Shown here: positions 1 through 64,000 of the stretch, in pieces
Numbering within the stretch: the first letter of the stretch is position 1
Layout of the letters: every line of letters begins with the position of its first letter
Assembly: GCA_033439295.1 (NCBI GenBank)
Contig: JAVTLE010000004.1
Location: 372,012-436,011 of the forward strand
Direction of reading: 5' to 3'
Source of the DNA: Deuterostichococcus epilithicus
Taxonomy: Eukaryota > Chlorophyta > Trebouxiophyceae > Prasiolales > Stichococcaceae
DNA length: 64,000 nucleotides
Translations under genes and position numbers: made by a program
Notes under the pieces: model-generated
Told to the model about the DNA's origin: nothing
Database searches by the model: none
Seen by the model: only the letters and a program-made list of their open reading frames with translations

Positions 1-436
1 AAAAAGGGGCAGAAGGCAACTTCTCGTCAGGTGCACGTGGCCCATCTGATCGGCGTGAAATTGTAATCACGTAAATCTGACGAAGAGCTACAAACTCCCA
101 AAGGGCAGTTGGCTCTTCTGGTCGCTTGCCTGACCACGAGCGCGGACCAGGAGTCACAGGGCGCGTGCTCACTGTCGTCCGAACGCTGCAGTGTGGAACA
201 TGATATTCGTTTAGGGCAGTGTGGCAGTATTAGTGGAAGTGCGAGCAGGTCTCGACAACAACAGGCCAGGTGTCGGGATTCAAAATGTGTTTGCCACTCA
301 CAAGGCGCACGAATGAAGTCCTTGGCTGTCCAGACAACTGAAGTTCCAAAGCAAGATCGCATCAGAAGGTCAGCAGCTCGATCTTGCGACCTGCTCGTCG
401 ATCTCAGCTCACGCCGCGCAGCGCGCATAGCGCGGC
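1..436. other. 5' flank of the SNM1-like gene
   Basis: No supported gene is visible. A 133-codon open frame on the minus strand here has no recognisable domain, and its composition gives no reason to prefer it over chance. The stretch probably holds the promoter and 5' leader of the nuclease gene that starts at 437. Confidence 0.4.
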
Positions 437-3400
437 ATGTCGGAGGGCGTTGTGCTCAGCCTTGGGCAGGGCGTGCACGTTTCCGTGGATTTCTGGCGGC
501 GGTACCGGGTGCCTGTGGCGGCCCACTTCCTGACGCACATGCACGCCGACCACATTGAGGGGCTCGGCAGCGCTTGGCGCGGCGGCGGCGGCGGCGCCAT
601 ATACTGCTCTCCAGCGACGGAGCAGCTACTGCAGGTAGTCCAGATGGGGTTATAATAGCTGTTTTACTGGACTCAGATGCGTCACTTCTGGCTGTATTGC
701 GAGACGATGTGCTCCACAGGCGCTGCTGCAGATCCGTTGCAGAGGTTGCAGAGTTGCAGCAGTCGGACGTGCATGGCCATATGTCGCAGCGTCAGCCGCT
801 CAGATAAGCGGAGCAGGTTGCACAGCCTGAACACCCGCCGATCGCAGGAAAAGTGGCCGGAGATGTCAGCACCTGTGGTGCCGTTGGCGGTGGGCGAGAC
901 GCACGTGCTCCGGCTGGCGCCAGCCGCCAGCAGCACAAAAACAGACGCCAGCGGCGCCGCCATTGACATTGGCGTCACCCCCCTGGACGCCTGCCACTGC
1001 CTGGTGAGACGCTGCGACGTCACCGCCAAGCGCTGGCTGCGCTGCCACTGAGGCTGCCTCCATCATCGCCTGACAGGACGTGGTCATTTGAATCTGACCA
1101 ACATTGTTAGGCGAATTGTCCAGCAGCTATCCTTCGGGCCACCAACAGCGTGCCAAGCAGGGCACACATTTCGGGGCTCCCAGCGCAGTGTGCCTCGGGA
1201 AATGGCGTGGACGGCGCGGCCGCTGACCTGCGCCACCGTGCCGTGGCGCAAGCTGTGGTTGATGCCCTGCGCTGTGCCGCCTGCAGGGCGCGGTGATGTT
1301 CCTGTTCGAGGGGCCCATCGGCCGCATCCTGCACACCGGCGACTTCAGGTGCTGGCCTTCTGCTGCTGGCATCGTGAGGTTCTCTTGGGACTCTATGTTC
1401 TGCTGTGCTGAGACGAGGCAGCAGCTCCACGAAAGAGCACTGCTGTGGTGTTCTATGCCCTGGCGCAGCGCGTTGGCTGTGCCGTATGGCTGCCACCCAT
1501 TTCGTTCAGCAGTGCAAAGATTCACAACAATCGAGGGTGAATGAGGCGGTGTCGTGTCGTGGGCATCCCAGGTGGGAGGCGGCAGCACAGGCGGCGCGGC
1601 CATGGCACCCGGTGCTGACCTACGCACCGATAGACCTGCTGCTGCTGGACAATACATACTGCCACCCCAGGTGTGCACCCGTCTCGTTTGACATCGAAAC
1701 TTGACCGTAAGGCTTGCTCGAGACGTGTGAGCGGGCGGACCTGCTGCTTGAGGATAGCACGGACTGCCACCCCAGAGTTTCATCCAGCCTCCTTGCTCGG
1801 CAGGAAGATGTGGTTTTGCTGGCCCATGCCATGCGCTGCCAGATCAGTGGTCGACAGCCGGCGCCTGGAGCGCCACTCAGCAGCCCTGTATGGTCGCACA
1901 CGACACCGCGACCAAAGGGGCCGATCGCTACCGCATGCACGAACGCGCGGGGTGCCGCCTCAGCAGCGCAGGCCGCTGCTGTAACTGCATCGCAGTTACA
2001 GCGCGCTGGGTGGTGGGGAGTTGCTGCACTGTCACGCATGGAGTGATATGCCTGATCGCGGAGCTGGTAACTTGCCAGGTGCGAGGCGCCGACGCGGGCG
2101 GAGGCCGCCGCCCTGGTGCTCCGCCTGGTGCAGGCGCACCCCCGCCACGACATCGTCATCGGCGTAGACTCCCTGGGCAAAGGTACGCATTGCTGTCTCC
2201 CGCTGGAGCAAGTCTCCTTGTGAAAACACTGCGTCGATCGAGATGGCACATGCTCTTCGACACATGACGGCAGTTTGCTGGCATGCTTGTCCGGGCGCAC
2301 ACGTGCCAGTCAAATGTTATTGGCATCGACTTCCCAGGCAAAAAGGCGGGCCTCCGAAGCGCGTGCCCCGGAACAAGGCTCTCACTCGGGAAACCGAAGT
2401 GCGGTCCCTGGAGACGCCGGCAACTCATGCCTCTGGAGCTGCTGACGGCAGTGGCCGCAGCGCGTCCGTGGCATCCGTTTCCCCCCTGTTGTCAGCCGCG
2501 AGTGACAGTTCATCACAATACAGGACCTCTGGCAGAAACGGCCACGGCACTCGAGATTTGAGCACGCTCCAAGGTTTTCGCCACAGTGCTTGTAGAGCAC
2601 CTGCAAACGTCCAGGTCGACACCTCTGTGTCTGCGCCGCAGAGGAGCTGCTCGCCGAGGTGGCCGCGGGGCTCCTGCCGGGTGAACAGCTGGGTCTGGCG
2701 CCGAGCCGCGCCCCGCCCTTCTGGATCGCCGGCCACGACCGCGGGCTGTTCACAGCCAATGTCGCAGGCGCGCGCCGCCCTTCTGGATCGCCGGCCACCC
2801 GCTGCATTCTGTTGCAGTGCAAGCGGCGTGACTGCTGCCATGCGACAAACTTGTTACCATTCTGTTGAAGCTAACAACAGCCTGGTGTGTGCGACGATGT
2901 TGCAGAGGCCAGGGTCCGGGTGGTTCCGCGGTGGCAGCTCACGCTTGACCGTCTGGCACGGTTCAACAGGGTGGCGCCCACCATCGGCATCATAGCTTCC
3001 GGTTCGTCAAAGCTATCATCAGGACAGACACCCTGGGCCATCAGTGCATCAGTGCACGCATTGCACGAGCATCAGTCACACGTGCCTCAGTGCATCGTAC
3101 ATGCGCCTCGCCACCATGCATCCTGCACAAGGCTGGGTGAGCTGATGCTCGCATGCAGCACACCGGTGGGGCGGCACGCTGCCCTCGGCTCGCATCATCC
3201 AGAACGTCCCGCAATGCCAACGCAGAAAGGCTTGCTGCGCAGGCTTCGGGACGCCCACCGCAGGCGCCGCCGGCGCAGCGGCGCGCGGCGGGCGGCAGGA
3301 CGGCGGCGACCTGNCGGCCGAGGCGGCGGCGGTGCTGAAGCGGCTCCGGCCCTGCGGCAGCGGCGATGGCAGCGGGAGCGGCGGCGGGGACACATGTGGC

Positions 3401-4869
3401 GCTGCTGCAGGCGGTGGAGGCGGCAGCGGCTCAGGGCAGATGGTCGACCTGGTGGCGTACGCCGCGCTGCTGGCGGGCGTGCGGGTGGCGGACCCCTCAG
3501 ACACCTTGCCGCCCTCGGCGCAGGGTGGGTCCGGAGCCTGAACCTTGGGTGATCATTTCCGCCCTGAGTGGCCACCGCTGTGTCAGCGTAAGGAGGCTGC
3601 TATCGAGAGGCACGAGCAGGCGGGCGGAGCGGTGGCCATACTGAGCAGCAACTATGTTGTGTGCTTCGTCAGGGACCTGTCAGAGGATCGGGGCATCCGC
3701 CCTCTGCGTCGGGCAGCCCTGCTGCATAGCTGCCAAAGGGCACAGCACAGATGCTTCCTGGCGATGACAGTTGTGATGTTGTGCAGAGCTGGCGGCAGCG
3801 CGGGAGCTGCTGCACCAGGTGCCCTACTCGCTGCACTCGAGCTTCAGCGAGCTGCGCGCCTTCGTGGCCCGACTGCGACCGCGGGCCGTGCGCGGCATCG
3901 TCAAAGGCTCTGCGGCGGCGGCGGCGGGGGCTCCTGTGCCCCCTGGCGGCCGCGGCGGGGCCGCCGTTGGCGGCAGGGTCCGATTCTCCTGCCTAGACCC
4001 TGCGGTGCATTTCGCAGACCTGCTGAGCGGCGGCACCGACGGTGACGCTGACGGCGGCGGTGGGACGGCCGCGGTGGCGATCTTGGGTGCGGCTGCGGCG
4101 GCAGGCCCGGCAGCTGGCGGCACCCGGATCAGCAGCTGGCGGGTGAGCGGCCTAGCCAGCAGTGGATGCTGTGTGGGAAAATGCCCACCACATCTTGCAG
4201 CCATGCCTCTGCCCACTGGTCGCAGAGAATCCTGGCTCATGCTAGCTGATACGATGTGTCACTCCTGTGCACGCGGGTGAGCGGATGTCTGATTCAAAAG
4301 TTCTGGCCCATAGAATTCCGGCGGCAATCCTACATGTTTTTTCTCGGTCGCAGGGCCTGCTGCAGCACTGTAATGCAGAGCGCGGCAGGCAGCGGCTCCG
4401 GGCGACGGCGGCGGCCGCAACCGCGGCCGCCACCGGCCGGATGCGGATCGCAGTTCCAACAAAGGCGTGCGCCGGCGGTAGCCGTGCGGCAGGCGGCGGC
4501 TCGTCGCCAGTTGCGGCACCGGACTGCCGGCAGTCGCCCTGCGGAGAGGCTCTGCGCATTGCCGAGAGCGCATCGGCCAATGCCGCCGCCGCGCCCCGGC
4601 AGTCGCGCGGCCCGGCGGCTGCGGAGGCNGCGGCCACTGAGCGGCACGCAGCGGGCGCCGCCACCGGCGGAGCGGCATTGGGTCGGCCACCCGGCAAGCG
4701 GCGGCTGCCGGCCTGCTTCCTGCGGCCGACTAGCCAGGCAAGCAGGATGGATGCGTGCGTCTTGCATGACCAAGTTGACAGTGCGCAATCGATGCTGACT
4801 GGCAGTCCGTGGAAGTCTTGGCACTTGTTCAGATGCTCAATTTGTGACTTCATGTTGGCGATTCAATGA
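437..4869 (+). CDS. SNM1/Apollo-type metallo-beta-lactamase 5' exonuclease
   Basis: Ten exons: 437-634, 848-1003, 1287-1348, 1572-1670, 2079-2182, 2642-2680, 2906-3001, 3243-3524, 3787-4142, 4354-4869; phases agree and give 635 aa. The family trims 5' DNA ends in crosslink repair and at telomeres. Seen: the metal-binding HMHADH motif at residues 34-39, a DACHC-GAVMFLFEG block across exons 2-3, HTGDFR near residue 134, DNTYCHP in exon 4, SLGK in exon 5, PTIGI in exon 7 and VPYSLHSSFSEL in exon 9, the MBL then beta-CASP order of SNM1 proteins. The SLGK block and the lack of a long C-terminal region favour Apollo (DCLRE1B) over Artemis. Exons 8 and 10 are Gly/Ala-rich, each hold an N, and their exact ends are the least certain. 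It converges on nitrate reductase. A TGTAA lies at 5255-5259. Confidence 0.9.
1730..1774 (+). repeat. Echo of SNM1 exon 4 end inside intron 4
   Basis: The intron repeats the end of exon 4 about 100 nt downstream. The copy would read ADLLLEDSTDCHP against the real IDLLLLDNTYCHP. It keeps the terminal CCCCAG of the exon, but the donor GT after it has become AG. Confidence 0.8.
2314..2346 (+). repeat. Echo of SNM1 exon 5 end inside intron 5
   Basis: The copy reads NVIGIDFPGKK where the real exon end reads DIVIGVDSLGKG. It lies about 130 nt downstream of the real donor, and the donor itself is not preserved. Confidence 0.65.
2713..2798 (+). repeat. 24-bp direct repeat in SNM1 intron 6
   Basis: An identical 24-bp unit at 2713-2736 recurs at 2775-2798, 62 bp apart. 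It is a recent-looking tandem segmental duplication inside the intron. Confidence 0.9.
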
Positions 4870-5728
4870 AGACATAAGCGGAAATGCTATTGACGCAGGC
4901 TGCGGCGGTGCCGGCTGCGGTGGTGGCAGCAAGGGTGGAGAGTTTTGGGAACGGTGCCAGCTTGAGAACATGAGCCGTGTCAGAGGGTAGGATAGAAGCA
5001 ATCAGTAGGTACATCAAGAATGCGTTGGCAGGCACCAGATGTAGATATTACCAGAGGAGTACAGCCGCTGAGAATGGTTTTTGTTAAAACCACCCAAAAC
5101 GAGAACATTGCGATAGCAAGCGCCTAGAAAGTTGAAAGGTCCGAGGTAGAGTTGACTTCATTGTTGCAATGATGCCATTACTTTACGCCGGCAGCAGCGG
5201 CACGAGCATTCAGACGTCTGCTGTCATAAAGCAGGTGCACACACAAATCACATTTGTAACTGCAAACACCTCGTGCTGCATTTTGCCCTATCTGGCATGG
5301 AGCAGTGCAGATCTCGAACCCAGCTCCAGCAGATATGTACACGCATTGCAACATAATCCCAATTTCGAGGCCCCTTCCGTAAATCATATACAAGCAGGCA
5401 CAGCTAGAGGCTGCAATGTGCAGCGTTGGGCTGGAGCACCATGGCACGCCACTGCCCAAACCCGTTCAGCGCGCTCTGCAGAGGACCCAGGCAACGGCTG
5501 ACCACGATGCCCGATGCACCTGGTCGCAGTTTACTGTTTTACCCACACTATTCCACCCCGGCACACGGCCATCAGTGCAGTCACCCGCTGACACACGAAG
5601 CAGACATAAAATCCCCACCACCGCCGCACCAGCTGGTGTACAATTTCCTGTCTCCGACCGATACTTCATGATCGTCGTTGCAGCATTGACTGGGTGACGC
5701 GCGCAGCCTGCAGCCTCCTCGAAGCAGC
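4870..5728. other. Convergent 3' intergenic region
   Basis: This lies between the stops of SNM1 (+) and nitrate reductase (-). Base composition is AT-richer than the genes. No open frame with family similarity was seen. It should hold the 3' UTRs of both genes; TGTAA at 5255-5259 is a candidate 3'-end signal for SNM1. Confidence 0.5.
5255..5259 (+). terminator. Candidate TGTAA polyadenylation signal of SNM1
   Basis: TGTAA is the usual green-algal 3'-end signal. This copy lies about 390 nt after the stop codon. It is a five-base motif, so chance occurrence is possible. Confidence 0.3.
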
Positions 5729-8700
5729 TCAGAAGATGACGCACTGCTCGTCGCTGTAACCCAGTTTCTGTGGACACGATACAGAGCAATTTTCAGCGCG
5801 CACCAACGCATAGGGGGGCGGCTCACCAAACATAGAGCTGGTCTTTAAACCGAGCCAGCCATACCCCTTAGTTGCAAAATGATGCCATCAGCAAGCGGCG
5901 TGACTGGGAGGTGAAGCACTACTTGTAGCTGGCAGCTTGCAGTCTGTTTGCTCAAGGGCACATGCGATGGGCACAGGCGGATGATGTTGCAACCTTCTTC
6001 CGGCAAAAAGGGATCGCAGCCGTGCAGACGTGTCACACCTTAAGATTAGGCAGGCAGGCGATGTTGATCATGGCGGGCGGCCCGCACAGGCCGCACATGA
6101 CGGCTGGCCCGGCGGGGAACAGGTGTTCCCGGATCATGTCCTCGCTGATGTAGCCGGTGCTGTACGGCCACTCCTCGCCCTCGCGCGGCCGCGACACTGC
6201 GCGGCAGACCAGGAGGGGGTCAGCACGCTGCGACGACATGGCAGGACATCGACACCACCATGAGTGACGATCATGCAATATTCGGAATTCCTGACTATCT
6301 TGATCAGCTTCACAGGATGGCCAGAGCTGCCATACGTGTGTGACGGTTTATGCAATTTGCCAAACTCACACACTAGCAGCCGCCAGCCCCACGTACGTCA
6401 GAGGGTAGAAGCCATTACTCACTCCCTCGCACAGGCCGTGTGTTGGCACGAGAGCGAGAGCCGAACCTGTGTGCCACACGCGGAAGTTGTCGTGTTTGGC
6501 GGCCAGCACGTCCAGCTGCGCTCGCAGCAGGATGTCGTCTGGCGTCTGGTTGGCGTACAGCAGCGAGATCTGGGTCGAGTCCTCTGGGTCCTTCAGTACC
6601 GCATTAATGACCTGCGGCAGCAGGAAGCAGGGGCGGCTCGATCTGCTGGCCTGACCCTGGGACGCTCAGGCAGGGAGGCCCTGTAGAGTATCGCAGGACT
6701 GCTGACCGGCTTCAGCTCTGGTGCGGTCCCAAGCCTTGCCGGTCGACGGCTGAGGCAGTCCCGCTTGACTGCAGAAGCAGGGAGGAGGACGAAATTGGAA
6801 AGCCGAGCGCTGGCAGAGGGGAGCAGGGTAAGGCTGCGAACCTGGAGGATGGGGGTGATGCCGGTGCCGCCGGCAATCATCGACCATTGCGATGCTGTCT
6901 TTTCCTCCTCACCCAGCAGGAACCTGCGTCGGCAAGAGCAAGATATCAGTGCTTCACTGAAATCGTCTTCGGTGTGGTCTTCACGTGTCTGTGAGGTGTG
7001 CGGCATCCTATGCAGCAAGGCTCGGGATCCTGCAGCACGCTCAACAGCGTGTGGCACTGGTGCATTCGTCGGGTCTGATCATCTGAGGGCAGCAGACAAC
7101 GAGCGTCAGATTGCCAAATCAGAGGGGGCTGCAAGTTGGCCACGCACTTGCCGCGGCCGAGGTAGGTCATGTGCCCCATCGGGCCCTTGGCCTCGATGGT
7201 GTCGCCGATGGCCAGGCTGTCCAGGTGGCAGCTCATCTTGCCGCCGTCAGGGAACTTAGGGTTCTCTCCCGCCCGGTACACCTGCGCAATCGAGGCAGAT
7301 TCCAGTCAGCAGGGCGGCACCCGGCGGCGGGCGGCTCCGCACCGCAACACAGCACAGCCGGGGAGTCGCTCGGACGCGCCCTCGCCATAGCGCTCATCAG
7401 TGCTGTCTGCCTGCGTCTCATGGCGGCGTCCGTGGGAGCAGGCCCAGGATGGGAGGAGCTGGGCACCCAGCTGCCTGAGGGTCAGGAGCCGCTGCAGGAG
7501 GCCCCACCCTGGAGCGCGGCGCACCTTGATGACCAGCTCGAAGTAGCCCAGGTCGTCGTTGCTGCTGGTCGGCGAGTACGCGCGCACCACCAGCTCCCTG
7601 TTCACCCTGGACGGCGCGCAGAGAGGGTTTAGGGTTCAAGGTATGCAGAGGGCATGCATTGAGGGCATTGAGGACAGCGCTTTCCAGTTTAAGCTCGCCG
7701 GTCGTAGAACGGTCGCTGGCTGCTGATGATCCGAAACAGGCTTGGCATGCTTGGTGTTGATTGCAGAAGGGCCACAGCAGGCTTGCTGCGTACACTGAAG
7801 AAGGGTGAAGATGCTGCTGAGAACTGACACCACTGCGGTCTGTGCGGCAATCAGCAGAGGGTGGACTGACTTACATAGTCAGATTAGGCGGTTTACCGCT
7901 GGAATTAGAGGAGAAAGTGCACACTTGGCGTACAAGAAGACGTGCTGGCCGACTGGCAGGCCAAAGATGTGCTGCGGCGACTGCAGCGCAAAGCGGAATC
8001 GCCGCACGTTGTGGCTGAGCACCTGCCGGGGAGAGGAAAGAGTCTGCGGTGGTACATCAGCGTCCAACCCCATCATGTGCTGACATGCGCAGGCAGCAGC
8101 AGCCGTGCAGTGCAGTGCAGTGCAGTGCAGTGCAGTGCAGTGCCGCATGTGGCTTCGTGAGCTCAGGATCAGGCCGCAGCAGCTGAGTACCTATTGGGCC
8201 TCATCAGAGCTCCCGGCTCGGAGCTGTTCTCGTTATTGCGGAGTAGCAACAGCATAACAGGACAACGCACACACTCACCTCCTTCTCGACGAGGGCGAAC
8301 TTGATGCGCTTGCGCGGGTTCAGCGCAATGAGCGGGCCGTCTGCAATCGTTTCGCCATTCTGGCTGGGCTCCGCCTCTGCAGATGGCACACCAGCGAGGT
8401 CATGCACTGGTCGGCTGCCGCCGCCCATGGTCGTCAGTGTCCCAGTGGCGCAAGCCCTCTCGCATGTGCGCGCAAGTGCTTCGCACATGCAGCATGCAGC
8501 GGCACAACGAGTGCCCCTTCCCGACTCCCTAGTGGTGTTTCGAAATCGATAGAATGTCAATCAATCAATATGGAATGCCAGTCAACCCAATGATGCCGCC
8601 CGCACCTGGCGGCGGCTCGCCGTCGGTAGTGAGCTCCCCAAGAAGGTAGTCCTCCAGCATGGCCTTGGCCTTGGAGCTGTGGATCGCGTTGAACTCGTCC

Positions 8701-11700
8701 GACGCGTCCTGTGTGTGCAGGGGTCAGGGTTTTGATGCTCCTATCGGAACAGACAGCCTGTGTGGGCTTTCGCAGTTGGAAGCCGCAGTGTGATGGCGTT
8801 GGGCCCATGGGGCGCCAGAACGAACAAAAAGCATGATCATGTTGTGCGACTGACGTGCCGTGCAGATAAAGCACCTGGCCGGCGACGATGATGATGCTGT
8901 CGGCGCCGCCGGGGTGCTCCGCCATGAAGGCTGTCCCGTCATACACCTGTGTGTCGCAAAAAACGCATCCCCTTGGAACAGCATGAAGCTGCTGCATCAG
9001 GTGCGTGCGCGTCAGCTGTCGGGAGCTGGGAGCTGCAGCTCGTGGATTGTGGCTGTGAGGCCGCCGTATCCTCAGCTTACACGCTTTCGCGGGGTCCTGG
9101 ATGCGGCACGCGCGCACCTTCCCGTCGCGCACAAACCAGGCGGAGTCGCGGGTGGCATGCCGCTCCACCTCCGCCATTGTGATCTTGCGCCCCGTCGTCA
9201 CCGCCTTGGGCACCCTCTTCGCCTCCTGTAGGGCAAAACATTCCTCAGCGCTCAGTGGTTGAGCTGGTTAAGTGTGCATGTCTGCTGTCGCTGCCCTAGG
9301 CGGCTCGCGATGGCCGTGCATCGCTGGCTGCACGACCCAGCGGCGGCAGCCAGGCGTGCACGCCGAGCGACGATGCATGCTCAGGCTTGAAATGGCACCT
9401 GCTAAACCAGTGCAAAAAGCGTGCAGCGACGTGACATCTTCAGGTTGCACTTGCACCTCATCGGAGCTCATACAACTTTGACACAGAAGTGAGGGCTCTC
9501 AGATGCCGTACCTCGGGTGGCGCCTCCTCCACCTTGTCGGCGCGGTTCATCCAGCCGCCAGGGCCCGAGGCCAGCGTCGGGTGCTCAAACTGGAGCGCAA
9601 AGGCGCCGCTGTCTGTTGTTGTGGGGTGCACCTGCGGCCAATTGTGCAAACCGCCGGTGAACTGCCTGCTTGAACAAACATCAGGAAATGTCTTTCAAAC
9701 ACTTCAGCAACATGATGTCAAGACGTTGGTGTGCCCAGAGTCGCGGATTGTTTGCAGGACGTGTAGTCGACAGCAGCCGCAGCCGCACATCCGGCCAATG
9801 CGCCCGACTCTGGACCCACTAGCGTCTCGACCCTAAACCCTTTGCAGCAGGGCAGGGCGAAGGCCCGCTCTGCGGACGAGACTAAAAATGATGCATGCTA
9901 ACCCAGCAGGATCCACATGATTGCCGCAATAAGAGTGTGCTTCAAGGCGGGAGGCTAGCTGGACATGGCCAACCTTGACGCGGTACACGCAGTTGTTCAT
10001 CATGCCCATCAAGTTCCAGGTGAAGGTGTTGGGCTGCGTGTTCTGGCTGCTGTCGTACGCGCGGCACATGATCTCCTGCGTCTGCATGAGGTCGACTGCA
10101 GCAGCACAAACACAAACGGGTTTCAGGACTCAGGGTCAGGCCTGCTTGATGCCTTTGTCTGCAGAACTGGGTGCTCCCGTCCTGACAAGGTTGGCAGCGG
10201 AGCCGCGGCCCAGGCCCACGGCTGGGCCAGCGGAGTTGGGGCAGGCGGATGCGGGCATGATGCGGGCGTGCACATGGCTTTCGGCAGGTGGTGGTGCGGC
10301 AGATGCAGCTCAGAGCTTGGAGGGTTGTACATTCGCACCAACGGGGACCCTAAGGCTGTAGTGCACCCAGGCCCAGTGCTTGCCGGCAGCATTAGGCGGC
10401 GCAAAGCGCTGGATGTCCGCGAAGCGCCAGGTCTTGCCGTCGTCCAGAGACACCTCGCACCGCGTGACCTTGGTGCCGCCTGCGGCGGAGTGAGCACTCT
10501 TCTCGGCTCCGGACGTGCCCGCGGGCGGGGGGGCGTGTTGCTAACACTCGTCGAGGTGCATGCCAGGAGCGCCGAAGTGCACATTGTACTCTTGGGCCTG
10601 CCGCAGCCTCAGCAAGCCCCGCCAGGAGAAAAAGCCGACCACCATGCAGGCATCAAGCACCAGTACATTCTAGCAGCGACTCAGGGCACGATTCATCCCC
10701 ATAGATACTGCCCTCCCAGAAACAGCGTGGGGACGCACTGGAGTAGGCATAGCCGCGGATGATGTAGTCCTTCTGTGTGTCCAGCGTCACGATCTCCTCG
10801 TGCGTTGGTGATGTGATGGTGGAGTTGAGGCCCAGCTCGTTGATAATCCAGTCCGGGTTGAACCACCAGCCTGCGAGTGCAGGTGAGGGACCGTTCTAGC
10901 TGCAGTTCATGATGCATGTTGCCAGCCCAGAACAGCCACTCCTCCTCTGACCCAGTGAGCACCATTCTTAAAACCTCATATTTTCAACAAATGAGAGCTG
11001 CAATTGAGCGCGCACCGCCCTCCTCGGCGATCTTGGCGTCCACGTGTGATGGCATCACGCGGTTGTCGTGGTAGTGGTAAAAGTTGTTGCTCTCGCCCGG
11101 TGTCACCGTGATTTTCTGCGGCAGGCAGGAATGGTGTCACAATGTGGCATTTTCATCACGGCAGCCGCAATGTCATCTTATGCAGCGCAAGTGATTGGCG
11201 CAACATGAGCATGACCAGCACAATCTGATTTGCGACAGAATCAACCTGCAGAATCTGTGAACACAAAAGGGATGCAGTGCGCACCGACAGCCACTTGACC
11301 ATGCGCCCGCCGATGTGGCCGGGGATGATCATGCGCACGGGGAAGCCGTGGTCCGGCGTCAGCCACCTGTGGTTCTGCTTGTACGCCACCTGTGCAGTGC
11401 GCCACCGTGCCGTCAGGACAGTGTGGGATTTAGCGAGTCTGGCATGCCGTAGCCGCCCGCCTTGCTGGTGGGCCCGTTGTGCAACTGGGAGGGAGTGCCA
11501 GCAGGATTCCTGCAATGCTCGGCGCCAAGTCTGGACTAATATGCAGCCGGAAATGAACTGGAAGCGGGCAAACAAGCCCTCCGCACATGGCCAAAGCGCC
11601 GGTGGGCTGAAAGCAATGCGCGAGGCAGGTGGCCATGGTGCGATACGGTGCCAAAGCGCGCACGATGATGTCGTTGCCATCGTACATCGCCTTGTCCAGC

Positions 11701-13130
11701 AGCAAAGAGGTGCCGTAGGTGGTGTCGCCCTGCGGCAGCTCCTTTTCTGGGCCCTGGAAGCACACGTACTCTGCACCCTGTAGCAAAGGAAGACATCGCA
11801 AGTTAGCAAGCACCTCCAATGACCAGGAATGGGACTTGTTTGCCCTCGGACATTTGCCGAGCTGGCGGCTCTTGCCAATTCACACGCTAAGCTGACCCGA
11901 ATGCCGTTGCACCAATACAGGTTGCAACCAGAGCGCGACTGTTTGTGCTCAACAAGCCCAGCTGCGCGCCTGCTCGAAGGATTTCACGCCGCATGCCTTC
12001 AGCAGCGTGGACATGCGGACGCCGGTCCAGTAGGAGCAGGCCGTCGCTGCCGGCCCCCAGTTGAACCCTTTGGTCTTCTTCACCATGTTCTGCTCCTTCC
12101 GCCGGTTGCCCGCGCACACCTGCATGGCATTGGGGCTGTGTCATTCAGCCTGGGTCGCCCCAGCACAGGGTCTCTGCGGAGTAGCCTTCGACAATGGGCA
12201 GCACCTGGCGGCCGGCGCAGCAGCTGTTTCCTGGCGCTCGTGGCAGCGGCAGGCAAGTGATCAGTGGCTCCCCTGGGCTCTCATGCCTCACCAGCGTGCA
12301 GATGATGGTGACGCTGGGCAGCGCGACGATCTCGTCCATGGTGAAGGTGTGGGGGTCGTCCACCAGGCCGCCCACGGTCACAGTGTGGCCGCCCCAGTCG
12401 CGACGCGGCACCGGGCCGTGGTTGCGCACATAGTGCAGCGACGTCGGCGTCAGCCAGCCGCGCTTCATGAGCGTGTCCGGCGGCGGCTCGCAGTTGAACG
12501 GGTGCCTGTGGCAGCCAAGCATAGAGGTGCGTTGGCAAATGGCTGGCGCATGACGGGGCCTTGGGCACATCGGCAGCGCCAGCATGGCAGGTAGGACATG
12601 TATCAATCTGTCCAAAGTCGGTGGCGGTCTCGCAGGATTGATTGGACGTACGCTACGGCTTGAATTGGGCAAGAAGCTGCGCACCGTCCGGTGAGCCGGA
12701 TGAGCTCCGGATGGCGCGGCACCCAGTCATCCGGCGTGCCCTGATCCCGCTTGTCGATCTGCACATCAGGTCCACCTAGGTTTCAGGCTCTATTGCAAAG
12801 TCCTCTGTGCTGCTCGCGGGCAGCCACAAGGCCATCATCGCATGATCACTGTCACATGCCAGAACCACATGGCCTGCACGATAACCTCACCTCTGTGACC
12901 GGCTCGTGCTGGGCCCAGGCCTCGTCGCCGGGTCGCATGTCTGGCAGTGCCGGAGGCACAGCATTGTTGGTTCCCCGTTGCTGGCCGGCTGCCTGCTTTG
13001 CCTCCACGGACAGGCGCTGTGCTGCGCCGTAGCCCCCGTTCTCTATCGACGGCTTGTCCAGCGACGGCCGGCCGATCGGGATGCCAGGCGCGCTCTGCAT
13101 CGCGACCGAGCCGTCCCGGCCGCTACCCAT
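5729..13130 (-). CDS. NIA: Assimilatory NAD(P)H:nitrate reductase
   Basis: Twenty-two exons, read downward: 13130-12891, 12758-12685, 12505-12292, 12119-11988, 11777-11664, 11389-11285, 11115-11016, 10870-10739, 10479-10339, 10095-9974, 9631-9512, 9225-9118, 8946-8875, 8708-8606, 8340-8279, 8022-7925, 7606-7525, 7281-7148, 6923-6842, 6611-6467, 6196-6039, 5767-5729; 858 aa, usual for the family. It reduces nitrate to nitrite in the cytosol. Domains in order: molybdopterin domain with the Mo-ligand Cys in VCAGNRR (about residue 178), dimerisation domain, cytochrome b5 with haem His in EHPGG (about 545) and AIHSS (about 568), FAD domain with RAYSPTS (about 655), and NAD(P)H domain with GGTGITP and MCGLCGPP. 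The short last exon ([12 protein letters not shown]) is needed: reading on past 6039 would stop at once. All key residues are present. It diverges from nitrite reductase. Confidence 0.97.
7625..7636 (+). repeat. Telomere-like GGGTTTAGGGTT motif
   Basis: A short interstitial match to the plant and chlorophyte telomere repeat TTTAGGG, in the nitrate reductase intron between 7606 and 7925. Confidence 0.6.
8105..8142 (+). repeat. (GTGCA)n pentanucleotide microsatellite
   Basis: About eight perfect units lie within a nitrate reductase intron. The tract is uninterrupted, so it should vary in length between strains. Confidence 0.95.
9831..9840 (-). repeat. Telomere-like CCCTAAACCC motif
   Basis: An interstitial TTTAGGG-type motif in a nitrate reductase intron, next to a CTTTGCAG acceptor-like sequence. 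Confidence 0.5.
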
Positions 13131-14206
13131 TGGAGCCCAGTCCGTGGCAGGAGCCGCTGGCCGTGGAAAGGTAGGCAGAAATGTGGCTCAACGACCTGGG
13201 CCTTGCTCAACTACTCGGCAAAAGCGGAGCCAGAGAGAAAAGAATGAGAAGTACTGGCGACTGAATTGGCTTCTAAACTGATGTGCTGGTGCGGAGGCAG
13301 CAGCAAAACTGTCGCGGTTCGCCTGCTGACGGCAGTGCAGTGGCCGAGAGCACACACGGAGGTCGTGATTCAAGCAGTCTCTCGGTTAGGCAAGCCTGAC
13401 TTTTTACAGTCTGGGGAGCTGTTTGAAAGCGATCGATCGCCGGTGGTGTCCCAGCGGCTGTGACGCCACACAAGCAAGAGCCCAAAGGCCCAAACCAAGA
13501 GTCAAGAAACAACGGGGGGTTCTGCCCCTGATTTCGCTGGAAAGAGCCACAAATCAGCAGGAGGCACCACCGTCAAGCGTGCAGCTTTGCATAGTGATTG
13601 TGAACAGACCAAACGCCACATCCAAACGTGGATCAGCAGCCGCCTCCTCCTCCTCGTCCTGTTCGCGCACCGTCACGGGCTCCCGCTGATACACGTGAGT
13701 TTCTCGGAGCAGTCGCTCATCTTTTGCGCTTACTGATGCGCTGCCCAGTATGCCCATCCTGCAGGTCAAACAGCAGCTCCCTGGCGGCGCCAGCCCAGCG
13801 GCAGCCGCCCAGCTGCAGGTTCAGAGGACGGTGGGACGCAACCCTCATAGCAGGTGCACTGGATTTGTGAGCGCTTTCTGGGCTGCGCAACCAGCTGATG
13901 TGGTGTGTGTGATGCTCCAGGCGCATCAAAGCCGCGCTGACAGCAACAGAAGCTTGGCCGCGCAAAGCCCGCTGGACACTCACGAGCAAGTGATCGAGGG
14001 CGAGCCTCGGTGCCAGTGTCCACAAGTCTACGACTGAGGTCATCGGACTCTCAAAGGTGAATGTTAAAGGCGCTTGCTCAGCCCTCTGTCATCCCAACGC
14101 CTCTTTGGCGTTCCTTGTGGCCTCTGTGGTGCACAACCCAAGTCGCAGCTAGGTACCTAGATGCAATTATTGATCAAGAGGCGATCGCTTCTCCCCACTC
14201 GGAGAA
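13131..14206. promoter_or_regulatory. Shared divergent region of nitrate and nitrite reductase
   Basis: This 1.08 kb separates the two start codons of a head-to-head pair. In green algae such pairs are induced by nitrate and repressed by ammonium through RWP-RK (NIT2/NLP) factors; co-regulation here is inferred from layout only. I saw no clear copy of the bipartite nitrate-responsive element. Reading frames in the interval have no family similarity, but upstream untranslated exons cannot be excluded. Confidence 0.6.
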
Positions 14207-17200
14207 ATGTCCTGCACGATCACCAGCTTCATCAGGCATCGGCCGCCCCTGGGCAGCCAGCTTGTCATGATTGCGTCCGCCATGCACCCCGCAGTTAGGC
14301 GCGCCATGCAGACTGCCGGCAGCTTTCGCAGCACGACGCTGCCGCAGCGCCCGCGCCACCCGGCGGCCGCCCGACCATCGGCGCGACAACAGGCACTGCT
14401 ACAGCGGCCGTCCGCCATTGCGGCGCCGTCGCGGCCGGCAGCTGACGGTGCAACGGCGGAGGTCATCCCGCTGGCAGACGAGCTGAAGCCCCTGGTGGAG
14501 GAGAAGGGGGTCGACTGGGAGAAGTCGGGCCTCAAGTACCTCAGCAACGGCGCTCGGGTGCGCAGCTCATCGCCATGCCTCGCCTGCGATTTGTGAGTGG
14601 CCGGCTAGCGCACCCTGCCAAGCAGCTATGGCGTCGCCTCTGCCCCTGTGCTGCAGGCGCTGCTGTGCTGCACAGGCATTGGACACTGGCGCCGCGAGGG
14701 CGCTCGGCTTCAGAGCGACTCGCACTCCGAGCCTGCCACCTGGGCCTCGAACCCTCATCTCAAGACTGCCATCTCTGTTATGCGGCAGGCGCGGGCGCTG
14801 GACAAAAAGGCAAACAAGCCGGAGAAGCTGAAGCTTCAGAAGGATGGCAGCGTGATGTGGACCGAGGTGCACGAGCTCGCAGAGCTGGTCCGCTCCGGCC
14901 AGGTGCGGCGTCTGCAAGCGCTTGCAGGGTTTTGGCATTCATGTTGACTTCCCTCAAGTGCTGCTGGCGAAAATGAGCTGCGCCTCCAGGATGCAATGGG
15001 ACAATCATGGCCCAAGTTCGGGGAATTGTCAGGTCTGGCCAGTTGCCTCGTGGGTTTTGCGCTTGCCGCCTCGGCTGATGGCGCATTGCAAGCAAAAGCT
15101 TTGAAAGTCCAGGTTGCAACTGGCAACTTCTGCAGTTTCTGCCAGCAGGCCGACTGGAAGGACCTGAATATCGATGATGTCGACGTGCGGCTGAAGTGGG
15201 CGGGCCTGTTCCACCGCAAGAAGCGCACCCCGGGACGCTTCATGATGCGCCTCAAGGTGAACCTGGCAGCAGGCTCTGGGCTGGAGTCCCCTTGGGGCAG
15301 CGTTCACGGCTGGCAAGTATGGGACTGTGTAGTGACACGATTGATCCGCTGAGACAGCCGACAAAGGATCTCGGGCCGCAAACCGTCTGTGTTCCAGCTG
15401 TGGACAGGTTCTGCATGCTGTGATGCAGGTGCCAAACGGCGAGCTGACGGCGGAGCAGCTGCGATACATGAGCGGTGCCATCAAGCCCTTTGGCGACGAT
15501 GGTGAGCTGCCCGCAATCGTGTCCCAGTTGCAGTGACTGGTCGTGCTGTGTCAGGTCTACTCTGGGACGCCTCCCGCCTGCAGTGTGCTCGCAACGGCTA
15601 CTGATGTGCGCCATTACCCTGTAACCTACTGTCATCAAAGAAGCATTTCAACAGACTCGAGCGTGCAATCGCTCCTGCAGGCTGCGCAGACATCACGACG
15701 CGCGCCAATGTCCAGCTGCGTGGCATGACGCTCGCCGAGGCAGACAAGATCTTCGACGGCCTGCAGGCTATCGGCCTCTCCTCCGTCTCCACAGGTGAGC
15801 AAAGTGAAAACAAAGCCTCTAAACCTTACGCCGCTGCTTACGCTGCAGCGGCGCGGTGGCACTCCAGATCTGCTTCGTGAATCTTCCTATGGCTCATAAG
15901 CCAGCCGCTGTTTGCGGCTTATTGTCGAAACGTTGTCTCTCTCTCCCCTCTGCCTCTGCGCAAGCTGGACAGGCTGAGCAGGGTAACTAGCCGTTGACCA
16001 GATCTCTCCAAGCCTGCTGTGCCACATCATGCAGGCATGGACAGCGTGCGCAACATGACGACCAGCCCCATCTCCGGCATCGACCCGCACGAGCTGCTGG
16101 ACGTGCGCCAGCTCAGCTCAGGTGCGCCATGGCACAACATCTCATTGCTAATTTTGCAGCAGCAGGGTGCTGGGGTGGGCTGCAGGCCGAGCCGCCTCTG
16201 CAGCGCGGCGGCGGCATTGGGCTTGGGCGCGCCAGCAGCAGCACAGCGGCGTGCTGCCCTGGTCAGTCGACATTCAACTCAGGCTTGGAATTGTGCCGCA
16301 GACATCAATGCGATGTACACCAACAACGGTAAGGGCAACGCGGAGCTGAGCAACCTGCCGCGCAAGATCAACATCGCGCTCAGCCCTTCGCGCGACGACT
16401 TCCCGCACACCCACATCAACGACGTCGGCCTCGTCGCTGTCAAGCATCCCGAGACCGGCGAGGTGGGCCGCTTTGCTACTGGCAGCGGCAAGCCGTGGGA
16501 ACCTTTTCGTCGTTATCTTGAGGAACCAGCCAGCAGAAAACGTGTGACGCAAGCCGCACCAGTGAGGCTGCAATTTCATGCGCACCTGTCACGCCGCGCT
16601 GGTCTGGGGCATCTGTTGTGAGGGCGGCACGCAAGTGCCAGAGGTGCAACCTGCCAGCTTGCCTCCGGGCAGGTGAAGTCGAGAGGCAACAGCAGTGACT
16701 AAGATCTGGTGTTTGATTCTTGACAGGTTGGCTTCAACCTAGAGGTGGGCGGCTACTTCTCCATCAAGCGCAACGCGGTGTCCTTTGATGGCGACACCTT
16801 CATCCGGCAGGACCAGGTCGTGGCCTACTGCAAGGCACTGCTGGAGGTGTTTAGGTGCGCCCCGCTTTGTACGCTGACATTTCATTCGTCCCAGTCGCAT
16901 GACCTGACCAAGCTGCGCATGCAGGCGGGCCGCAAGGGACGTCTGCTGTCTCCCTGTGCCGCTGCCGGTTGTCGAGTCCCAGGAATGGGGACCGACGGAG
17001 GCTTAGGAGGCTTTCGAATCCCGCAGGGTTCGGCAAGGCAGCCCCCTAGCGAGCTGCGTGCAAAGCCCCTCGTGAGAGCTGCAAGGTGCACGCCTGCAGG
17101 GATCATGGCGAGCGCATGGACCGGCAGAAGGCGCGGCTCATGTGGCTGGTGGAGGACTGGGGTGTAGACAAATTCCGGGAGGCGATTGCCGAGCGCATGG

Positions 17201-19211
17201 GCGACACCCTGTCCAAGGTGAGGACACTTGGCGCGACGCTGACCTCATGGCGTGACGCCGATCAGTGCATGCATGAGGTCACTGACCTGACGACCGCATG
17301 CAGTAAGAAAAACGCAGTATGCAGCACGCAGCCTGCAGCACGCACTCCCTGTGCCTGGCTGCCCTGAGTGGGTTGGTGGGATCTCGCTTCGGGCTGCGTG
17401 CTCCCCGCTTAGCCGAGGGCGCTGCACTGCTGACTGCAGGGGGTACACGTCGAGTACGACACGCCCTGGGCGCGGCGGGACGTGCTGGGCATCCACCCAC
17501 AGAAGCAGGTAAGCAGTGAAGAACGCTGTTTCCGAGGAGACACGCTATTTTCCGGAAGCAGCAGAAGCTGCATCCATCTGCACAGGCACGCACCACCGGC
17601 GCGCATCTGCGGGGAGCGCGCCCTGCACTTATTACGGTTTAGGGTTTAGGATTTGTTCAGGCAGTCGCCAAGCGTTGGTTGCGCAATGCAACACCCACGT
17701 ACTGGCGCTTGCTCGCGGCTCACGTCGTGTGAACGAGTCCAATCGCACATTCTGCAGGACGGCCTGTTCTGGGTGGGCGTCTGCGTCCCGGCGGGTCGCT
17801 TCTTCGCTGACGACTTCTACGGCTTTGCTGACATCGCCGAGAAGTGAGCGGCCCCTGCCAAATGCGCGCATCAGCGCTGATGCGCGTCCCCTGCCTACCG
17901 CTGTGCGCAGCAATTGCTGTGCACTAAGCTGCTGACGCCAGCCAGCCAGCCAGCCAACAAGGATGGTCAGTCTGCCTGCTGCTGCTGACCTGCATCTCGT
18001 CCACTGGTAGAGATCTACAGGGCATCTCAACTGTCTTATGGCTCTGCAGGTATGGCGACGGCACGGTGCGCCTGACAGTGGAGCAAAACCTGCTGTTCCC
18101 CAACATTCCGGAGGACCGCCTTGACGAGATGCGCCAGGTTTGCGCACTTTCTTCCTTGGCTTCTGTCGCATCACAGTGCAGAAGCGTCTGTCCGACTCAA
18201 GCGCCTTGTTTCGGGAGCCTTCCTGCCTTCCAACACTGACTGTGAGCACTTCGGGGTAGGCTCACTTCCGCCGGCTGTTGCTGCGCAGGAGCCGCTGTTC
18301 CAGAAGTACCCCATCGAGGCGGGGCCGCTGGCCCGCGGCCTGGTCTCTTGCACCGGCGCCCAGTTCTGCGGCATCGCGCTCATCGAGACCAAGCAGCGCG
18401 CGCTGGCAGTTGTCGAGAAGCTGGAAGCACAGCTCAACATCCCGCCCGGCATCCGCATGCACTGGACCGGCTGCCCCAACTCCTGCGGCCAGGTGCGCGC
18501 GCGCTTGGCGGACGCGCTTCCGCTGCGCCGAGGTCGAGCAGGGTGTGGGCAGCAGGGCACGGCGCTGTGGCACCACCGTCCTGAAGCCGCCCTGCCCCGC
18601 CTGCAGCGGCGCCTGCCTCTGTGCCGGCGCGCTGCAGCGGCAGTCACGTCTGCTGCGGGTCTCCACGATCGCGTCAGCCCTTCACCCTTCTGACTCTGCT
18701 GCTCCGCCGTGCGGCGCAGGCGCAGGTGGCGGACATCGGCCTGATGGGCTGCCCCGCCAAGAAGGACGGAAAGGCAGTGGAGGGCGTCCGCATCTTCCTG
18801 GGCGGCACCATCGGCGAGCACGCCGCGCTGGCCTCTGAGTTCGAAAAGGTGGGCTTGAACGGGTGCACGCATGCTCTCTGGAAGGCCGCTGAGGAGGAGG
18901 CTCACGGACAAGGGTTCCAGGTGTTCGTGGGCGGCACCATCGGTTTGAGGGGCACGCCGATCTTGCCTTCCAAGTGTCAGAATGTGGGCTTGATCAAATG
19001 ATCGGACAATTGTCAGGGGCCTGTGGAGAAGGCACGGGGAGCTCGATTGCTGGGGTGTATATGTCCACCAGCTGGCAGCGTTTCTCACTGCAAATTTGCT
19101 CACCCCAGCATCTCCTGTGTGCTGCAGGGCATTCCCTGCGAGGAGGAGATCCTGCTTCCCAAGCTGCGGGAGCTGCTGATCGAGAAGTTCGGCGCCACAA
19201 CCAAGGCCTGA
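14207..19211 (+). CDS. NII: Ferredoxin-nitrite reductase, chloroplast
   Basis: Fifteen exons: 14207-14557, 14789-14902, 15149-15256, 15429-15501, 15681-15794, 16035-16121, 16302-16462, 16727-16854, 17100-17217, 17440-17508, 17758-17843, 18050-18137, 18289-18492, 18720-18848, 19128-19211; 637 aa. It takes nitrite to ammonium with six electrons from ferredoxin. The Ser/Arg/Ala-rich first 80 or so residues look like a chloroplast transit peptide; ATG at 14281 is an alternative start. The 4Fe-4S/sirohaem ligands are all present: SCTGAQFCG (Cys about 520 and 526) and GCPNSCG (about 561 and 565). Other family blocks seen are DVDVRLKWAGLFHR, RFMMRLKVPNG and GFNLEVGGYFS. It is head-to-head with nitrate reductase. 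TGTAA at 19615 may end the transcript. Confidence 0.97.
17636..17650 (+). repeat. Telomere-like GGTTTAGGGTTTAGG motif
   Basis: Two consecutive TTTAGG(G) units inside a nitrite reductase intron, the longest interstitial telomere-type tract in the window. Confidence 0.7.
17936..17960 (+). repeat. (CCAG)n short tandem repeat
   Basis: Five to six CCAG units in a nitrite reductase intron. Confidence 0.85.
18911..19000 (+). repeat. Echo of nitrite reductase exon 14 end inside intron 14
   Basis: The intron repeats the last part of exon 14. The copy reads VFVGGTIG where the exon reads IFLGGTIG, and the similarity runs on through the donor into the first intron bases (GTGGGCTTGA in both). It starts about 60 nt after the real donor. 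Later codons have drifted and the donor no longer follows an open frame. Confidence 0.85.
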
Positions 19212-19614
19212 TGGGAGTCTGGCGTTGGTAGTCGAGCGCCTGTCGTAGGTCGTAGGCAGCCTCCGGCGCCACTCGGAATACCCGAAGGTGGTCGAAACCG
19301 ACTGACGATCCAGCAGCCGCGATCGCACAGTGGAGGCTGCATCGTGCAAACGGAGTGATCATGAAGGCCAACTGCCGACAGTGGCGGCTTCGCTTTGAAT
19401 GGCAGTGCTTACAGAAGCAGGGCGCCAATAGTGCCCTGCAATTTTCTGCGGGTTTGACACGGCTTAGAACGTGTTCCACATGAGAAGACGAGTGCACTGC
19501 ACATCTGTTGCTGGTGGACCATTGATGTTGTTTTTGGAGGCAGATCCCGCTGCCATTTGCACTGAAAGGTTTAGCATCCTCGTGGTTTCGGCTTTGGTGT
19601 CGTGCCTGTGTGTC

Positions 19615-19619
19615 TGTAA
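19615..19619 (+). terminator. Candidate TGTAA polyadenylation signal of nitrite reductase
   Basis: The green-algal 3'-end motif, about 400 nt after the stop. Confidence 0.35.
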
Positions 19620-20220
19620 ATGTCTTGTCGTCCATGATCAGCCCCGAGCCCATGGCAAGGCCACCTGCTGCAGCGTAGTACCGCACTTGACGCCGCTGTC
19701 ATGATCCTACTGAAATTCATCGCGGAGGAAAGGCATGCCGTGTTCCAGTGCTGTCAAGTGTCAAGCCAGGGTCGTCGGCTGCCTGAATGGAAAGAACATC
19801 TCTAGGCACCTGATCGAGGCTCTCCATGTCTCGCTGGTGATGACTCTTGAATGATGCGCTCCTGCTCCGGCACGGGTTACCATCGCGGGCCAGCGCGCCG
19901 CAACATGACCGCCAGCGCCCAGCCATGCGCACTGCATCAATCCCGATTGTCAACCGCACCTGCTGTACGTGCACCGAGTGGCGGCTGCCTATTTGCGGTC
20001 TGGAACATATGCGGTTTTGGTGCCCGCGAGGCTCAATTGCCTGTCAGATAGCTATTCAGTGAGGAGCTCGCCGCCAGAACGCGATAGCCGATAATCCCAA
20101 TGGAAAAGCAATCTCACTCCGAAGCAGCAGGTTTGGGAAGCACAGCCCTGCTGCAACTTCCGACAGTTCCTTTGAAAATCGAAGGTAAAAAAGGTGGCAC
20201 GCCCACAGTAGTTTGGACGC

Positions 20221-20231
20221 AGGGTTTAGGG
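20221..20231 (+). repeat. Telomere-like AGGGTTTAGGG motif
   Basis: An interstitial TTTAGGG-type match about 190 nt upstream of the DUF6891-like gene. Confidence 0.5.
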
Positions 20232-20422
20232 TCGCCTTGTCACCAACAACATCAGGCGTGCCACAGACTTGCGGCAAAAGGCGAAACCTCCTGCACGCTG
20301 CAACAGCGGAAAACGTGTCGACATATGTGCTTCCGTGGCGTCGCACTACGCATACGAGCTGGCGTTTGAACTTGAGATTTGAGGAGCATGCAAACACCCT
20401 ATCGAGGGCTGACCACACACAG

Positions 20423-20912
20423 ATGCCCAAGCGGGCGCAGCTCGAAGAGTTTTTCCAGAAGCTTCCTGCCCAAGGAATCACTGCACAACAGTGCTGCGGC
20501 TTCTCGATGTCAGACGGGCTCTATGAGGTGAATGAGCATAGGGTGCCAACGGACAAGGGGTGGTGCTTCTTCCACGTACAGGTGCACCACTTTACCTTGT
20601 TCTGCGACACTGATACAGACGGCTATGGAGAAGATGTTGAGGCCCTCAGACACCCCGATGTGCTTTCCCAAGGACTCATGGCGCCTTGCCGCAACCGGCA
20701 TGTTGTGCCTGGCGCATGGCAGCTACTCGGACGTCAGTGGGGCAGACGCGGCGATCGCCGAGGCCATCGTTGGGACCGCCCGCAGCTGTAGCTTGCCGAT
20801 TGTCTGGAACGGCAGCCCTGACAGGCGGATGGAAGTGCATGGATTCGATTGTGCCGAGTTTGCGGACTTCCAGGAACCCGAAGAGGACTCGGAGGATTCG
20901 GAAAGCGATTGA
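20423..20912 (+). CDS. DUF6891-like protein (frame change inside)
   Basis: The product resembles the bacterial DUF6891 family of unknown function. The N-terminal half has GITAQQCCGFSMSDGLYEV, matching the family's GI-A-xx-GY-SDG core. The C-terminal half has LCLAHGSY, an AAIAEAIVGTA helix and VWNGSPDRRMEV. An acidic Glu/Asp/Ser tail ends at 20912. The halves lie in different frames. Removing 20582-20618, bounded by GT and AG but only 37 nt, joins them into 150 aa, about the family length. That would be a very short intron for this genome, so an indel or decayed gene is equally possible. The start at 20423 is the first in-frame ATG before the domain. I base the assignment on remembered family features. 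Confidence 0.55.
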
Positions 20913-22044
20913 GAGATCCTCAGTCGCCTGTGGCTGCCTTGTTGAACGGCGAAAGTGCTCTGGTGGTTATTTGCAATGAACATGCTAGACTTCGGCGGCG
21001 CCGCCGTCGTTGTCGCTGCTGCCGCTTTGAATTGCATGGGCGTCCAACGAAGTAGTGGAGTATCTGTCGACTCGCCTCTGGCTTGCAATGACTCATATCC
21101 TGTTGTGTCAGCCAGAAACCCGGATTACCGCGTGGCTTGCCGTCAACTTCACCACGGCTGCCCAGCTGCCACCATCACATCGTTCGCGAGATCCCACTCA
21201 TCAGCACGACAAGACGCGCAGGCGGTGTCATCGTGACACTCTTCTCTCGACCAGGCAATTTTAGTGCGTGTCGCGCCCGTTACTTATCTTGCACACAAGC
21301 ACCTGCACGCCGCCGAACAGCACCCAGCAGTACGGGCGTTGCTCACTAGCTACTGCCGAGCGTCTTCGCATCAGCGGGCAGGTGAATTGCTTCGCAGACA
21401 CTGTGTCCTCCTAGCATCAAGCATTCCGGCAGTCTCTACGCACGGGCACGCCGAGCTGCGCCGGGACGGCCAATCTATTGCCCGTGACTGGACTCGCATA
21501 TTTGTGGAGGCGCCAGCTACACGGAGTGCAGCTCCGTCACCTGACAGATCTGCTTGCCCTGAAGAACCCTCTGACGGACAAGCATTATCTCAAAGCCGCC
21601 GCCTTACAGGAAGGCAGCGCTTTGCACTTCAGATCTAGTGACAGCCACGAATCTGTTACCCAGTGCACCTCTGCGACGCGTGTCTGGAGTGGACCTTATC
21701 TCACTGGATCAGATTTCGTTGCGGAAACGCAACGAAAAGACGAGCCTTGGCGTCACGGGTGTCAAGGTGCATCAGTGGTAACCATATTCACAGAGGGTGA
21801 TTTGCTGAAGATGCGCGGCTGCTGTCAACATACTGCTCGCTGTGCAGCGTCTGCAGCGTGAATGACTTTCGCAGATCAACCAGCCGTCGTCGTGGGTGGC
21901 GAGCGCGAGTGCGGGTGCATGGGCGACGGCTGCTGAGTTCGGGGTGTACCCCACGTTCTCTCTCTGCATTCGTCGCACTTCGACAGTGGTAGATGTGAGC
22001 GTATGACGTCTCGTGCGCCTGCAGGTCCCTCATCCGCGCACACA
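20913..22044. other. Intergenic region before the seven-helix gene
   Basis: No protein family was recognised in any frame. An open frame of 127 codons on the plus strand (21478-21861) shows no domain and no splice context. Confidence 0.4.
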
Positions 22045-24841
22045 ATGGGCGTCGTCAATGTGGGCTCGGGCGGTGTGGACGTCAATGGCGGCGATATCGC
22101 GGGCTTCTTCTCTCCTGTCGGCGATGCCTTCACGACGCTGCAGCGCAACCCCGTGCTGTCGATTGAGCTCAACAAGCTGGGTTACATACTCGCGGTGAGT
22201 CGAGGTCTGCTGCCGGCACGCTGCCCTGGCTTCAACGGTTTGCCGTGAGTTTCAAGGGGTGATTGAACGTGGGAGTTGGTGTGGTGCCAGGCCGAGGATG
22301 AACGTTCCTTGCTTTGCTGCGCAGATTGTCGCTGGTGCACTGTTCGCACTGGGCGCTATTCTGGCGCTGTTCAACCTCATCAGGTGTGGCGGTTGAGCTT
22401 GGTGTGGGTGCAGATGTTGCTGCCGGTGTTTCAAGGGTGTGCATAGTGCTGCAACTGCACCAACTGCACTAACTGCAAGCCTGCCCGCAGCCTAGACGCC
22501 CAGATCGTGATTGTGCTGAGATTGACGGCTTGCAGGGACAAGTTCGGCATCCACCTGTTCATCATCCTGTTTGCCCTTGGTGCGTCACTCTACCTGCATT
22601 CGCATGCTTGGTCGCTGCGGTCAGGAGGTGTAGTCGACAATTCCCGGCTTGTACCTGGCTCCGTGGTGCACGACAAGTGACACGACGGACCTGGTGCTGT
22701 GCAGAGCGCGTCGCGACATACGTCATACGTGCACTTCTTTACAAAAACACAAAGCGCGCATATGCAGAGGTGAGCAGCCTGAAGTGCCCGTCTCTGGCAC
22801 CCTTCATCATGCTTGATGTGTGCCTGCTTTCTGCCGCAATGGACGCCCTGCTTCTGCGAAACTTGTTTGTTTTCAGAAACAAGTTCGATTTCAACAGAAA
22901 AGCTCATCCTGAGCGAAGCCAACCAACGCTTGAAGCAACGCCTCAACGCACCCCCCGCTCCGCAGGTGTTCGAGATCCTGGAGGCAGCCGGCACAACGCT
23001 CATTGTCATCATACTGTACCACCTCTGGGCCGGCACGTGAGTCGCGCAGGCCCTCTGTACGCTCGTGTAGTGCCTGTCATGTGCATGGCTTGTCAGCAGA
23101 GCCAGCAGCCGGCCCTTGCACAGGCACCCTGCACCCAAGAAAAGCGACGCACCGTCGCCACAATCATGTTGGAATATTGGATCAGAGGCTTGCACAGGAC
23201 TGCAGGCCACCAGGATGCTGAGCAGCAGAGGTCGTCACGACCGTGCACGTGTAAACTGCTGCAGGGCTGATTTGGGTTCATGACGTGCTGCAGGGCGCGG
23301 TCTCGGACCGAGGGTGCCACCAAGCGCGGCCGCACCGGACACTGCTGCCTGCTGACGCTTGCCAGCGTCCTCATCCTTGCCGGCTCCGGCCTGTTCATCG
23401 CCGGCGCAGTCCTGCAGGTGCAGTCGTTGACACCCCTCTCATGCTCGGCACTTCACAAGCATCCGCGTGCTGCTGCACCGTTCATTGAGAATCCTGGCAT
23501 GCGGTGATTGCAGTTTGGTCGGCTGCCACTGCTGGTCGGCTACCGAGCTGCCTAGCACGGCACGGGGGAGCGCATGACTCAATCCTCTGCTTGTGCGTTG
23601 GAAACACTCTCATCTCCACTGGCTGCTGCCAAACTCAAGAGGTGCTGCGTGATATGCGCAGGACCGCGCGTCATCGACCCTCAACCAGTACGACCGGGGC
23701 TTCACACTGCGCAAGATTGCTGTCATCGTGAGTTCTTCACTGCAACGCCCCCGAATCCGTGTTCACAAACAAAAACAAGTTGGCTTACAGTCAAACCGCC
23801 NTGGCTGCACCCCCCCATCCCACCCCATCCCAGTTCACATCTCGAGGCCGCGACAACTCTCAGACCAAACCTCTGTGTCTCGCCTCACCGAGCAGCTTCG
23901 TGATGGTTCAGGTGTATGGCGCGGTGCTCTTCGTGTTCGACATCCTTGCCCTGAGCGTCCTGTGCCGCCGCGGCGCCCGCGCGGTGCGCCCTGAAACCCC
24001 TAACAATCTCCTATCTTGTTTACCAGGGGCGCTGCACATCTGCTTCCGTGCTGCACCATAGTCTTGAATGCGACCAGATCGCATCAACTCTACATCAACT
24101 CAACTCGAGCCGATCCTAACTCTGCAGCATTGTCTGCTGACTGTGATACGCTGGCAGCGAGACCCAGTATGTTTGCTGCCGTCCTGCGCAGGCTGCCCCC
24201 GGGCTGCTCATCTGCGGCCTGCTGCTGTCGGCCAAGGCAGGCTTCCAGATCTACGCCATCTGGCACAACACCGGCCGCTACTACGAGAACAAGTCTGCCC
24301 CTTTCCTCTTATCATTCCCCATCTTTCCGCCTGATGCTCTGATGGAAGGCTGGCAGCTCTCAAATTCCCTTCCCTCGTGCCGCGCGCCGCCCCGCAGTGC
24401 GAGCGTTGGCTGCTTCATGGCTGCTGCTCACATCCTGCAGCAGCTGACCTGCTAGTGTCCTCAATCGAGTGAGAATCGCAGCCTCAGCTGCATGGCTATG
24501 CCGGCTGCATGACACGATCTGCCAGACGACTGCCATCCCCCAGGCTGCCAAGCCTCGTAGCACCGGAAGCAAGTTTCCCCTGGAAGCAAGTCCTGACCTC
24601 CTGCCCTAGCACCTGACACGCTCTGCCCGCTTGCTGCCGCAGGTTCTTCTGGCCGCTGCTGGTCCTGACGGAGCTGCTGGTGCTACTCATCCTGGTGACG
24701 CCCGGCTTTGTGCGCCATGCGCTGCGGCGCCCGACTGCCGCGCTGCCGGTCACCGACGCCAATGGCCAGTACGCTGCCGGCGGCGCCCAGCCCTATGCGC
24801 CCGCCTACCAGGGCCCCGCCATCCAGCCCAACTACAAGTGA
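22045..24841 (+). CDS. Seven-helix membrane protein, family not recognised
   Basis: Exons: 22045-22194, 22325-22383, 22536-22579, about 22877-23036, 23294-23417, 23662-23727, 23912-23983, 24192-24292, 24643-24841; about 324 aa. Hydrophobic segments make seven likely helices: YILAIVAGALFALGAILAL, HLFIILFAL, TTLIVIILYHLW, LTLASVLILAGSGLFIAGAV, VYGAVLFVFDILALSVL, GLLICGLLLSAKAGFQIYAI and FFWPLLVLTELLVLLILV. An N-terminal hydrophilic leader and a Pro/Tyr-rich tail (PYAPAYQGPAIQPNYK) flank them. I do not recognise the family; the heptahelical plan recalls small receptor-like or fungal RTA1-like proteins without a shared signature. The exon 3-4 junction is unsure: 22877 or 22898 restore phase, whereas the more natural start at 22966 does not. 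ATG at 22003 is an alternative start. One N lies in intron 6. Confidence 0.75.
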
Positions 24842-25671
24842 CGCGGGTGATGCACCCAACGGGCTCTGTGGTGCACTTCACCTAGAATTCAACCGCTGAC
24901 GCGCCCGGTCAGCATATTCTGGGTCCGGCAATCTACATGGAAGGAACCACCTGGTTGACGCGCTCAGCGGCCGACAGGGGTTTCAGCCGGCATAGTCGAG
25001 CTGCTCTGCCCATGCACACGCATGGGAGAATGGTGGGGCTGGGAGGCCTAGCCAGCGCTGGAGACAGGCCGAGGGTGCGAGCGAAAGCTCAGCCCGCCAG
25101 CGGCGGCTTGGCAGTGGGCTGCCAGGCACACAGCAAGGGAAGCAGGCACGGCGGCTTGCTGCCAGGCAGGGGTCGAAACCAACTGCACTGGGACGGCAGA
25201 GGATGCAGCATGATATGATGGCTTAAGCACCGAGACAGGATGCACCGGCGCTCAGGCTGTGTGACCACCTTTAGCACATCAAATTTACAGTAGAGCTGCT
25301 AGAGACATCTCTAGAGTTGATATGAAGCACCCTTCCTTTCTCACGTGTGTCAGCCGCTGGATGTGTTTTCAATGGTCACAAGCTCATTTGTTTCCGTTGC
25401 ACCGTGTGAAGGTTTTTGGCGCTACCTCCCTCCTCTTACCTTGTTTATGGAGCAGTATCATTTGCTGCCCTTGGCCGCTAGATGGAACCAAGTTCATCAT
25501 GCAGTTTTGTCAATGTTTTATTAATCTCCTCATATTTACGCCCGTTCATGCACCCGCACGTGTCGCCAACCGCGCTGAGCATGCGACGCGGCCACACCCG
25601 GCACAGGCAGCCACCGCGCTCGAGAGCGCAGTCCCACGGAGCTGCTGTGCGCTGAGGCATGGCGGCCGCGC
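24842..25671. other. Intergenic region between the seven-helix gene and the SEC11 remnant
   Basis: The place where the remnant's last four exons should be (minus strand) holds nothing like GDNN-GDD or the final membrane helix. No other gene was seen. Confidence 0.5.
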
Positions 25672-25930
25672 CTTGATGGCGCGGTGCACGATTGGGATGG
25701 CGGGCTCACGCCCCTCGATGTTGAACACCACGACCTCGCCGGCGCGCACAGGGGCGCGGCCCAAGTGCAGTGACAGGAGGTCGCCGCGGTAGAAGCCCGG
25801 CTCCATGCTGCCGCTCAGCACCACGACCACCTGGGAGTTGAGAGTAGCCGCTCTCACACCACTAGTACCCGTGCAAGTTCAGGGTTCACATCGCTTTGTC
25901 ACTCCGACACCTGACGACATCATGCGGTGT

Positions 25931-25975
25931 AAGCTCGGCTCCATCGTGCTGCTGCTCAGCGCCAGCACCACCTAG
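25931..25975 (-). repeat. Echo of exon 3 start in the SEC11 remnant
   Basis: On the minus strand it reads VVLALSSSTMEPS, a worn copy of [12 protein letters not shown], about 100 nt upstream of the remnant's exon 3. The intact SEC11 gene has the equivalent at 29249-29283. Confidence 0.75.
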
Positions 25976-26614
25976 AGATGGGCGGGCTCCCGAGGGTGAG
26001 CAATAAGTCAGCAACCAGTGCGCTGGCGGAGGCGGCGGCGCCTGCCGCGGGCGAGTCACGACGCTGTAATCTAATCCAAGTGCATCTGGTCAGGTGACGT
26101 TCGTCCTAAATGTGTTAGTGCTGGTGAGATCATGACGAGCAGACTTCTTTGGCTACGAGTCGTTATGAGCTTCCGTGTGTTGCCACTCATGCAGCCCAGC
26201 TTGCACGGGACCGCACCGGCGATTCATCACTGCCATAACGATGGCCTTAGCGGGATAGACATGGCTAGGGTTCACTGGCGCGGCTTTTCGTCCGTTTGCA
26301 GATACTCGTGTTCGTTTTGGACATTTGTTTGCAGCTACTTTTCCTCGATGGCTGGGCGCCGCTTTTGCGCTCAGCCACTTGACCATTCAGCACCACCTGT
26401 TTTCCCACGAATGAGAGCTACCGCCCCCGGGGACCAATCAGTGGCACGGGATAGCTCTAGGGAAAGCAGCTGGGGGTTTTGGCGGTTTACCCCAGACTGT
26501 GGTTTCGCAAAAATGCTGATGGCCTGCCTTCGGTTTTTGAGGACAAAAACGTTTTCAGGTGGGGAAGGTATGTAGTAGAACAGCCTTCCTTGGCCTTTTC
26601 CTAGATTCGCTCGT

Positions 26615-26698
26615 GTCAGATCTTTCTAAGATCTGACGCATGTTGTCTGTACGAACGTTCATTGGCTGTACACTTCCTTCGCCTTGACATGAACGTTC
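26615..26698. repeat. Two perfect inverted repeats inside the SEC11 remnant
   Basis: 26615-26624 and 26628-26637 are perfect 10-bp inverted arms with a 3-nt loop (GTCAGATCTT/AAGATCTGAC). Close by, GAACGTTCAT at 26653-26662 is inverted at 26689-26698. Both lie in the AT-richer DNA that expands the remnant's second intron, and may be ends or internal structure of a small non-autonomous DNA transposon. No target-site duplication was identified. Confidence 0.6.
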
Positions 26699-26961
26699 TG
26701 ACAGCATGTGTTATACGATCAGGGATGGTATGCTGACCTGCTGAACCTATACGGGACTTCGCAACTTGCAGACTTGGCACCTCTGTAAATCCTTCAAGCA
26801 TACAATCATACAGCGAGACTCTTAGCACATAAACACCCGTTCTGTTATAATGCATTGGCAGGCGGCTGGCGGCATCAAAATGGAACCCCTCATTCGGCTT
26901 CACATGTTGCAGTGCCGTCCTCGTACCAGTAAGTGCTGAGTGCTCTCTGTGCCTTATTGAC

Positions 26962-27148
26962 AGAAACCGCCAGTGGCGCGCAGCCGGTGTTGGCGCCTGT
27001 CGAGGCGACAGCCGCCCTGCGCGCAGGGCGCGCAGATGCTCGCGAGCAGCTGCTCGCGGGGTACGACGCTTGGATCGGCGGCTCGCGCGCTGCGGCCGCA
27101 TGGCTGTATCTGGACCCGGTTATGCACATGATGCTGCCTCTGGCTTGA
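26962..27148 (+). other. Possible orphan exon inside the SEC11 remnant
   Basis: After a TTATTGACAG acceptor-like sequence, a GC-rich open stretch with alga-like codon choice encodes about 61 residues, including GYDAWIGGS, and stops at 27148. It is flanked by AT-richer DNA. No family is recognised and no partner exon was found. It could be a captured gene fragment or chance. Confidence 0.25.
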
Positions 27149-27603
27149 GGCTAGTTGTGTTCGATTGTTGACGCTCCCATGTCAGGTCAGCCGACATCAA
27201 CCGGGATCGTGTCTATCGCACGTGCTCACCGGCTGTTCACCTCTACAGCTACAAATGTCAGGCAGCCGTTTCAGCAAAAAGGGTCTTCCCTAACATGAGC
27301 GCCGATGTGAGAACGAGGCCTGCGCGATATTAAGGACACATGTCGTCAAGGAGGAATTACATCTGCTGCTTTGAGCTTGAAGCAGCTCTTATTTGCGGAC
27401 ATGACAGGCTGAAACATGGTGAAGACCATTGGCATGCACCGCCAAACGGTGCTGCCACTGCTGCAGTCCGAAGTCACAGAATCACCCGCACCGAGGTTGA
27501 CAGCCTGCATGAGCGTCTCGCGCATATTGATCGCTTCGACGCTGGCAACCTGCTCCTCGACGACCTCCTTGGCGCCGACGGATATGCTGTGAACGGCTTC
27601 CAT

Positions 27604-28070
27604 ACTGTCCCACGGCGGTCCATTGCAGACTCGCCTTCCCTACTGGCGTGCAGCTGGCCACGTGCTTCGCTCAGATAAAATGAGAGAGCGCATATTTGTC
27701 GAGAGTGAAGTTGCTTTGGGCAGCAGACTGCCGCCGCTGTTTTCTATTCCTGGATCATTATTGGGACGATTCCTGGACTATTCCTGCTCGATTCCTGCAA
27801 CAAATCGGTGGCACTTGCGTTACAGGTTTGACGGTCCTTTGAGAGGCCGTAATGTGCTGAAGAGGAAAGTTTTCAACAGGGTTGCCCCAATGTTTGATGT
27901 TAGATGCAAGGACGACAAGTGTACGACAAGAGCCAGACACTGTTGTGGAGTCAGAGCGAGTGAATGTGATGACAACAGTTCCAGCAGTCAGATTGATGTG
28001 CACTTGACGCAACGCTTCAAACATTCGCTAATCGAAAACCTCTCCGACCAACCAATTCCTGCCCCGGCGG
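27604..28070. other. Spacer between the two SEC11 copies
   Basis: This should hold the 3' UTR of the intact SEC11 gene and the promoter of the remnant. A 154-codon plus-strand open frame (27623-28087) crosses it but has no domain and overlaps the last SEC11 exon in antisense, so it is not called. TTACA at 27820-27824 is TGTAA on the minus strand. Confidence 0.45.
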
Positions 28071-29929
28071 TCACTCCTTGGACGTGATGACGAAAAGCGC
28101 TAGGACACCTGTGACAAATAGCCGATCTGCTCGCCCTGGGAGACACCATAGGACAGCGAGATGCAAGGCAGAGACATGTCTGGAACGGCCGAATTGAACA
28201 TTCACTGTGCGCAGTGGCCACTCGGTGAACACACCTATCAGCGCGTACTTCAAGTACACGTAGTCGTTCATTAGGATCGTACACATGCCCACGTAGGGAA
28301 GATACCTGCAGCCAGCCATGAGACAAGGTCAGAGAAAACAGCTGCGGTGTACCCCTAGCAGAGTTGCCCAAGCTTCATGCGGCGGCACCGGTCCGTGCCC
28401 GACAACCAGGCGCACCCGACGACTCGACCCATGATGTGCTTGTCAGGGTGGTGCAGCCAGTCCTGCCCCGCTGCGTACAGGACTCTGTCGTCACCCCTGT
28501 TGTTATCCCCCTGCGAGGCAGGCGGCACAGCATCGCGGGCCGGAGAACACAGAAGGGAGAACACAGAAGGGGGAACCACAGCTACTGTGCAACGCGGAGC
28601 TCATTGTGCAATGAGCACCTAAACACAGTCGGCATCAAATCGTCAACCCAAATCCATCGAGGCGATCCACAGTGGAAATGGTGTGGGCAACGTGCAGACG
28701 CCATGTGCTCTGGGAACAGGGCCGGCATCTGCACCGCACCTTGGTCAGGATATCTAGGTGCGGCGGGCCAGATGTGCGTTCGTGCACCTGCGCGCACAAC
28801 GGCAGCAGGCATATCAGCTCAGCAGCTGACAGGGAGGTGAAATGGAGGACAATTCCGTCATGCACCTGCCGCAGTGCTGATGTCCTGTTGCTGGGGCCAG
28901 TCTCACGGGAGCTTCAACCGCGACTCGCAAGCAGCAGACGCGAGAGCGGCAGCGGTGGCAGCGACGGCGGGCGCGCCTTGATGGCGCGGTGCACGATGGG
29001 GATGTCGCGACCGTTAATGTTGAACACCACGACCTCGCCAGCGCGCACGGGCGTGCGGCCCATGTGCAGGAACAGGATGTCGCCTCGGTAAAAGCCTGGC
29101 TCCATGCTGCCGCTCAGTACCACGACCACCTGGGGGAGTGGAACAGACACCGCTCCAGTGCATTTGTGTCAACCCAAGACATGTAGCCGATGTATGTCTG
29201 CTGTTGTGAGCCTTTGAACTGAGCCGGTGTCAGGCGCGTGTGGCGACAGCTCGGCTCCATATGGCTGCTCAGCACCACAAACAGCCGCGAGCAAACATGC
29301 TTCTGGAGTTCCATTGCGGGAGGAGCTGTGGAGGCGTCATGCATGTGAGACAGACTGGGAAGGATGGACCACAATGTGAGCGTGATGCCGCAAAGACAAA
29401 GCCCCACACAGCTGTCGAGAGCCTGTGCAGGGCCACTGGCCGCGAGGCGATGCGTCCAGTTATCCTGGCCCCGGCAGCGCATTGCAGATCAAATGCCTTC
29501 TCGCCCAAGCTAGCAGATGCGCCAGTGAGTGCAGACGAATTTTCGACAGGGATTGCGAACGGTTTGTGTCATGCAGATGGTGCTGCCGCCAAGCAGCCGC
29601 CCGGAGCAAACCGCACCGGCGACTCGCTGCCAGTGACCAGGATGAGGGTTTTCCAGATCATGAGCGCTGAGGTGACAATCAGGCCTGCGCAAAAGCGATC
29701 TTCCTAGTGTCGGGGAGCAAGCGCTTTTGCGAGCTGGAAATGTATGTCTGGCATGGACAGCACACAGTGCATGGCCGCAGTGGCACTTCTGAAGCGAGAC
29801 ACAGATCCTACGCTCACCGAGGTTGACGCCCTGCATGAGCGCCTCCCGCTTGTTGAAGGCCTTGACGCTGGCGACTTGCTCACCAATGTAGCCTTTGGCG
29901 CCGGCATACATGCCGCGGATGGCGTCCAT
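28071..29929 (-). CDS. SEC11: Signal peptidase complex catalytic subunit SEC11
   Basis: Seven exons, read downward: 29929-29818, 29684-29617, 29129-28977, 28787-28740, 28510-28416, 28305-28235, 28108-28071; 194 aa. The ER-membrane serine protease cuts signal peptides from secretory proteins. The first helix ([17 protein letters not shown]) is followed by the catalytic Ser in SGSMEP (about Ser68), His in IPIVHR (about His107) and the Asp region GDNNRGDD (about 129-135), then GRVVGYLPYVG and a C-terminal membrane segment ending ALFVITSKE. The His in place of a general-base Lys is the eukaryotic type. Intron 3 must start with GC (AAG|GCGCGC) because the next exon starts VHER; the decayed copy keeps the same GC donor. 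An upstream in-frame ATG at 29956 is a longer alternative start. Confidence 0.95.
28542..28571 (+). repeat. Tandem 14-bp duplication in a SEC11 intron
   Basis: AGAACACAGAAGGG occurs twice head to tail in the intron before exon 5. Confidence 0.85.
29249..29283 (-). repeat. Echo of SEC11 exon 3 start inside intron 2
   Basis: On the minus strand it reads [13 protein letters not shown], a worn copy of the real [13 protein letters not shown], about 120 nt upstream of exon 3. Exons and echo share this order in the decayed copy. Confidence 0.75.
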
Positions 29930-31130
29930 GTTGCCCCGCTGCTGCTCAGCGCACAAGCTTGCTGCTGGCGCGGCGCCCGCCTCGAAATAGTCGGTGACTC
30001 GAGCGCGAACTACAGCTGTGCTATGCTATGCTCTGGCAACGGACTGTGGCCACGCGGTGATGATCCCAGGCAGGAACTCCTGGGCCCGCCGCTGTATCAA
30101 TCTGCAGAGCCGTCAGCAGATTTTACACCAGATAAGCCGCGCAGATGTATCGCGACGTTTGTATGGAAAAAGTGCGAATTCGTCGGAGTTGGGAGCAACT
30201 CGATCGGCCAGAGTTAAAGATGCAAATATGCACGATTTCCTACTGCAGCCAAGTGCTTGACCAGCAAGATGTGTTGATATTGCTGACCCAACGCTGCATA
30301 AGATTTCGCACGCAGCGAGCGAGATGGACTCTTCGCTGCAGGCGAGCTGCGAATCCTGCGATGCTGACATGCTGTCGTCAACATTGACGACTGCCGTCTG
30401 GGCTGGAGACAGATCAATTGCAGGCAGTGGTCGCTTGCTCTGCCATGCAACTGCACAGGAATACTCGATTGCTCAAACCGTTACAGTAGCGGATGCTGAA
30501 ACCTGACAGCCCAACTGGCACATCACAATTCTTGGTACTTTGCCCGTCCGCAAACGCAGCATGAAATATAGAAACACACGGTTGCCCAACCCTGACAAAG
30601 TGTTATCTCCTCCCCCGACCATTGTACAAAAATTCCCACAAGCCCCGTGGACACACGAGACCCAGATCACTGCCATCGTTGTGACTTGAGATGGCAGGCA
30701 ATGATGGTACACATATCTAATGCAGGAAAATGACACGCTCTACAACCCCGAAATTCGCACAGTGCTTGCTTGCGCCAGCCGTGAGGGTCGCCCGAGGAAC
30801 GTTCCAGCCTCCGGCTACGTGCACGTCGAACCGCAGGTGGAAGATGAGCAGAGGCCCACTAAGCAGCGATTCCAACGCAAGCGCAACTCCGCAGCGTTTG
30901 GCGCCTTGGTGGCACGGCGATTCCCATTTGATCACCAGGGTCGCTCCATGGTGATGACGGGCGCCTTCTGCTTGGCTGCCGGCTCTTCGTCCTCCAGTTC
31001 CTCCTCAAGCTGCAAGAAATGACAGCCAGACGATGAGCACCAAGAAGACGTTATGGCATCAAGTCCAGCAGCTGGGCACAAGGCACACAGCTGTTCACCC
31101 TCAAGCTGAGGCAGGTCTGACGTCAATTGT
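29930..31130. other. Intergenic region between SEC11 and the PyrP2-like gene
   Basis: No supported gene. A 100-codon plus-strand frame at 30720-31022, ending in a serine run, has no domain or splice context. Confidence 0.4.
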
Positions 31131-33617
31131 TCAGACAGCTGCTTCATGTGCTAAGTGCAGCGACCACATGGAGCGCCAGCAGGCCTGGGACAGACGATGG
31201 TCACGAGCGCCGGAAGCGGGAAGCGGCACCTGGAAGGCGACGCGCTCCTCCTCGCGGAACAGCTGCTTCAGGTTGATGAACGACAGCTCGTCCAGGCTGC
31301 GCACCTGCGAGGCAGAGGGGCGAAAAGGGTAAGAGGAGCGTCCAACCAGCGAACTGGGTGCGGGAGGGCAGACTTCAATTCAGTTTCTGGCAAGCAGGCC
31401 AGGTGGCGCATGGTCCAGGGTTGTCAGCTACCACTGCAGCGCGCAAGCTGGTGCAGCACCGTTCACGGTCTGCGCGCGTGTGGTCGGGGTGTTTGACAGC
31501 CTAAACACGAGGAATGTAAGTGGAAGGCATGGAAGCAAAGCCTCACCACCAGGTCAGCGGCTGTGAGCTCATACACGGGCGTGCGGCCGGCCACGGCCAC
31601 GACCGCCATGCCACACTCTCGCGCAGCCTCCACACTGGCGTTGGAGTTGCCTGCAGACGATGCAGGCGGCTCGGTCAGTGAAGCTGTGCAGCCTGCGCAA
31701 CACATCGAATGCAACACAAGCAAGACTCCAATGGATGCATAGCGGCATCTGCTGCCAAAGCTCAAGAGCTGCAGCAACTCTGCAGCGCAGTCACGGCACG
31801 CAGACCGTCACAGCGCCAAACGACAAACTCTGGCGAGCACGCAGCTGATGGGCTGGCAGCTGCGCGTCATGGACATTGGCGGGGGGGTTGCGGAGGCGTT
31901 ACAAGCACACACCGATGAGCACGCAGCGGATGGGCGGGCGGCCCAGCTGCTGCGCCGCATACAGGATGGCCTCCGGGTCCGGGCGACCGCGGGCCACGTC
32001 CTCCGCCGTCACGATGCCGGCGAGGCGGTCTGCGATGCCAAGCGCGTCGAGCACCGGCCGCACACGTGCCTCGGGCGCCGAGCACGCCAGCGCCACCGGC
32101 ACCTGGGTAGGCGAGGGGATGCAGGCTTTCGGGAAGAGAGCCCCTCGATGGTGCCTTGGCGGATCAGGCGAAACAAGCGAGGAGGTGTGGGAGCAGACAT
32201 CCACAGCATGGGCGCACGCCGCACGTGCTGCCAGCACTGGGTACAACATGGGATGCTGCTGCGGGTGTCGCGCACGCCCCTGCTGGTCTGCATGTGCTTC
32301 ATTTCCGATGCAGGATTAACGGCTCGGACGGAAGAGAAGCGTACGTTGTGCTTGGAGAGCAAGTCCAGCAGGGCCAGAGTCCCTGGCGGCATGGCAGGGG
32401 CAGCATCGCCGCGGAGCTCACGGAACAACTCCTCCTTGCGCGCGCACAGCCGCCGCACCTCCATCGGCGCCCGCGACCACAGCAGCACCTCTTGCACCAC
32501 CTGTGAAGCGACAATGCCGACCATCCATCGGTGAAAGACACGCATGGCGCCGGTTGGGTATGACATGCCAGCGAGCGTCGCTGGCATTGGCACATAGCAC
32601 ATAGCATTCTGCAACGTGAGCAGTTGCCGAATGTCAAGCGCAATGCAAAGGAAGGTGGCAAGAGGGACATCTTGGAGGATGCGGACGGACCTGCTCGTTT
32701 TTCATGCCCTCAGCGCGGCGCATAGCCCACGCAAATGGCTGTGGCTTCCCCTCTTCCACCGCCAGCTGCTGCCACGCCCGCGTGTGCAGGTCCGAAAAGT
32801 CCTCCACCGCCTGCAGGAAATGTGTGATGGCAGGGTGTGAGATGCCGGTGCGCATGGACAAGCGTCACAGCAGCGGGTGTGGCTCCGCAGTGCTTGCACC
32901 GGCACCGTGGAGCTGTGTCGGCAGCGTTTGCTGGCTGAGTCACCAGGACGAGACACGGACATGACGTGCGCACAACTGCAGGAAGGGACACCAACTGCAG
33001 GAAGGGACACCAACCAGGTCTGCAAACCAACAATAGCGGCGATATCAACCAAAATCAAGCTTTTGGCCCAAAGTCTGAGACAGCAACTGGCGGAGAACCA
33101 ATTGTTGAAGACTAGCCGACACATGAGAGCGCAGAAGGGGACTCACGATGCCCTCATACTCGATGATTGCCCCCATCCAGCCCGTGCCCAGGCGCTCCTG
33201 TCGCTGCAGCGGGTTGTGCAGCCTCGGGTCGTCGACTGCGCCCTCCACGGCTCGCGGTAGAGGCTGGGGCGTAGCGCCGAGCGGCGCGCTGCTGAGGTCG
33301 CTGCTGAAGTCCGGGAGGTAGGAGAAGGCGCTGCCATTGTAGTCAACACTGTCCCGAGGCAACGAAGCTGGTGCCGCAAAGGCTCTGCAAGCCAGGCGGG
33401 CCACCCTGCTGGCGGCGTGCGGCCTGGGCCAGACGCTGAGAAGTGCCCGGGGCTGCCTGTGCTGCTGACGTTGCTGCTGGGGCCCGGAGGGCCTGGCCTG
33501 AAGCTGCCTCAGCTGGAGCTGCAGCCGCGGGGCTGGAGCCGCGCTTCGCGCCTCGGGCTGTTGCCTGTCCGCGTGCGCCGGGAAGGCTGGCCGGCTGTGC
33601 CAGGCGCTGACATGCAT
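31131..33617 (-). CDS. PYRP2: PyrP2-like HAD phosphatase (riboflavin pathway), chloroplast
   Basis: Six exons, read downward: 33617-33147, 32810-32691, 32500-32345, 32102-31913, 31650-31547, 31304-31131; 404 aa. It matches the plant HAD protein (Arabidopsis At4g11570 type) linked to removing phosphate from 5-amino-6-(5-phosphoribitylamino)uracil. Seen: MGAIIEYEGI, RRAEGMKNEQVVQEVLLWSR, VALACSAPEARV, AEDVARGRPDPEAILYAAQQ, IRCVLIGNSNASVEAARECG and VYELTAADLVV. As in the plant proteins, the classic DxD nucleophile motif is replaced by EYEG, and the usual catalytic Lys in the R-GKPDP block is Arg here, so activity is not certain. The first 100 or so residues are Arg/Gln/Pro-rich with few acids, like a transit peptide. 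Earlier in-frame ATGs exist (up to 33995), so the start is a choice. Confidence 0.87.
32974..33011 (+). repeat. Perfect 19-bp tandem duplication in PyrP2-like intron 1
   Basis: AACTGCAGGAAGGGACACC is present twice head to tail. On the transcript strand each copy carries a CCTTCCTGCAG acceptor-like sequence resembling the real acceptor of exon 2. Confidence 0.9.
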
Positions 33618-34356
33618 GGCGCTCTGCAGCGCGGGGGGCAGTCGAAAAGGGCTCCACCCGATATAAACTTGGGGCACCGGCTTGCTGGCAGTGTGCTGAA
33701 AGCTCAAATGTGAGGTTGGAGTATGTTTCAGCGAGTTCTGTGTGCGATTTGCGTTGAGCTCGCTGCGTAATGATTTGTTAGCTCCATGACCCGTGATGAA
33801 AGAGCCGGACTCGTGGCGCAGATTTTTTGACGCGGTGTTCTCATAAGGGTTTTGCAACCGGGTCCCAAATCTTCTGGTTCGATTTGCTTTGGAAGGTTGC
33901 ACTTGAATTCGTGGCTCGCTCAGATGATCCACAGGCTTACAGCGCCTATGGAACGGTTTTCGGTGCCTGCTGGTTGCAAAAGAATGCGATTGCAATGCAC
34001 GCCCTCAGTTGCGCCAGCGGGCACGCCCTCACAGTGCCGGGGGGTGCGGCGGGCAGCCCCCCTCCGCCTAGGTAGATGCGCAGTGGCGCTTGTTCAGACA
34101 GCGCAGCTGCTGTCAAGATTGAAACAAAACACGATGCCCAACCTTAAGAGCAACCCTCCCCCAAGTCTAGGATGTTGAGGCTCGACCCCGCCCTGCACAC
34201 AACCCACTCCACGGAGTCAATACTGCTCGCCCGGACTGAACCAACTACGGAAGTGCATCACCCTGAGTGATCCTCGCCTGAGTGAAACCTCGCAAATGAG
34301 TGCCGGCATCGTGCAGGAGAACCGCTTGAGGAACTTGCCTGCAGTCGATGAGCGCG
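33618..34356. other. Spacer between the PyrP2-like gene and GT14
   Basis: Holds the 3' UTR of GT14 and the promoter and perhaps extra N-terminal codons of the phosphatase, whose frame stays open to 33995. Nothing else was seen. Confidence 0.45.
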
Positions 34357-37300
34357 TCATACACGGCTCGCACAGTGTCGTTTCTGCAGCAGGGACGCCA
34401 GCTTGTTCAGCACAGAACGTGCAGCACACGGCAGACGCTGCATACATTGACGGCGCACGCTGTGCACAGAGGTAGCTGGGGAGGACTGAAAGGCGGTGTG
34501 GTGCAATTGGGCTGGTTGTGTGACTCCCCACAGCATGCTGCTTGGGCGACGCTGTGTGATTTCCCCACCTGAACTTCCGCGCAAACAGTGGACACTTGTA
34601 CTTGAGATTACGCTGGCTCCAGCGGTTCTTGCTGCGGCAGGAGCGCGTCCCCGTCTCGTCCGCCCGCACAAAGGACTGCAGCCCCCGGCTACGGCAGCGG
34701 CAGGAACCAAACAGTCAAGAAGGCTGTGCAATGCTGTGCAAGTCGGGAGAAAACCCAGCAGAACAACAGCAAAGAACAGCGGAGTTTGTGTTTCTGCCTC
34801 CACCATGCCAGGGCAGAGCGCCACATGTGGGATGCATGCCGCGGAGCTTTGCGAGCGGCGCTGGCACCGCGCAGCAACAAGGGGAACGGCAGCGCAGCGG
34901 CGGAGCACACCGACTGCCCGGCGGGCTGACACAGCCGGCGGGGCGCGCCAGCATTGCGCACCTGATGGCATCCTCGGAATTACAGGCCTGCCAGTCCAGC
35001 CGCCGGCCGAAGTACACGTCCGCCCGCAGGCGCTTGAACCTGCACCCGGGTCAAAACGATATTGAATTGCACTCGAATGTTCTGAACCAATCTGCCGCGG
35101 CTCGCTCGCCCTGGGCTTCTCGATTCCGCAGTGACGATGCAGAGCATCGCGGAGCGAACGCGGCTGGCTGCTGTATGCGAGCTCCATGCCCGTTGAGACG
35201 GGCACTCTCCGCCGCACGAGGCTGTCGACAGAGCTTGTTGGGGGTGGGCAGGAAGGCGATGGAAATACCAGCAAGCAGTGACTCGCGGGGTCTACAGCAT
35301 GACTGCTGCACACCCCTTGTGATGCAGCGCTGCGCGCCGGCTTCAGACAGCTTGCAACCTGCTCCGCACAGCTCGGTACCAGCCTAGTCCGCCTCACCCT
35401 CACCCACCTCTGCGGCTGCTGCGGGAGGCAGTTGCAGGAGACGGCGCCGCGGCACGCCCCTCCCGACTGAGCAGGCGCAGCAGTGAGGCGATGCAGCCAT
35501 GAGGGATCCATGAGCGGGAGGGCGCTCACAGCTGCGGGTTGATGTCGCCGGGCGCATACTCCAGAGGGTGCCCGGTGGCGGACCCCGTCCAGTTGGCGGT
35601 GACCAGGCCGCCGCGGCAGTCGGTCTCGTTGTCCAGGCCGTGGAAGGCCAGCAGGCTGGGCACGTAGTGCTCGTCCAGGTAGCACATGCGCCACCTGCGC
35701 CGCCCACAACTGATTGGTATCCACATCCAACTGATTGACGAACTGATTGGTGACTGATTGGCAAGTGATTGGTAGATTGGGCTGAGGGGAACCTCGACAT
35801 GGTGAGCGCGCGACAGGGGACCAGTGCTCGTCCGGGTGGCACGGGTGTCACCCGCGCCAGCCGAAGGCGGCAACAAAGTGTTGCGACAGGACAGGGCCCC
35901 GTGCATGGCCACGACGCAGCGGGCGACCAGTGCGTGATTCGTCTCAAGTTGGCAGCGGGTCTGCAAGGCGCTGAGCTCATCCAATAAGCATAAACGCCAA
36001 CAGGCCGCAAAGCCTGCACAAGCGCACAAGTGCCGCACGGCGCAGCACAACACTCCCGCTGGCCCGCGGCGGCGGGCGTGCACAGAGCGTCAAGCTCTCT
36101 GACATCGGCTTGCACGCCATCGATTGAGTTGCGGGACCTTGTGAGACAGCGCCAGGTGGCGCCGCGCGGGCGTTGCACCGCGCTGCCAGTTGCAGCGAAA
36201 TGAGGAGTGCGGACACCAAGCCTGAAGAGTGGCGCACTTCTTGTTGATCATGGTGCGGGCCTTGCAGTTGTCGCGCATGATGGACAGGTACTGCACGTCT
36301 GCCACCGCCAGCTCCGCGTGCTTGCGGACGAGCCCGAACCATGCCGGCGACTTGCGCCTGTGGCAGAACATCGTCTCGCACAGCAAACAACATATCGGGT
36401 CCGGCATGCGGATGTAGAAGCCTCCACACTGAAGCATGCGGCTTGGCGGGGCCTCTGTGCGCACACCAGACAATTTGCTTTTTCCATGCCCGAATGCTCA
36501 TGCCTCGGAGATGCGCAACATGCATCCCGAGCTACAGGGAGCACGAGATGCAGCATGGACCAAGCCGGTGATCATGCAATTTTGCAGCAAGCACCGCTGG
36601 CAGTGTGCGCACCAATCCTGGCGCTGCATGAGGGTATCCTTTGGCATGTACTCGGGGAACTGGTCGTGGTCCACGTGCTTCTGCGCATGAGAAAAGGGCT
36701 TTTCGTAAAATTGCATGTGCAATCGGCTCTTGGGTGGACGCGCATGTCGCCCAGCAGACACGCAAGGTTTCAGTTCGCTCGCTGCAGTCAGCGCCGTTAG
36801 ATCATGTGCACTGCCAGACCGTTGCGGCAAATGCCGTGCATGGCGCATGTTCGTTCGCATGAATGCGCACTGCTGATCGCCCCNTNCCANCCCCCCGCAC
36901 CCTCCCTGGCAGCATTGACGCAGGGTCCTCTCCTTGCCGATGAGCCGGCGCCGCACCACGGCTGGCAGACTGCGACGCTGATCAGTCACTGCAACGTAGC
37001 TCATTTTCGAACGGCTGCCCGCACCCCCTTGCAGGCGTTGATGCGGCTCTTCTCCTCGCCGATGAGCTGGCGCCAGACCACGGCGGCGGGGTACAGGGGC
37101 ACCTCCGACTCCGACAGCAGCAGGAATTGCTGGTTGTGCGGCGCCGCCAGCGCCGCCCGCAGCAGCGCGCGGATTGCGTCCATCAGCGCCGGCGCGCCGT
37201 GCGAGGTCTGCAGCACAAACAGCAAAACATGAATTGGTTCGGTCCGACAGGGAGACTCACAGGATGGACTCGAGCAGAGGCGATGATGCTGAACCGGGCT

Positions 37301-39969
37301 GCGGCCATCGGCGCTGGCGCGCTGTGCGACCCCTGTTTCTGGGCACCAGCGAGAGGCTTGTCAGAGGCCGGTAGCGAAAGCAGCTTTTTCGTGTGCAGGT
37401 GACTGTGCGCAGTGCGAGCTGCTGGCAGGAGCATGCCTTGCTGCCCATACCCCAGCACCCAGGCCAGCAGGCTGCACGGACAAGGCTGCCATGCAGTCTT
37501 GCTTTGCGCTTCGGCAGAGGCCCTTGGCAAACGAAGGCCATTTAGCTCCGGGCGGCGAGCTGATGGGCACGGCAGCGCAACAGGGGCAGCTGCTGTGTAT
37601 TGCGCAGCCGCCTGGCGATTTGTTGTGAGGGAGAGAGCACTTTCCTCACCTTGATGCGGTTTGGAATCATGCGCCCTTTGAAGACGCTGGTCTTCGGATG
37701 CCCTGCACACCATGTGGCAGACAGTATCGAGCATAGCTTAACCTGCCGGTCCGGTTGCTGGGGTTCGATTTGCAAACAAATCACGGCGGGCGTGCAGTGG
37801 GGGAGCGCAGGGAGCCTTAGTTGACGAGACAGGTGATCACATCAGCGGGCGGATCCTCCGGATTACATCTGGTTGCCGGCGCCGCACCCTTGCAGAAGGA
37901 GGGGGGGGTGGCTGTAAACCCCAAGTGGCTGTAAACGCTGATGAGAGTTCTGCCCCCCAGGGTCTCCAGGCTTGTGTACACGCTGCTATCAAAAGGTCAC
38001 CTTTGTAGGAGGAGGAGGGGTGGCTGTACACATTGAAGAGGTACTGCCGGTCCAGTGGCGTTGAGCCCTCTCTGATGCCGCACACCCGCTGCAGCCGGCT
38101 CAGCTGCTTCTCGCTGCAGCCGTACGCCTGTGCGACAAGGCATGAACGGCAACATGATGGGCAGATGAGTGTCAAACCAAGGCACTGTTTCTGTGGGCCA
38201 CAGAGACACAGGCTCCTTGCCCATCCTTGAAGCAGCAGCTTGTGTACGATGTGCTGTATCAGGACATTCAGACTTGCTCATCTGGGGCACTTGCTGCCGC
38301 CTTTCGGGGATCTGACCACATGCCGTCACATCGCTGACATCGAGACGCTGTTGGCCGCTGCACAGCAGCTGCGGCACGCCGGCCGGGGGTGCGCAGCGAT
38401 TAGTGAGTTTCACAACGCGAATTTGAATGCCTTCGGCCGGCGCCTGCAACACTACGCCCCAGCCGCCGGCACAGCCCCCGGCGAGTTGGCGCTCGCGCAA
38501 TCGGGGATCCCCTCGGAGACGCGTGCACGGATGCACCACTGCCCAACCGCTTGCCTGCTCAGGTCCAGCTTCCATACGCACCTTCAGCTTCTCCTTGGGG
38601 ATGAGGCCGCCGGCGTCGCGAAACCAGTCGCGCCAGGTGTCCTCGTGATGCAGCTCTCCCGCGGACAGGAACATCAGCGCAACGCGGGGAAAGTCCAGCA
38701 CCGCGTTGCAGCGTGTCGGGTCCCGGGGCCCCGTCTTCCGGTAGGACCTGCACACAGGAGGGGCAGGGCACCACTCGCCATGCTTCCTTCACTGCAGGGC
38801 ATGGCGGTGGAGAAAGGCACCAGCTGGCCCCTTGTCTGCACCACACTGTCAGGAGTATGCCCGCCGCAGCACAGTAGGCGCAGCACATTGCACAAGCAAG
38901 AGGGCTCACGTCGAGTGGCCTTCTGGATCCCAGTCAACATTGGAGCGCAGGTGCAGCATGCGGCAGGCGACGTTCAACTCAACAACTCCATAGCATTGCA
39001 TGATCGATGCCAATGAGGCCTGCCAGGAACGTACACCCAGTCGATGTTGGAGTGCAGGTGCAGCGCGCGGCAGGCAGCGGGCCAGGAGCCGTCGTTGCAC
39101 TTGCGAGCGACCGTCAGGTACAGCAGCAGCGACGCAAAGCCAACCGTCACCCACGCGCTGGCAGAAGGGAACCGCCGCCATGCCCGCCGCAGGCACCTGC
39201 GCGGGCCGATGCGGTGGTAGTCTAAATCGGACCATCATCTGTGAAGCCGCCGGCACGCGATGGCAGGCAATAGTGGCAGTGCAATGCAGAGCCTGTTGCC
39301 GCAGTCGTCTCCATTACTCGGAATTTGTGAGCAGTGCTCGAGCAGGCAATGCTGCCGCTCAGCAGGCCATGGCGGGGCTGATGAGGATGTGCAGGTGAAA
39401 CTCATAAAGATCGCCCACCCCGGCTGGGGAGGCGGTGGAGGCGGGACATTCAGGGGCGTGGTGCCGCCGGGGCTGAACACAGTGTCACCCTCGGGTGGCT
39501 CCCCGCCCTGCTCGCTGCCCGCGTCCGAGGGATACTTCTGCCCGCCTGCTGTCGATTGCAAATGTCGTCGTCAATGAATGTCAGGACGCGCTTGTTGTCA
39601 ACCCCACGCAATGGCCAGCGGCTCTGTGGGAGCACCACCGCAGGAAGGTGGTAAGAAGACGCACATGCAAGAATTTCGACTCACTGGAGAAAGCTGGGCA
39701 GCGCAAACTGCGCCTGCCGCGCTTGCCGATTGCCACGCTCATGCCCATGGAGGCACAGAGCAGGCAGCCCCGGTGGCTCTGCTGGCATTGGCAGGTGCAC
39801 ACATGCACAGGCCGCAGGCGACGCAGGCTTGATCCTGTTGCTTTGCAATCCCGTGCACAAGCTGCATCTCACCTTGCCGGTTAACGGACAGGCCGGGCAG
39901 GCTGTTGGAGCTGCCGCTTCGCCCGTGCATTGGGCTGCTGCTGCCCCGCTCAAGGTCGAGCCGCTCCAT
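34357..39969 (-). CDS. GT14 (core-2/I-branching, DUF266) glycosyltransferase
   Basis: Thirteen exons, read downward: 39969-39873, 39548-39489, 39221-39035, 38747-38582, 38127-38001, 37702-37650, 37207-37025, 36680-36613, 36357-36238, 35694-35530, 35039-34962, 34688-34569, 34459-34357; 508 aa. GT14 enzymes transfer sugars in the Golgi; in plants they act on arabinogalactan proteins. Type II layout: basic cytosolic N-terminus, one helix (WVTVGFASLLLYLTVA, about 76-91), then the catalytic domain. Family blocks: PRVALMFLSAGELH, QYLFNVYSHPS, VFKGRMIPNRIK, NQQFLLLSESEVPLYP, WRKSPAWFGLVRKHAE, CYLDEHYVPSLL and KCPLFARKF. The second-last exon needs a TAG acceptor at 34689 to keep phase. It is divergent from the DUF1232 gene. 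N bases lie in the intron at 36884-36890. The exact sugar acceptor cannot be read from sequence. Confidence 0.9.
35703..35782 (+). repeat. Imperfect (ACTGATTGG)n tandem array
   Basis: Five or more degenerate ACTGATTGG-type units lie in the GT14 intron next to the CYLDEHY exon. The array sits just past that exon's acceptor. Confidence 0.75.
36917..36966 (-). repeat. Echo of GT14 exon 7 end in the next intron
   Basis: About 50 bp match 37038-37088 at roughly four of five bases by eye. The copy reads VVRRRLIGKERTL against the exon's VVWRQLIGEEKSR. It is about 60 nt past the real donor, beside the N-containing stretch. Confidence 0.88.
37889..37940 (-). repeat. Double echo of GT14 exon 5 end in the next intron
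   Basis: The minus strand carries GTTTACAGCCAC twice, worn copies of the exon's GTGTACAGCCACCCC, and the second keeps a TGCAAGG|GTGCGG donor-like end. Both lie 60-110 nt past the real donor. Confidence 0.75.
38931..38972 (-). repeat. Echo of GT14 exon 3 end in the next intron
   Basis: A 42-bp stretch matches 39038-39079 at 34 of 42 positions counted by eye. It reads CRMLHLRSNVDW against the exon's CRALHLHSNIDW. Confidence 0.9.
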
Positions 39970-41192
39970 ACAGCGGGGACGCTGGCTCTGCGGCCCTCAC
40001 TGCTGCCTGGCTCGGGTGGTGGGATTGTCGCCGTCGCGGCTGCCGCAGTCCACTGATATGTGGCGGCAATGCCGCTGCGGCTGTGCGCGGTCCCGCCTAC
40101 ACGCAAAGCCGGCCGCGGCCGGCGGGCTGCCGCCTCACGAGGTCTTGCCAATTGCTACACCTCGAAGCAACACGTCTGCGTGCCTCCCTGGCTGTAGGAC
40201 TGCGCTGCGGCAGTCGCTGGCTGCTGTTGACCCTCCGATGCCGCGGTTGTGCCTGCTGCTCTACCGGTGCTCGAGGACGTCCGATGGCCTGCGATCATGT
40301 GCGGGCCACCGCTGACCCAGCGTCGTCATGCATATTAGGCGTGTGCGAGGCCAGTGTCGTTTGCCTCATAGCCACCAGGGACACAACTCGCAGAAGGCAA
40401 CAGCAGCAACCGGGTGCAGCGTCTCGCGGGCGGCTCGCCGTAAGATCGGTAAGGGCGCTGACGCAATGACTTTGCGTTTGCAATTATGTGCGGAGATGCA
40501 GCGCATCGATTGGCGACTGGCCATCGTCAGACTTGCGGTGTGACAATGCGGTCCGCATGCAAAGCGCGTGCTGGTCATTCAATGCAGTAGCAGAGCAGCT
40601 GGTCATAACACGCGCCGGTAATTGCACCTTGATCCGTAGAAGGTTGTCGCGGGGTTTTGTGGATCGCGCCGCACTTAAAGTTAAGTCCGTGCGAGGATAT
40701 ATCAGGAACCCGCCGGCAGACGCACCGCGTAGCTGCGTTTCACAGTAAACAGGCAGGAGTACGACCAGGAATTGCCTAACGGTGATCAGGTTGCCGAAAG
40801 CTCACTTCCGCTCTCTGGCTGACCACAAGAGAGATAACAAAACGGTGCTTTTCCCCGTTGATTGGCCCTCCCCTGTCTGTCAAATTCATCGCACGATCGC
40901 TCCTCGACTAGGCCGAGCGTGCTGCAATCTGTGCGAGCCTTCGGTGTCCCGATGCGCACGTTCCGTGAGTCTCTGCTAAGTAGGTGCGTCTCGCGAGAGC
41001 GCCGACATCAGATTGAAAGGGCAGTCCGCACACTACTCCTCGAAAGCAGCGCCCTTCCGACACTTTGCGCCTCTGTCTTGGCCTCAAGTGGCTTGATCCG
41101 TTTTGGCGAAATCTTGGATCTTACTTATAGCCGATTAGCATACATGTTGCTCGATCTGGCCTAAAAGCTCACACAGCTCAGCAGCAGCCAAC
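39970..41192. promoter_or_regulatory. Divergent intergenic region, GT14 and DUF1232 genes
   Basis: This separates two head-to-head starts. A 100-codon plus-strand frame (40862-41164) just before the DUF1232 gene has no recognised domain. No regulatory motif was identified. Confidence 0.4.
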
Positions 41193-43335
41193 ATGGCCAA
41201 CACCAATGAGGGTGTTGACAGCGCAGAGTCTGATCAACGCGACGCCGAGAGTGAGGATACCTTGCTCAGAGGTTGCATAACTTGGAGAAAGCAACTTTAT
41301 GTAGGGTACCCGCTCCCCATGCGGGTACCCCATTTTCTCTGCTCCAACCCCTGCGGCACCTGATACTCCGTGATTCGACGGTCATATGCTTTGCCCTGGA
41401 CAAGAGCGGAACGAGCTCACAAGCTCGGTGGTGCATGTGCAGGCGAGTGGCCGAGCAATTATACAGAGGCGCGGCCGCGTGGCCTGTTTGCCCGACTGAA
41501 GGATGTTGCGAAGCGCATAAAGTCCGAGATCGCAGTCCTCTACTTCGCGGTCCAGGAACCCGAGGCAGGGTGGATGTCCAGGGCCGTCGCCTCGCTCGCC
41601 GTGGGCTATGCGCTCAGGTGTGTGTGTGTGTGTGTGTGCAAGCTGCATGCCGCGGTGACTGTGAGATGCGACTGGTGCGGCGCTGCTGTCAGACTGCACA
41701 TCGACCGAGATGGACCTCAGCACGTGCCTTGTGCCCGCCTGCCGTTCATGACGCCAGACACCGAACAGCAGGTGAGCATGCGGCATTCGAGCACCCCCCA
41801 AAGCTGCCTGATCAACGACCATCCTAGCAGCGGGCCGCCGCGCCTGGCCGCGCCTTGCGCCACCACGATGCTGCTGATCGGCTGTCGCCCCCTCCTCTGC
41901 AGCCCCATCGACCTGATACCCGACGCCATCCCGGTGCTGGGCCTGCTGGACGATCTGGTCGTCCTGCCGGGTCTTATTTGGCTGGTGCGCTTCTGATGCG
42001 CCCGGGGGCCCTGGCGCCCGCACTGCCATCGTGGCTGATCGCATGGCGCAGAGCCGGCGCTGGAGTTTGCACGGCGTCTGAGTTTACAGCTCTGCTGCAG
42101 GCCGCCCAGTTTGCCTGCCCCAGTCACACTGGTGCTCGTGGGTGTGCGCCCCAAGGAAGTTTGTGCAGGTCCTCAAGCCCGTCACACCAGGACATCTGCT
42201 GTCTGACAAGCTCTGTCGTTCCACACCCTGGGCTTTCCAGCGCCCAGCGCGTCGTGACGCCTGCCGCAGGCCGTCAAGCTGATCCCACGGCCCGTGCTGG
42301 AGCGCGCCCGCCGGCGCGCAGAGCGCGAGCCACTGCGTGTCGGGCAGCACTGGCCCGCCGCCGCCGTTATCCTGCTGGTGCCTGCCCTCCTCTTCCCTTT
42401 TCAAACCAGACATTGTTCTAGACTTTGCGCAAAGACCACTTTCTCTGGGCCCCCGACGCCCGCGGGCCACCGCCACCCTGCCGGTGCGCCGTCGTCTCGG
42501 CTGTTCCAGATCATTGATCGCCTGGAATTGGGAACGCGCCAACCTCAGAGCCCCCGATGCCACCGCCACTACCGACATCCTGCTGGTGTCAGCCCCGCCC
42601 TCGTGGCGCACCTGCGGGAGCCCCCAGAAGCCTCCTATTCCCTGAGCGTTTCCTGGCAAGGCACCCTCATCGAGCATAGTGTGTCCACGGCAGCAGTGTC
42701 ATTGGCCGAGACTCACCCAAACCCGTCGAGCAGGCCATCGTCCATTTGATACCGGCTCATTTCGACACGCAGCTGTGGGACGTTTCGGTCTTCCTGCTGA
42801 TGTACCTGCTGTGCGGCAAACTGGGTGGCGGGCGGCTGCGGCGCAACAAGCTCGCCGCCGCGGGCGCGACCGCAGCCGCTGTGGCCGTTGGCGAGGTGCG
42901 GCGCTGCCGGTCTGCTGTGCTGTGCCGCCGCCGCATGCCTGTGCCTGCGCTGCCTGCAGAGCCTCCGGCATGACGACTGCGTCCCTCACATGACGCGTAC
43001 TCGTGCGACCACTCGAAGTCGTCAGGACTGGGTGCCATCAGGTTGCGTGTCCGCCCTGCTGCCAGCACTGCCATGCGCCGGAGCACTGCACCCATCGGAG
43101 CACCTTAGTGGGCAGCCCACACGAGGGAGTCGCACCCCCAGTGGGCGCGGCGCGCACCCCGTGAAGTCCCTCCGGCGTGCTGACGCCTGCCTGCCCTAAA
43201 TCCTGAAAGCTTGTGCAGGCCGCCTGGCTGATCCACAAGGTCAGGATGTACCGGCAGGAGGGCAGTGTTGGCGTCGTCGGCGCGGCCGGGGAGCTCAGCC
43301 GGGAGCCGCTGCTGGCGGACAGTGCGCAGCCGTAG
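41193..43335 (+). CDS. DUF1232 (YkvA-like) small membrane protein
   Basis: Five exons: 41193-41271, 41443-41617, 41903-41984, 42270-42377, 43219-43335; 186 aa. DUF1232 proteins are small membrane-associated proteins of unclear role, common in bacteria and plastid lineages. The domain is complete: KSEIAVLYFAVQEPEAGWM, SLAVGYALSPIDLIPDAIPV (the diagnostic SPIDLIPD is built across the exon 2-3 junction), GLLDDLVVLPGLIWL, KLIPRPVLERARRRAERE, then a last hydrophobic segment (AAVILLAAWLIHKV) and a short polar tail. The acidic N-terminus (about 27 residues) does not look like a transit peptide. The donor of intron 2 is the first GT of an 11-unit (GT)n run. TGTAA lies at 43550-43554. Confidence 0.88.
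41304..41330. repeat. Perfect 10-bp hairpin in DUF1232 intron 1
   Basis: GGGTACCCGC (41304-41313) and GCGGGTACCC (41321-41330) are exact inverted arms around a 7-nt loop. Weaker pairing of GAGAAA and TTTCTC outside could extend it. No coding or transposon context was seen. Confidence 0.85.
41618..41639 (+). repeat. (GT)n microsatellite at a splice donor
   Basis: The run begins exactly at the exon 2 boundary of the DUF1232 gene, so every GT is a potential donor in one of two reading phases. Confidence 0.9.
42462..42605 (+). repeat. Two echoes of DUF1232 exon 4 end in intron 4
   Basis: The exon end with its donor (CCGCCG...ATCCTGCTG|GTGCC) recurs near 42462-42490 and at 42557-42605. The second copy keeps ACATCCTGCTG|GTGTC, including a usable-looking donor, and a following CCCTC stretch also matches. 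Confidence 0.7.
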
Positions 43336-44535
43336 CTGCGCTGTGACGCCTGTGTGCCAGCGGTGTACCGGCACGCCGCTGGCCGGGGGTGTGCTTAGAG
43401 CAGCAGTAGGCGCACGAGTTGTGGCGCATAGGCAGGTCTGCCGATGCCGCTGCGCCACGGCTGCAGCAGCCCCACAACGGCGCACCGGCGGGGACAATCA
43501 GCCAGCCAGGACGTTATCGACAGCTCCCCTCCTAAAAAGCGCCGACTCCTGTAAAGCGCCTACTCCGATGGCGGACTTGTTAATTAGACTGGAATGGAGA
43601 CAGCACAAGGTTGGCAGTCGAGAGGCGCGCTGTGAGCGTGGTGCATGACGTAGGTACAGGTATTTCGAGGGGACCAGCCCTCTCGTGAGATGCAGCACAG
43701 GCGCCGACCTGTGAGTATCGACGGGCACATAGCCGAATGAGTAGATTGCACTGGCTCTGCATCTGGTTTGCCAGTTTGGTGACTTTGTCAGTTTTGGATA
43801 TTTGGTTCTGTATGCGTCGTAATGTGTATAATGGCAAATTTTGATGTCCAGTCGTGTTGTTGCCGTCCTTTTGTTTGAGGGTACAGGATTGCCGGTCGTA
43901 ATGTATACCTAGGTAGGCAGTCATGCTGTTGCAACCAAACCACATTCCTCTGCAACTCCTCACAGAGGAGCACTTGAGCCGATGCCGCCAAAGAGAATCG
44001 CAGTATGCCAGAGATGATTAGCACCGTGTCTTGACAACAGTCAATGCATCAGGCGCAAATGTTGCCCGACAAGATGTGAGTGTGGAGAGCTCGCGAGACA
44101 CAGTATCAAAAGCAGGATGGCAACCTGCTGCAAATGATGACGCACATGACCGATGTGAGGCGCTTGGCGAAGCCACTTCGCTAACGGGCTGCCAAACGGA
44201 CTATCGGCAAGCAGCGCGCCATTGGGACTGTGTCTGGAGCTGCTGCTGCAGTGTCAGGCCAACACCACGCCTTGCCACCACCACCACCGCCGAAGCCGCG
44301 GCCGCTGCCGCCACCATGGCCGCCAAGCTGAGCCGCGCGCCGGCCAGCCGCTTTGCCGCGGAAGCTCAGCTGAGCCCGAGTCACGCCGCGAGCTGCATTC
44401 ACGCATGGGTGGGAGGAACCACAAGGGAGACGCCGCCGCGGCCGCCGCGCCGTCAAGGCGACATGTGTCGCGGCGAAGCGGTGCTTCCGGGCACCGCGTG
44501 CGGCAGCGACGTCGGCGCTTCTGGGGAGGCCGTCA
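43336..44535. other. Convergent 3' intergenic region
   Basis: Between the DUF1232 gene stop (+) and the stop of the Pro/Thr-rich membrane protein (-). The middle (43750-44020) is AT-rich. Long open frames on both strands at 44181-44759 lie partly opposite the last exon and carry no family signature. Confidence 0.45.
43550..43554 (+). terminator. Candidate TGTAA polyadenylation signal of the DUF1232 gene
   Basis: The green-algal 3'-end motif, about 215 nt after the stop. Confidence 0.4.
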
Positions 44536-47500
44536 TCACGGCGTCGCGCGTCGCGGCGACGTCGGCGCACCGCTCTCGCCCAGGCTGGGGGCGTAGGGGT
44601 CGAACTCCGCTTGCGGTTCCCCCAGCCGCACGCCGTAGTTGGACGTCGTCTGTGCGGCGACAGCAGCAGGTCGGCGTGAGCGCGCATCAAGGCGAGCTTG
44701 GGGCTGAGGGTTTTGCCCGGCTTCAAAGCCCGAGCCAGGCAAAAGGCGGCCAGGGCTGAGGGCTCCTAAGCAGTGTTGACGACCCTTGGCACCATCCATG
44801 CACACTGCGCCAGGCTGGCACCTGGCTGACGCCCCTGGGGTGGAGCCTTTGCTTCTGGACACCTCCGACCAACCTCACAGCTGGCAGGCTGCACAGGTGG
44901 CAGCTTCCAGAGGGCCGCAGGGGAGCCTGCGCATCACACCTGCGCATCACACCTGGCTGTACAATTCTAGAGACTCACCTGGCCGCGCACGCGCTCGTCC
45001 CACCAGCTGCTGATGCGCTGCGCGGGGTTCCACCGTGAGGCGCCCCCAGAGTGCCCCTGCACCCGATCACATCCCCCGTTCTTCAGCACCACTCCATTTC
45101 CATCCTCGCGCATCATCATGCCAGCTGATGGCGCACCAGTTTTAGAGCAGAGCGGCGGGCCGCCATTGTGGCGGAGCGGTGTGCTGGCTCCGGGTTGTCG
45201 ACCCAAGAATTGTGCAAATCACTTGAGCTATTGTGCCGGTTCACCTCTGTTGACCCGTGCAGCACGGCGAAAACAGCGTGCCAAACTCGGCACGAGCAGC
45301 TCTGGGACTCGGCAGCTGCAGACAGAGCATCCAGGGTTCGAGTCGGGGGGTGTTCAAGAAACCGCACACGCACCTCGTCGCTGCGTGGTGGCGTGCCGTC
45401 GGCAGTGACGTCGTATCCGCCGACCGCCCCAGAGTGATCCTTGGAGCCGTAGCCGCCACCGCCATTGGCGCTGCCTGCGTCTCAGTAACAAAAATGTTCG
45501 TCTCTAGGAATGACTGATGCAGATCTGAGGTGCGACCCAGGTGCAGAGTTTCAGGGCTGCTTTGTCATGCTCAAGGGACAAATGGCGACGCAGATGAAGC
45601 ATGGTGCACGAAGCGTGGTGCGTCACCGTCTTGCACGCCGCTGTTGTTGGCCGAGTATCCACTGGAGCCGGCGGTCGCGACCGTGGGCGGGCCCATGACG
45701 CCGCTGTGATCGAACGGCTCGGCGGTGCGCAGCCCCACTGGCGTCGCCGGCGTCACATAGTAGGGGGCCACCCCGCCGCTGTTGCTGCCGTCGGGCGCCT
45801 GCTTGCGGCTGCGGTAGATGCACAGGTACGCCAGCACTGCAGGGCAAATGAGGTCGGAGGTCAGGGCACGGGAGGCTGCCACGGCAGAGTCTGGACATTG
45901 CACTGCCTACTGCAGCAGCAACTACTTCGGCCTGCTGAACTCGTGATGCTCCCTAATGCTCCCTCGCAAGGGGTGTGACGCCAGCACCGTGTGGCACCGG
46001 CCGCTGCCTATGCTGCTGCTGCGGCGGCGATTCAGCTCCTGTGCAACTTGTATGAGCAGCAGCAGCCAGACAGGGGCTCGCGCCCCGTGCACCCCTTCCA
46101 CGGGTGCACGCCCTGCACCGCTTCCAGAATGAGCTCCCTGGCCAGCAGGCGGCAGCGCAGTGACAGGACACTGAGCGGGAGGGCGGCAGGAGTGAGTCCG
46201 CGAGGCTCACGCAGGGCGGCGAGCACGCCCACGAGGACGCCGATCACGATGCCGGCGATCGCGCCGCCCGACAAGCCACCCCCGCCGCCGCCTGACGGCG
46301 GCGCGTTCGCCTGCGCCGTCAGCGTGATCCCACCCTCCTGCGTCGCCACTAGCCTGAGGCTGGTCACGTCCAGGCCTGCGGCACAATGCCACACAGGGGT
46401 TGAGGCCCGGGTCTGGAGTACCTGCCTCACTGCAGCAGGAGCGCCGGCGAGAGGGAGGTTTAAGCCCAGGCCTGGGTTGCCACCATGTCGCCGCCGGCCC
46501 GCGGGTGTTTCCGGGTAACAGGGAGGCAGCGGGTGGTCGATTGGAGTGGTGATCTTGCTGCAAAGAGCAGCTCATGGCAGCCACCCGCCCTGCCGGCTCC
46601 AAGCACATGCTGTGCTGTGTTGTGGCAGGCGGAATGCGCGTTTCAGGGTGATGCCTCTCGCTCCTCCTGAACTTCTTCCTGCGCACATTCTGCATCGGCG
46701 CACCGTACAGCAGTGTCAACACATCAGCAAGTCAGCAGCGGCCGCCGGCAGCGCCCACCGTTCTGCACCAGCAGCGTGCGGAAGGCCGCCAGCGTCGTTG
46801 AGGCATTCAGCGCGGTGGCGGTGGAGCCGAGGTCGTCGGTTGGCACCCCGCCGATGTTGTAGTAGACCGTCACATTGTCGGTGCGAGTCTGCAGCAGTGC
46901 CCGCCGCCGCGGCGCCGTGGTGTTGGCAAAGCCCTGCTTTCGCGACCAATGGGACAGTCAGCGGGTGCGGCAGCAGCGGCGGCAGCGGCAGCAGCAGCGG
47001 CAGCAGCAGCAGCAGCAGCATGCAGGGGCGGCGTAGGTCGGAGTTTCAGGCCCAGCGGTGCGAAGCTGCCAGTGCCGTATTGACACCGACGCGGACCCCC
47101 CCCACAAACACACACACACAGGGTGGGAACTTTGCACTTGGGGCGCTGCCCAGCCACAGCGGCAAGCGGCAAGCGGCTGCAACCCACCCTCGGCCGCAAC
47201 ACGCAAAGCAGGGCAGCGCGGGCGGTACTCACCACGGAGCCGACATATGTCAGGGTGGAGGAGGCGAGGCCGATGTTCTGGCGCGCCAGCAGCGAGCGGT
47301 ATGCTGCGGCAAAGCCCCGCCGCGAGGCCGTCCACGGCAGCAGGCCCGTCCCAAGGAGATTGTACGCCGTCTGCGAGCAAGGCGAGGCCGGGTGGAGGGC
47401 GGGAGAAGTTGGACACCAGTCGACAGCTTGACAACCAGCGGCAGAATCTAGTGAAAGGGGCAACGGGCACAGGTGCAGGAGCAGGCACCCCGACAGCAGC

Positions 47501-49434
47501 TGCATCAATCCGCAGGGCAGCCTTAGCCACCGGCACCCTGGGGACAGCCGCAGCTGGCGGCACAGGGGCAGCCCACAGGCGCAGGTGCAGCGGACACAGG
47601 GTAGGCAGGCAGGTGCGGATCAGGCAGCGCAGGGCAGGCCACCGCCAGCTGGGCGCAGGAAAGGCAGCACACATCAAATCTGGAGGTCGTGGGCCCCACT
47701 GCTGGAGCAGCGGCACTGTGAACGCCTGGATGAAGTCAAGACGATTGCGACACGGGCGGCTGGCAGCATGCAGGCCTGTCGTTGTCTGGATGTTGATTGC
47801 AGTGAAAGAGCGACTGCACGGCAAGAGGAAAGGCCAGCGACAGCAGGGCGCATCTCACACAAAGCACGGTTTGTATGGAGGAACGCACCCCGAGTATGTC
47901 TGTGCCTGGCGGCGCTGGCGCCACCGCCGCCGGCCCTGGAGCTAGCTCAGTCTCGACCGGCTGCGGCGCCGGCGCCACCTCCGGACCGGGACCTGCGGAC
48001 GGTGCTGGGGCCGGCACTGCACAGGCACATGGCAAGACAGTCAGGCCAGGCATGCATGGCAGCCATCGGCTGATGTCGCAGAGCGCTCGCTAGGAGGCAA
48101 GGCGGCCACAGAACAAGTCACGACAGCGAGAAAGGCGACCGCACACACGTGTGTGAGCTGTTGACGTGCTGCGGCTGCTGGAAGGTCTGCAGTGCAGGCT
48201 TCTGCGCGATCTTACTGCTGCCTGTCAGCTTCTTTTCAGCAAGGGCCAAACTCGCACATGGCGCAGCCGCCTGCGTCGGCGCCGGCGTGGGAACGGGAGT
48301 CGGCGCCGCTGTCGGTCTACCTGTGGGTGCCGCCGTCGGCGCCTCTGTCGGGCCGGCAGTCGGCACCGCTGTGCTGGCAGTCGGCTCGGCGGTCGGCGCG
48401 TCCGTCGGCGCNNCGGTCGGCGCGTCTGTGGGCGCATCCGTAGCAGTTGGCGCAATGGTCGGCACCCCTGACGGCCTGTCGGTCGGCGCCTCTGTTGGCA
48501 TGTCTGTGGGAGCGTCGGTCGTCGGCGCTTCTGTGGGAACGTCGTCAGTCGGCGCCTCCGTGGGCGGATCAGTCGGCGGGTCAGTCGGCGTGTCCGTCGG
48601 CGCGTCTGTCACGGGCGCGTCTGTGACGGGCGCGTCTGTCACGGGCGCGTCCGTCACGGGCGCGTCCGTCGGGGCGTCAGTGACTGGTGCAGGTGCCGGC
48701 GAGGGCGACACCCCCGGCGACGGTGACACGCCCGGGGAACCATTTGGCGCGCTGATGGGTGCCGGCGACGGCGACGGCGAAGCTCCTGCAGCAACAGCAC
48801 ACAGACATTCAGCGAAGATGCCACCGGCTGGCAGTTCGCTGTGGAAGGCGCCCATGGCCGACCAACATCAGCATCCAATACACGCCAGCGCATCGCCTCA
48901 CGCCAACTACATGGTCCGCCTGCTGCGGGCGGGCGCAGGGTTGCTGCACCCAGGGTGTCGCATGCAGACTGCGTTGCGCGGGATGAAGGACCCGAGCGAT
49001 GTTCGCCGGGCAGCGGCGGCTAGGACGGCACCGGGAAGGGAGCCGCCGTCGCCTTTGCCGCCGCCCGAACTGGGGATGGCCGTCCGGCTGGGAGTGGCAG
49101 TCGGGCTGGTGCTGGGGCTGGGGCTGGGGATGGGGCTGGGGCTGGGGCTGGGGCTGCCTGCGGGCGGGTCTCCCGGCACGGAGGCAGTAGCGGGTGAGCC
49201 TGCTGGAGCGCCGCCGACGGCTGGCGCCCCTGTGGGTGCGCCTGCCGACGACCGAGCGACTGAGGGAGTGCCATCTGCGGGGGGGCCGGCGCTGACGTCG
49301 TCACCTGGGCTAGAATTGGGGCCGCCGTCGTCTTGTGCTGCTACCAGGCACCCGCCACTCAGCAGCAGCGCGGCAAGCACCACAGTCGCCGCTGCTGCTG
49401 CTGCGCGCGAGCATCGGTGGGGCCGGTCGCGCAT
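44536..49434 (-). CDS. Secreted Pro/Thr-rich type I membrane protein
   Basis: Ten exons, read downward: 49434-49032, 48785-48258, 48016-47889, 47370-47233, 46933-46759, 46375-46211, 45836-45627, 45474-45374, 45056-44979, 44649-44536; 679 aa, all phases consistent. A signal peptide (ATVVLAALLLSGGCLVAA) leads into a Ser/Pro stretch and then a long Pro-Thr array (PTDAPT, VTDAP and PTEAPT units), a likely O-glycosylated cell-wall stalk. A folded part follows (GTGLLPWTASRRGFAAAYRS, then RRRALLQ and DNVTVYYNIGG), next a Gly hinge, one membrane helix (GAIAGIVIGVLVGVLAAL, about 495-519), stop-transfer IYRSRK and a 160-residue polar cytosolic tail without a kinase domain. RRALLQ-like sequences are common in green-algal secreted proteins. 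No known family; a wall-anchored or sensor role is inference. Two N bases lie in the repeat. Confidence 0.8.
46960..47022 (+). repeat. CAG/CGG trinucleotide-rich tract
   Basis: Mixed GCAGCAGCGGCGG units with a final run of CAG lie in an intron of the Pro/Thr-rich gene, just past the exon with RRRALLQ. Confidence 0.85.
48270..48770 (-). repeat. Coding Pro-Thr repeat array
   Basis: Degenerate 12- and 15-bp units code PTDAPT, APVTD and PTEAPT blocks within exon 2 of the membrane protein; four 15-bp VTDAP units near 48610-48660 are almost identical. The antisense strand is open across the array only because of the repeat. Confidence 0.9.
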
Positions 49435-50417
49435 ACTCTGCCGCGGGCGCCGTGCGGGTCACCGTAAAACTCCTGCAAGCCCACCGAGCACACCTGTGAG
49501 CCATCCCTAAAGTCATTTCGCCGACGAGCGACAATCGGCCGGCGGTGGTCGGCGTTGCATCTGAAACGATTTCAGTATGTATTCACATGGCGCTGACTGC
49601 TGCATGACCGTCATAGTAGGCTTGGCAGCGGACAGGGTTGAAGGTGCGAAGCAGTGACACCCAATCTGACAGGACCCAGGCCGGCTGGCCATTCGACGCC
49701 CTGAGCATGAAACTGGAGCATAAGTGCAGCCTTAAGACCAGATCTGAGACCCCTGCTTGCACGCCGGGGAGCTTACCGCTGCGCAGAACCAAATTATTGT
49801 GCCAAGCCTTGTTTTCCAAGCCGCGCGATTGGTGGCGGGCAGTGCCCTGCTGCTGACTTTCAGGCCGGGTTGCTCCCGCAGAAAGCCCAAACGAGACGCG
49901 GCAGCCGCAGGCGACGCCTCAGCGGTATCGACGGTCCTGCGGATTGGTGCACGGTACAACAGTCCGCTCGGCGCGCTGCCGCCACACACTCACAGCCCGG
50001 CTCCAGCAATCTATGGGGGGATTGCTGAGCTGCACCGTAAAAGTAGTGAAAGAGAAAGCCTCGCACAGCTGGCGGTCGCGAACCGCGGTCATCACGTGAG
50101 CAGGCGATTGTTCGAGGGGGATGGAAGATTGCTCCTTCGCTTTTCCATCCATTCTCCCTTGTTCCAAGACAGGGGGCTTGAAGGCACGCTACCCCGTGAA
50201 GGTCCTGGAAAAGGACGCTGTCGCTCGTATATACAGAGCTGTGATATACTTCGAAAACATGAGATTTGCTCATCCTTGAGTCCTATGCGGCCTCACAAGA
50301 GCCTTGTCTGAGGTGCATGCGGTTTGGTTTCGGATGTGTGTGTGCGCGCTCCGAAATCAGCTGTTCGCCACAGCGATAGGACGTTGACTGGGTTAGAAGA
50401 CTAGCAGCACAGCTGAG
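49435..50417. promoter_or_regulatory. Divergent region, membrane protein and cystatin
   Basis: Two head-to-head starts flank it. The only extra signal is a cystatin-like fragment at 49827-49864 (below). A 184-codon plus-strand frame (49757-50311) covers it but has no other family feature. Confidence 0.4.
49827..49864 (+). repeat. Cystatin-like fragment upstream of the cystatin gene
   Basis: It reads RLVAGSALLLTFR where cystatin exon 3 reads QLVAGTGYDITFR. It sits 1.2 kb upstream and outside the gene model, and may be a worn duplicate of the exon 3 start. Confidence 0.35.
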
Positions 50418-51205
50418 ATGATATCTTTTGCAGTCGTGTCGTTGCTGCTGTGCATGCGAGGGACTGGCGCGCGGCCATCGGAGTGCCCAGGCTCGTCTGG
50501 AAGTGGCGCTGTCCCGCTCCTCGACGGGTACGAGTGGCCGATATGCCCAATTCGAATCAGAATGTGCGCAAAGCGGCTGCAAACTTCTCAGACTGATAGG
50601 CGCGGTCACACACCCGCAAAGTGGCAGTTGGATCGTGCGGCCTGCGTCCATGGCGCCAATTGGTTTCAGAGCCCCGTGGGTATCTGGCGTGCAGGTACCA
50701 GAACGTGTCCCTGCCAGATCCTGAGGTCTCGGCCCTAGCAGAAGCGTCTCTGCATTCATACCTGTCGGGCAACAGCGCGGATGCGCAGGCCTGCCGCCCG
50801 GCGGCGGGCGACCCGCCTTTCATACAGGTCGTCTCAGCCTGCAGCCAGGTGGCCATGCACCACCTTTCTGCACTAGCCAAGTCCGCCTGATGTTTCAACA
50901 ACCGACAAACTCGGTTCACCAGCATTTAAGCTTCCATCGCACGCCAAGGCGGATGAGCACCCGGTCCCATGTCGTTTTGCAAGTTGATTGCGACTGCTAG
51001 CTCGCTGTTGACGACACCTTGCCTGTTCTTGGCCATACAGCTGGTCGCCGGTACAGGATACGACATCACATTCCGGACGCAGCTGACTTGTGGCGGCGCA
51101 GCAGCTCGACCCGTCACCCTACATGCCGGCATCTTTGTGCCACTGCCGCTGCTGGTGCTGGGCGCTCCAGCGGCACCAGTGTTTACTTTTCTGGAGCGGG
51201 TATGA
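50418..51205 (+). CDS. Secreted cystatin-type cysteine protease inhibitor
   Basis: Three exons: 50418-50527, 50695-50848, 51041-51205; 142 aa, a usual cystatin size. Cystatins block papain-like proteases by wedging a QxVxG loop into the active site. Seen: a signal peptide (MISFAVVSLLLCMRGTGA), a phytocystatin-like helix (DPEVSALAEASLHSYL), a strand ending in FIQVVSACS, and QLVAG (residues 88-92) assembled exactly across the exon 2-3 junction. GYDITFR and VTLHAGIFVPLP follow, with PLP in place of the second hairpin PW. The N-terminal GG is DG here. The signal peptide points to vacuole or outside. It converges on the NADPH oxidase. The family call rests on motif order, not on overall identity. 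Confidence 0.78.
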
Positions 51206-52278
51206 TGATCAGCTGGGAGCAGGAAGACCAGCAGTTAAGATCAGTAGGAGGCTCGTGTGCTTGCCGCCGCCGCTTAGCAACGTTATGGTATTAGCAGAAT
51301 GGCATGCAAGGACATGGACTGGAGGTGCAGCACCAGAACAGTGAGTGTAGGAGGACGTACAGGTAGAGGTTCCGGGGGTAGAGATTTCTGTTATTACAAG
51401 CGGGCAGTCACGGCAGCACTCGGCGTCGATGAGAAACGTCATACGAGAAACGTCACTGCGGTGCATGCAACTCTCAAATCAGAAAGTGTGACGGAAGCAA
51501 GCTTTGCCCTAGTGTGCAAAGCTTCTGGGCCACGATCAAGGCGCTGCTTCGTCGAACAGAACAGGCCACGCCAGTTGCCTTGACGATTCGTCACGAATGA
51601 AAAGTGCATTTTCACGAAATGCAGGAGATGCATACAGATGAAATCACTGCACACCTTTCTGTGCGGCAGCGCCACATCACTGCCGTGGCACCCCTGACAT
51701 GCCGGTTCCGCAATACTACGCCCAGATAGAGCTACTGCTGGTGCCATATCTTCTCGAGCGGGCGCTGGCGCTTGATTGTTGCAGCCGCCCCGTCTATGCT
51801 ATGGATCCTCGATGCCTGTGTAGGAATTGCTGTTCACTGCTGCCTGTTGCTGCGCGCGGTCCGCGCCGCAGGGTGACTTGCTTTCCCCCTGCAAGCGGCT
51901 GCACTGAATACGGGTGACATGTCCGCCGACGCCAAATGTTGCTTGCGGCATTTGAGTTTGCTGTGCTGCTGAGCGGTCGCCGCCCGTGCAGCCGTCCGCT
52001 GGCATTTTTTAGAAGTACTCCTGTGAAGCAGCAGGCACGAGCCGAGGTCAGGTGATGTCTAAGACGAATGCCCAGTTGCATCGCGCCCAAGCTGCAGCGG
52101 CTGGTGAGCGTTGCACAAGAGGCTGCTCTGCTCCAAAGGCTGGGTACGAGAGGTTGACAGCGGGCGATGATACTGGATTGTCCAGCAGGCTGCCCTCCCA
52201 CCGGGTGCATGATGGTAGAGAGGCAAGGTCACGGGTGCGAAACCTCAAACCAGAGGAGCCTGATGCAGAAATCAGACA
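51206..52278. other. Convergent 3' intergenic region
   Basis: Between the cystatin stop (+) and the NADPH oxidase stop (-). No gene or repeat was recognised. Confidence 0.45.
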
Positions 52279-55200
52279 TCAGACGGAAAATGCCAGCACC
52301 TCGTAGAAATCGAAGACAGTCTTTTTGAGGACGGGCGCGCCCGCCTCCAGGTCTGGCATCTCATCGTCCAGCACCTGCACCAATGCACCGCAAATTGAGG
52401 ACGGTGAAGTTTCAAGAGATGAGACGGTCTTCAAGCCAAAGCACAGCAAAATTCCAAAACATGGGCAGGACTTTGCTGCGGCATGCAGCAGGAACAAGGG
52501 GTTGCTCCTCATGGAGGCTGTCCCCAGCGCGTGCCCGGCTGGCAATCCTGCGGAGCATCGGAAAGAATGTACCACATGCAGGGTACACGCATCCATGCGC
52601 GCACCTTGATGCGGGTAGAGGCAGTGGTGTTGAAGTCCCGGCATGCGTGCTTGATGTCCTTCGTAAACCTGCAGGCCATTGTTGGGGTCCTTCGATGGGC
52701 AAGCCAAACATGGTTCGGACTTGAACGCCGGACGCGCGCGCGCAGCAGTGCCCACAGCAGGGCTCGTGCACCTGCTGGGCAGCAGGGCTCGTCCATCTCC
52801 TTGGCAGGCAGGAGAGGTGACGGCGCAGGTGCAGTGAAGGAGGGACGGAAGGAAAGGGAGTGAAGACGCACGGCGGCGGGCCGCATACAAACACGCCAAC
52901 TGTCTGGCCCGGGTGCTGGTCCGCGACGGTCGCCATGATCTTCTTCCAGTTTGGCCGCCCGAACTCGGTGACCACCTGGGCACCGGCAGACAGGGTATCG
53001 CAATCAGAGATTGCAACATTCCGGTGTTGCTGATCGAGTTTCTGATCAATCCTTCTGCGGTCGGGCTGGCACATGTCCGCAGGGCAGCGATGTGGAACAC
53101 ACACCGCCGAAGGCAGCAAACACCGGGCATCACACGGGCGGATAAATGCTGAAGCGAAGCGGATGCTCGCCTTGGACTTGAGGCCGGTGACGATGTCAAC
53201 GCCCCGCTCCTTGAACAGCGCCTCCTGCCCCAACTGCAGCAACACACAAGACCAGGTGGTGGCAAGCACTGTTTGGTGCAGAAAGCATTGCACGTTGACC
53301 AGCATCCGGACCAGCATTCCTGGCCGCTCAGCAAGCTGGCCGAGGAAGGCAGCGCGGCCGGCACGGCGGGAGAGGCACTCGGCAGCCTTCCTTGCTGCAG
53401 TCCGCAAGTGTCATCCAGGTTGGGAGGAGGCTTCTTCATGGGGCCGAGGCTGGTGTCTCTTCCTGGTGAAGAGCAGGGATGACATGCACGATACAAGCTC
53501 TGGCCACTGTCCGGGCAGGACTGAAGGCTTCATCACCAGGGGCGCACCTTGACAAACACATGGTGCAGGTCCGGGCCGTCGCCGGTGGCGGGCTTGCGGC
53601 CGGTGAGGTGGATGCGCGGCTCCACAAGGCCGAGCTGGTCGTCGCTGGAGATGGTCTCCAGGGTGCTGGCGAAGTAGTTGGGCGCGGTGCTGTCGGACAC
53701 CACCCAGTCTGCAGGGCGGCACATGCTTTTCATCAGAGCCGGCAATGCCTGCTGTGTGCCGGCTGCCGGGCGTGATTGATGGGGCGCATTGCTGTCTGAC
53801 ACCACGCAGCCTGCAGCAAACCTCCGGCTCATTCGTTACTCACACGATGTGGTGAAGATCTTCCAAATGCCATACAGGCTGCGTGCAGTCGGTGGCTAGC
53901 TGAGGGGGCGCTGTCACGCGCCTGGAACTCAGCGTCTGGAACTTCCCGGCGTGCTGGGATATGGTGGGCAGGGGCTGACCAGCTGGACAGGGGCGCCCTC
54001 ACCAATGAAGAATCCGATTGCAGCATGGCATCGCATCTAGGCGTGGCTGTCTTGCGCGAGAAAGGCGGGACTCACGGAAGTAGATCTTGTTGACGCGGAT
54101 GCCCGCGGCATGCCCTGCAGTGTGCGTCGTGTGGCCGCAGCCCTCGCACACGGCGCCGCCCTCCAGCTTGTTGACCATGTCGGCCAGCACCGAGGCAAAA
54201 GGCGTCACGCCGATGCCCGCGCCCACCAGCACCACCACCTCGTAATCCTGCGGGGGCGGGTATGGACCGTCATCTCGAGCAGGAGACAAGGACAGCTTTA
54301 CAGGTGTCTGAACCACGCTCTCACACTGTCTGCCGTGTCCGCCAGCGACACCAAGGCGAAGCGCGCCGCGCCCACCAGCACGACCTGGCATCCTGTGGGC
54401 CGCGTGCGTGTCCTCCAGAAGCCAAGATGCCCTGTGTTTCGGCGCGGGCGTGCCTCTCAAAGCTATTGAGTATTGAGACTCTTTCCGCACCTCCCAGTGC
54501 AGCGCCGGTGCGTTGTAGGGGCCGTCCAGCAGCACCAGCGGCGCGTGCGGCAGCGGGTCCCAGTTGCAGGCGCGCAGAGAGGCGCGCGTCCGCCGCCGCT
54601 GCAGGGTGGGCTCCAGCCCCGAGCCGGCGCCGGGCGCGAAGGTCGCCTGCCGCTGCGCCATCTTGCTCTTCAGGTCCGAGTGGCCCCCGGAGCGCCCGCC
54701 CTGCAGCGACGATGACCCGCCGGTCGACGAGTGGCCAGGCTGCATGCCGCGCAGCGCGCGGCGCTGCCGGCTTGCTCGTCGGCGTGACCCGTGGCCGGGC
54801 AGAGTCTGGCAGCGCAATGGCCTTCGAGAGCGTCATGAAGCGCGCGAAGCTGAACGACGCCAGCTTCAGCGGTGCTGTTGATTCGATGCAGGACGCTAGG
54901 AAGCAGGGGCGCAGAACCTGCTCTGGTAGGGGCGCTTGTGGGAACCCCTTGAAGTAGATTCCCCCAGCTCTGCGACGAATAGCAACATTGTACGCACCAG
55001 GCTGATGGAGCCTAGCGATGGCGGGGCTCTTGATGCGAAGCAGAGCGCGAGCATGACAACAGGGAGCAGGGCTGCGCACCTTGGTCTGCGACAGCGTCAT
55101 TGAGCGTGCCAGGCTCATGGACCCCAAGGAGGACGGAATGCTGTCGCGGAAGGAGCCCAGTGCCCCCAGCTGCTTCTCCATCGGCGGCAGGGACGCCTGC

Positions 55201-58200
55201 GTGCGTGAGCAGCCACAGCAGTCGATCACAGGAGGTGACTGCTTCAGTAGCCTGCCCTTGACTGGGCCTGCGACCGCGGACAGCCGCCTCTCCAGCGGCG
55301 GCGGGCTCGCCTGCGTAGGAGGCGGCAGTGGCTCTTGAGGACAGGCAGCTGCGAGACATGAAGATGCTGCATTGCTGCACAGGGAGGGCTGCAGCCATTG
55401 CGAGCAGGACAAGCGGTGCTGCTCCACTGATCAGCAAAGAAGCGAAGCCAGGCCTCGCCGGCAGGGTTGTGCAACCGCCAATTGGCAGCCCCACCGGCAG
55501 CGGAGGGCCGGCCCATGAGGCGCCTGCGGGAGTTCCTGTTCTTTCCTCCCAGAGCCTCTTCCTTGGGAGCAGTTGCTCCCAAAGTTTCTGCCCATATGAA
55601 GCATTCCAGCTCACTAAGCGTGACTACTGCACCAAATATTCTGCACCAGGCATGAAGGTGCCAGCTGGCCGCACAGCTGGCCCCTTCGTCACCACCTCCC
55701 ACGAGAACCTGCCACGACCCTGCACAGCCAAGCTGTACCATGCTTTCTCACGCCATGCGGGATGTGCACGCCAGCCAGACCCTGGCTGGCCTGACCGCTT
55801 TCGTGAAGTCATGACTGATGAAGTCAAAGAGGACAGCAGCTCACCTCAACGCCCTTGGCGTAGGTGGACATGTGCTCGTACAGCGCATGCGTCCAGTCGC
55901 CGGCGTCGCGGACGTGCACCGACACATACGGGTCGCCGGGCGCGCTGGTGATGGCTGCGCACAGCGGCGGCGCCCAGTGTTCAGATGCCACAGTGGGCCG
56001 TCCGGCATGCGCGGCAGGGGCTGTCAACAGGCGCAATGTAATGGAATTGAGTCTACAGCGGCGACGGCTGCGGCGGCGCCAGGTGCGGCGGCACGCAACT
56101 GCGACTCGGGGCAGGCGAGGATTCGGAGAGGGGCCCGTGACGCACTGAATGGGTGCCACTCCATGACGGACAGCGCTGGAACGTTGATGAACATGTACAT
56201 CCCGGGCCTGCGGGTGCACGCACGGCGCAATCACATTTGCACAGCTCTGCCTCCACGTTGTACGAGGAGGACAGCCTCTAAAGGCAGTGCTCACATGCCG
56301 CTGCGGCTCCCAGGCCGCAGCAGCTGCAGGTGCACGCCGTGGCGTCGCCGCCCGCGCCACTGCCGTAGGGCCCTGCTTCCCTCAGAACCTTGAGCAAGGG
56401 GCGTGGACAGGGTGCTGCAGCGGTGACATGAAGCAGAACCCCGCCACTCTTGACCTCCAAGCAGGCGCTCCAGCAGGTGCTCCAGCATTCGGCTGGCAGG
56501 GTGTGGGCTCAGGGTTTCCATCCAGAGCGTGGGCTGGGGCTGCCCACTTGTAGGAGAAGTCGCGGGGGCGACGCATGCGCAGCACGGTGACGCCGCCCCT
56601 GCCGCCCTTGCCGGGCAGCAGCTCGATGTCCAGCAGGTCGCCCTTGAAGGCCACGTTGCGGATGAGGCGCCACGCGCGCTCCGCCACGTACAACACAAAT
56701 GGCAGCGCGATGTAGATCTGCACGCGGTGAGGTGTCCGTCACCTACACTCCTCCTGGCAGATGTGCTGCCTGTCCGCTCGATGAGGTATACAACAGACAA
56801 GTGCAGCAGGGAAGCAGTTCTCAGAGTTGAGGCTCAGCACACGCCTTATACACCGAATCTGAGAGGGCTCTACGGTGTCCGTGACACAGTTGCCACTCGA
56901 ACAGGTGCCCAAGGCAGTGCATTTCGCATCGGACAGCGCACCCAGGTGACGCTGCGGTGGCTAAAGTGCTGCGACGGCGTGCCCGGGTACGGGTGGATGA
57001 TGAGGGCCACGTAGAAGACGATCCACATGAGGATGTGCGTGATGCTGAAGATGGTGAAGTTGTTGAGCACTTTGCCCACGGCGGTCTTCTCGATGACCTT
57101 GGCCTTGCGCGGGTACCAGGTCGCGAAGGGGTAGCTGCATGGGTAGGTTGGACAGTGGCAAGAAGTCAGCCTCTGCTGCGGGGCCGCTGTTTTGAGTGCC
57201 TCACGGCAGCTGGCGTTGTGCAGACACGTTTGCAGGCGCAGATGCACAGTAACCGGCCTCATCTGACGGAATTTCAGGCTCAAATTGGGCTGCCAGCTGA
57301 CGCAGCGTCGCTGGGATATCGATTGTGCTCAGTGTTCAGAAGGGGCCGGAATCCTCAGGAGACTCACCCCAGCAGTAGTGCGGCCCACATGACATACCCT
57401 GCAGCCGGGACGCAGCAGTCAGCAGCCCGGCAGTGGAAATGCCAGAACAGTCGCAAGAGTGGCCTGCACCTTCGGCAGCCTCCCATCCACTGCCTGCCTG
57501 CTTCCACCCCCTTGCAATTTGAATGGCCACGCAGCCTTGACGCCAGCCTTTGTGGTGACAGCGCAACATGACCACACAAGGCCGTACATGCCGGCGTTCG
57601 CACCCGTGATGGACGTCTCAGTGGTGCACAGTGAATGCGTTGTTGGCTGCGGCGTCGTGGGGAAGGTCTCGACCCACTTGTCCGTGTATGAGGGCGAGGC
57701 CTGGCATAGCCATGGAGGCGGGCGGTCAGGGGAGCGCTGCCAGGTTCAGGCGTGAGGTGCATTCGCGTTTGTACTGACACATCAGCTGCATCTGTGAAGC
57801 AGGACTCGCAGTGGACACGAGGCAGCAGAACACAGCAGATACTGCCCCGGCTGGACTGTTGAGGCGGCGCTTCGGCATGCGGCGGGCCTGTGGTGTGTGC
57901 AAGTGAGGCAGTCGCTGTGCAGGTGCAAGCGAGGGAAGAGATTCCAGCCCTGCGCGCACCCAGATGGAGTAGTTGGCGATATGGGCAATGGTGTGGCCGG
58001 CTGAGCACAGGAAGATGAGGTAGCCGCACAGTCGGTGGAAGCTGATGGACTCGTCAAACGGCAGCAGGTAGCGTAGGGGGGTGTTCCTGCAGCGCAGCGG
58101 CAGCAGCCCGTCAGGTCGCTTCCTTTCTCCATCTTCTTCTGTTACCACGCACCGGGCATGCCGTGAGCCATGTTGGGTAGGCGCTGCTGCGAGGGAGGCC

Positions 58201-61200
58201 GTGCTTGTACAGCGCAACACTGGAGCAGAAGGGCGGTGCACAGCCCAGCTTCGTCAAGCTTGGCCAATCAAGTAAACAGCAGCCTCACCTCAGCGCGGTG
58301 ATTGTGCGCCGGCAGACGGCGAACAGCAGCAGGAACGACAGCGGCTGGATGACCTGCAACAGACATAAAAGGCATCAGAGAGAGGTGGGTCGGCAGCAGA
58401 GCGATATGACTGCCCTTTGAAGCCTCTGGGGTGGACGACAGCATACACGAGCAGGCAGCAGCAATGGAGCACAATGGAGCACAGGCCCGTCAAACACAGG
58501 CGACTGTGTGCTGCGGCGCAGGCAGGCTGCGCCAGCCCGTTCAGGGAACCTTAAGGACAGGGCCTGCACCGCCAAGGGTGCGCACGCACCTGTGCAAAGG
58601 CCTTGGCCAGAGGATATGCGCAGCCGCTGACGTGCGCGTTCAGGTTCTTGTAGTTCTGCCAGTACCCCGCGAAGAAAGCGAAGGCTGCACAGGCAGGCAA
58701 GAGGTTTGTAAGGCCACTGGCGCCTGTCCGTGCAGAGTGCTCTGCCAAAGAGGCCGTGATTCCCTCCGCCAGACGCGACTGGCAGCGCTGCAAGGCAGCA
58801 GGAGGGGATCAGGGCGGCCTGGCGCAGGCAGGCAGCAGGATTGGCAAGGGATGCACAAACAGAAGGCTTGCGCAGCAGGGCGCCGCCGAGATGCAAGCAC
58901 AATGCAACAGGGTGCGGCACGCGCGGGTTGTGCTCTGGGGAGTCCGAGCAGCTGGTCCAGATCATGATGCGGAGTGAAACGTCTTCCAGACACACGCGAA
59001 GACAGGGCATGCCTGATCAGGCCGAGGCAGACCCCCTCAACAGTGGCACGCACCCATGCCGATCCAGAACAGGACGAAGAAGGGCAGATGCCGGATGCCA
59101 ACGAAGTCCAGCCAGTAGTTGCGCAGCTTCTGGCTCCACGCGGCGCGGTGCTGCCCCGAGACGCGCTTGGAGTGCTGCCGCTCCACTCCCTCGATGTGGC
59201 GCTTGAGCAGATCCACCAACTCCTCGAAGCGCACCGTCTGGGTGACCACGCCGCTGTTGATCCTGTGGCACACGAACGGCAGACATGGGTTGGTGGCCCA
59301 TCCTTGAGGTGCAGGAAGCAACAGCGGGCGCCATGACTTCACCACACATGCCATTGACCAGGACTCTGCGCTCGAAGCGCATCGCCTGCGTCACCACGCC
59401 GCTGTTGACCCTGCGGTGCGGGCCACTGCAAGGATGATCAGCGACAGCCGCGGCTCTCCGTCGACTGGGACTCTGCGCTCAGCACTACACCAGTGACATC
59501 GCCACATTGCCATGTTCCTGACGGCAGGTAGCGGCGAGCAGCCATAGATGTGGAGCCTGCCAACAGCTGGTCGGGCGAGGCATGTGAATAGAACGGCCAT
59601 AGAGCCAGACAGAGGGTCAAACAATGGTGCTACGCTCCCCCTCAAGCGGTGCTTTGACCCCTTCATTTTGTTTGAAAGAGGGACGAGCGCCCACTGGCGC
59701 AGGCCAATGAGCAGTCGGCCACCTCACGACCGTCCCTGGCTGCCAACCTGGACATGCGCTGATGCCCTTCCGACCGCGTGGGTGGAACGTGCAGGCGGCC
59801 CCCACACCACACAGAGCCCGCCCTGGCCGTTTCGAAAACCCTGCAAACACTCTGCCAAAACCCTAAAACCCCACCTGTTGAGCTTGGCCTCCATCAGCGT
59901 CTCCTCCTCGCCAATTCCGGTCAGAGTGGTCTCCTCGGAGACAGCACGCGAGGCGTGGATGTCGTGGATGAGCGCCTCCGACGTCCGCTGCAGCTGCTTG
60001 TCCGTGACCGGGATCTTGAGCTTCAGGAAGGCCACCTGCGGCGGCGAGCGGCGGCGCGGCGGTGAGACTTTTGCCAGGTGGCGGGAGGTAGCAGGTGAGG
60101 CGGCGGGAAGTGGCAGGTGAGGTGGCAGGTGGACAGAGTCGAGGTGAGACAAAGTACAGCCCGCGCAGCGCAGTAGCCGCCAGCAACTGCGCAGCACCCG
60201 CCAGCACGGGGGGGAGGGGGGTGGGGAGATGGGCGCCGAGAGACTGAGGCGCGTGCCGGCACGCGGCGCTGCAAGGCCGCCGCTCAGTGGGCATATGCCA
60301 GGCGTTCCCAGCGGCCCCGCGGCATGGCAGACGAGCGGCGCCTGGGGGATAAGGCACAGGCGGAGGCGGCAGTTGTCGTTGCAGGGAAAGGCCCCTGTTG
60401 CAGCAGGGAGCGGGAGGTGCAGCGCCCACCCTGAGGATCTCGTCCAGGTTCTCACGCGCAATGGTGCCATCGTTGCGTGTGTCCAGCAGCTCGAAGGTGA
60501 TGCGCAGGTGGTCCTCCAGGCTGGCGTGCTCCAGCGTTAGCAGCGCGTCGACAAGCCGCTCCGCCGGCACCTCCTCAGCGCCCTCTGTGACGCAAATTCG
60601 ACGGGCAGAGCGTCAGAACACTGCGTGTCATGCCACCGCTGACCAGCACCAGGCCGGCGTGCGCCGCTGCCGGCGGCGCATCCGCCAGCCGCTCCATTGG
60701 CACCTCCTCGGCGCTTCCTGTGTGAGCGCATTTGCAGGCCAAACCACCACACAACCGCTCGGCAGGGTCCTCGGCCTTTGGTTGCGCCGCAGCACCGTTC
60801 CCCAGGGGCGGCTCGCGTGCTTTGACGCCGATGGTGTGGCCGCCAACGGCGATCCGTCGGCAGCGGCTACGTTTTCTGGATGCCACAGATGGCGAAATGA
60901 TGTTCTTCTCGGGAAGATCCTCAAGGGGTGCCCCGGCCAGCAGCACGGCCGGTGGTCGCTCAGTCAGGCCGCGCGCGGCAGCTACACGGGGCAACAGAGC
61001 ACGGATATGATCACACGCTGCAAGGTCATGCATATCAGTAGGTTTGCCTAGAGCTGGCAGCTGTGCTGTTGGGAGCGCAGCTGCCGCCGTGAGCGCAGCT
61101 GCCGCCATTCCTACTTGTGGCGGTGGCAGCCACCGCCTGCCCGGAACTCTTGTCACCAGATGCCACACTGGCAATGCCTGCCGGTAAGCGCCCGGTAAGC

Positions 61201-62297
61201 GCTGACTGTGCAGAGGACAGACACGCCGCCACGAATCTGCGATGCTGCGCAGTCGGCGCCCTGAGCAAGACCGGCCATTGGCAGTACCCACAAGCGGGCT
61301 GCCAGCTGTGGCATACAGGCTGCAGCGCTCTGCGACAGTCTAGGTTGCCCAGTCCTCTGCCGATAATCAAGGCGGTATTCATGTCCAGATATCGATGTTG
61401 CATCTCTGAAGAGCGGCACGCACCTGGGTTCTGAGACTCAAACAGCCGAGCAGCGAATACCGAACTGCCAAGCCGGTCCGTGACGGCATTCTCAAACGAC
61501 CGTGCGCTGACGAGCATGTCCTCGGGGTTCCTCCCAGTGTCGCTGGCCAGCCGCTCCAGGACTGCGGACCTCTGCGATTGCAGCAGCAGTCACGGCTGAC
61601 AAGGCAGTGATAGATATCTGGGCAGTAGTAAGCGGGCTGCACGGGTCACTGCGGCCGGCCTCGCAGCGCCAGTGCGTGCAGCTGATGCACGCCAGGGACT
61701 GGAACGTCCTTCAACGGACGCTGCCACTCTGTCTGGCCTTCTGGTATACCTGCACCTGAAAGAAGGGAACCGACAGGCTGTGCAGGAAAGACACGGGCTT
61801 GGCCGGCGCTCAGCCGCCCCGACGAGCGGCAAACGCCTCACAGGGCACGCTTGAGTGCTGCTGCAGGTATCTCGATGGCGGGCTTGCCCTCCAGGGGCGC
61901 GCCAATCACCATGCATTCTTTCGGAGGTGTTGACAGCGCATGCAAAAAGGGCGGCTAGACGCGAAACCTGGCTGTCGAACTTGGAGCCGCTGCCGTTGGC
62001 GGTGCTGCGCATGCGCTGGAAGGACTGCCGCATGGTGCCGGCGGCGCGCGCCGAGCTGTGCAGCCGGGACAGCCGCGTGGCCGACCGGTTGAACGTGTTC
62101 GCCCGCGACACAGACTTGCTGAAGGACTTCATTGGCGCGTCCATGTCAGGCATGTCGGTCATCGTGTCCTTCTCCTCGTCCTCCATGTCCATCTCCTCCT
62201 TCTCTGGGTCGCTCTCCCGCGGCAGCGAGGCCTGGAGATTGAACTGGGGCAGGCGCGCCCCGTTGCCCGTGGGCTCTGCCGTGTCGTCGAGCGGCAT
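52279..62297 (-). CDS. RBOH: RBOH-type NADPH oxidase (superoxide-producing)
   Basis: Twenty-three exons, read downward: 62297-61968, 61571-61424, 60981-60871, 60584-60430, 60035-59875, 59262-59054, 58684-58590, 58353-58289, 58086-57960, 57700-57604, 57398-57368, 57134-56942, 56717-56548, 56207-56146, 55954-55845, 55196-55080, 54739-54491, 54247-54076, 53708-53548, 53233-53171, 52975-52872, 52668-52605, 52374-52279; 1029 aa. It moves electrons from cytosolic NADPH through FAD and two haems to oxygen. Seen: an EF-hand-like loop (DTRNDGTIAREN, about 231-242), paired haem His as H-x13-H in FHRLCGYLIFLCSAGH and in THILMWIVFYVALIIH, FAD motif HPFTITSAP (about 649), and NADPH motifs LDGPYNAPA, VGAGIGVTPF and VCGPPP. 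Exons 16-17 insert about 60 extra polar residues before LDGPY. Intron 20 seems to use a GC donor (AAG|GCGAGC). The tail ends FDFYEV-type rather than the plant FxFHKENF. N-terminal exons 1-3 are the least certain. Confidence 0.93.
53780..53813 (-). repeat. Echo of NADPH oxidase exon 19 start, with intact acceptor
   Basis: It reads CVVSDSNAPH after a CTGCAG acceptor (exon edge would be 53810), against the real WVVSDSTAPN at 53708. The 102 nt between the two acceptors is open and a multiple of three. Confidence 0.9.
54813..54895 (-). repeat. Echo of NADPH oxidase exon 16 end in the next intron
   Basis: It reads SFARFMTLSKA where exon 16 ends MSLARSMTLSQTK. It lies about 190-270 nt past the real donor. 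Confidence 0.75.
55269..55320 (-). repeat. Echo of NADPH oxidase exon 16 start, with acceptor
   Basis: After a CTACGCAG acceptor it reads ASPPPLERRLSAVAG, against the real ASLPPMEKQLGALGS that follows CACGCAG at 55196. It lies about 75-120 nt upstream. Confidence 0.85.
59360..59420 (-). repeat. Echo of NADPH oxidase exon 6 start, with acceptor
   Basis: It reads RVNSGVVTQAMRFERRV after CACCGCAG, against the real RINSGVVTQTVRFEELV after GCCACAG at 59262. The offset of 148 nt is out of phase, so its use would break the frame. Confidence 0.9.
59861..59872 (-). repeat. Telomere-like CCCTAAAACCCC motif
   Basis: On the transcript strand it reads GGGGTTTTAGGG, the Chlamydomonas-type telomere unit, two nt into NADPH oxidase intron 5. 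Confidence 0.5.
60055..60150 (+). repeat. GGTGGCAGGTGAG-type minisatellite
   Basis: Four or so degenerate 13-24-bp units lie just upstream (transcript sense) of the exon 5 acceptor. On the transcript strand it is a C/T-rich tract with several CACCTG repeats. Confidence 0.8.
60657..60722 (-). repeat. Echo of NADPH oxidase exon 4 start, with acceptor
   Basis: After CACACAG it reads SAEEVPMERLADA, against the real GAEEVPAERLVDA after GTCACAG at 60584. It lies about 75-140 nt upstream. Confidence 0.9.
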
Positions 62298-62778
62298 GGT
62301 GCCGATCGACCGTGCGAGACGGAGTGCCGAATCGTTTGCGGGATCGCCTGTGTCACAGTCTCATTGCCTTGCTGCAGGCCGGGCGCTGTGACAAGTTGGC
62401 AGAGGGGCGTCGTGCAGTAGAATCTGTGATACGCGAGATAATGAATGTTACTGCCAGTACATTTGGAAGTATTGTTACATCAAGTGAGTGCCAACCTTGC
62501 TGCCCCCTGTCATTCACTGCGAGCTCTCGAGATCGCCACGTGAGCACCTCGTACACTCACAATCAATCGTGTGATGATTCACGCTGATGAATGCTAAGGT
62601 ACGCCTGAGACCTCTGCAACTCCACTACAGTACCAGGTCTGTACCGGCCGGGCGCCCCGAAACACGAAAACAGACACCACAGCTGACGGCGGCCGGTCCG
62701 CAGCAATGCACGGCGGAATTACTGCTCCCCAGTGTAACAGCCGTGCCGGGCTACACAGCAGCAGGCTTCTGACACTCA
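62298..62778. other. Spacer upstream of the NADPH oxidase
   Basis: Holds the NADPH oxidase promoter and the 3' UTR of the right-edge gene. Moderately AT-rich; nothing recognised. Confidence 0.45.
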
Positions 62779-63709
62779 TCAACGACGCTTGCCCCTCCTC
62801 CGTATCATCGTCCAGGGGAGCCGCCCAGCTACTGGCAGCACGCTTTCTTCAGCCGCCTGCAGCACCCGCCGCTGACTCCGCCCGGCTGTCAGGCATTACC
62901 TGCGGCAGCGGCCGCCGCTGCCAGGGCCGCCTGGTTGTTTGGATTCGAAGGCGACTTGAGCCACGCCTGCACAGTCCAAGCGCGGCCGCGATGAAGCCGG
63001 TGTGCTGCATGAGATGGCGGATTTGCGGCACGGCAGTGGCAGCTCACATGCACTCACGGCGCTTCTGCACGGTCACAGCGCTGTGATTCAGCAGAGCCAC
63101 ACCTTCCAGGCTAGGTCCTTGTACTGTGACGTCCGCAGACCGGGTTTGTCCTGCAAACGAAGGATCCAAAAGCATTACTTCATCAACACGATGGCTTTCA
63201 GGGTGTTTGGGTGAGAGTGTACAACGGCAGTAGCGACCTGGGCATCGCTGGGTGATGGATTCCAGCGACTCGCATCGTGCCAGACCACTGTGATGTGGGC
63301 ATGTGACACATGCTGCGCACCTGCCGCAAGCGCGCAATCTCCTGCTCCTCGAATGCCAGGTGTGCTGCCTTCTGCCGCCTGCACACGACGAATTGCTTGC
63401 AACTGGTCAGACGCTCATCGCTGGCCAAACAACATACAATGCCACCACTGTGACGCCGCTCCACACATGCAGGGTGAAGTGCACAGCAGGCAGCGCAGCG
63501 ACAGATACGACTCTCCGGGTCCTTGCAGGCAAGCAGTCTTCAGCACACATGTGCAGCAACCCTGCAGGCACACGCTGCCATGGTCCGGGTGCGCCACACC
63601 TCTCCGGGTGCGCGTCTGCTTCCTGCTGCCCGCCCACGCCCAGCATCTTGATGGCCTGCTCCACGGACCGAGCCTCCTCTCCCTCCGTCTGCCGGTTGAC
63701 GTTTTCTGC
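62779..63709 (-). CDS. 3' part of a coiled-coil protein gene, runs off the right edge
   Basis: Exons, read downward: 63709-63600, 63378-63321, 63150-63103, 62966-62900, 62831-62779, with further 5' exons outside the window. The translated part is helical and charged: ENVNRQTEGEEARSVEQAI, RRQKAAHLAFEEQEIARLRQ, then KPGLRTSQYKDLAWKAW, a conserved-looking LKSPSNPNNQ and an Ala run. Phases fit at every junction, which supports the set. The last exon (ending in a basic GRLPWTMIRRRGKRR) is the weakest; a different frame there would be acidic. I recognise no family and give no function. It lies upstream of, and in the same direction as, the NADPH oxidase. Confidence 0.5.
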
Positions 63710-63761
63710 CTGCAGTCGTCGGTGGAAACGGTGAGTGGGGAAGTCAAACGTGTAGGGTCTG

Positions 63762-63814
63762 CGCTGCATGGAGCGCGCCTCCTCCCGCTATCTGCCCGTC
63801 GTCAAGTCTTCTGC
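63762..63814 (-). repeat. First echo of the right-edge gene's exon start
   Basis: After GGTGCAG it begins GCAGAAGAC, a worn copy of the exon start GCAGAAAAC after CCTGCAG at 63709, and the GGAGGAGGC...CTCC core is kept. The copy has an in-frame stop. Confidence 0.75.
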
Positions 63815-63884
63815 CTGCACCACGTGGAAAAGATGGGTCGAGTCCCTTTTCGAGAGGTTTGACTGGGGATATGCTGCCTTGCTG

Positions 63885-63930
63885 CCTCACGGAGCACGCC
63901 CCCTCCGCCTGCCAGGCAAAGAGTCTTCGC
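63885..63930 (-). repeat. Second, older echo of the same exon start
   Basis: After TGGCAG it begins GCGAAGACT and keeps GGCAGGCGGAGGG and TCCGTG, again matching the exon at 63709. The three copies are spaced 105 and 116 nt apart. Confidence 0.7.
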
Positions 63931-64000
63931 CTGCCACCCCGCACATGGCCAAGTCGAGGTCTCCACCTCCCTGTCAAGCTGCAGCCCCCTCGCCCTTCGG

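Follow-up and report, generated by a model that had tools for sequence, protein, structure and literature searches.

In the stretch of algal DNA analysed here, approximately one intron in seven bears a decayed copy of a neighbouring exon's edge in the same orientation, and the presence of exon-edge copies in adjoining introns is confirmed as a real observation. The analysed DNA is one window of 64,000 nt, including eight N bases, with draft gene models; the exon/intron junctions are also draft ones, and several of them were placed using the repeat homology. An algal relative was sought among viral contigs and GTDB contigs and none was found there; GTDB gave two bacterial loci, which were left unused.

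The original prediction of at least 15 copies in eight transcription units, resembling the nearest exon edge and forming two mirror classes, was borne out and somewhat enlarged. Seventeen curated edges are copied into the adjacent intron, 9 on the acceptor side (copies of exon starts, class A) and 8 on the donor side (copies of exon ends, class D), and two further edges were found later in a DUF1232 gene and in a gene at 62.9–63.9 kb, so that the copies are spread over nine transcription units. In the curated set, all copies are direct and lie 77–158 nt from their sources (mean 122). Very similar copies are few. The copies and related segments are as follows (copy position, strand, description, identity and distance from the source).

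1738..1775, plus strand: class D copy of the SNM1-like exon end 1633–1670 (30/38 identical, 105 nt)
2766..2802, plus: copy of the exon-interior segment 2704–2742, just beyond the exon end (35/39 columns, 62 nt; among the most similar copies)
18924..18993, plus: class D copy of the nitrite reductase (NiR) exon end 18795–18858, including the donor (54/71, 129 nt; intron-side log-odds positive)
25924..25973, minus: class A copy of the SEC11-paralogue (B) exon start 25786–25832 (40/50, 138 nt)
29245..29281, minus: class A copy of the SEC11 (A) exon start (core 29253–29278, 21/26, 155 nt; changes in common with copy B)
31835..31860, minus: class D copy of the HAD-hydrolase exon end 31917–31942 (23/26, 82 nt)
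35823..35862, minus: class A copy of the Branch-type glycosyltransferase exon start 35666–35704 (32/40, 157 nt)
36894..36966, minus: class D copy of the Branch exon end 37018–37087 (60/74, 124 nt)
37300..37329, minus: class A copy of the Branch exon start 37175–37204 (26/30, 125 nt)
37885..37919, minus: class D copy of the Branch exon end 37998–38031 (29/35, 113 nt)
37925–37954, minus: further partial copy beside the preceding one (24/30, 95 nt)
38929..38968, minus: class D copy of the Branch-gene segment 39036–39075 (34/40, 107 nt; exon end uncertain, the draft model stopping earlier)
42427..42497, plus: class D copy 1 of the DUF1232-gene exon end at 42377, a draft junction (54/82 columns)
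42532..42602, plus: class D copy 2 of the same exon end at 42377 (51/80 columns against the exon)
53782..53816, minus: class A copy of the NADPH-oxidase exon start 53680–53714 (30/35, 102 nt)
54366..54385, minus: class A copy (core) of the NADPH-oxidase exon start 54217–54236 (19/20, 149 nt; extended, 70/101 columns)
54808..54862, minus: possible second copy, exon end 55080 (41/57, also 33/45; 262 nt)
54969..55012, minus: class D copy of the NADPH-oxidase exon end 55085–55124 (32/44, 116 nt)
55281..55316, minus: class A copy of the NADPH-oxidase exon start 55167–55202 (30/36, 114 nt)
58985..59017, minus: weak class D copy of the exon end 59063–59096 (29/36, 78 nt)
59371..59416, minus: class A copy of the exon start 59223–59268 (40/46, 148 nt)
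60649..60730, minus: class A copy of the exon start 60516–60594 (63/83, 133 nt)
63763..63844, minus: class A copy 1 of the exon start at 63709, source block 63658–63745, with about 36 nt of intron included (63/90 columns, 105 nt; straddling tandem duplication)
63881..63964, minus: class A copy 2 of the source block 63658–63745 (64/97 columns against copy 1, 116 nt)

Seven of 25 introns carry copies in the NADPH oxidase gene and none of 16 in nitrate reductase; confinement of the copies to certain genes is not claimed, since heterogeneity across ten genes gives p 0.07.

Excess similarity to the adjacent exon over controls, on which the original prediction depended, was found in the window by several scans. 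When 60-nt tiles (n = 3172) were compared with the next 400 nt, 77 direct and 1 inverted matches scored at least 30, and the same threshold at seven offsets of 1–12 kb gave 0, 5, 8, 21, 8, 8 and 7 tiles, the 21 at the 3-kb offset being attributed to the SEC11 paralogue pair approximately 3.3 kb apart. Ungapped pairs scoring at least 16 numbered 25 at distances of 20–199 nt, simple repeats included, and 0 at 200–599 nt. These two scans are independent of the gene models; the unmasked tile scan and the first copy search covered the window up to its last ~460–560 nt. The window also contains GC-rich repetitive sequence, a part of the near repeats being simple ones, and an ordinary 108-nt tandem repeat at 47456–47653.

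After simple repeats had been masked, scores of at least 28 were reached by 63 of the 3194 near tiles: 47 were exon-intron, 7 intron-intron, 7 unannotated-unannotated and 2 exon-unannotated, against 4, 5, 2 and 2, respectively, plus 10 intron-unannotated, in controls at three offsets summed. In the exon-edge scan, a match of at least 26 in the intron next to the edge was obtained 6 times among 107 exon ends and 9 times among 106 exon starts (expected 0.15 each); far edges of the scanned exons, used as a control, gave 2/95 and 0/93. Both of these scans used gene models in which the curated copies were forced to be non-coding and are thus not fully independent. Exon edges without a called copy showed no sub-threshold excess (median p 0.51–0.53).

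The copies decay as non-coding DNA. Mismatches between exon and copy are spread evenly over the codon positions (39/242, 33/241 and 43/243), and the 726 columns contain 35 indels, 21 being of 1 nt. Frame-breaking indels and even mismatches rule out coding, alternative or mutually exclusive exons, and the third-position bias expected of an origin from the exon of a diverged paralogue is absent. The third-position excess is only 0.028 (CI −0.030 to 0.085), which implies little synonymous change in the source exons since copying. Changes from exon to copy lean to GC (AT to GC 51/221, GC to AT 44/453); with introns at 61% GC, this lean is not predicted by simple neutral decay. In a laxer alignment run, HAD and RBOH_59054 (2 of 17) matched themselves and were ignored.

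The SEC11 pair allows some comparison of rates. Its spacer changes roughly as fast as fourfold sites do (t 0.3, CI 0.15–0.8, versus K4 0.32), and the copy can be read as decaying more slowly than the spacer, although the likelihood intervals of the two overlap; in simulation, the product of two probabilities for a copy outlasting the spacer is at most ~0.003 at the simulated rates. Ongoing conversion of copy by exon is rejected because, on our reading of the sequences, the SEC11 copies retain two changes that the paralogues have in common but do not carry two changes seen in exon A. Introns with a copy (n = 16) are longer than those without (n = 99) by 45 nt (95% CI 1–89; rank test p 0.034), where a full straddling unit would add about 120 nt; the difference is nearer the size of a single copied exon edge than the mean distance of 122 nt, and the length gained may have been trimmed since copying.

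The reach of homology differs on the two sides of the junction. Exon parts of the 17 curated pairs match over ~29–90 nt (z 12.7 for 0–40 nt), whereas on the intron side similarity, compared with pairs permuted within class, has z 3.2 at 0–10 nt, 0.2 at 6–26 nt and −0.8 at 40–80 nt; beyond ~10 nt the 17 pairs together equal the permuted ones. Summed over these pairs, Pair-HMM log-odds come to about +290 for the exon side (t 0.2) and to −27.4 for the intron side (t 0.5), where permuted pairs give −27.2. Simulated straddling duplications give an intron-side z of ~13 if all pairs were copied thus and ~9 if half were. The conclusion that homology is limited to the exon depends on relative decay rates within one window.

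As read off the alignments by hand (ends at −9 to +10 nt), the source segments end within 12 nt of the junction in 17 of 18 cases (null mean probability 0.18). Under laxer scoring the SNM1 segment, entered as 0, extends 18 nt into the intron, and the two later loci (DUF1232 and 63.7 kb) extend ~16 and ~36 nt; with these counted, the figure is 17 of 20 at best. Of the 8 class D copies, 6 lack GT at the aligned junction.

It had been predicted that each copy arose by tandem duplication of 50–150 bp across an exon-intron boundary. Such a block should leave homologous intron parts as well, and the 17 pairs together show none beyond ~10 nt, so the prediction is not supported as a general account; at single loci it is nearly explicit or suggested. 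At 63.66–63.96 kb an ordinary tandem duplication across the boundary is nearly explicit, with three copies (88/105 nt homologous) and ~36 nt of intron within, so the reading that homology never enters the intron is too strong. Intron-side log-odds at NiR (+2.5), SEC11 A (+2.2) and DUF1232 (+3.2), set against mismatched pairs (95th percentile 1.3, 99th 3.2), suggest straddling duplication there too. Copies 1 and 2 of DUF1232 align with their flanks in 70/112 columns; the log-odds of these flanks are mixed (+1.6 and −4.9, and −2.1 in another run). For single loci the intron-side test is near its limit, the 63.7-kb array itself scoring only 0.07 beyond 12 nt.

In our opinion, the best reading, to which we would give an even chance, is that of short local direct duplications which, for the most part, are confined to exon-edge sequence and which splicing makes tolerable. 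Short direct duplication of DNA would copy ~29–90 nt of an exon edge into the neighbouring intron, 77–158 nt away, in most cases carrying along at most ~10 nt of adjoining intron, with at least one locus (63.66–63.96 kb) being probably a plain straddling duplication. The extra copy would be spliced out, leaving the protein unchanged, and would then decay neutrally, as any non-coding DNA, with the intron becoming longer. We infer a cause at the DNA level, most likely linked to repair or replication (end joining with templated insertion, or slippage), with splicing presumably acting as a filter on which copies persist. Of the original prediction, local direct duplication is supported, and so is decay of the copy as non-coding DNA, the latter by the indels and the codon-position counts given above. 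The best reading does not account for the location of intron-side ends at splice junctions. Template switching at microhomology between splice motifs, considered as a mechanism for such ends, is not general, acceptor words being ~3-fold enriched at 6–8 nt and donor words depleted.

One mechanism for all loci is possible, since the 63.7-kb array demonstrates that plain tandem duplication occurs here. Duplication of 75–160 bp across the boundary at every locus, the exon half being kept readable by coding constraint and the intron half erased faster, would cover orientation, adjacency, the mirror classes, the range of distances and the scarcity of intron-intron repeats, and it draws on the 63.66–63.96 kb array, the positive log-odds at NiR, SEC11 A and DUF1232, the aligned DUF1232 flanks with their mixed scores and the 108-nt tandem repeat. 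We nevertheless regard it as doubtful, if worth serious consideration. At the decay estimated from the copies, simulations give mean log-odds of +152 (minimum among 60, +107) versus the observed −34, and P 0.05 is reached only if introns decay 3 times faster than copies, a difference supported neither by codon positions nor by the SEC11 paralogues, where the spacer follows roughly the fourfold-site rate. Allowing for long indels (0.03 per site and lineage) still leaves a mean of +65 at equal rates, and at twice the rate 0 of 12 simulations per setting came down to the observed −24.5.

Other explanations concern the junction itself. A splicing-aware process, such as repair on the nascent transcript or breaks focused at exon-intron junctions, that copies exon edges cut at or near the junction into the intron beside them, at a distance of roughly one nucleosome length, and serves as a main source of intron sequence in the lineage is, in our view, unlikely. 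Slightly less probable still is that the copies have a function, such as that of a decoy splice site or an intronic splicing enhancer, and were kept by selection while the rest of an old duplication decayed: homology centred on the junction, the lack of sub-threshold excess at other edges together with the few very similar copies, and the SEC11 copy outlasting its spacer fit this, but source third positions are hardly more changed than first and second ones, implying little synonymous time and a copy that changed at least as fast, GT is mostly missing in class D and the SEC11 intervals overlap. Copying from RNA, with exon-edge fragments of the nascent transcript as template in the repair of nearby breaks, would suit the junction-proximal ends (17/18, or 17/20 with the later loci) and the exclusively sense orientation; we consider it very unlikely, as direct evidence is lacking, the ends are inexact (further off at the later loci), one copy derives from an exon interior (2704–2742), and inverted copies, which would pair with the splice site, could have been purged by selection. 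Chance similarity, low complexity or faulty assembly might be invoked in GC-rich repetitive DNA with some simple near repeats and eight N bases; it is hardly credible given the few matches in inverted and distance-shifted controls of the window, and unequal decayed copies across nine genes are not expected of an assembly fault.

Internal duplications are reportedly frequent within eukaryotic genes, some of them activating latent splice sites, and the present copies are similar to them in being within-gene. Tandem genomic duplication of exonic DNA containing AGGT (reviewed in PMC3443670; Drosophila cases in PMC2891723) creates a new intron that begins like the downstream exon and ends like the upstream one. 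Both phenomena are small within-gene tandem duplications, harmless through splicing and readable in the intron; the copies described here, however, lie mid-intron and repeat the nearest exon edge, with or without the splice site, as the original prediction had distinguished them. Judged by the positions of the copies found, the AGGT signature is absent.

In repair-mediated proximal duplication, short copies of nearby DNA (mean 162 bp for the proximal ones, on average ~1.2 kb away, detected by insertion into transposons) are inserted at a break, with microhomology and filler at the ends; a few partial exon-intron segments occur among the donors, and an inverted exon copy is reported. The present copies differ in being shorter, direct and mostly no more than 160 nt away, with ends close to splice junctions. 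Introner elements, a source of introns in several lineages including green algae, form repeated families with transposon marks (PMC9860276), whereas the spacers here have no common sequence (17 compared all against all, mean score 13.0 versus 14.4 in the control) and each copy is recognised via its own neighbouring exon. Transposon or introner insertion is thus ruled out by the absence of a spacer family, and the predicted distinction from introners is upheld. Among the matches listed in open-licence literature, there was no description of exon-edge copies in adjacent introns.

The source of sequence in already existing introns is poorly known. Long homology in the exon, set against its absence in the intron, offers a sharp and cheap test of tandem duplication versus a junction-respecting process. 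The exon serves as a built-in, slowly changing reference for dating the copies, and, if one intron in seven bears a readable copy of an exon edge, intron growth would become datable, countable and traceable locus by locus.

Direct repeats at short distance were found in the window far above the level of the controls. With no use of gene models, 77 of 3172 tiles have a direct near repeat scoring at least 30, against one tile for inverted near repeats and 0–21 for seven distant offsets. The excess of ungapped repeats is restricted to distances below 200 nt, and after the masking of simple repeats 47 of 63 near-repeat tiles pair an exon with an intron. In the draft models, with curated copies forced to non-coding, 6/107 exon ends and 9/106 exon starts match their own adjacent intron (expected 0.15 each), and the far edges of these exons, taken as a control, match at only 2/95 and 0/93. 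The original prediction of decayed exon-edge copies in flanking introns, with similarity to the adjacent exon exceeding that in controls, was thereby borne out. No residual excess was detected among the other exon edges (median p 0.51–0.53), which argues against many further, half-decayed copies having gone unnoticed. All results are drawn from one 64 kb window, and the gene models are drafts from a small HMM trained on the window itself.

The window has a GC content of 54–68% (2-kb steps) and carries intron-rich genes, such as those of an SNM1-like nuclease, a HAD hydrolase, a Branch-type glycosyltransferase, a DUF1232 protein and an NADPH oxidase, the last matched by solved NOX5 and cytochrome b-245 heavy chains. 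Pfam matches of the genes include DRMBL, Peptidase_S24, HAD, Branch, DUF1232 and the ferric-reductase NAD domain; nitrate reductase, ferredoxin-nitrite reductase and SEC11 signal peptidase are what we take three further products to be from reading of the translations.

Features of the window
6033-13130, minus: nitrate reductase
14207-19211, plus: nitrite reductase, divergent neighbour of the preceding gene
25089-26100 and 28100-29930: partial SEC11 paralogue, consisting of one conserved exon and the copy upstream of it, and the full SEC11 gene about 3.3 kb away
47456-47653: tandem duplication outside the draft gene models, 108-nt period
48321-48735 and 49073-49156: dense short-period repeats (12, 15, 24 and 30 nt) and a 6-nt GGGCTG run
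62.9-63.9 kb: unnamed gene
63.66-63.96 kb: three-copy array
near 7625-7635, 17635-17655 and 20220-20230: TTTAGGG-like short words, like plant and algal telomere repeats

On names read from the translations, the divergent nitrate and nitrite reductase genes are a nitrate-assimilation cluster. GC instead of GT starts 10 of 115 draft introns, e.g., at 28976 and 53170 (minus); such an intron in SEC11 seems to be needed for an in-frame conserved protein, and some of the remaining ones are probably model errors.

The curated set comprises 17 exon edges with a copy, nine of them acceptor-side (exon starts, copy in the upstream intron, 102–158 nt from the source) and eight donor-side (exon ends, copy in the downstream intron, 77–135 nt away). 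The copied exon part is 29–90 nt in 15 alignments and 38 and 47 exon bases in the other two. Among 18 source segments, the ends of which were entered by hand from alignments, 17 have their intron-facing end no more than 12 nt from the junction (mean null probability 0.18), the exception being an exon-interior segment (2704-2742, copied to 2766-2802); the SNM1 source, entered as 0, reaches 18 nt into the intron under laxer scoring, and two later-found loci reach about 16 and 36 nt. At least three loci have more than one copy. In ten multi-exon draft genes 16/115 introns contain a curated copy, a set excluding the SEC11 paralogue fragment and the window-end gene, with the DUF1232 locus added later.

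A function for the copies has a low probability, and the codon-position data argue against long-lasting constraint. Mismatches to the source are spread evenly over codon positions (39/242, 33/241 and 43/243) and 1-nt indels make up 21 of 35, so their decay is that of non-coding DNA. The amount of synonymous change that the source has undergone since it was copied is estimated by the third-position excess, 0.028 (CI −0.030 to 0.085). Changes from exon to copy (GC to AT 44/453, AT to GC 51/221) are towards GC, although introns have 61% GC.

It had been proposed that 50–150 bp tandem duplications across the exon–intron boundary produced the copies, and a block of this kind would have to include intron sequence in addition to exon sequence. 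In junction-anchored comparison of the 17 own pairs with permuted pairs, z is 12.7 across 40 nt of exon; on the intron side no signal was found at 6–26 nt (0.2), 10–30 nt (−0.6) or 40–80 nt (−0.8), and it is confined to the first 10 nt (3.2). Simulations using the copies' own decay give an expected z of about 13 for an intron part in all pairs, 9 for one in half of them and 5 for one in a quarter; a pair-HMM points the same way, with −34 observed where +152 is expected. Simulation equals observation only when introns decay about three times as fast as copies; with long indels added, a twofold rate is still insufficient (12 simulations per setting). Such a threefold gap is not supported by the sequences: the estimated rate of SEC11 introns is close to that of fourfold sites, albeit with a broad interval, and synonymous change in the source exons is slight. 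Ordinary tandem repeats also remain visible in the window: 67/98 columns are identical at 47456-47653 (log-odds +4 to +11), and in the three-copy array 88/105 nt align across the junction with 70% identity. The anchored log-odds of this array is only 0.07 beyond 12 nt, so the test is close to its limit at any one locus and the conclusion depends on the sum across loci. Straddling duplication is nearly explicit at the array and suggested at nitrite reductase, the full SEC11 gene and DUF1232; at the remaining loci the copied piece looks restricted to the exon edge.

GT is absent at the aligned junction in 6/8 donor-side copies (e.g., 1776, 38929 and 54963), so selection on the donor may contribute to the junction-proximal ends; in three of these six homology ends before the junction, where the alignment is approximate. 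AG is kept in 6/9 acceptor-side copies, or 7/9 allowing a one-base shift, and this difference may point to selection against competing donors.

The SEC11 copy, including two changes inside it, is common to both paralogues as read from the alignment, and for this reason it probably predates their split. The paralogues differ at 7/27 fourfold sites, and no homology between them was detectable upstream of the intronic copy.

Tandem genomic duplication is accepted as one way in which new introns arise (PMC2891723, PMC3443670), introners are another known source of introns (PMC9860276), and in vertebrate genomes repair-mediated proximal duplication is known to generate local copies (PMC2671141). 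Among the matches listed in open-licence literature, none described the enlargement of existing introns by exon-edge copies. In our opinion, local direct duplication is secure in this window, and we infer that splicing conceals it.
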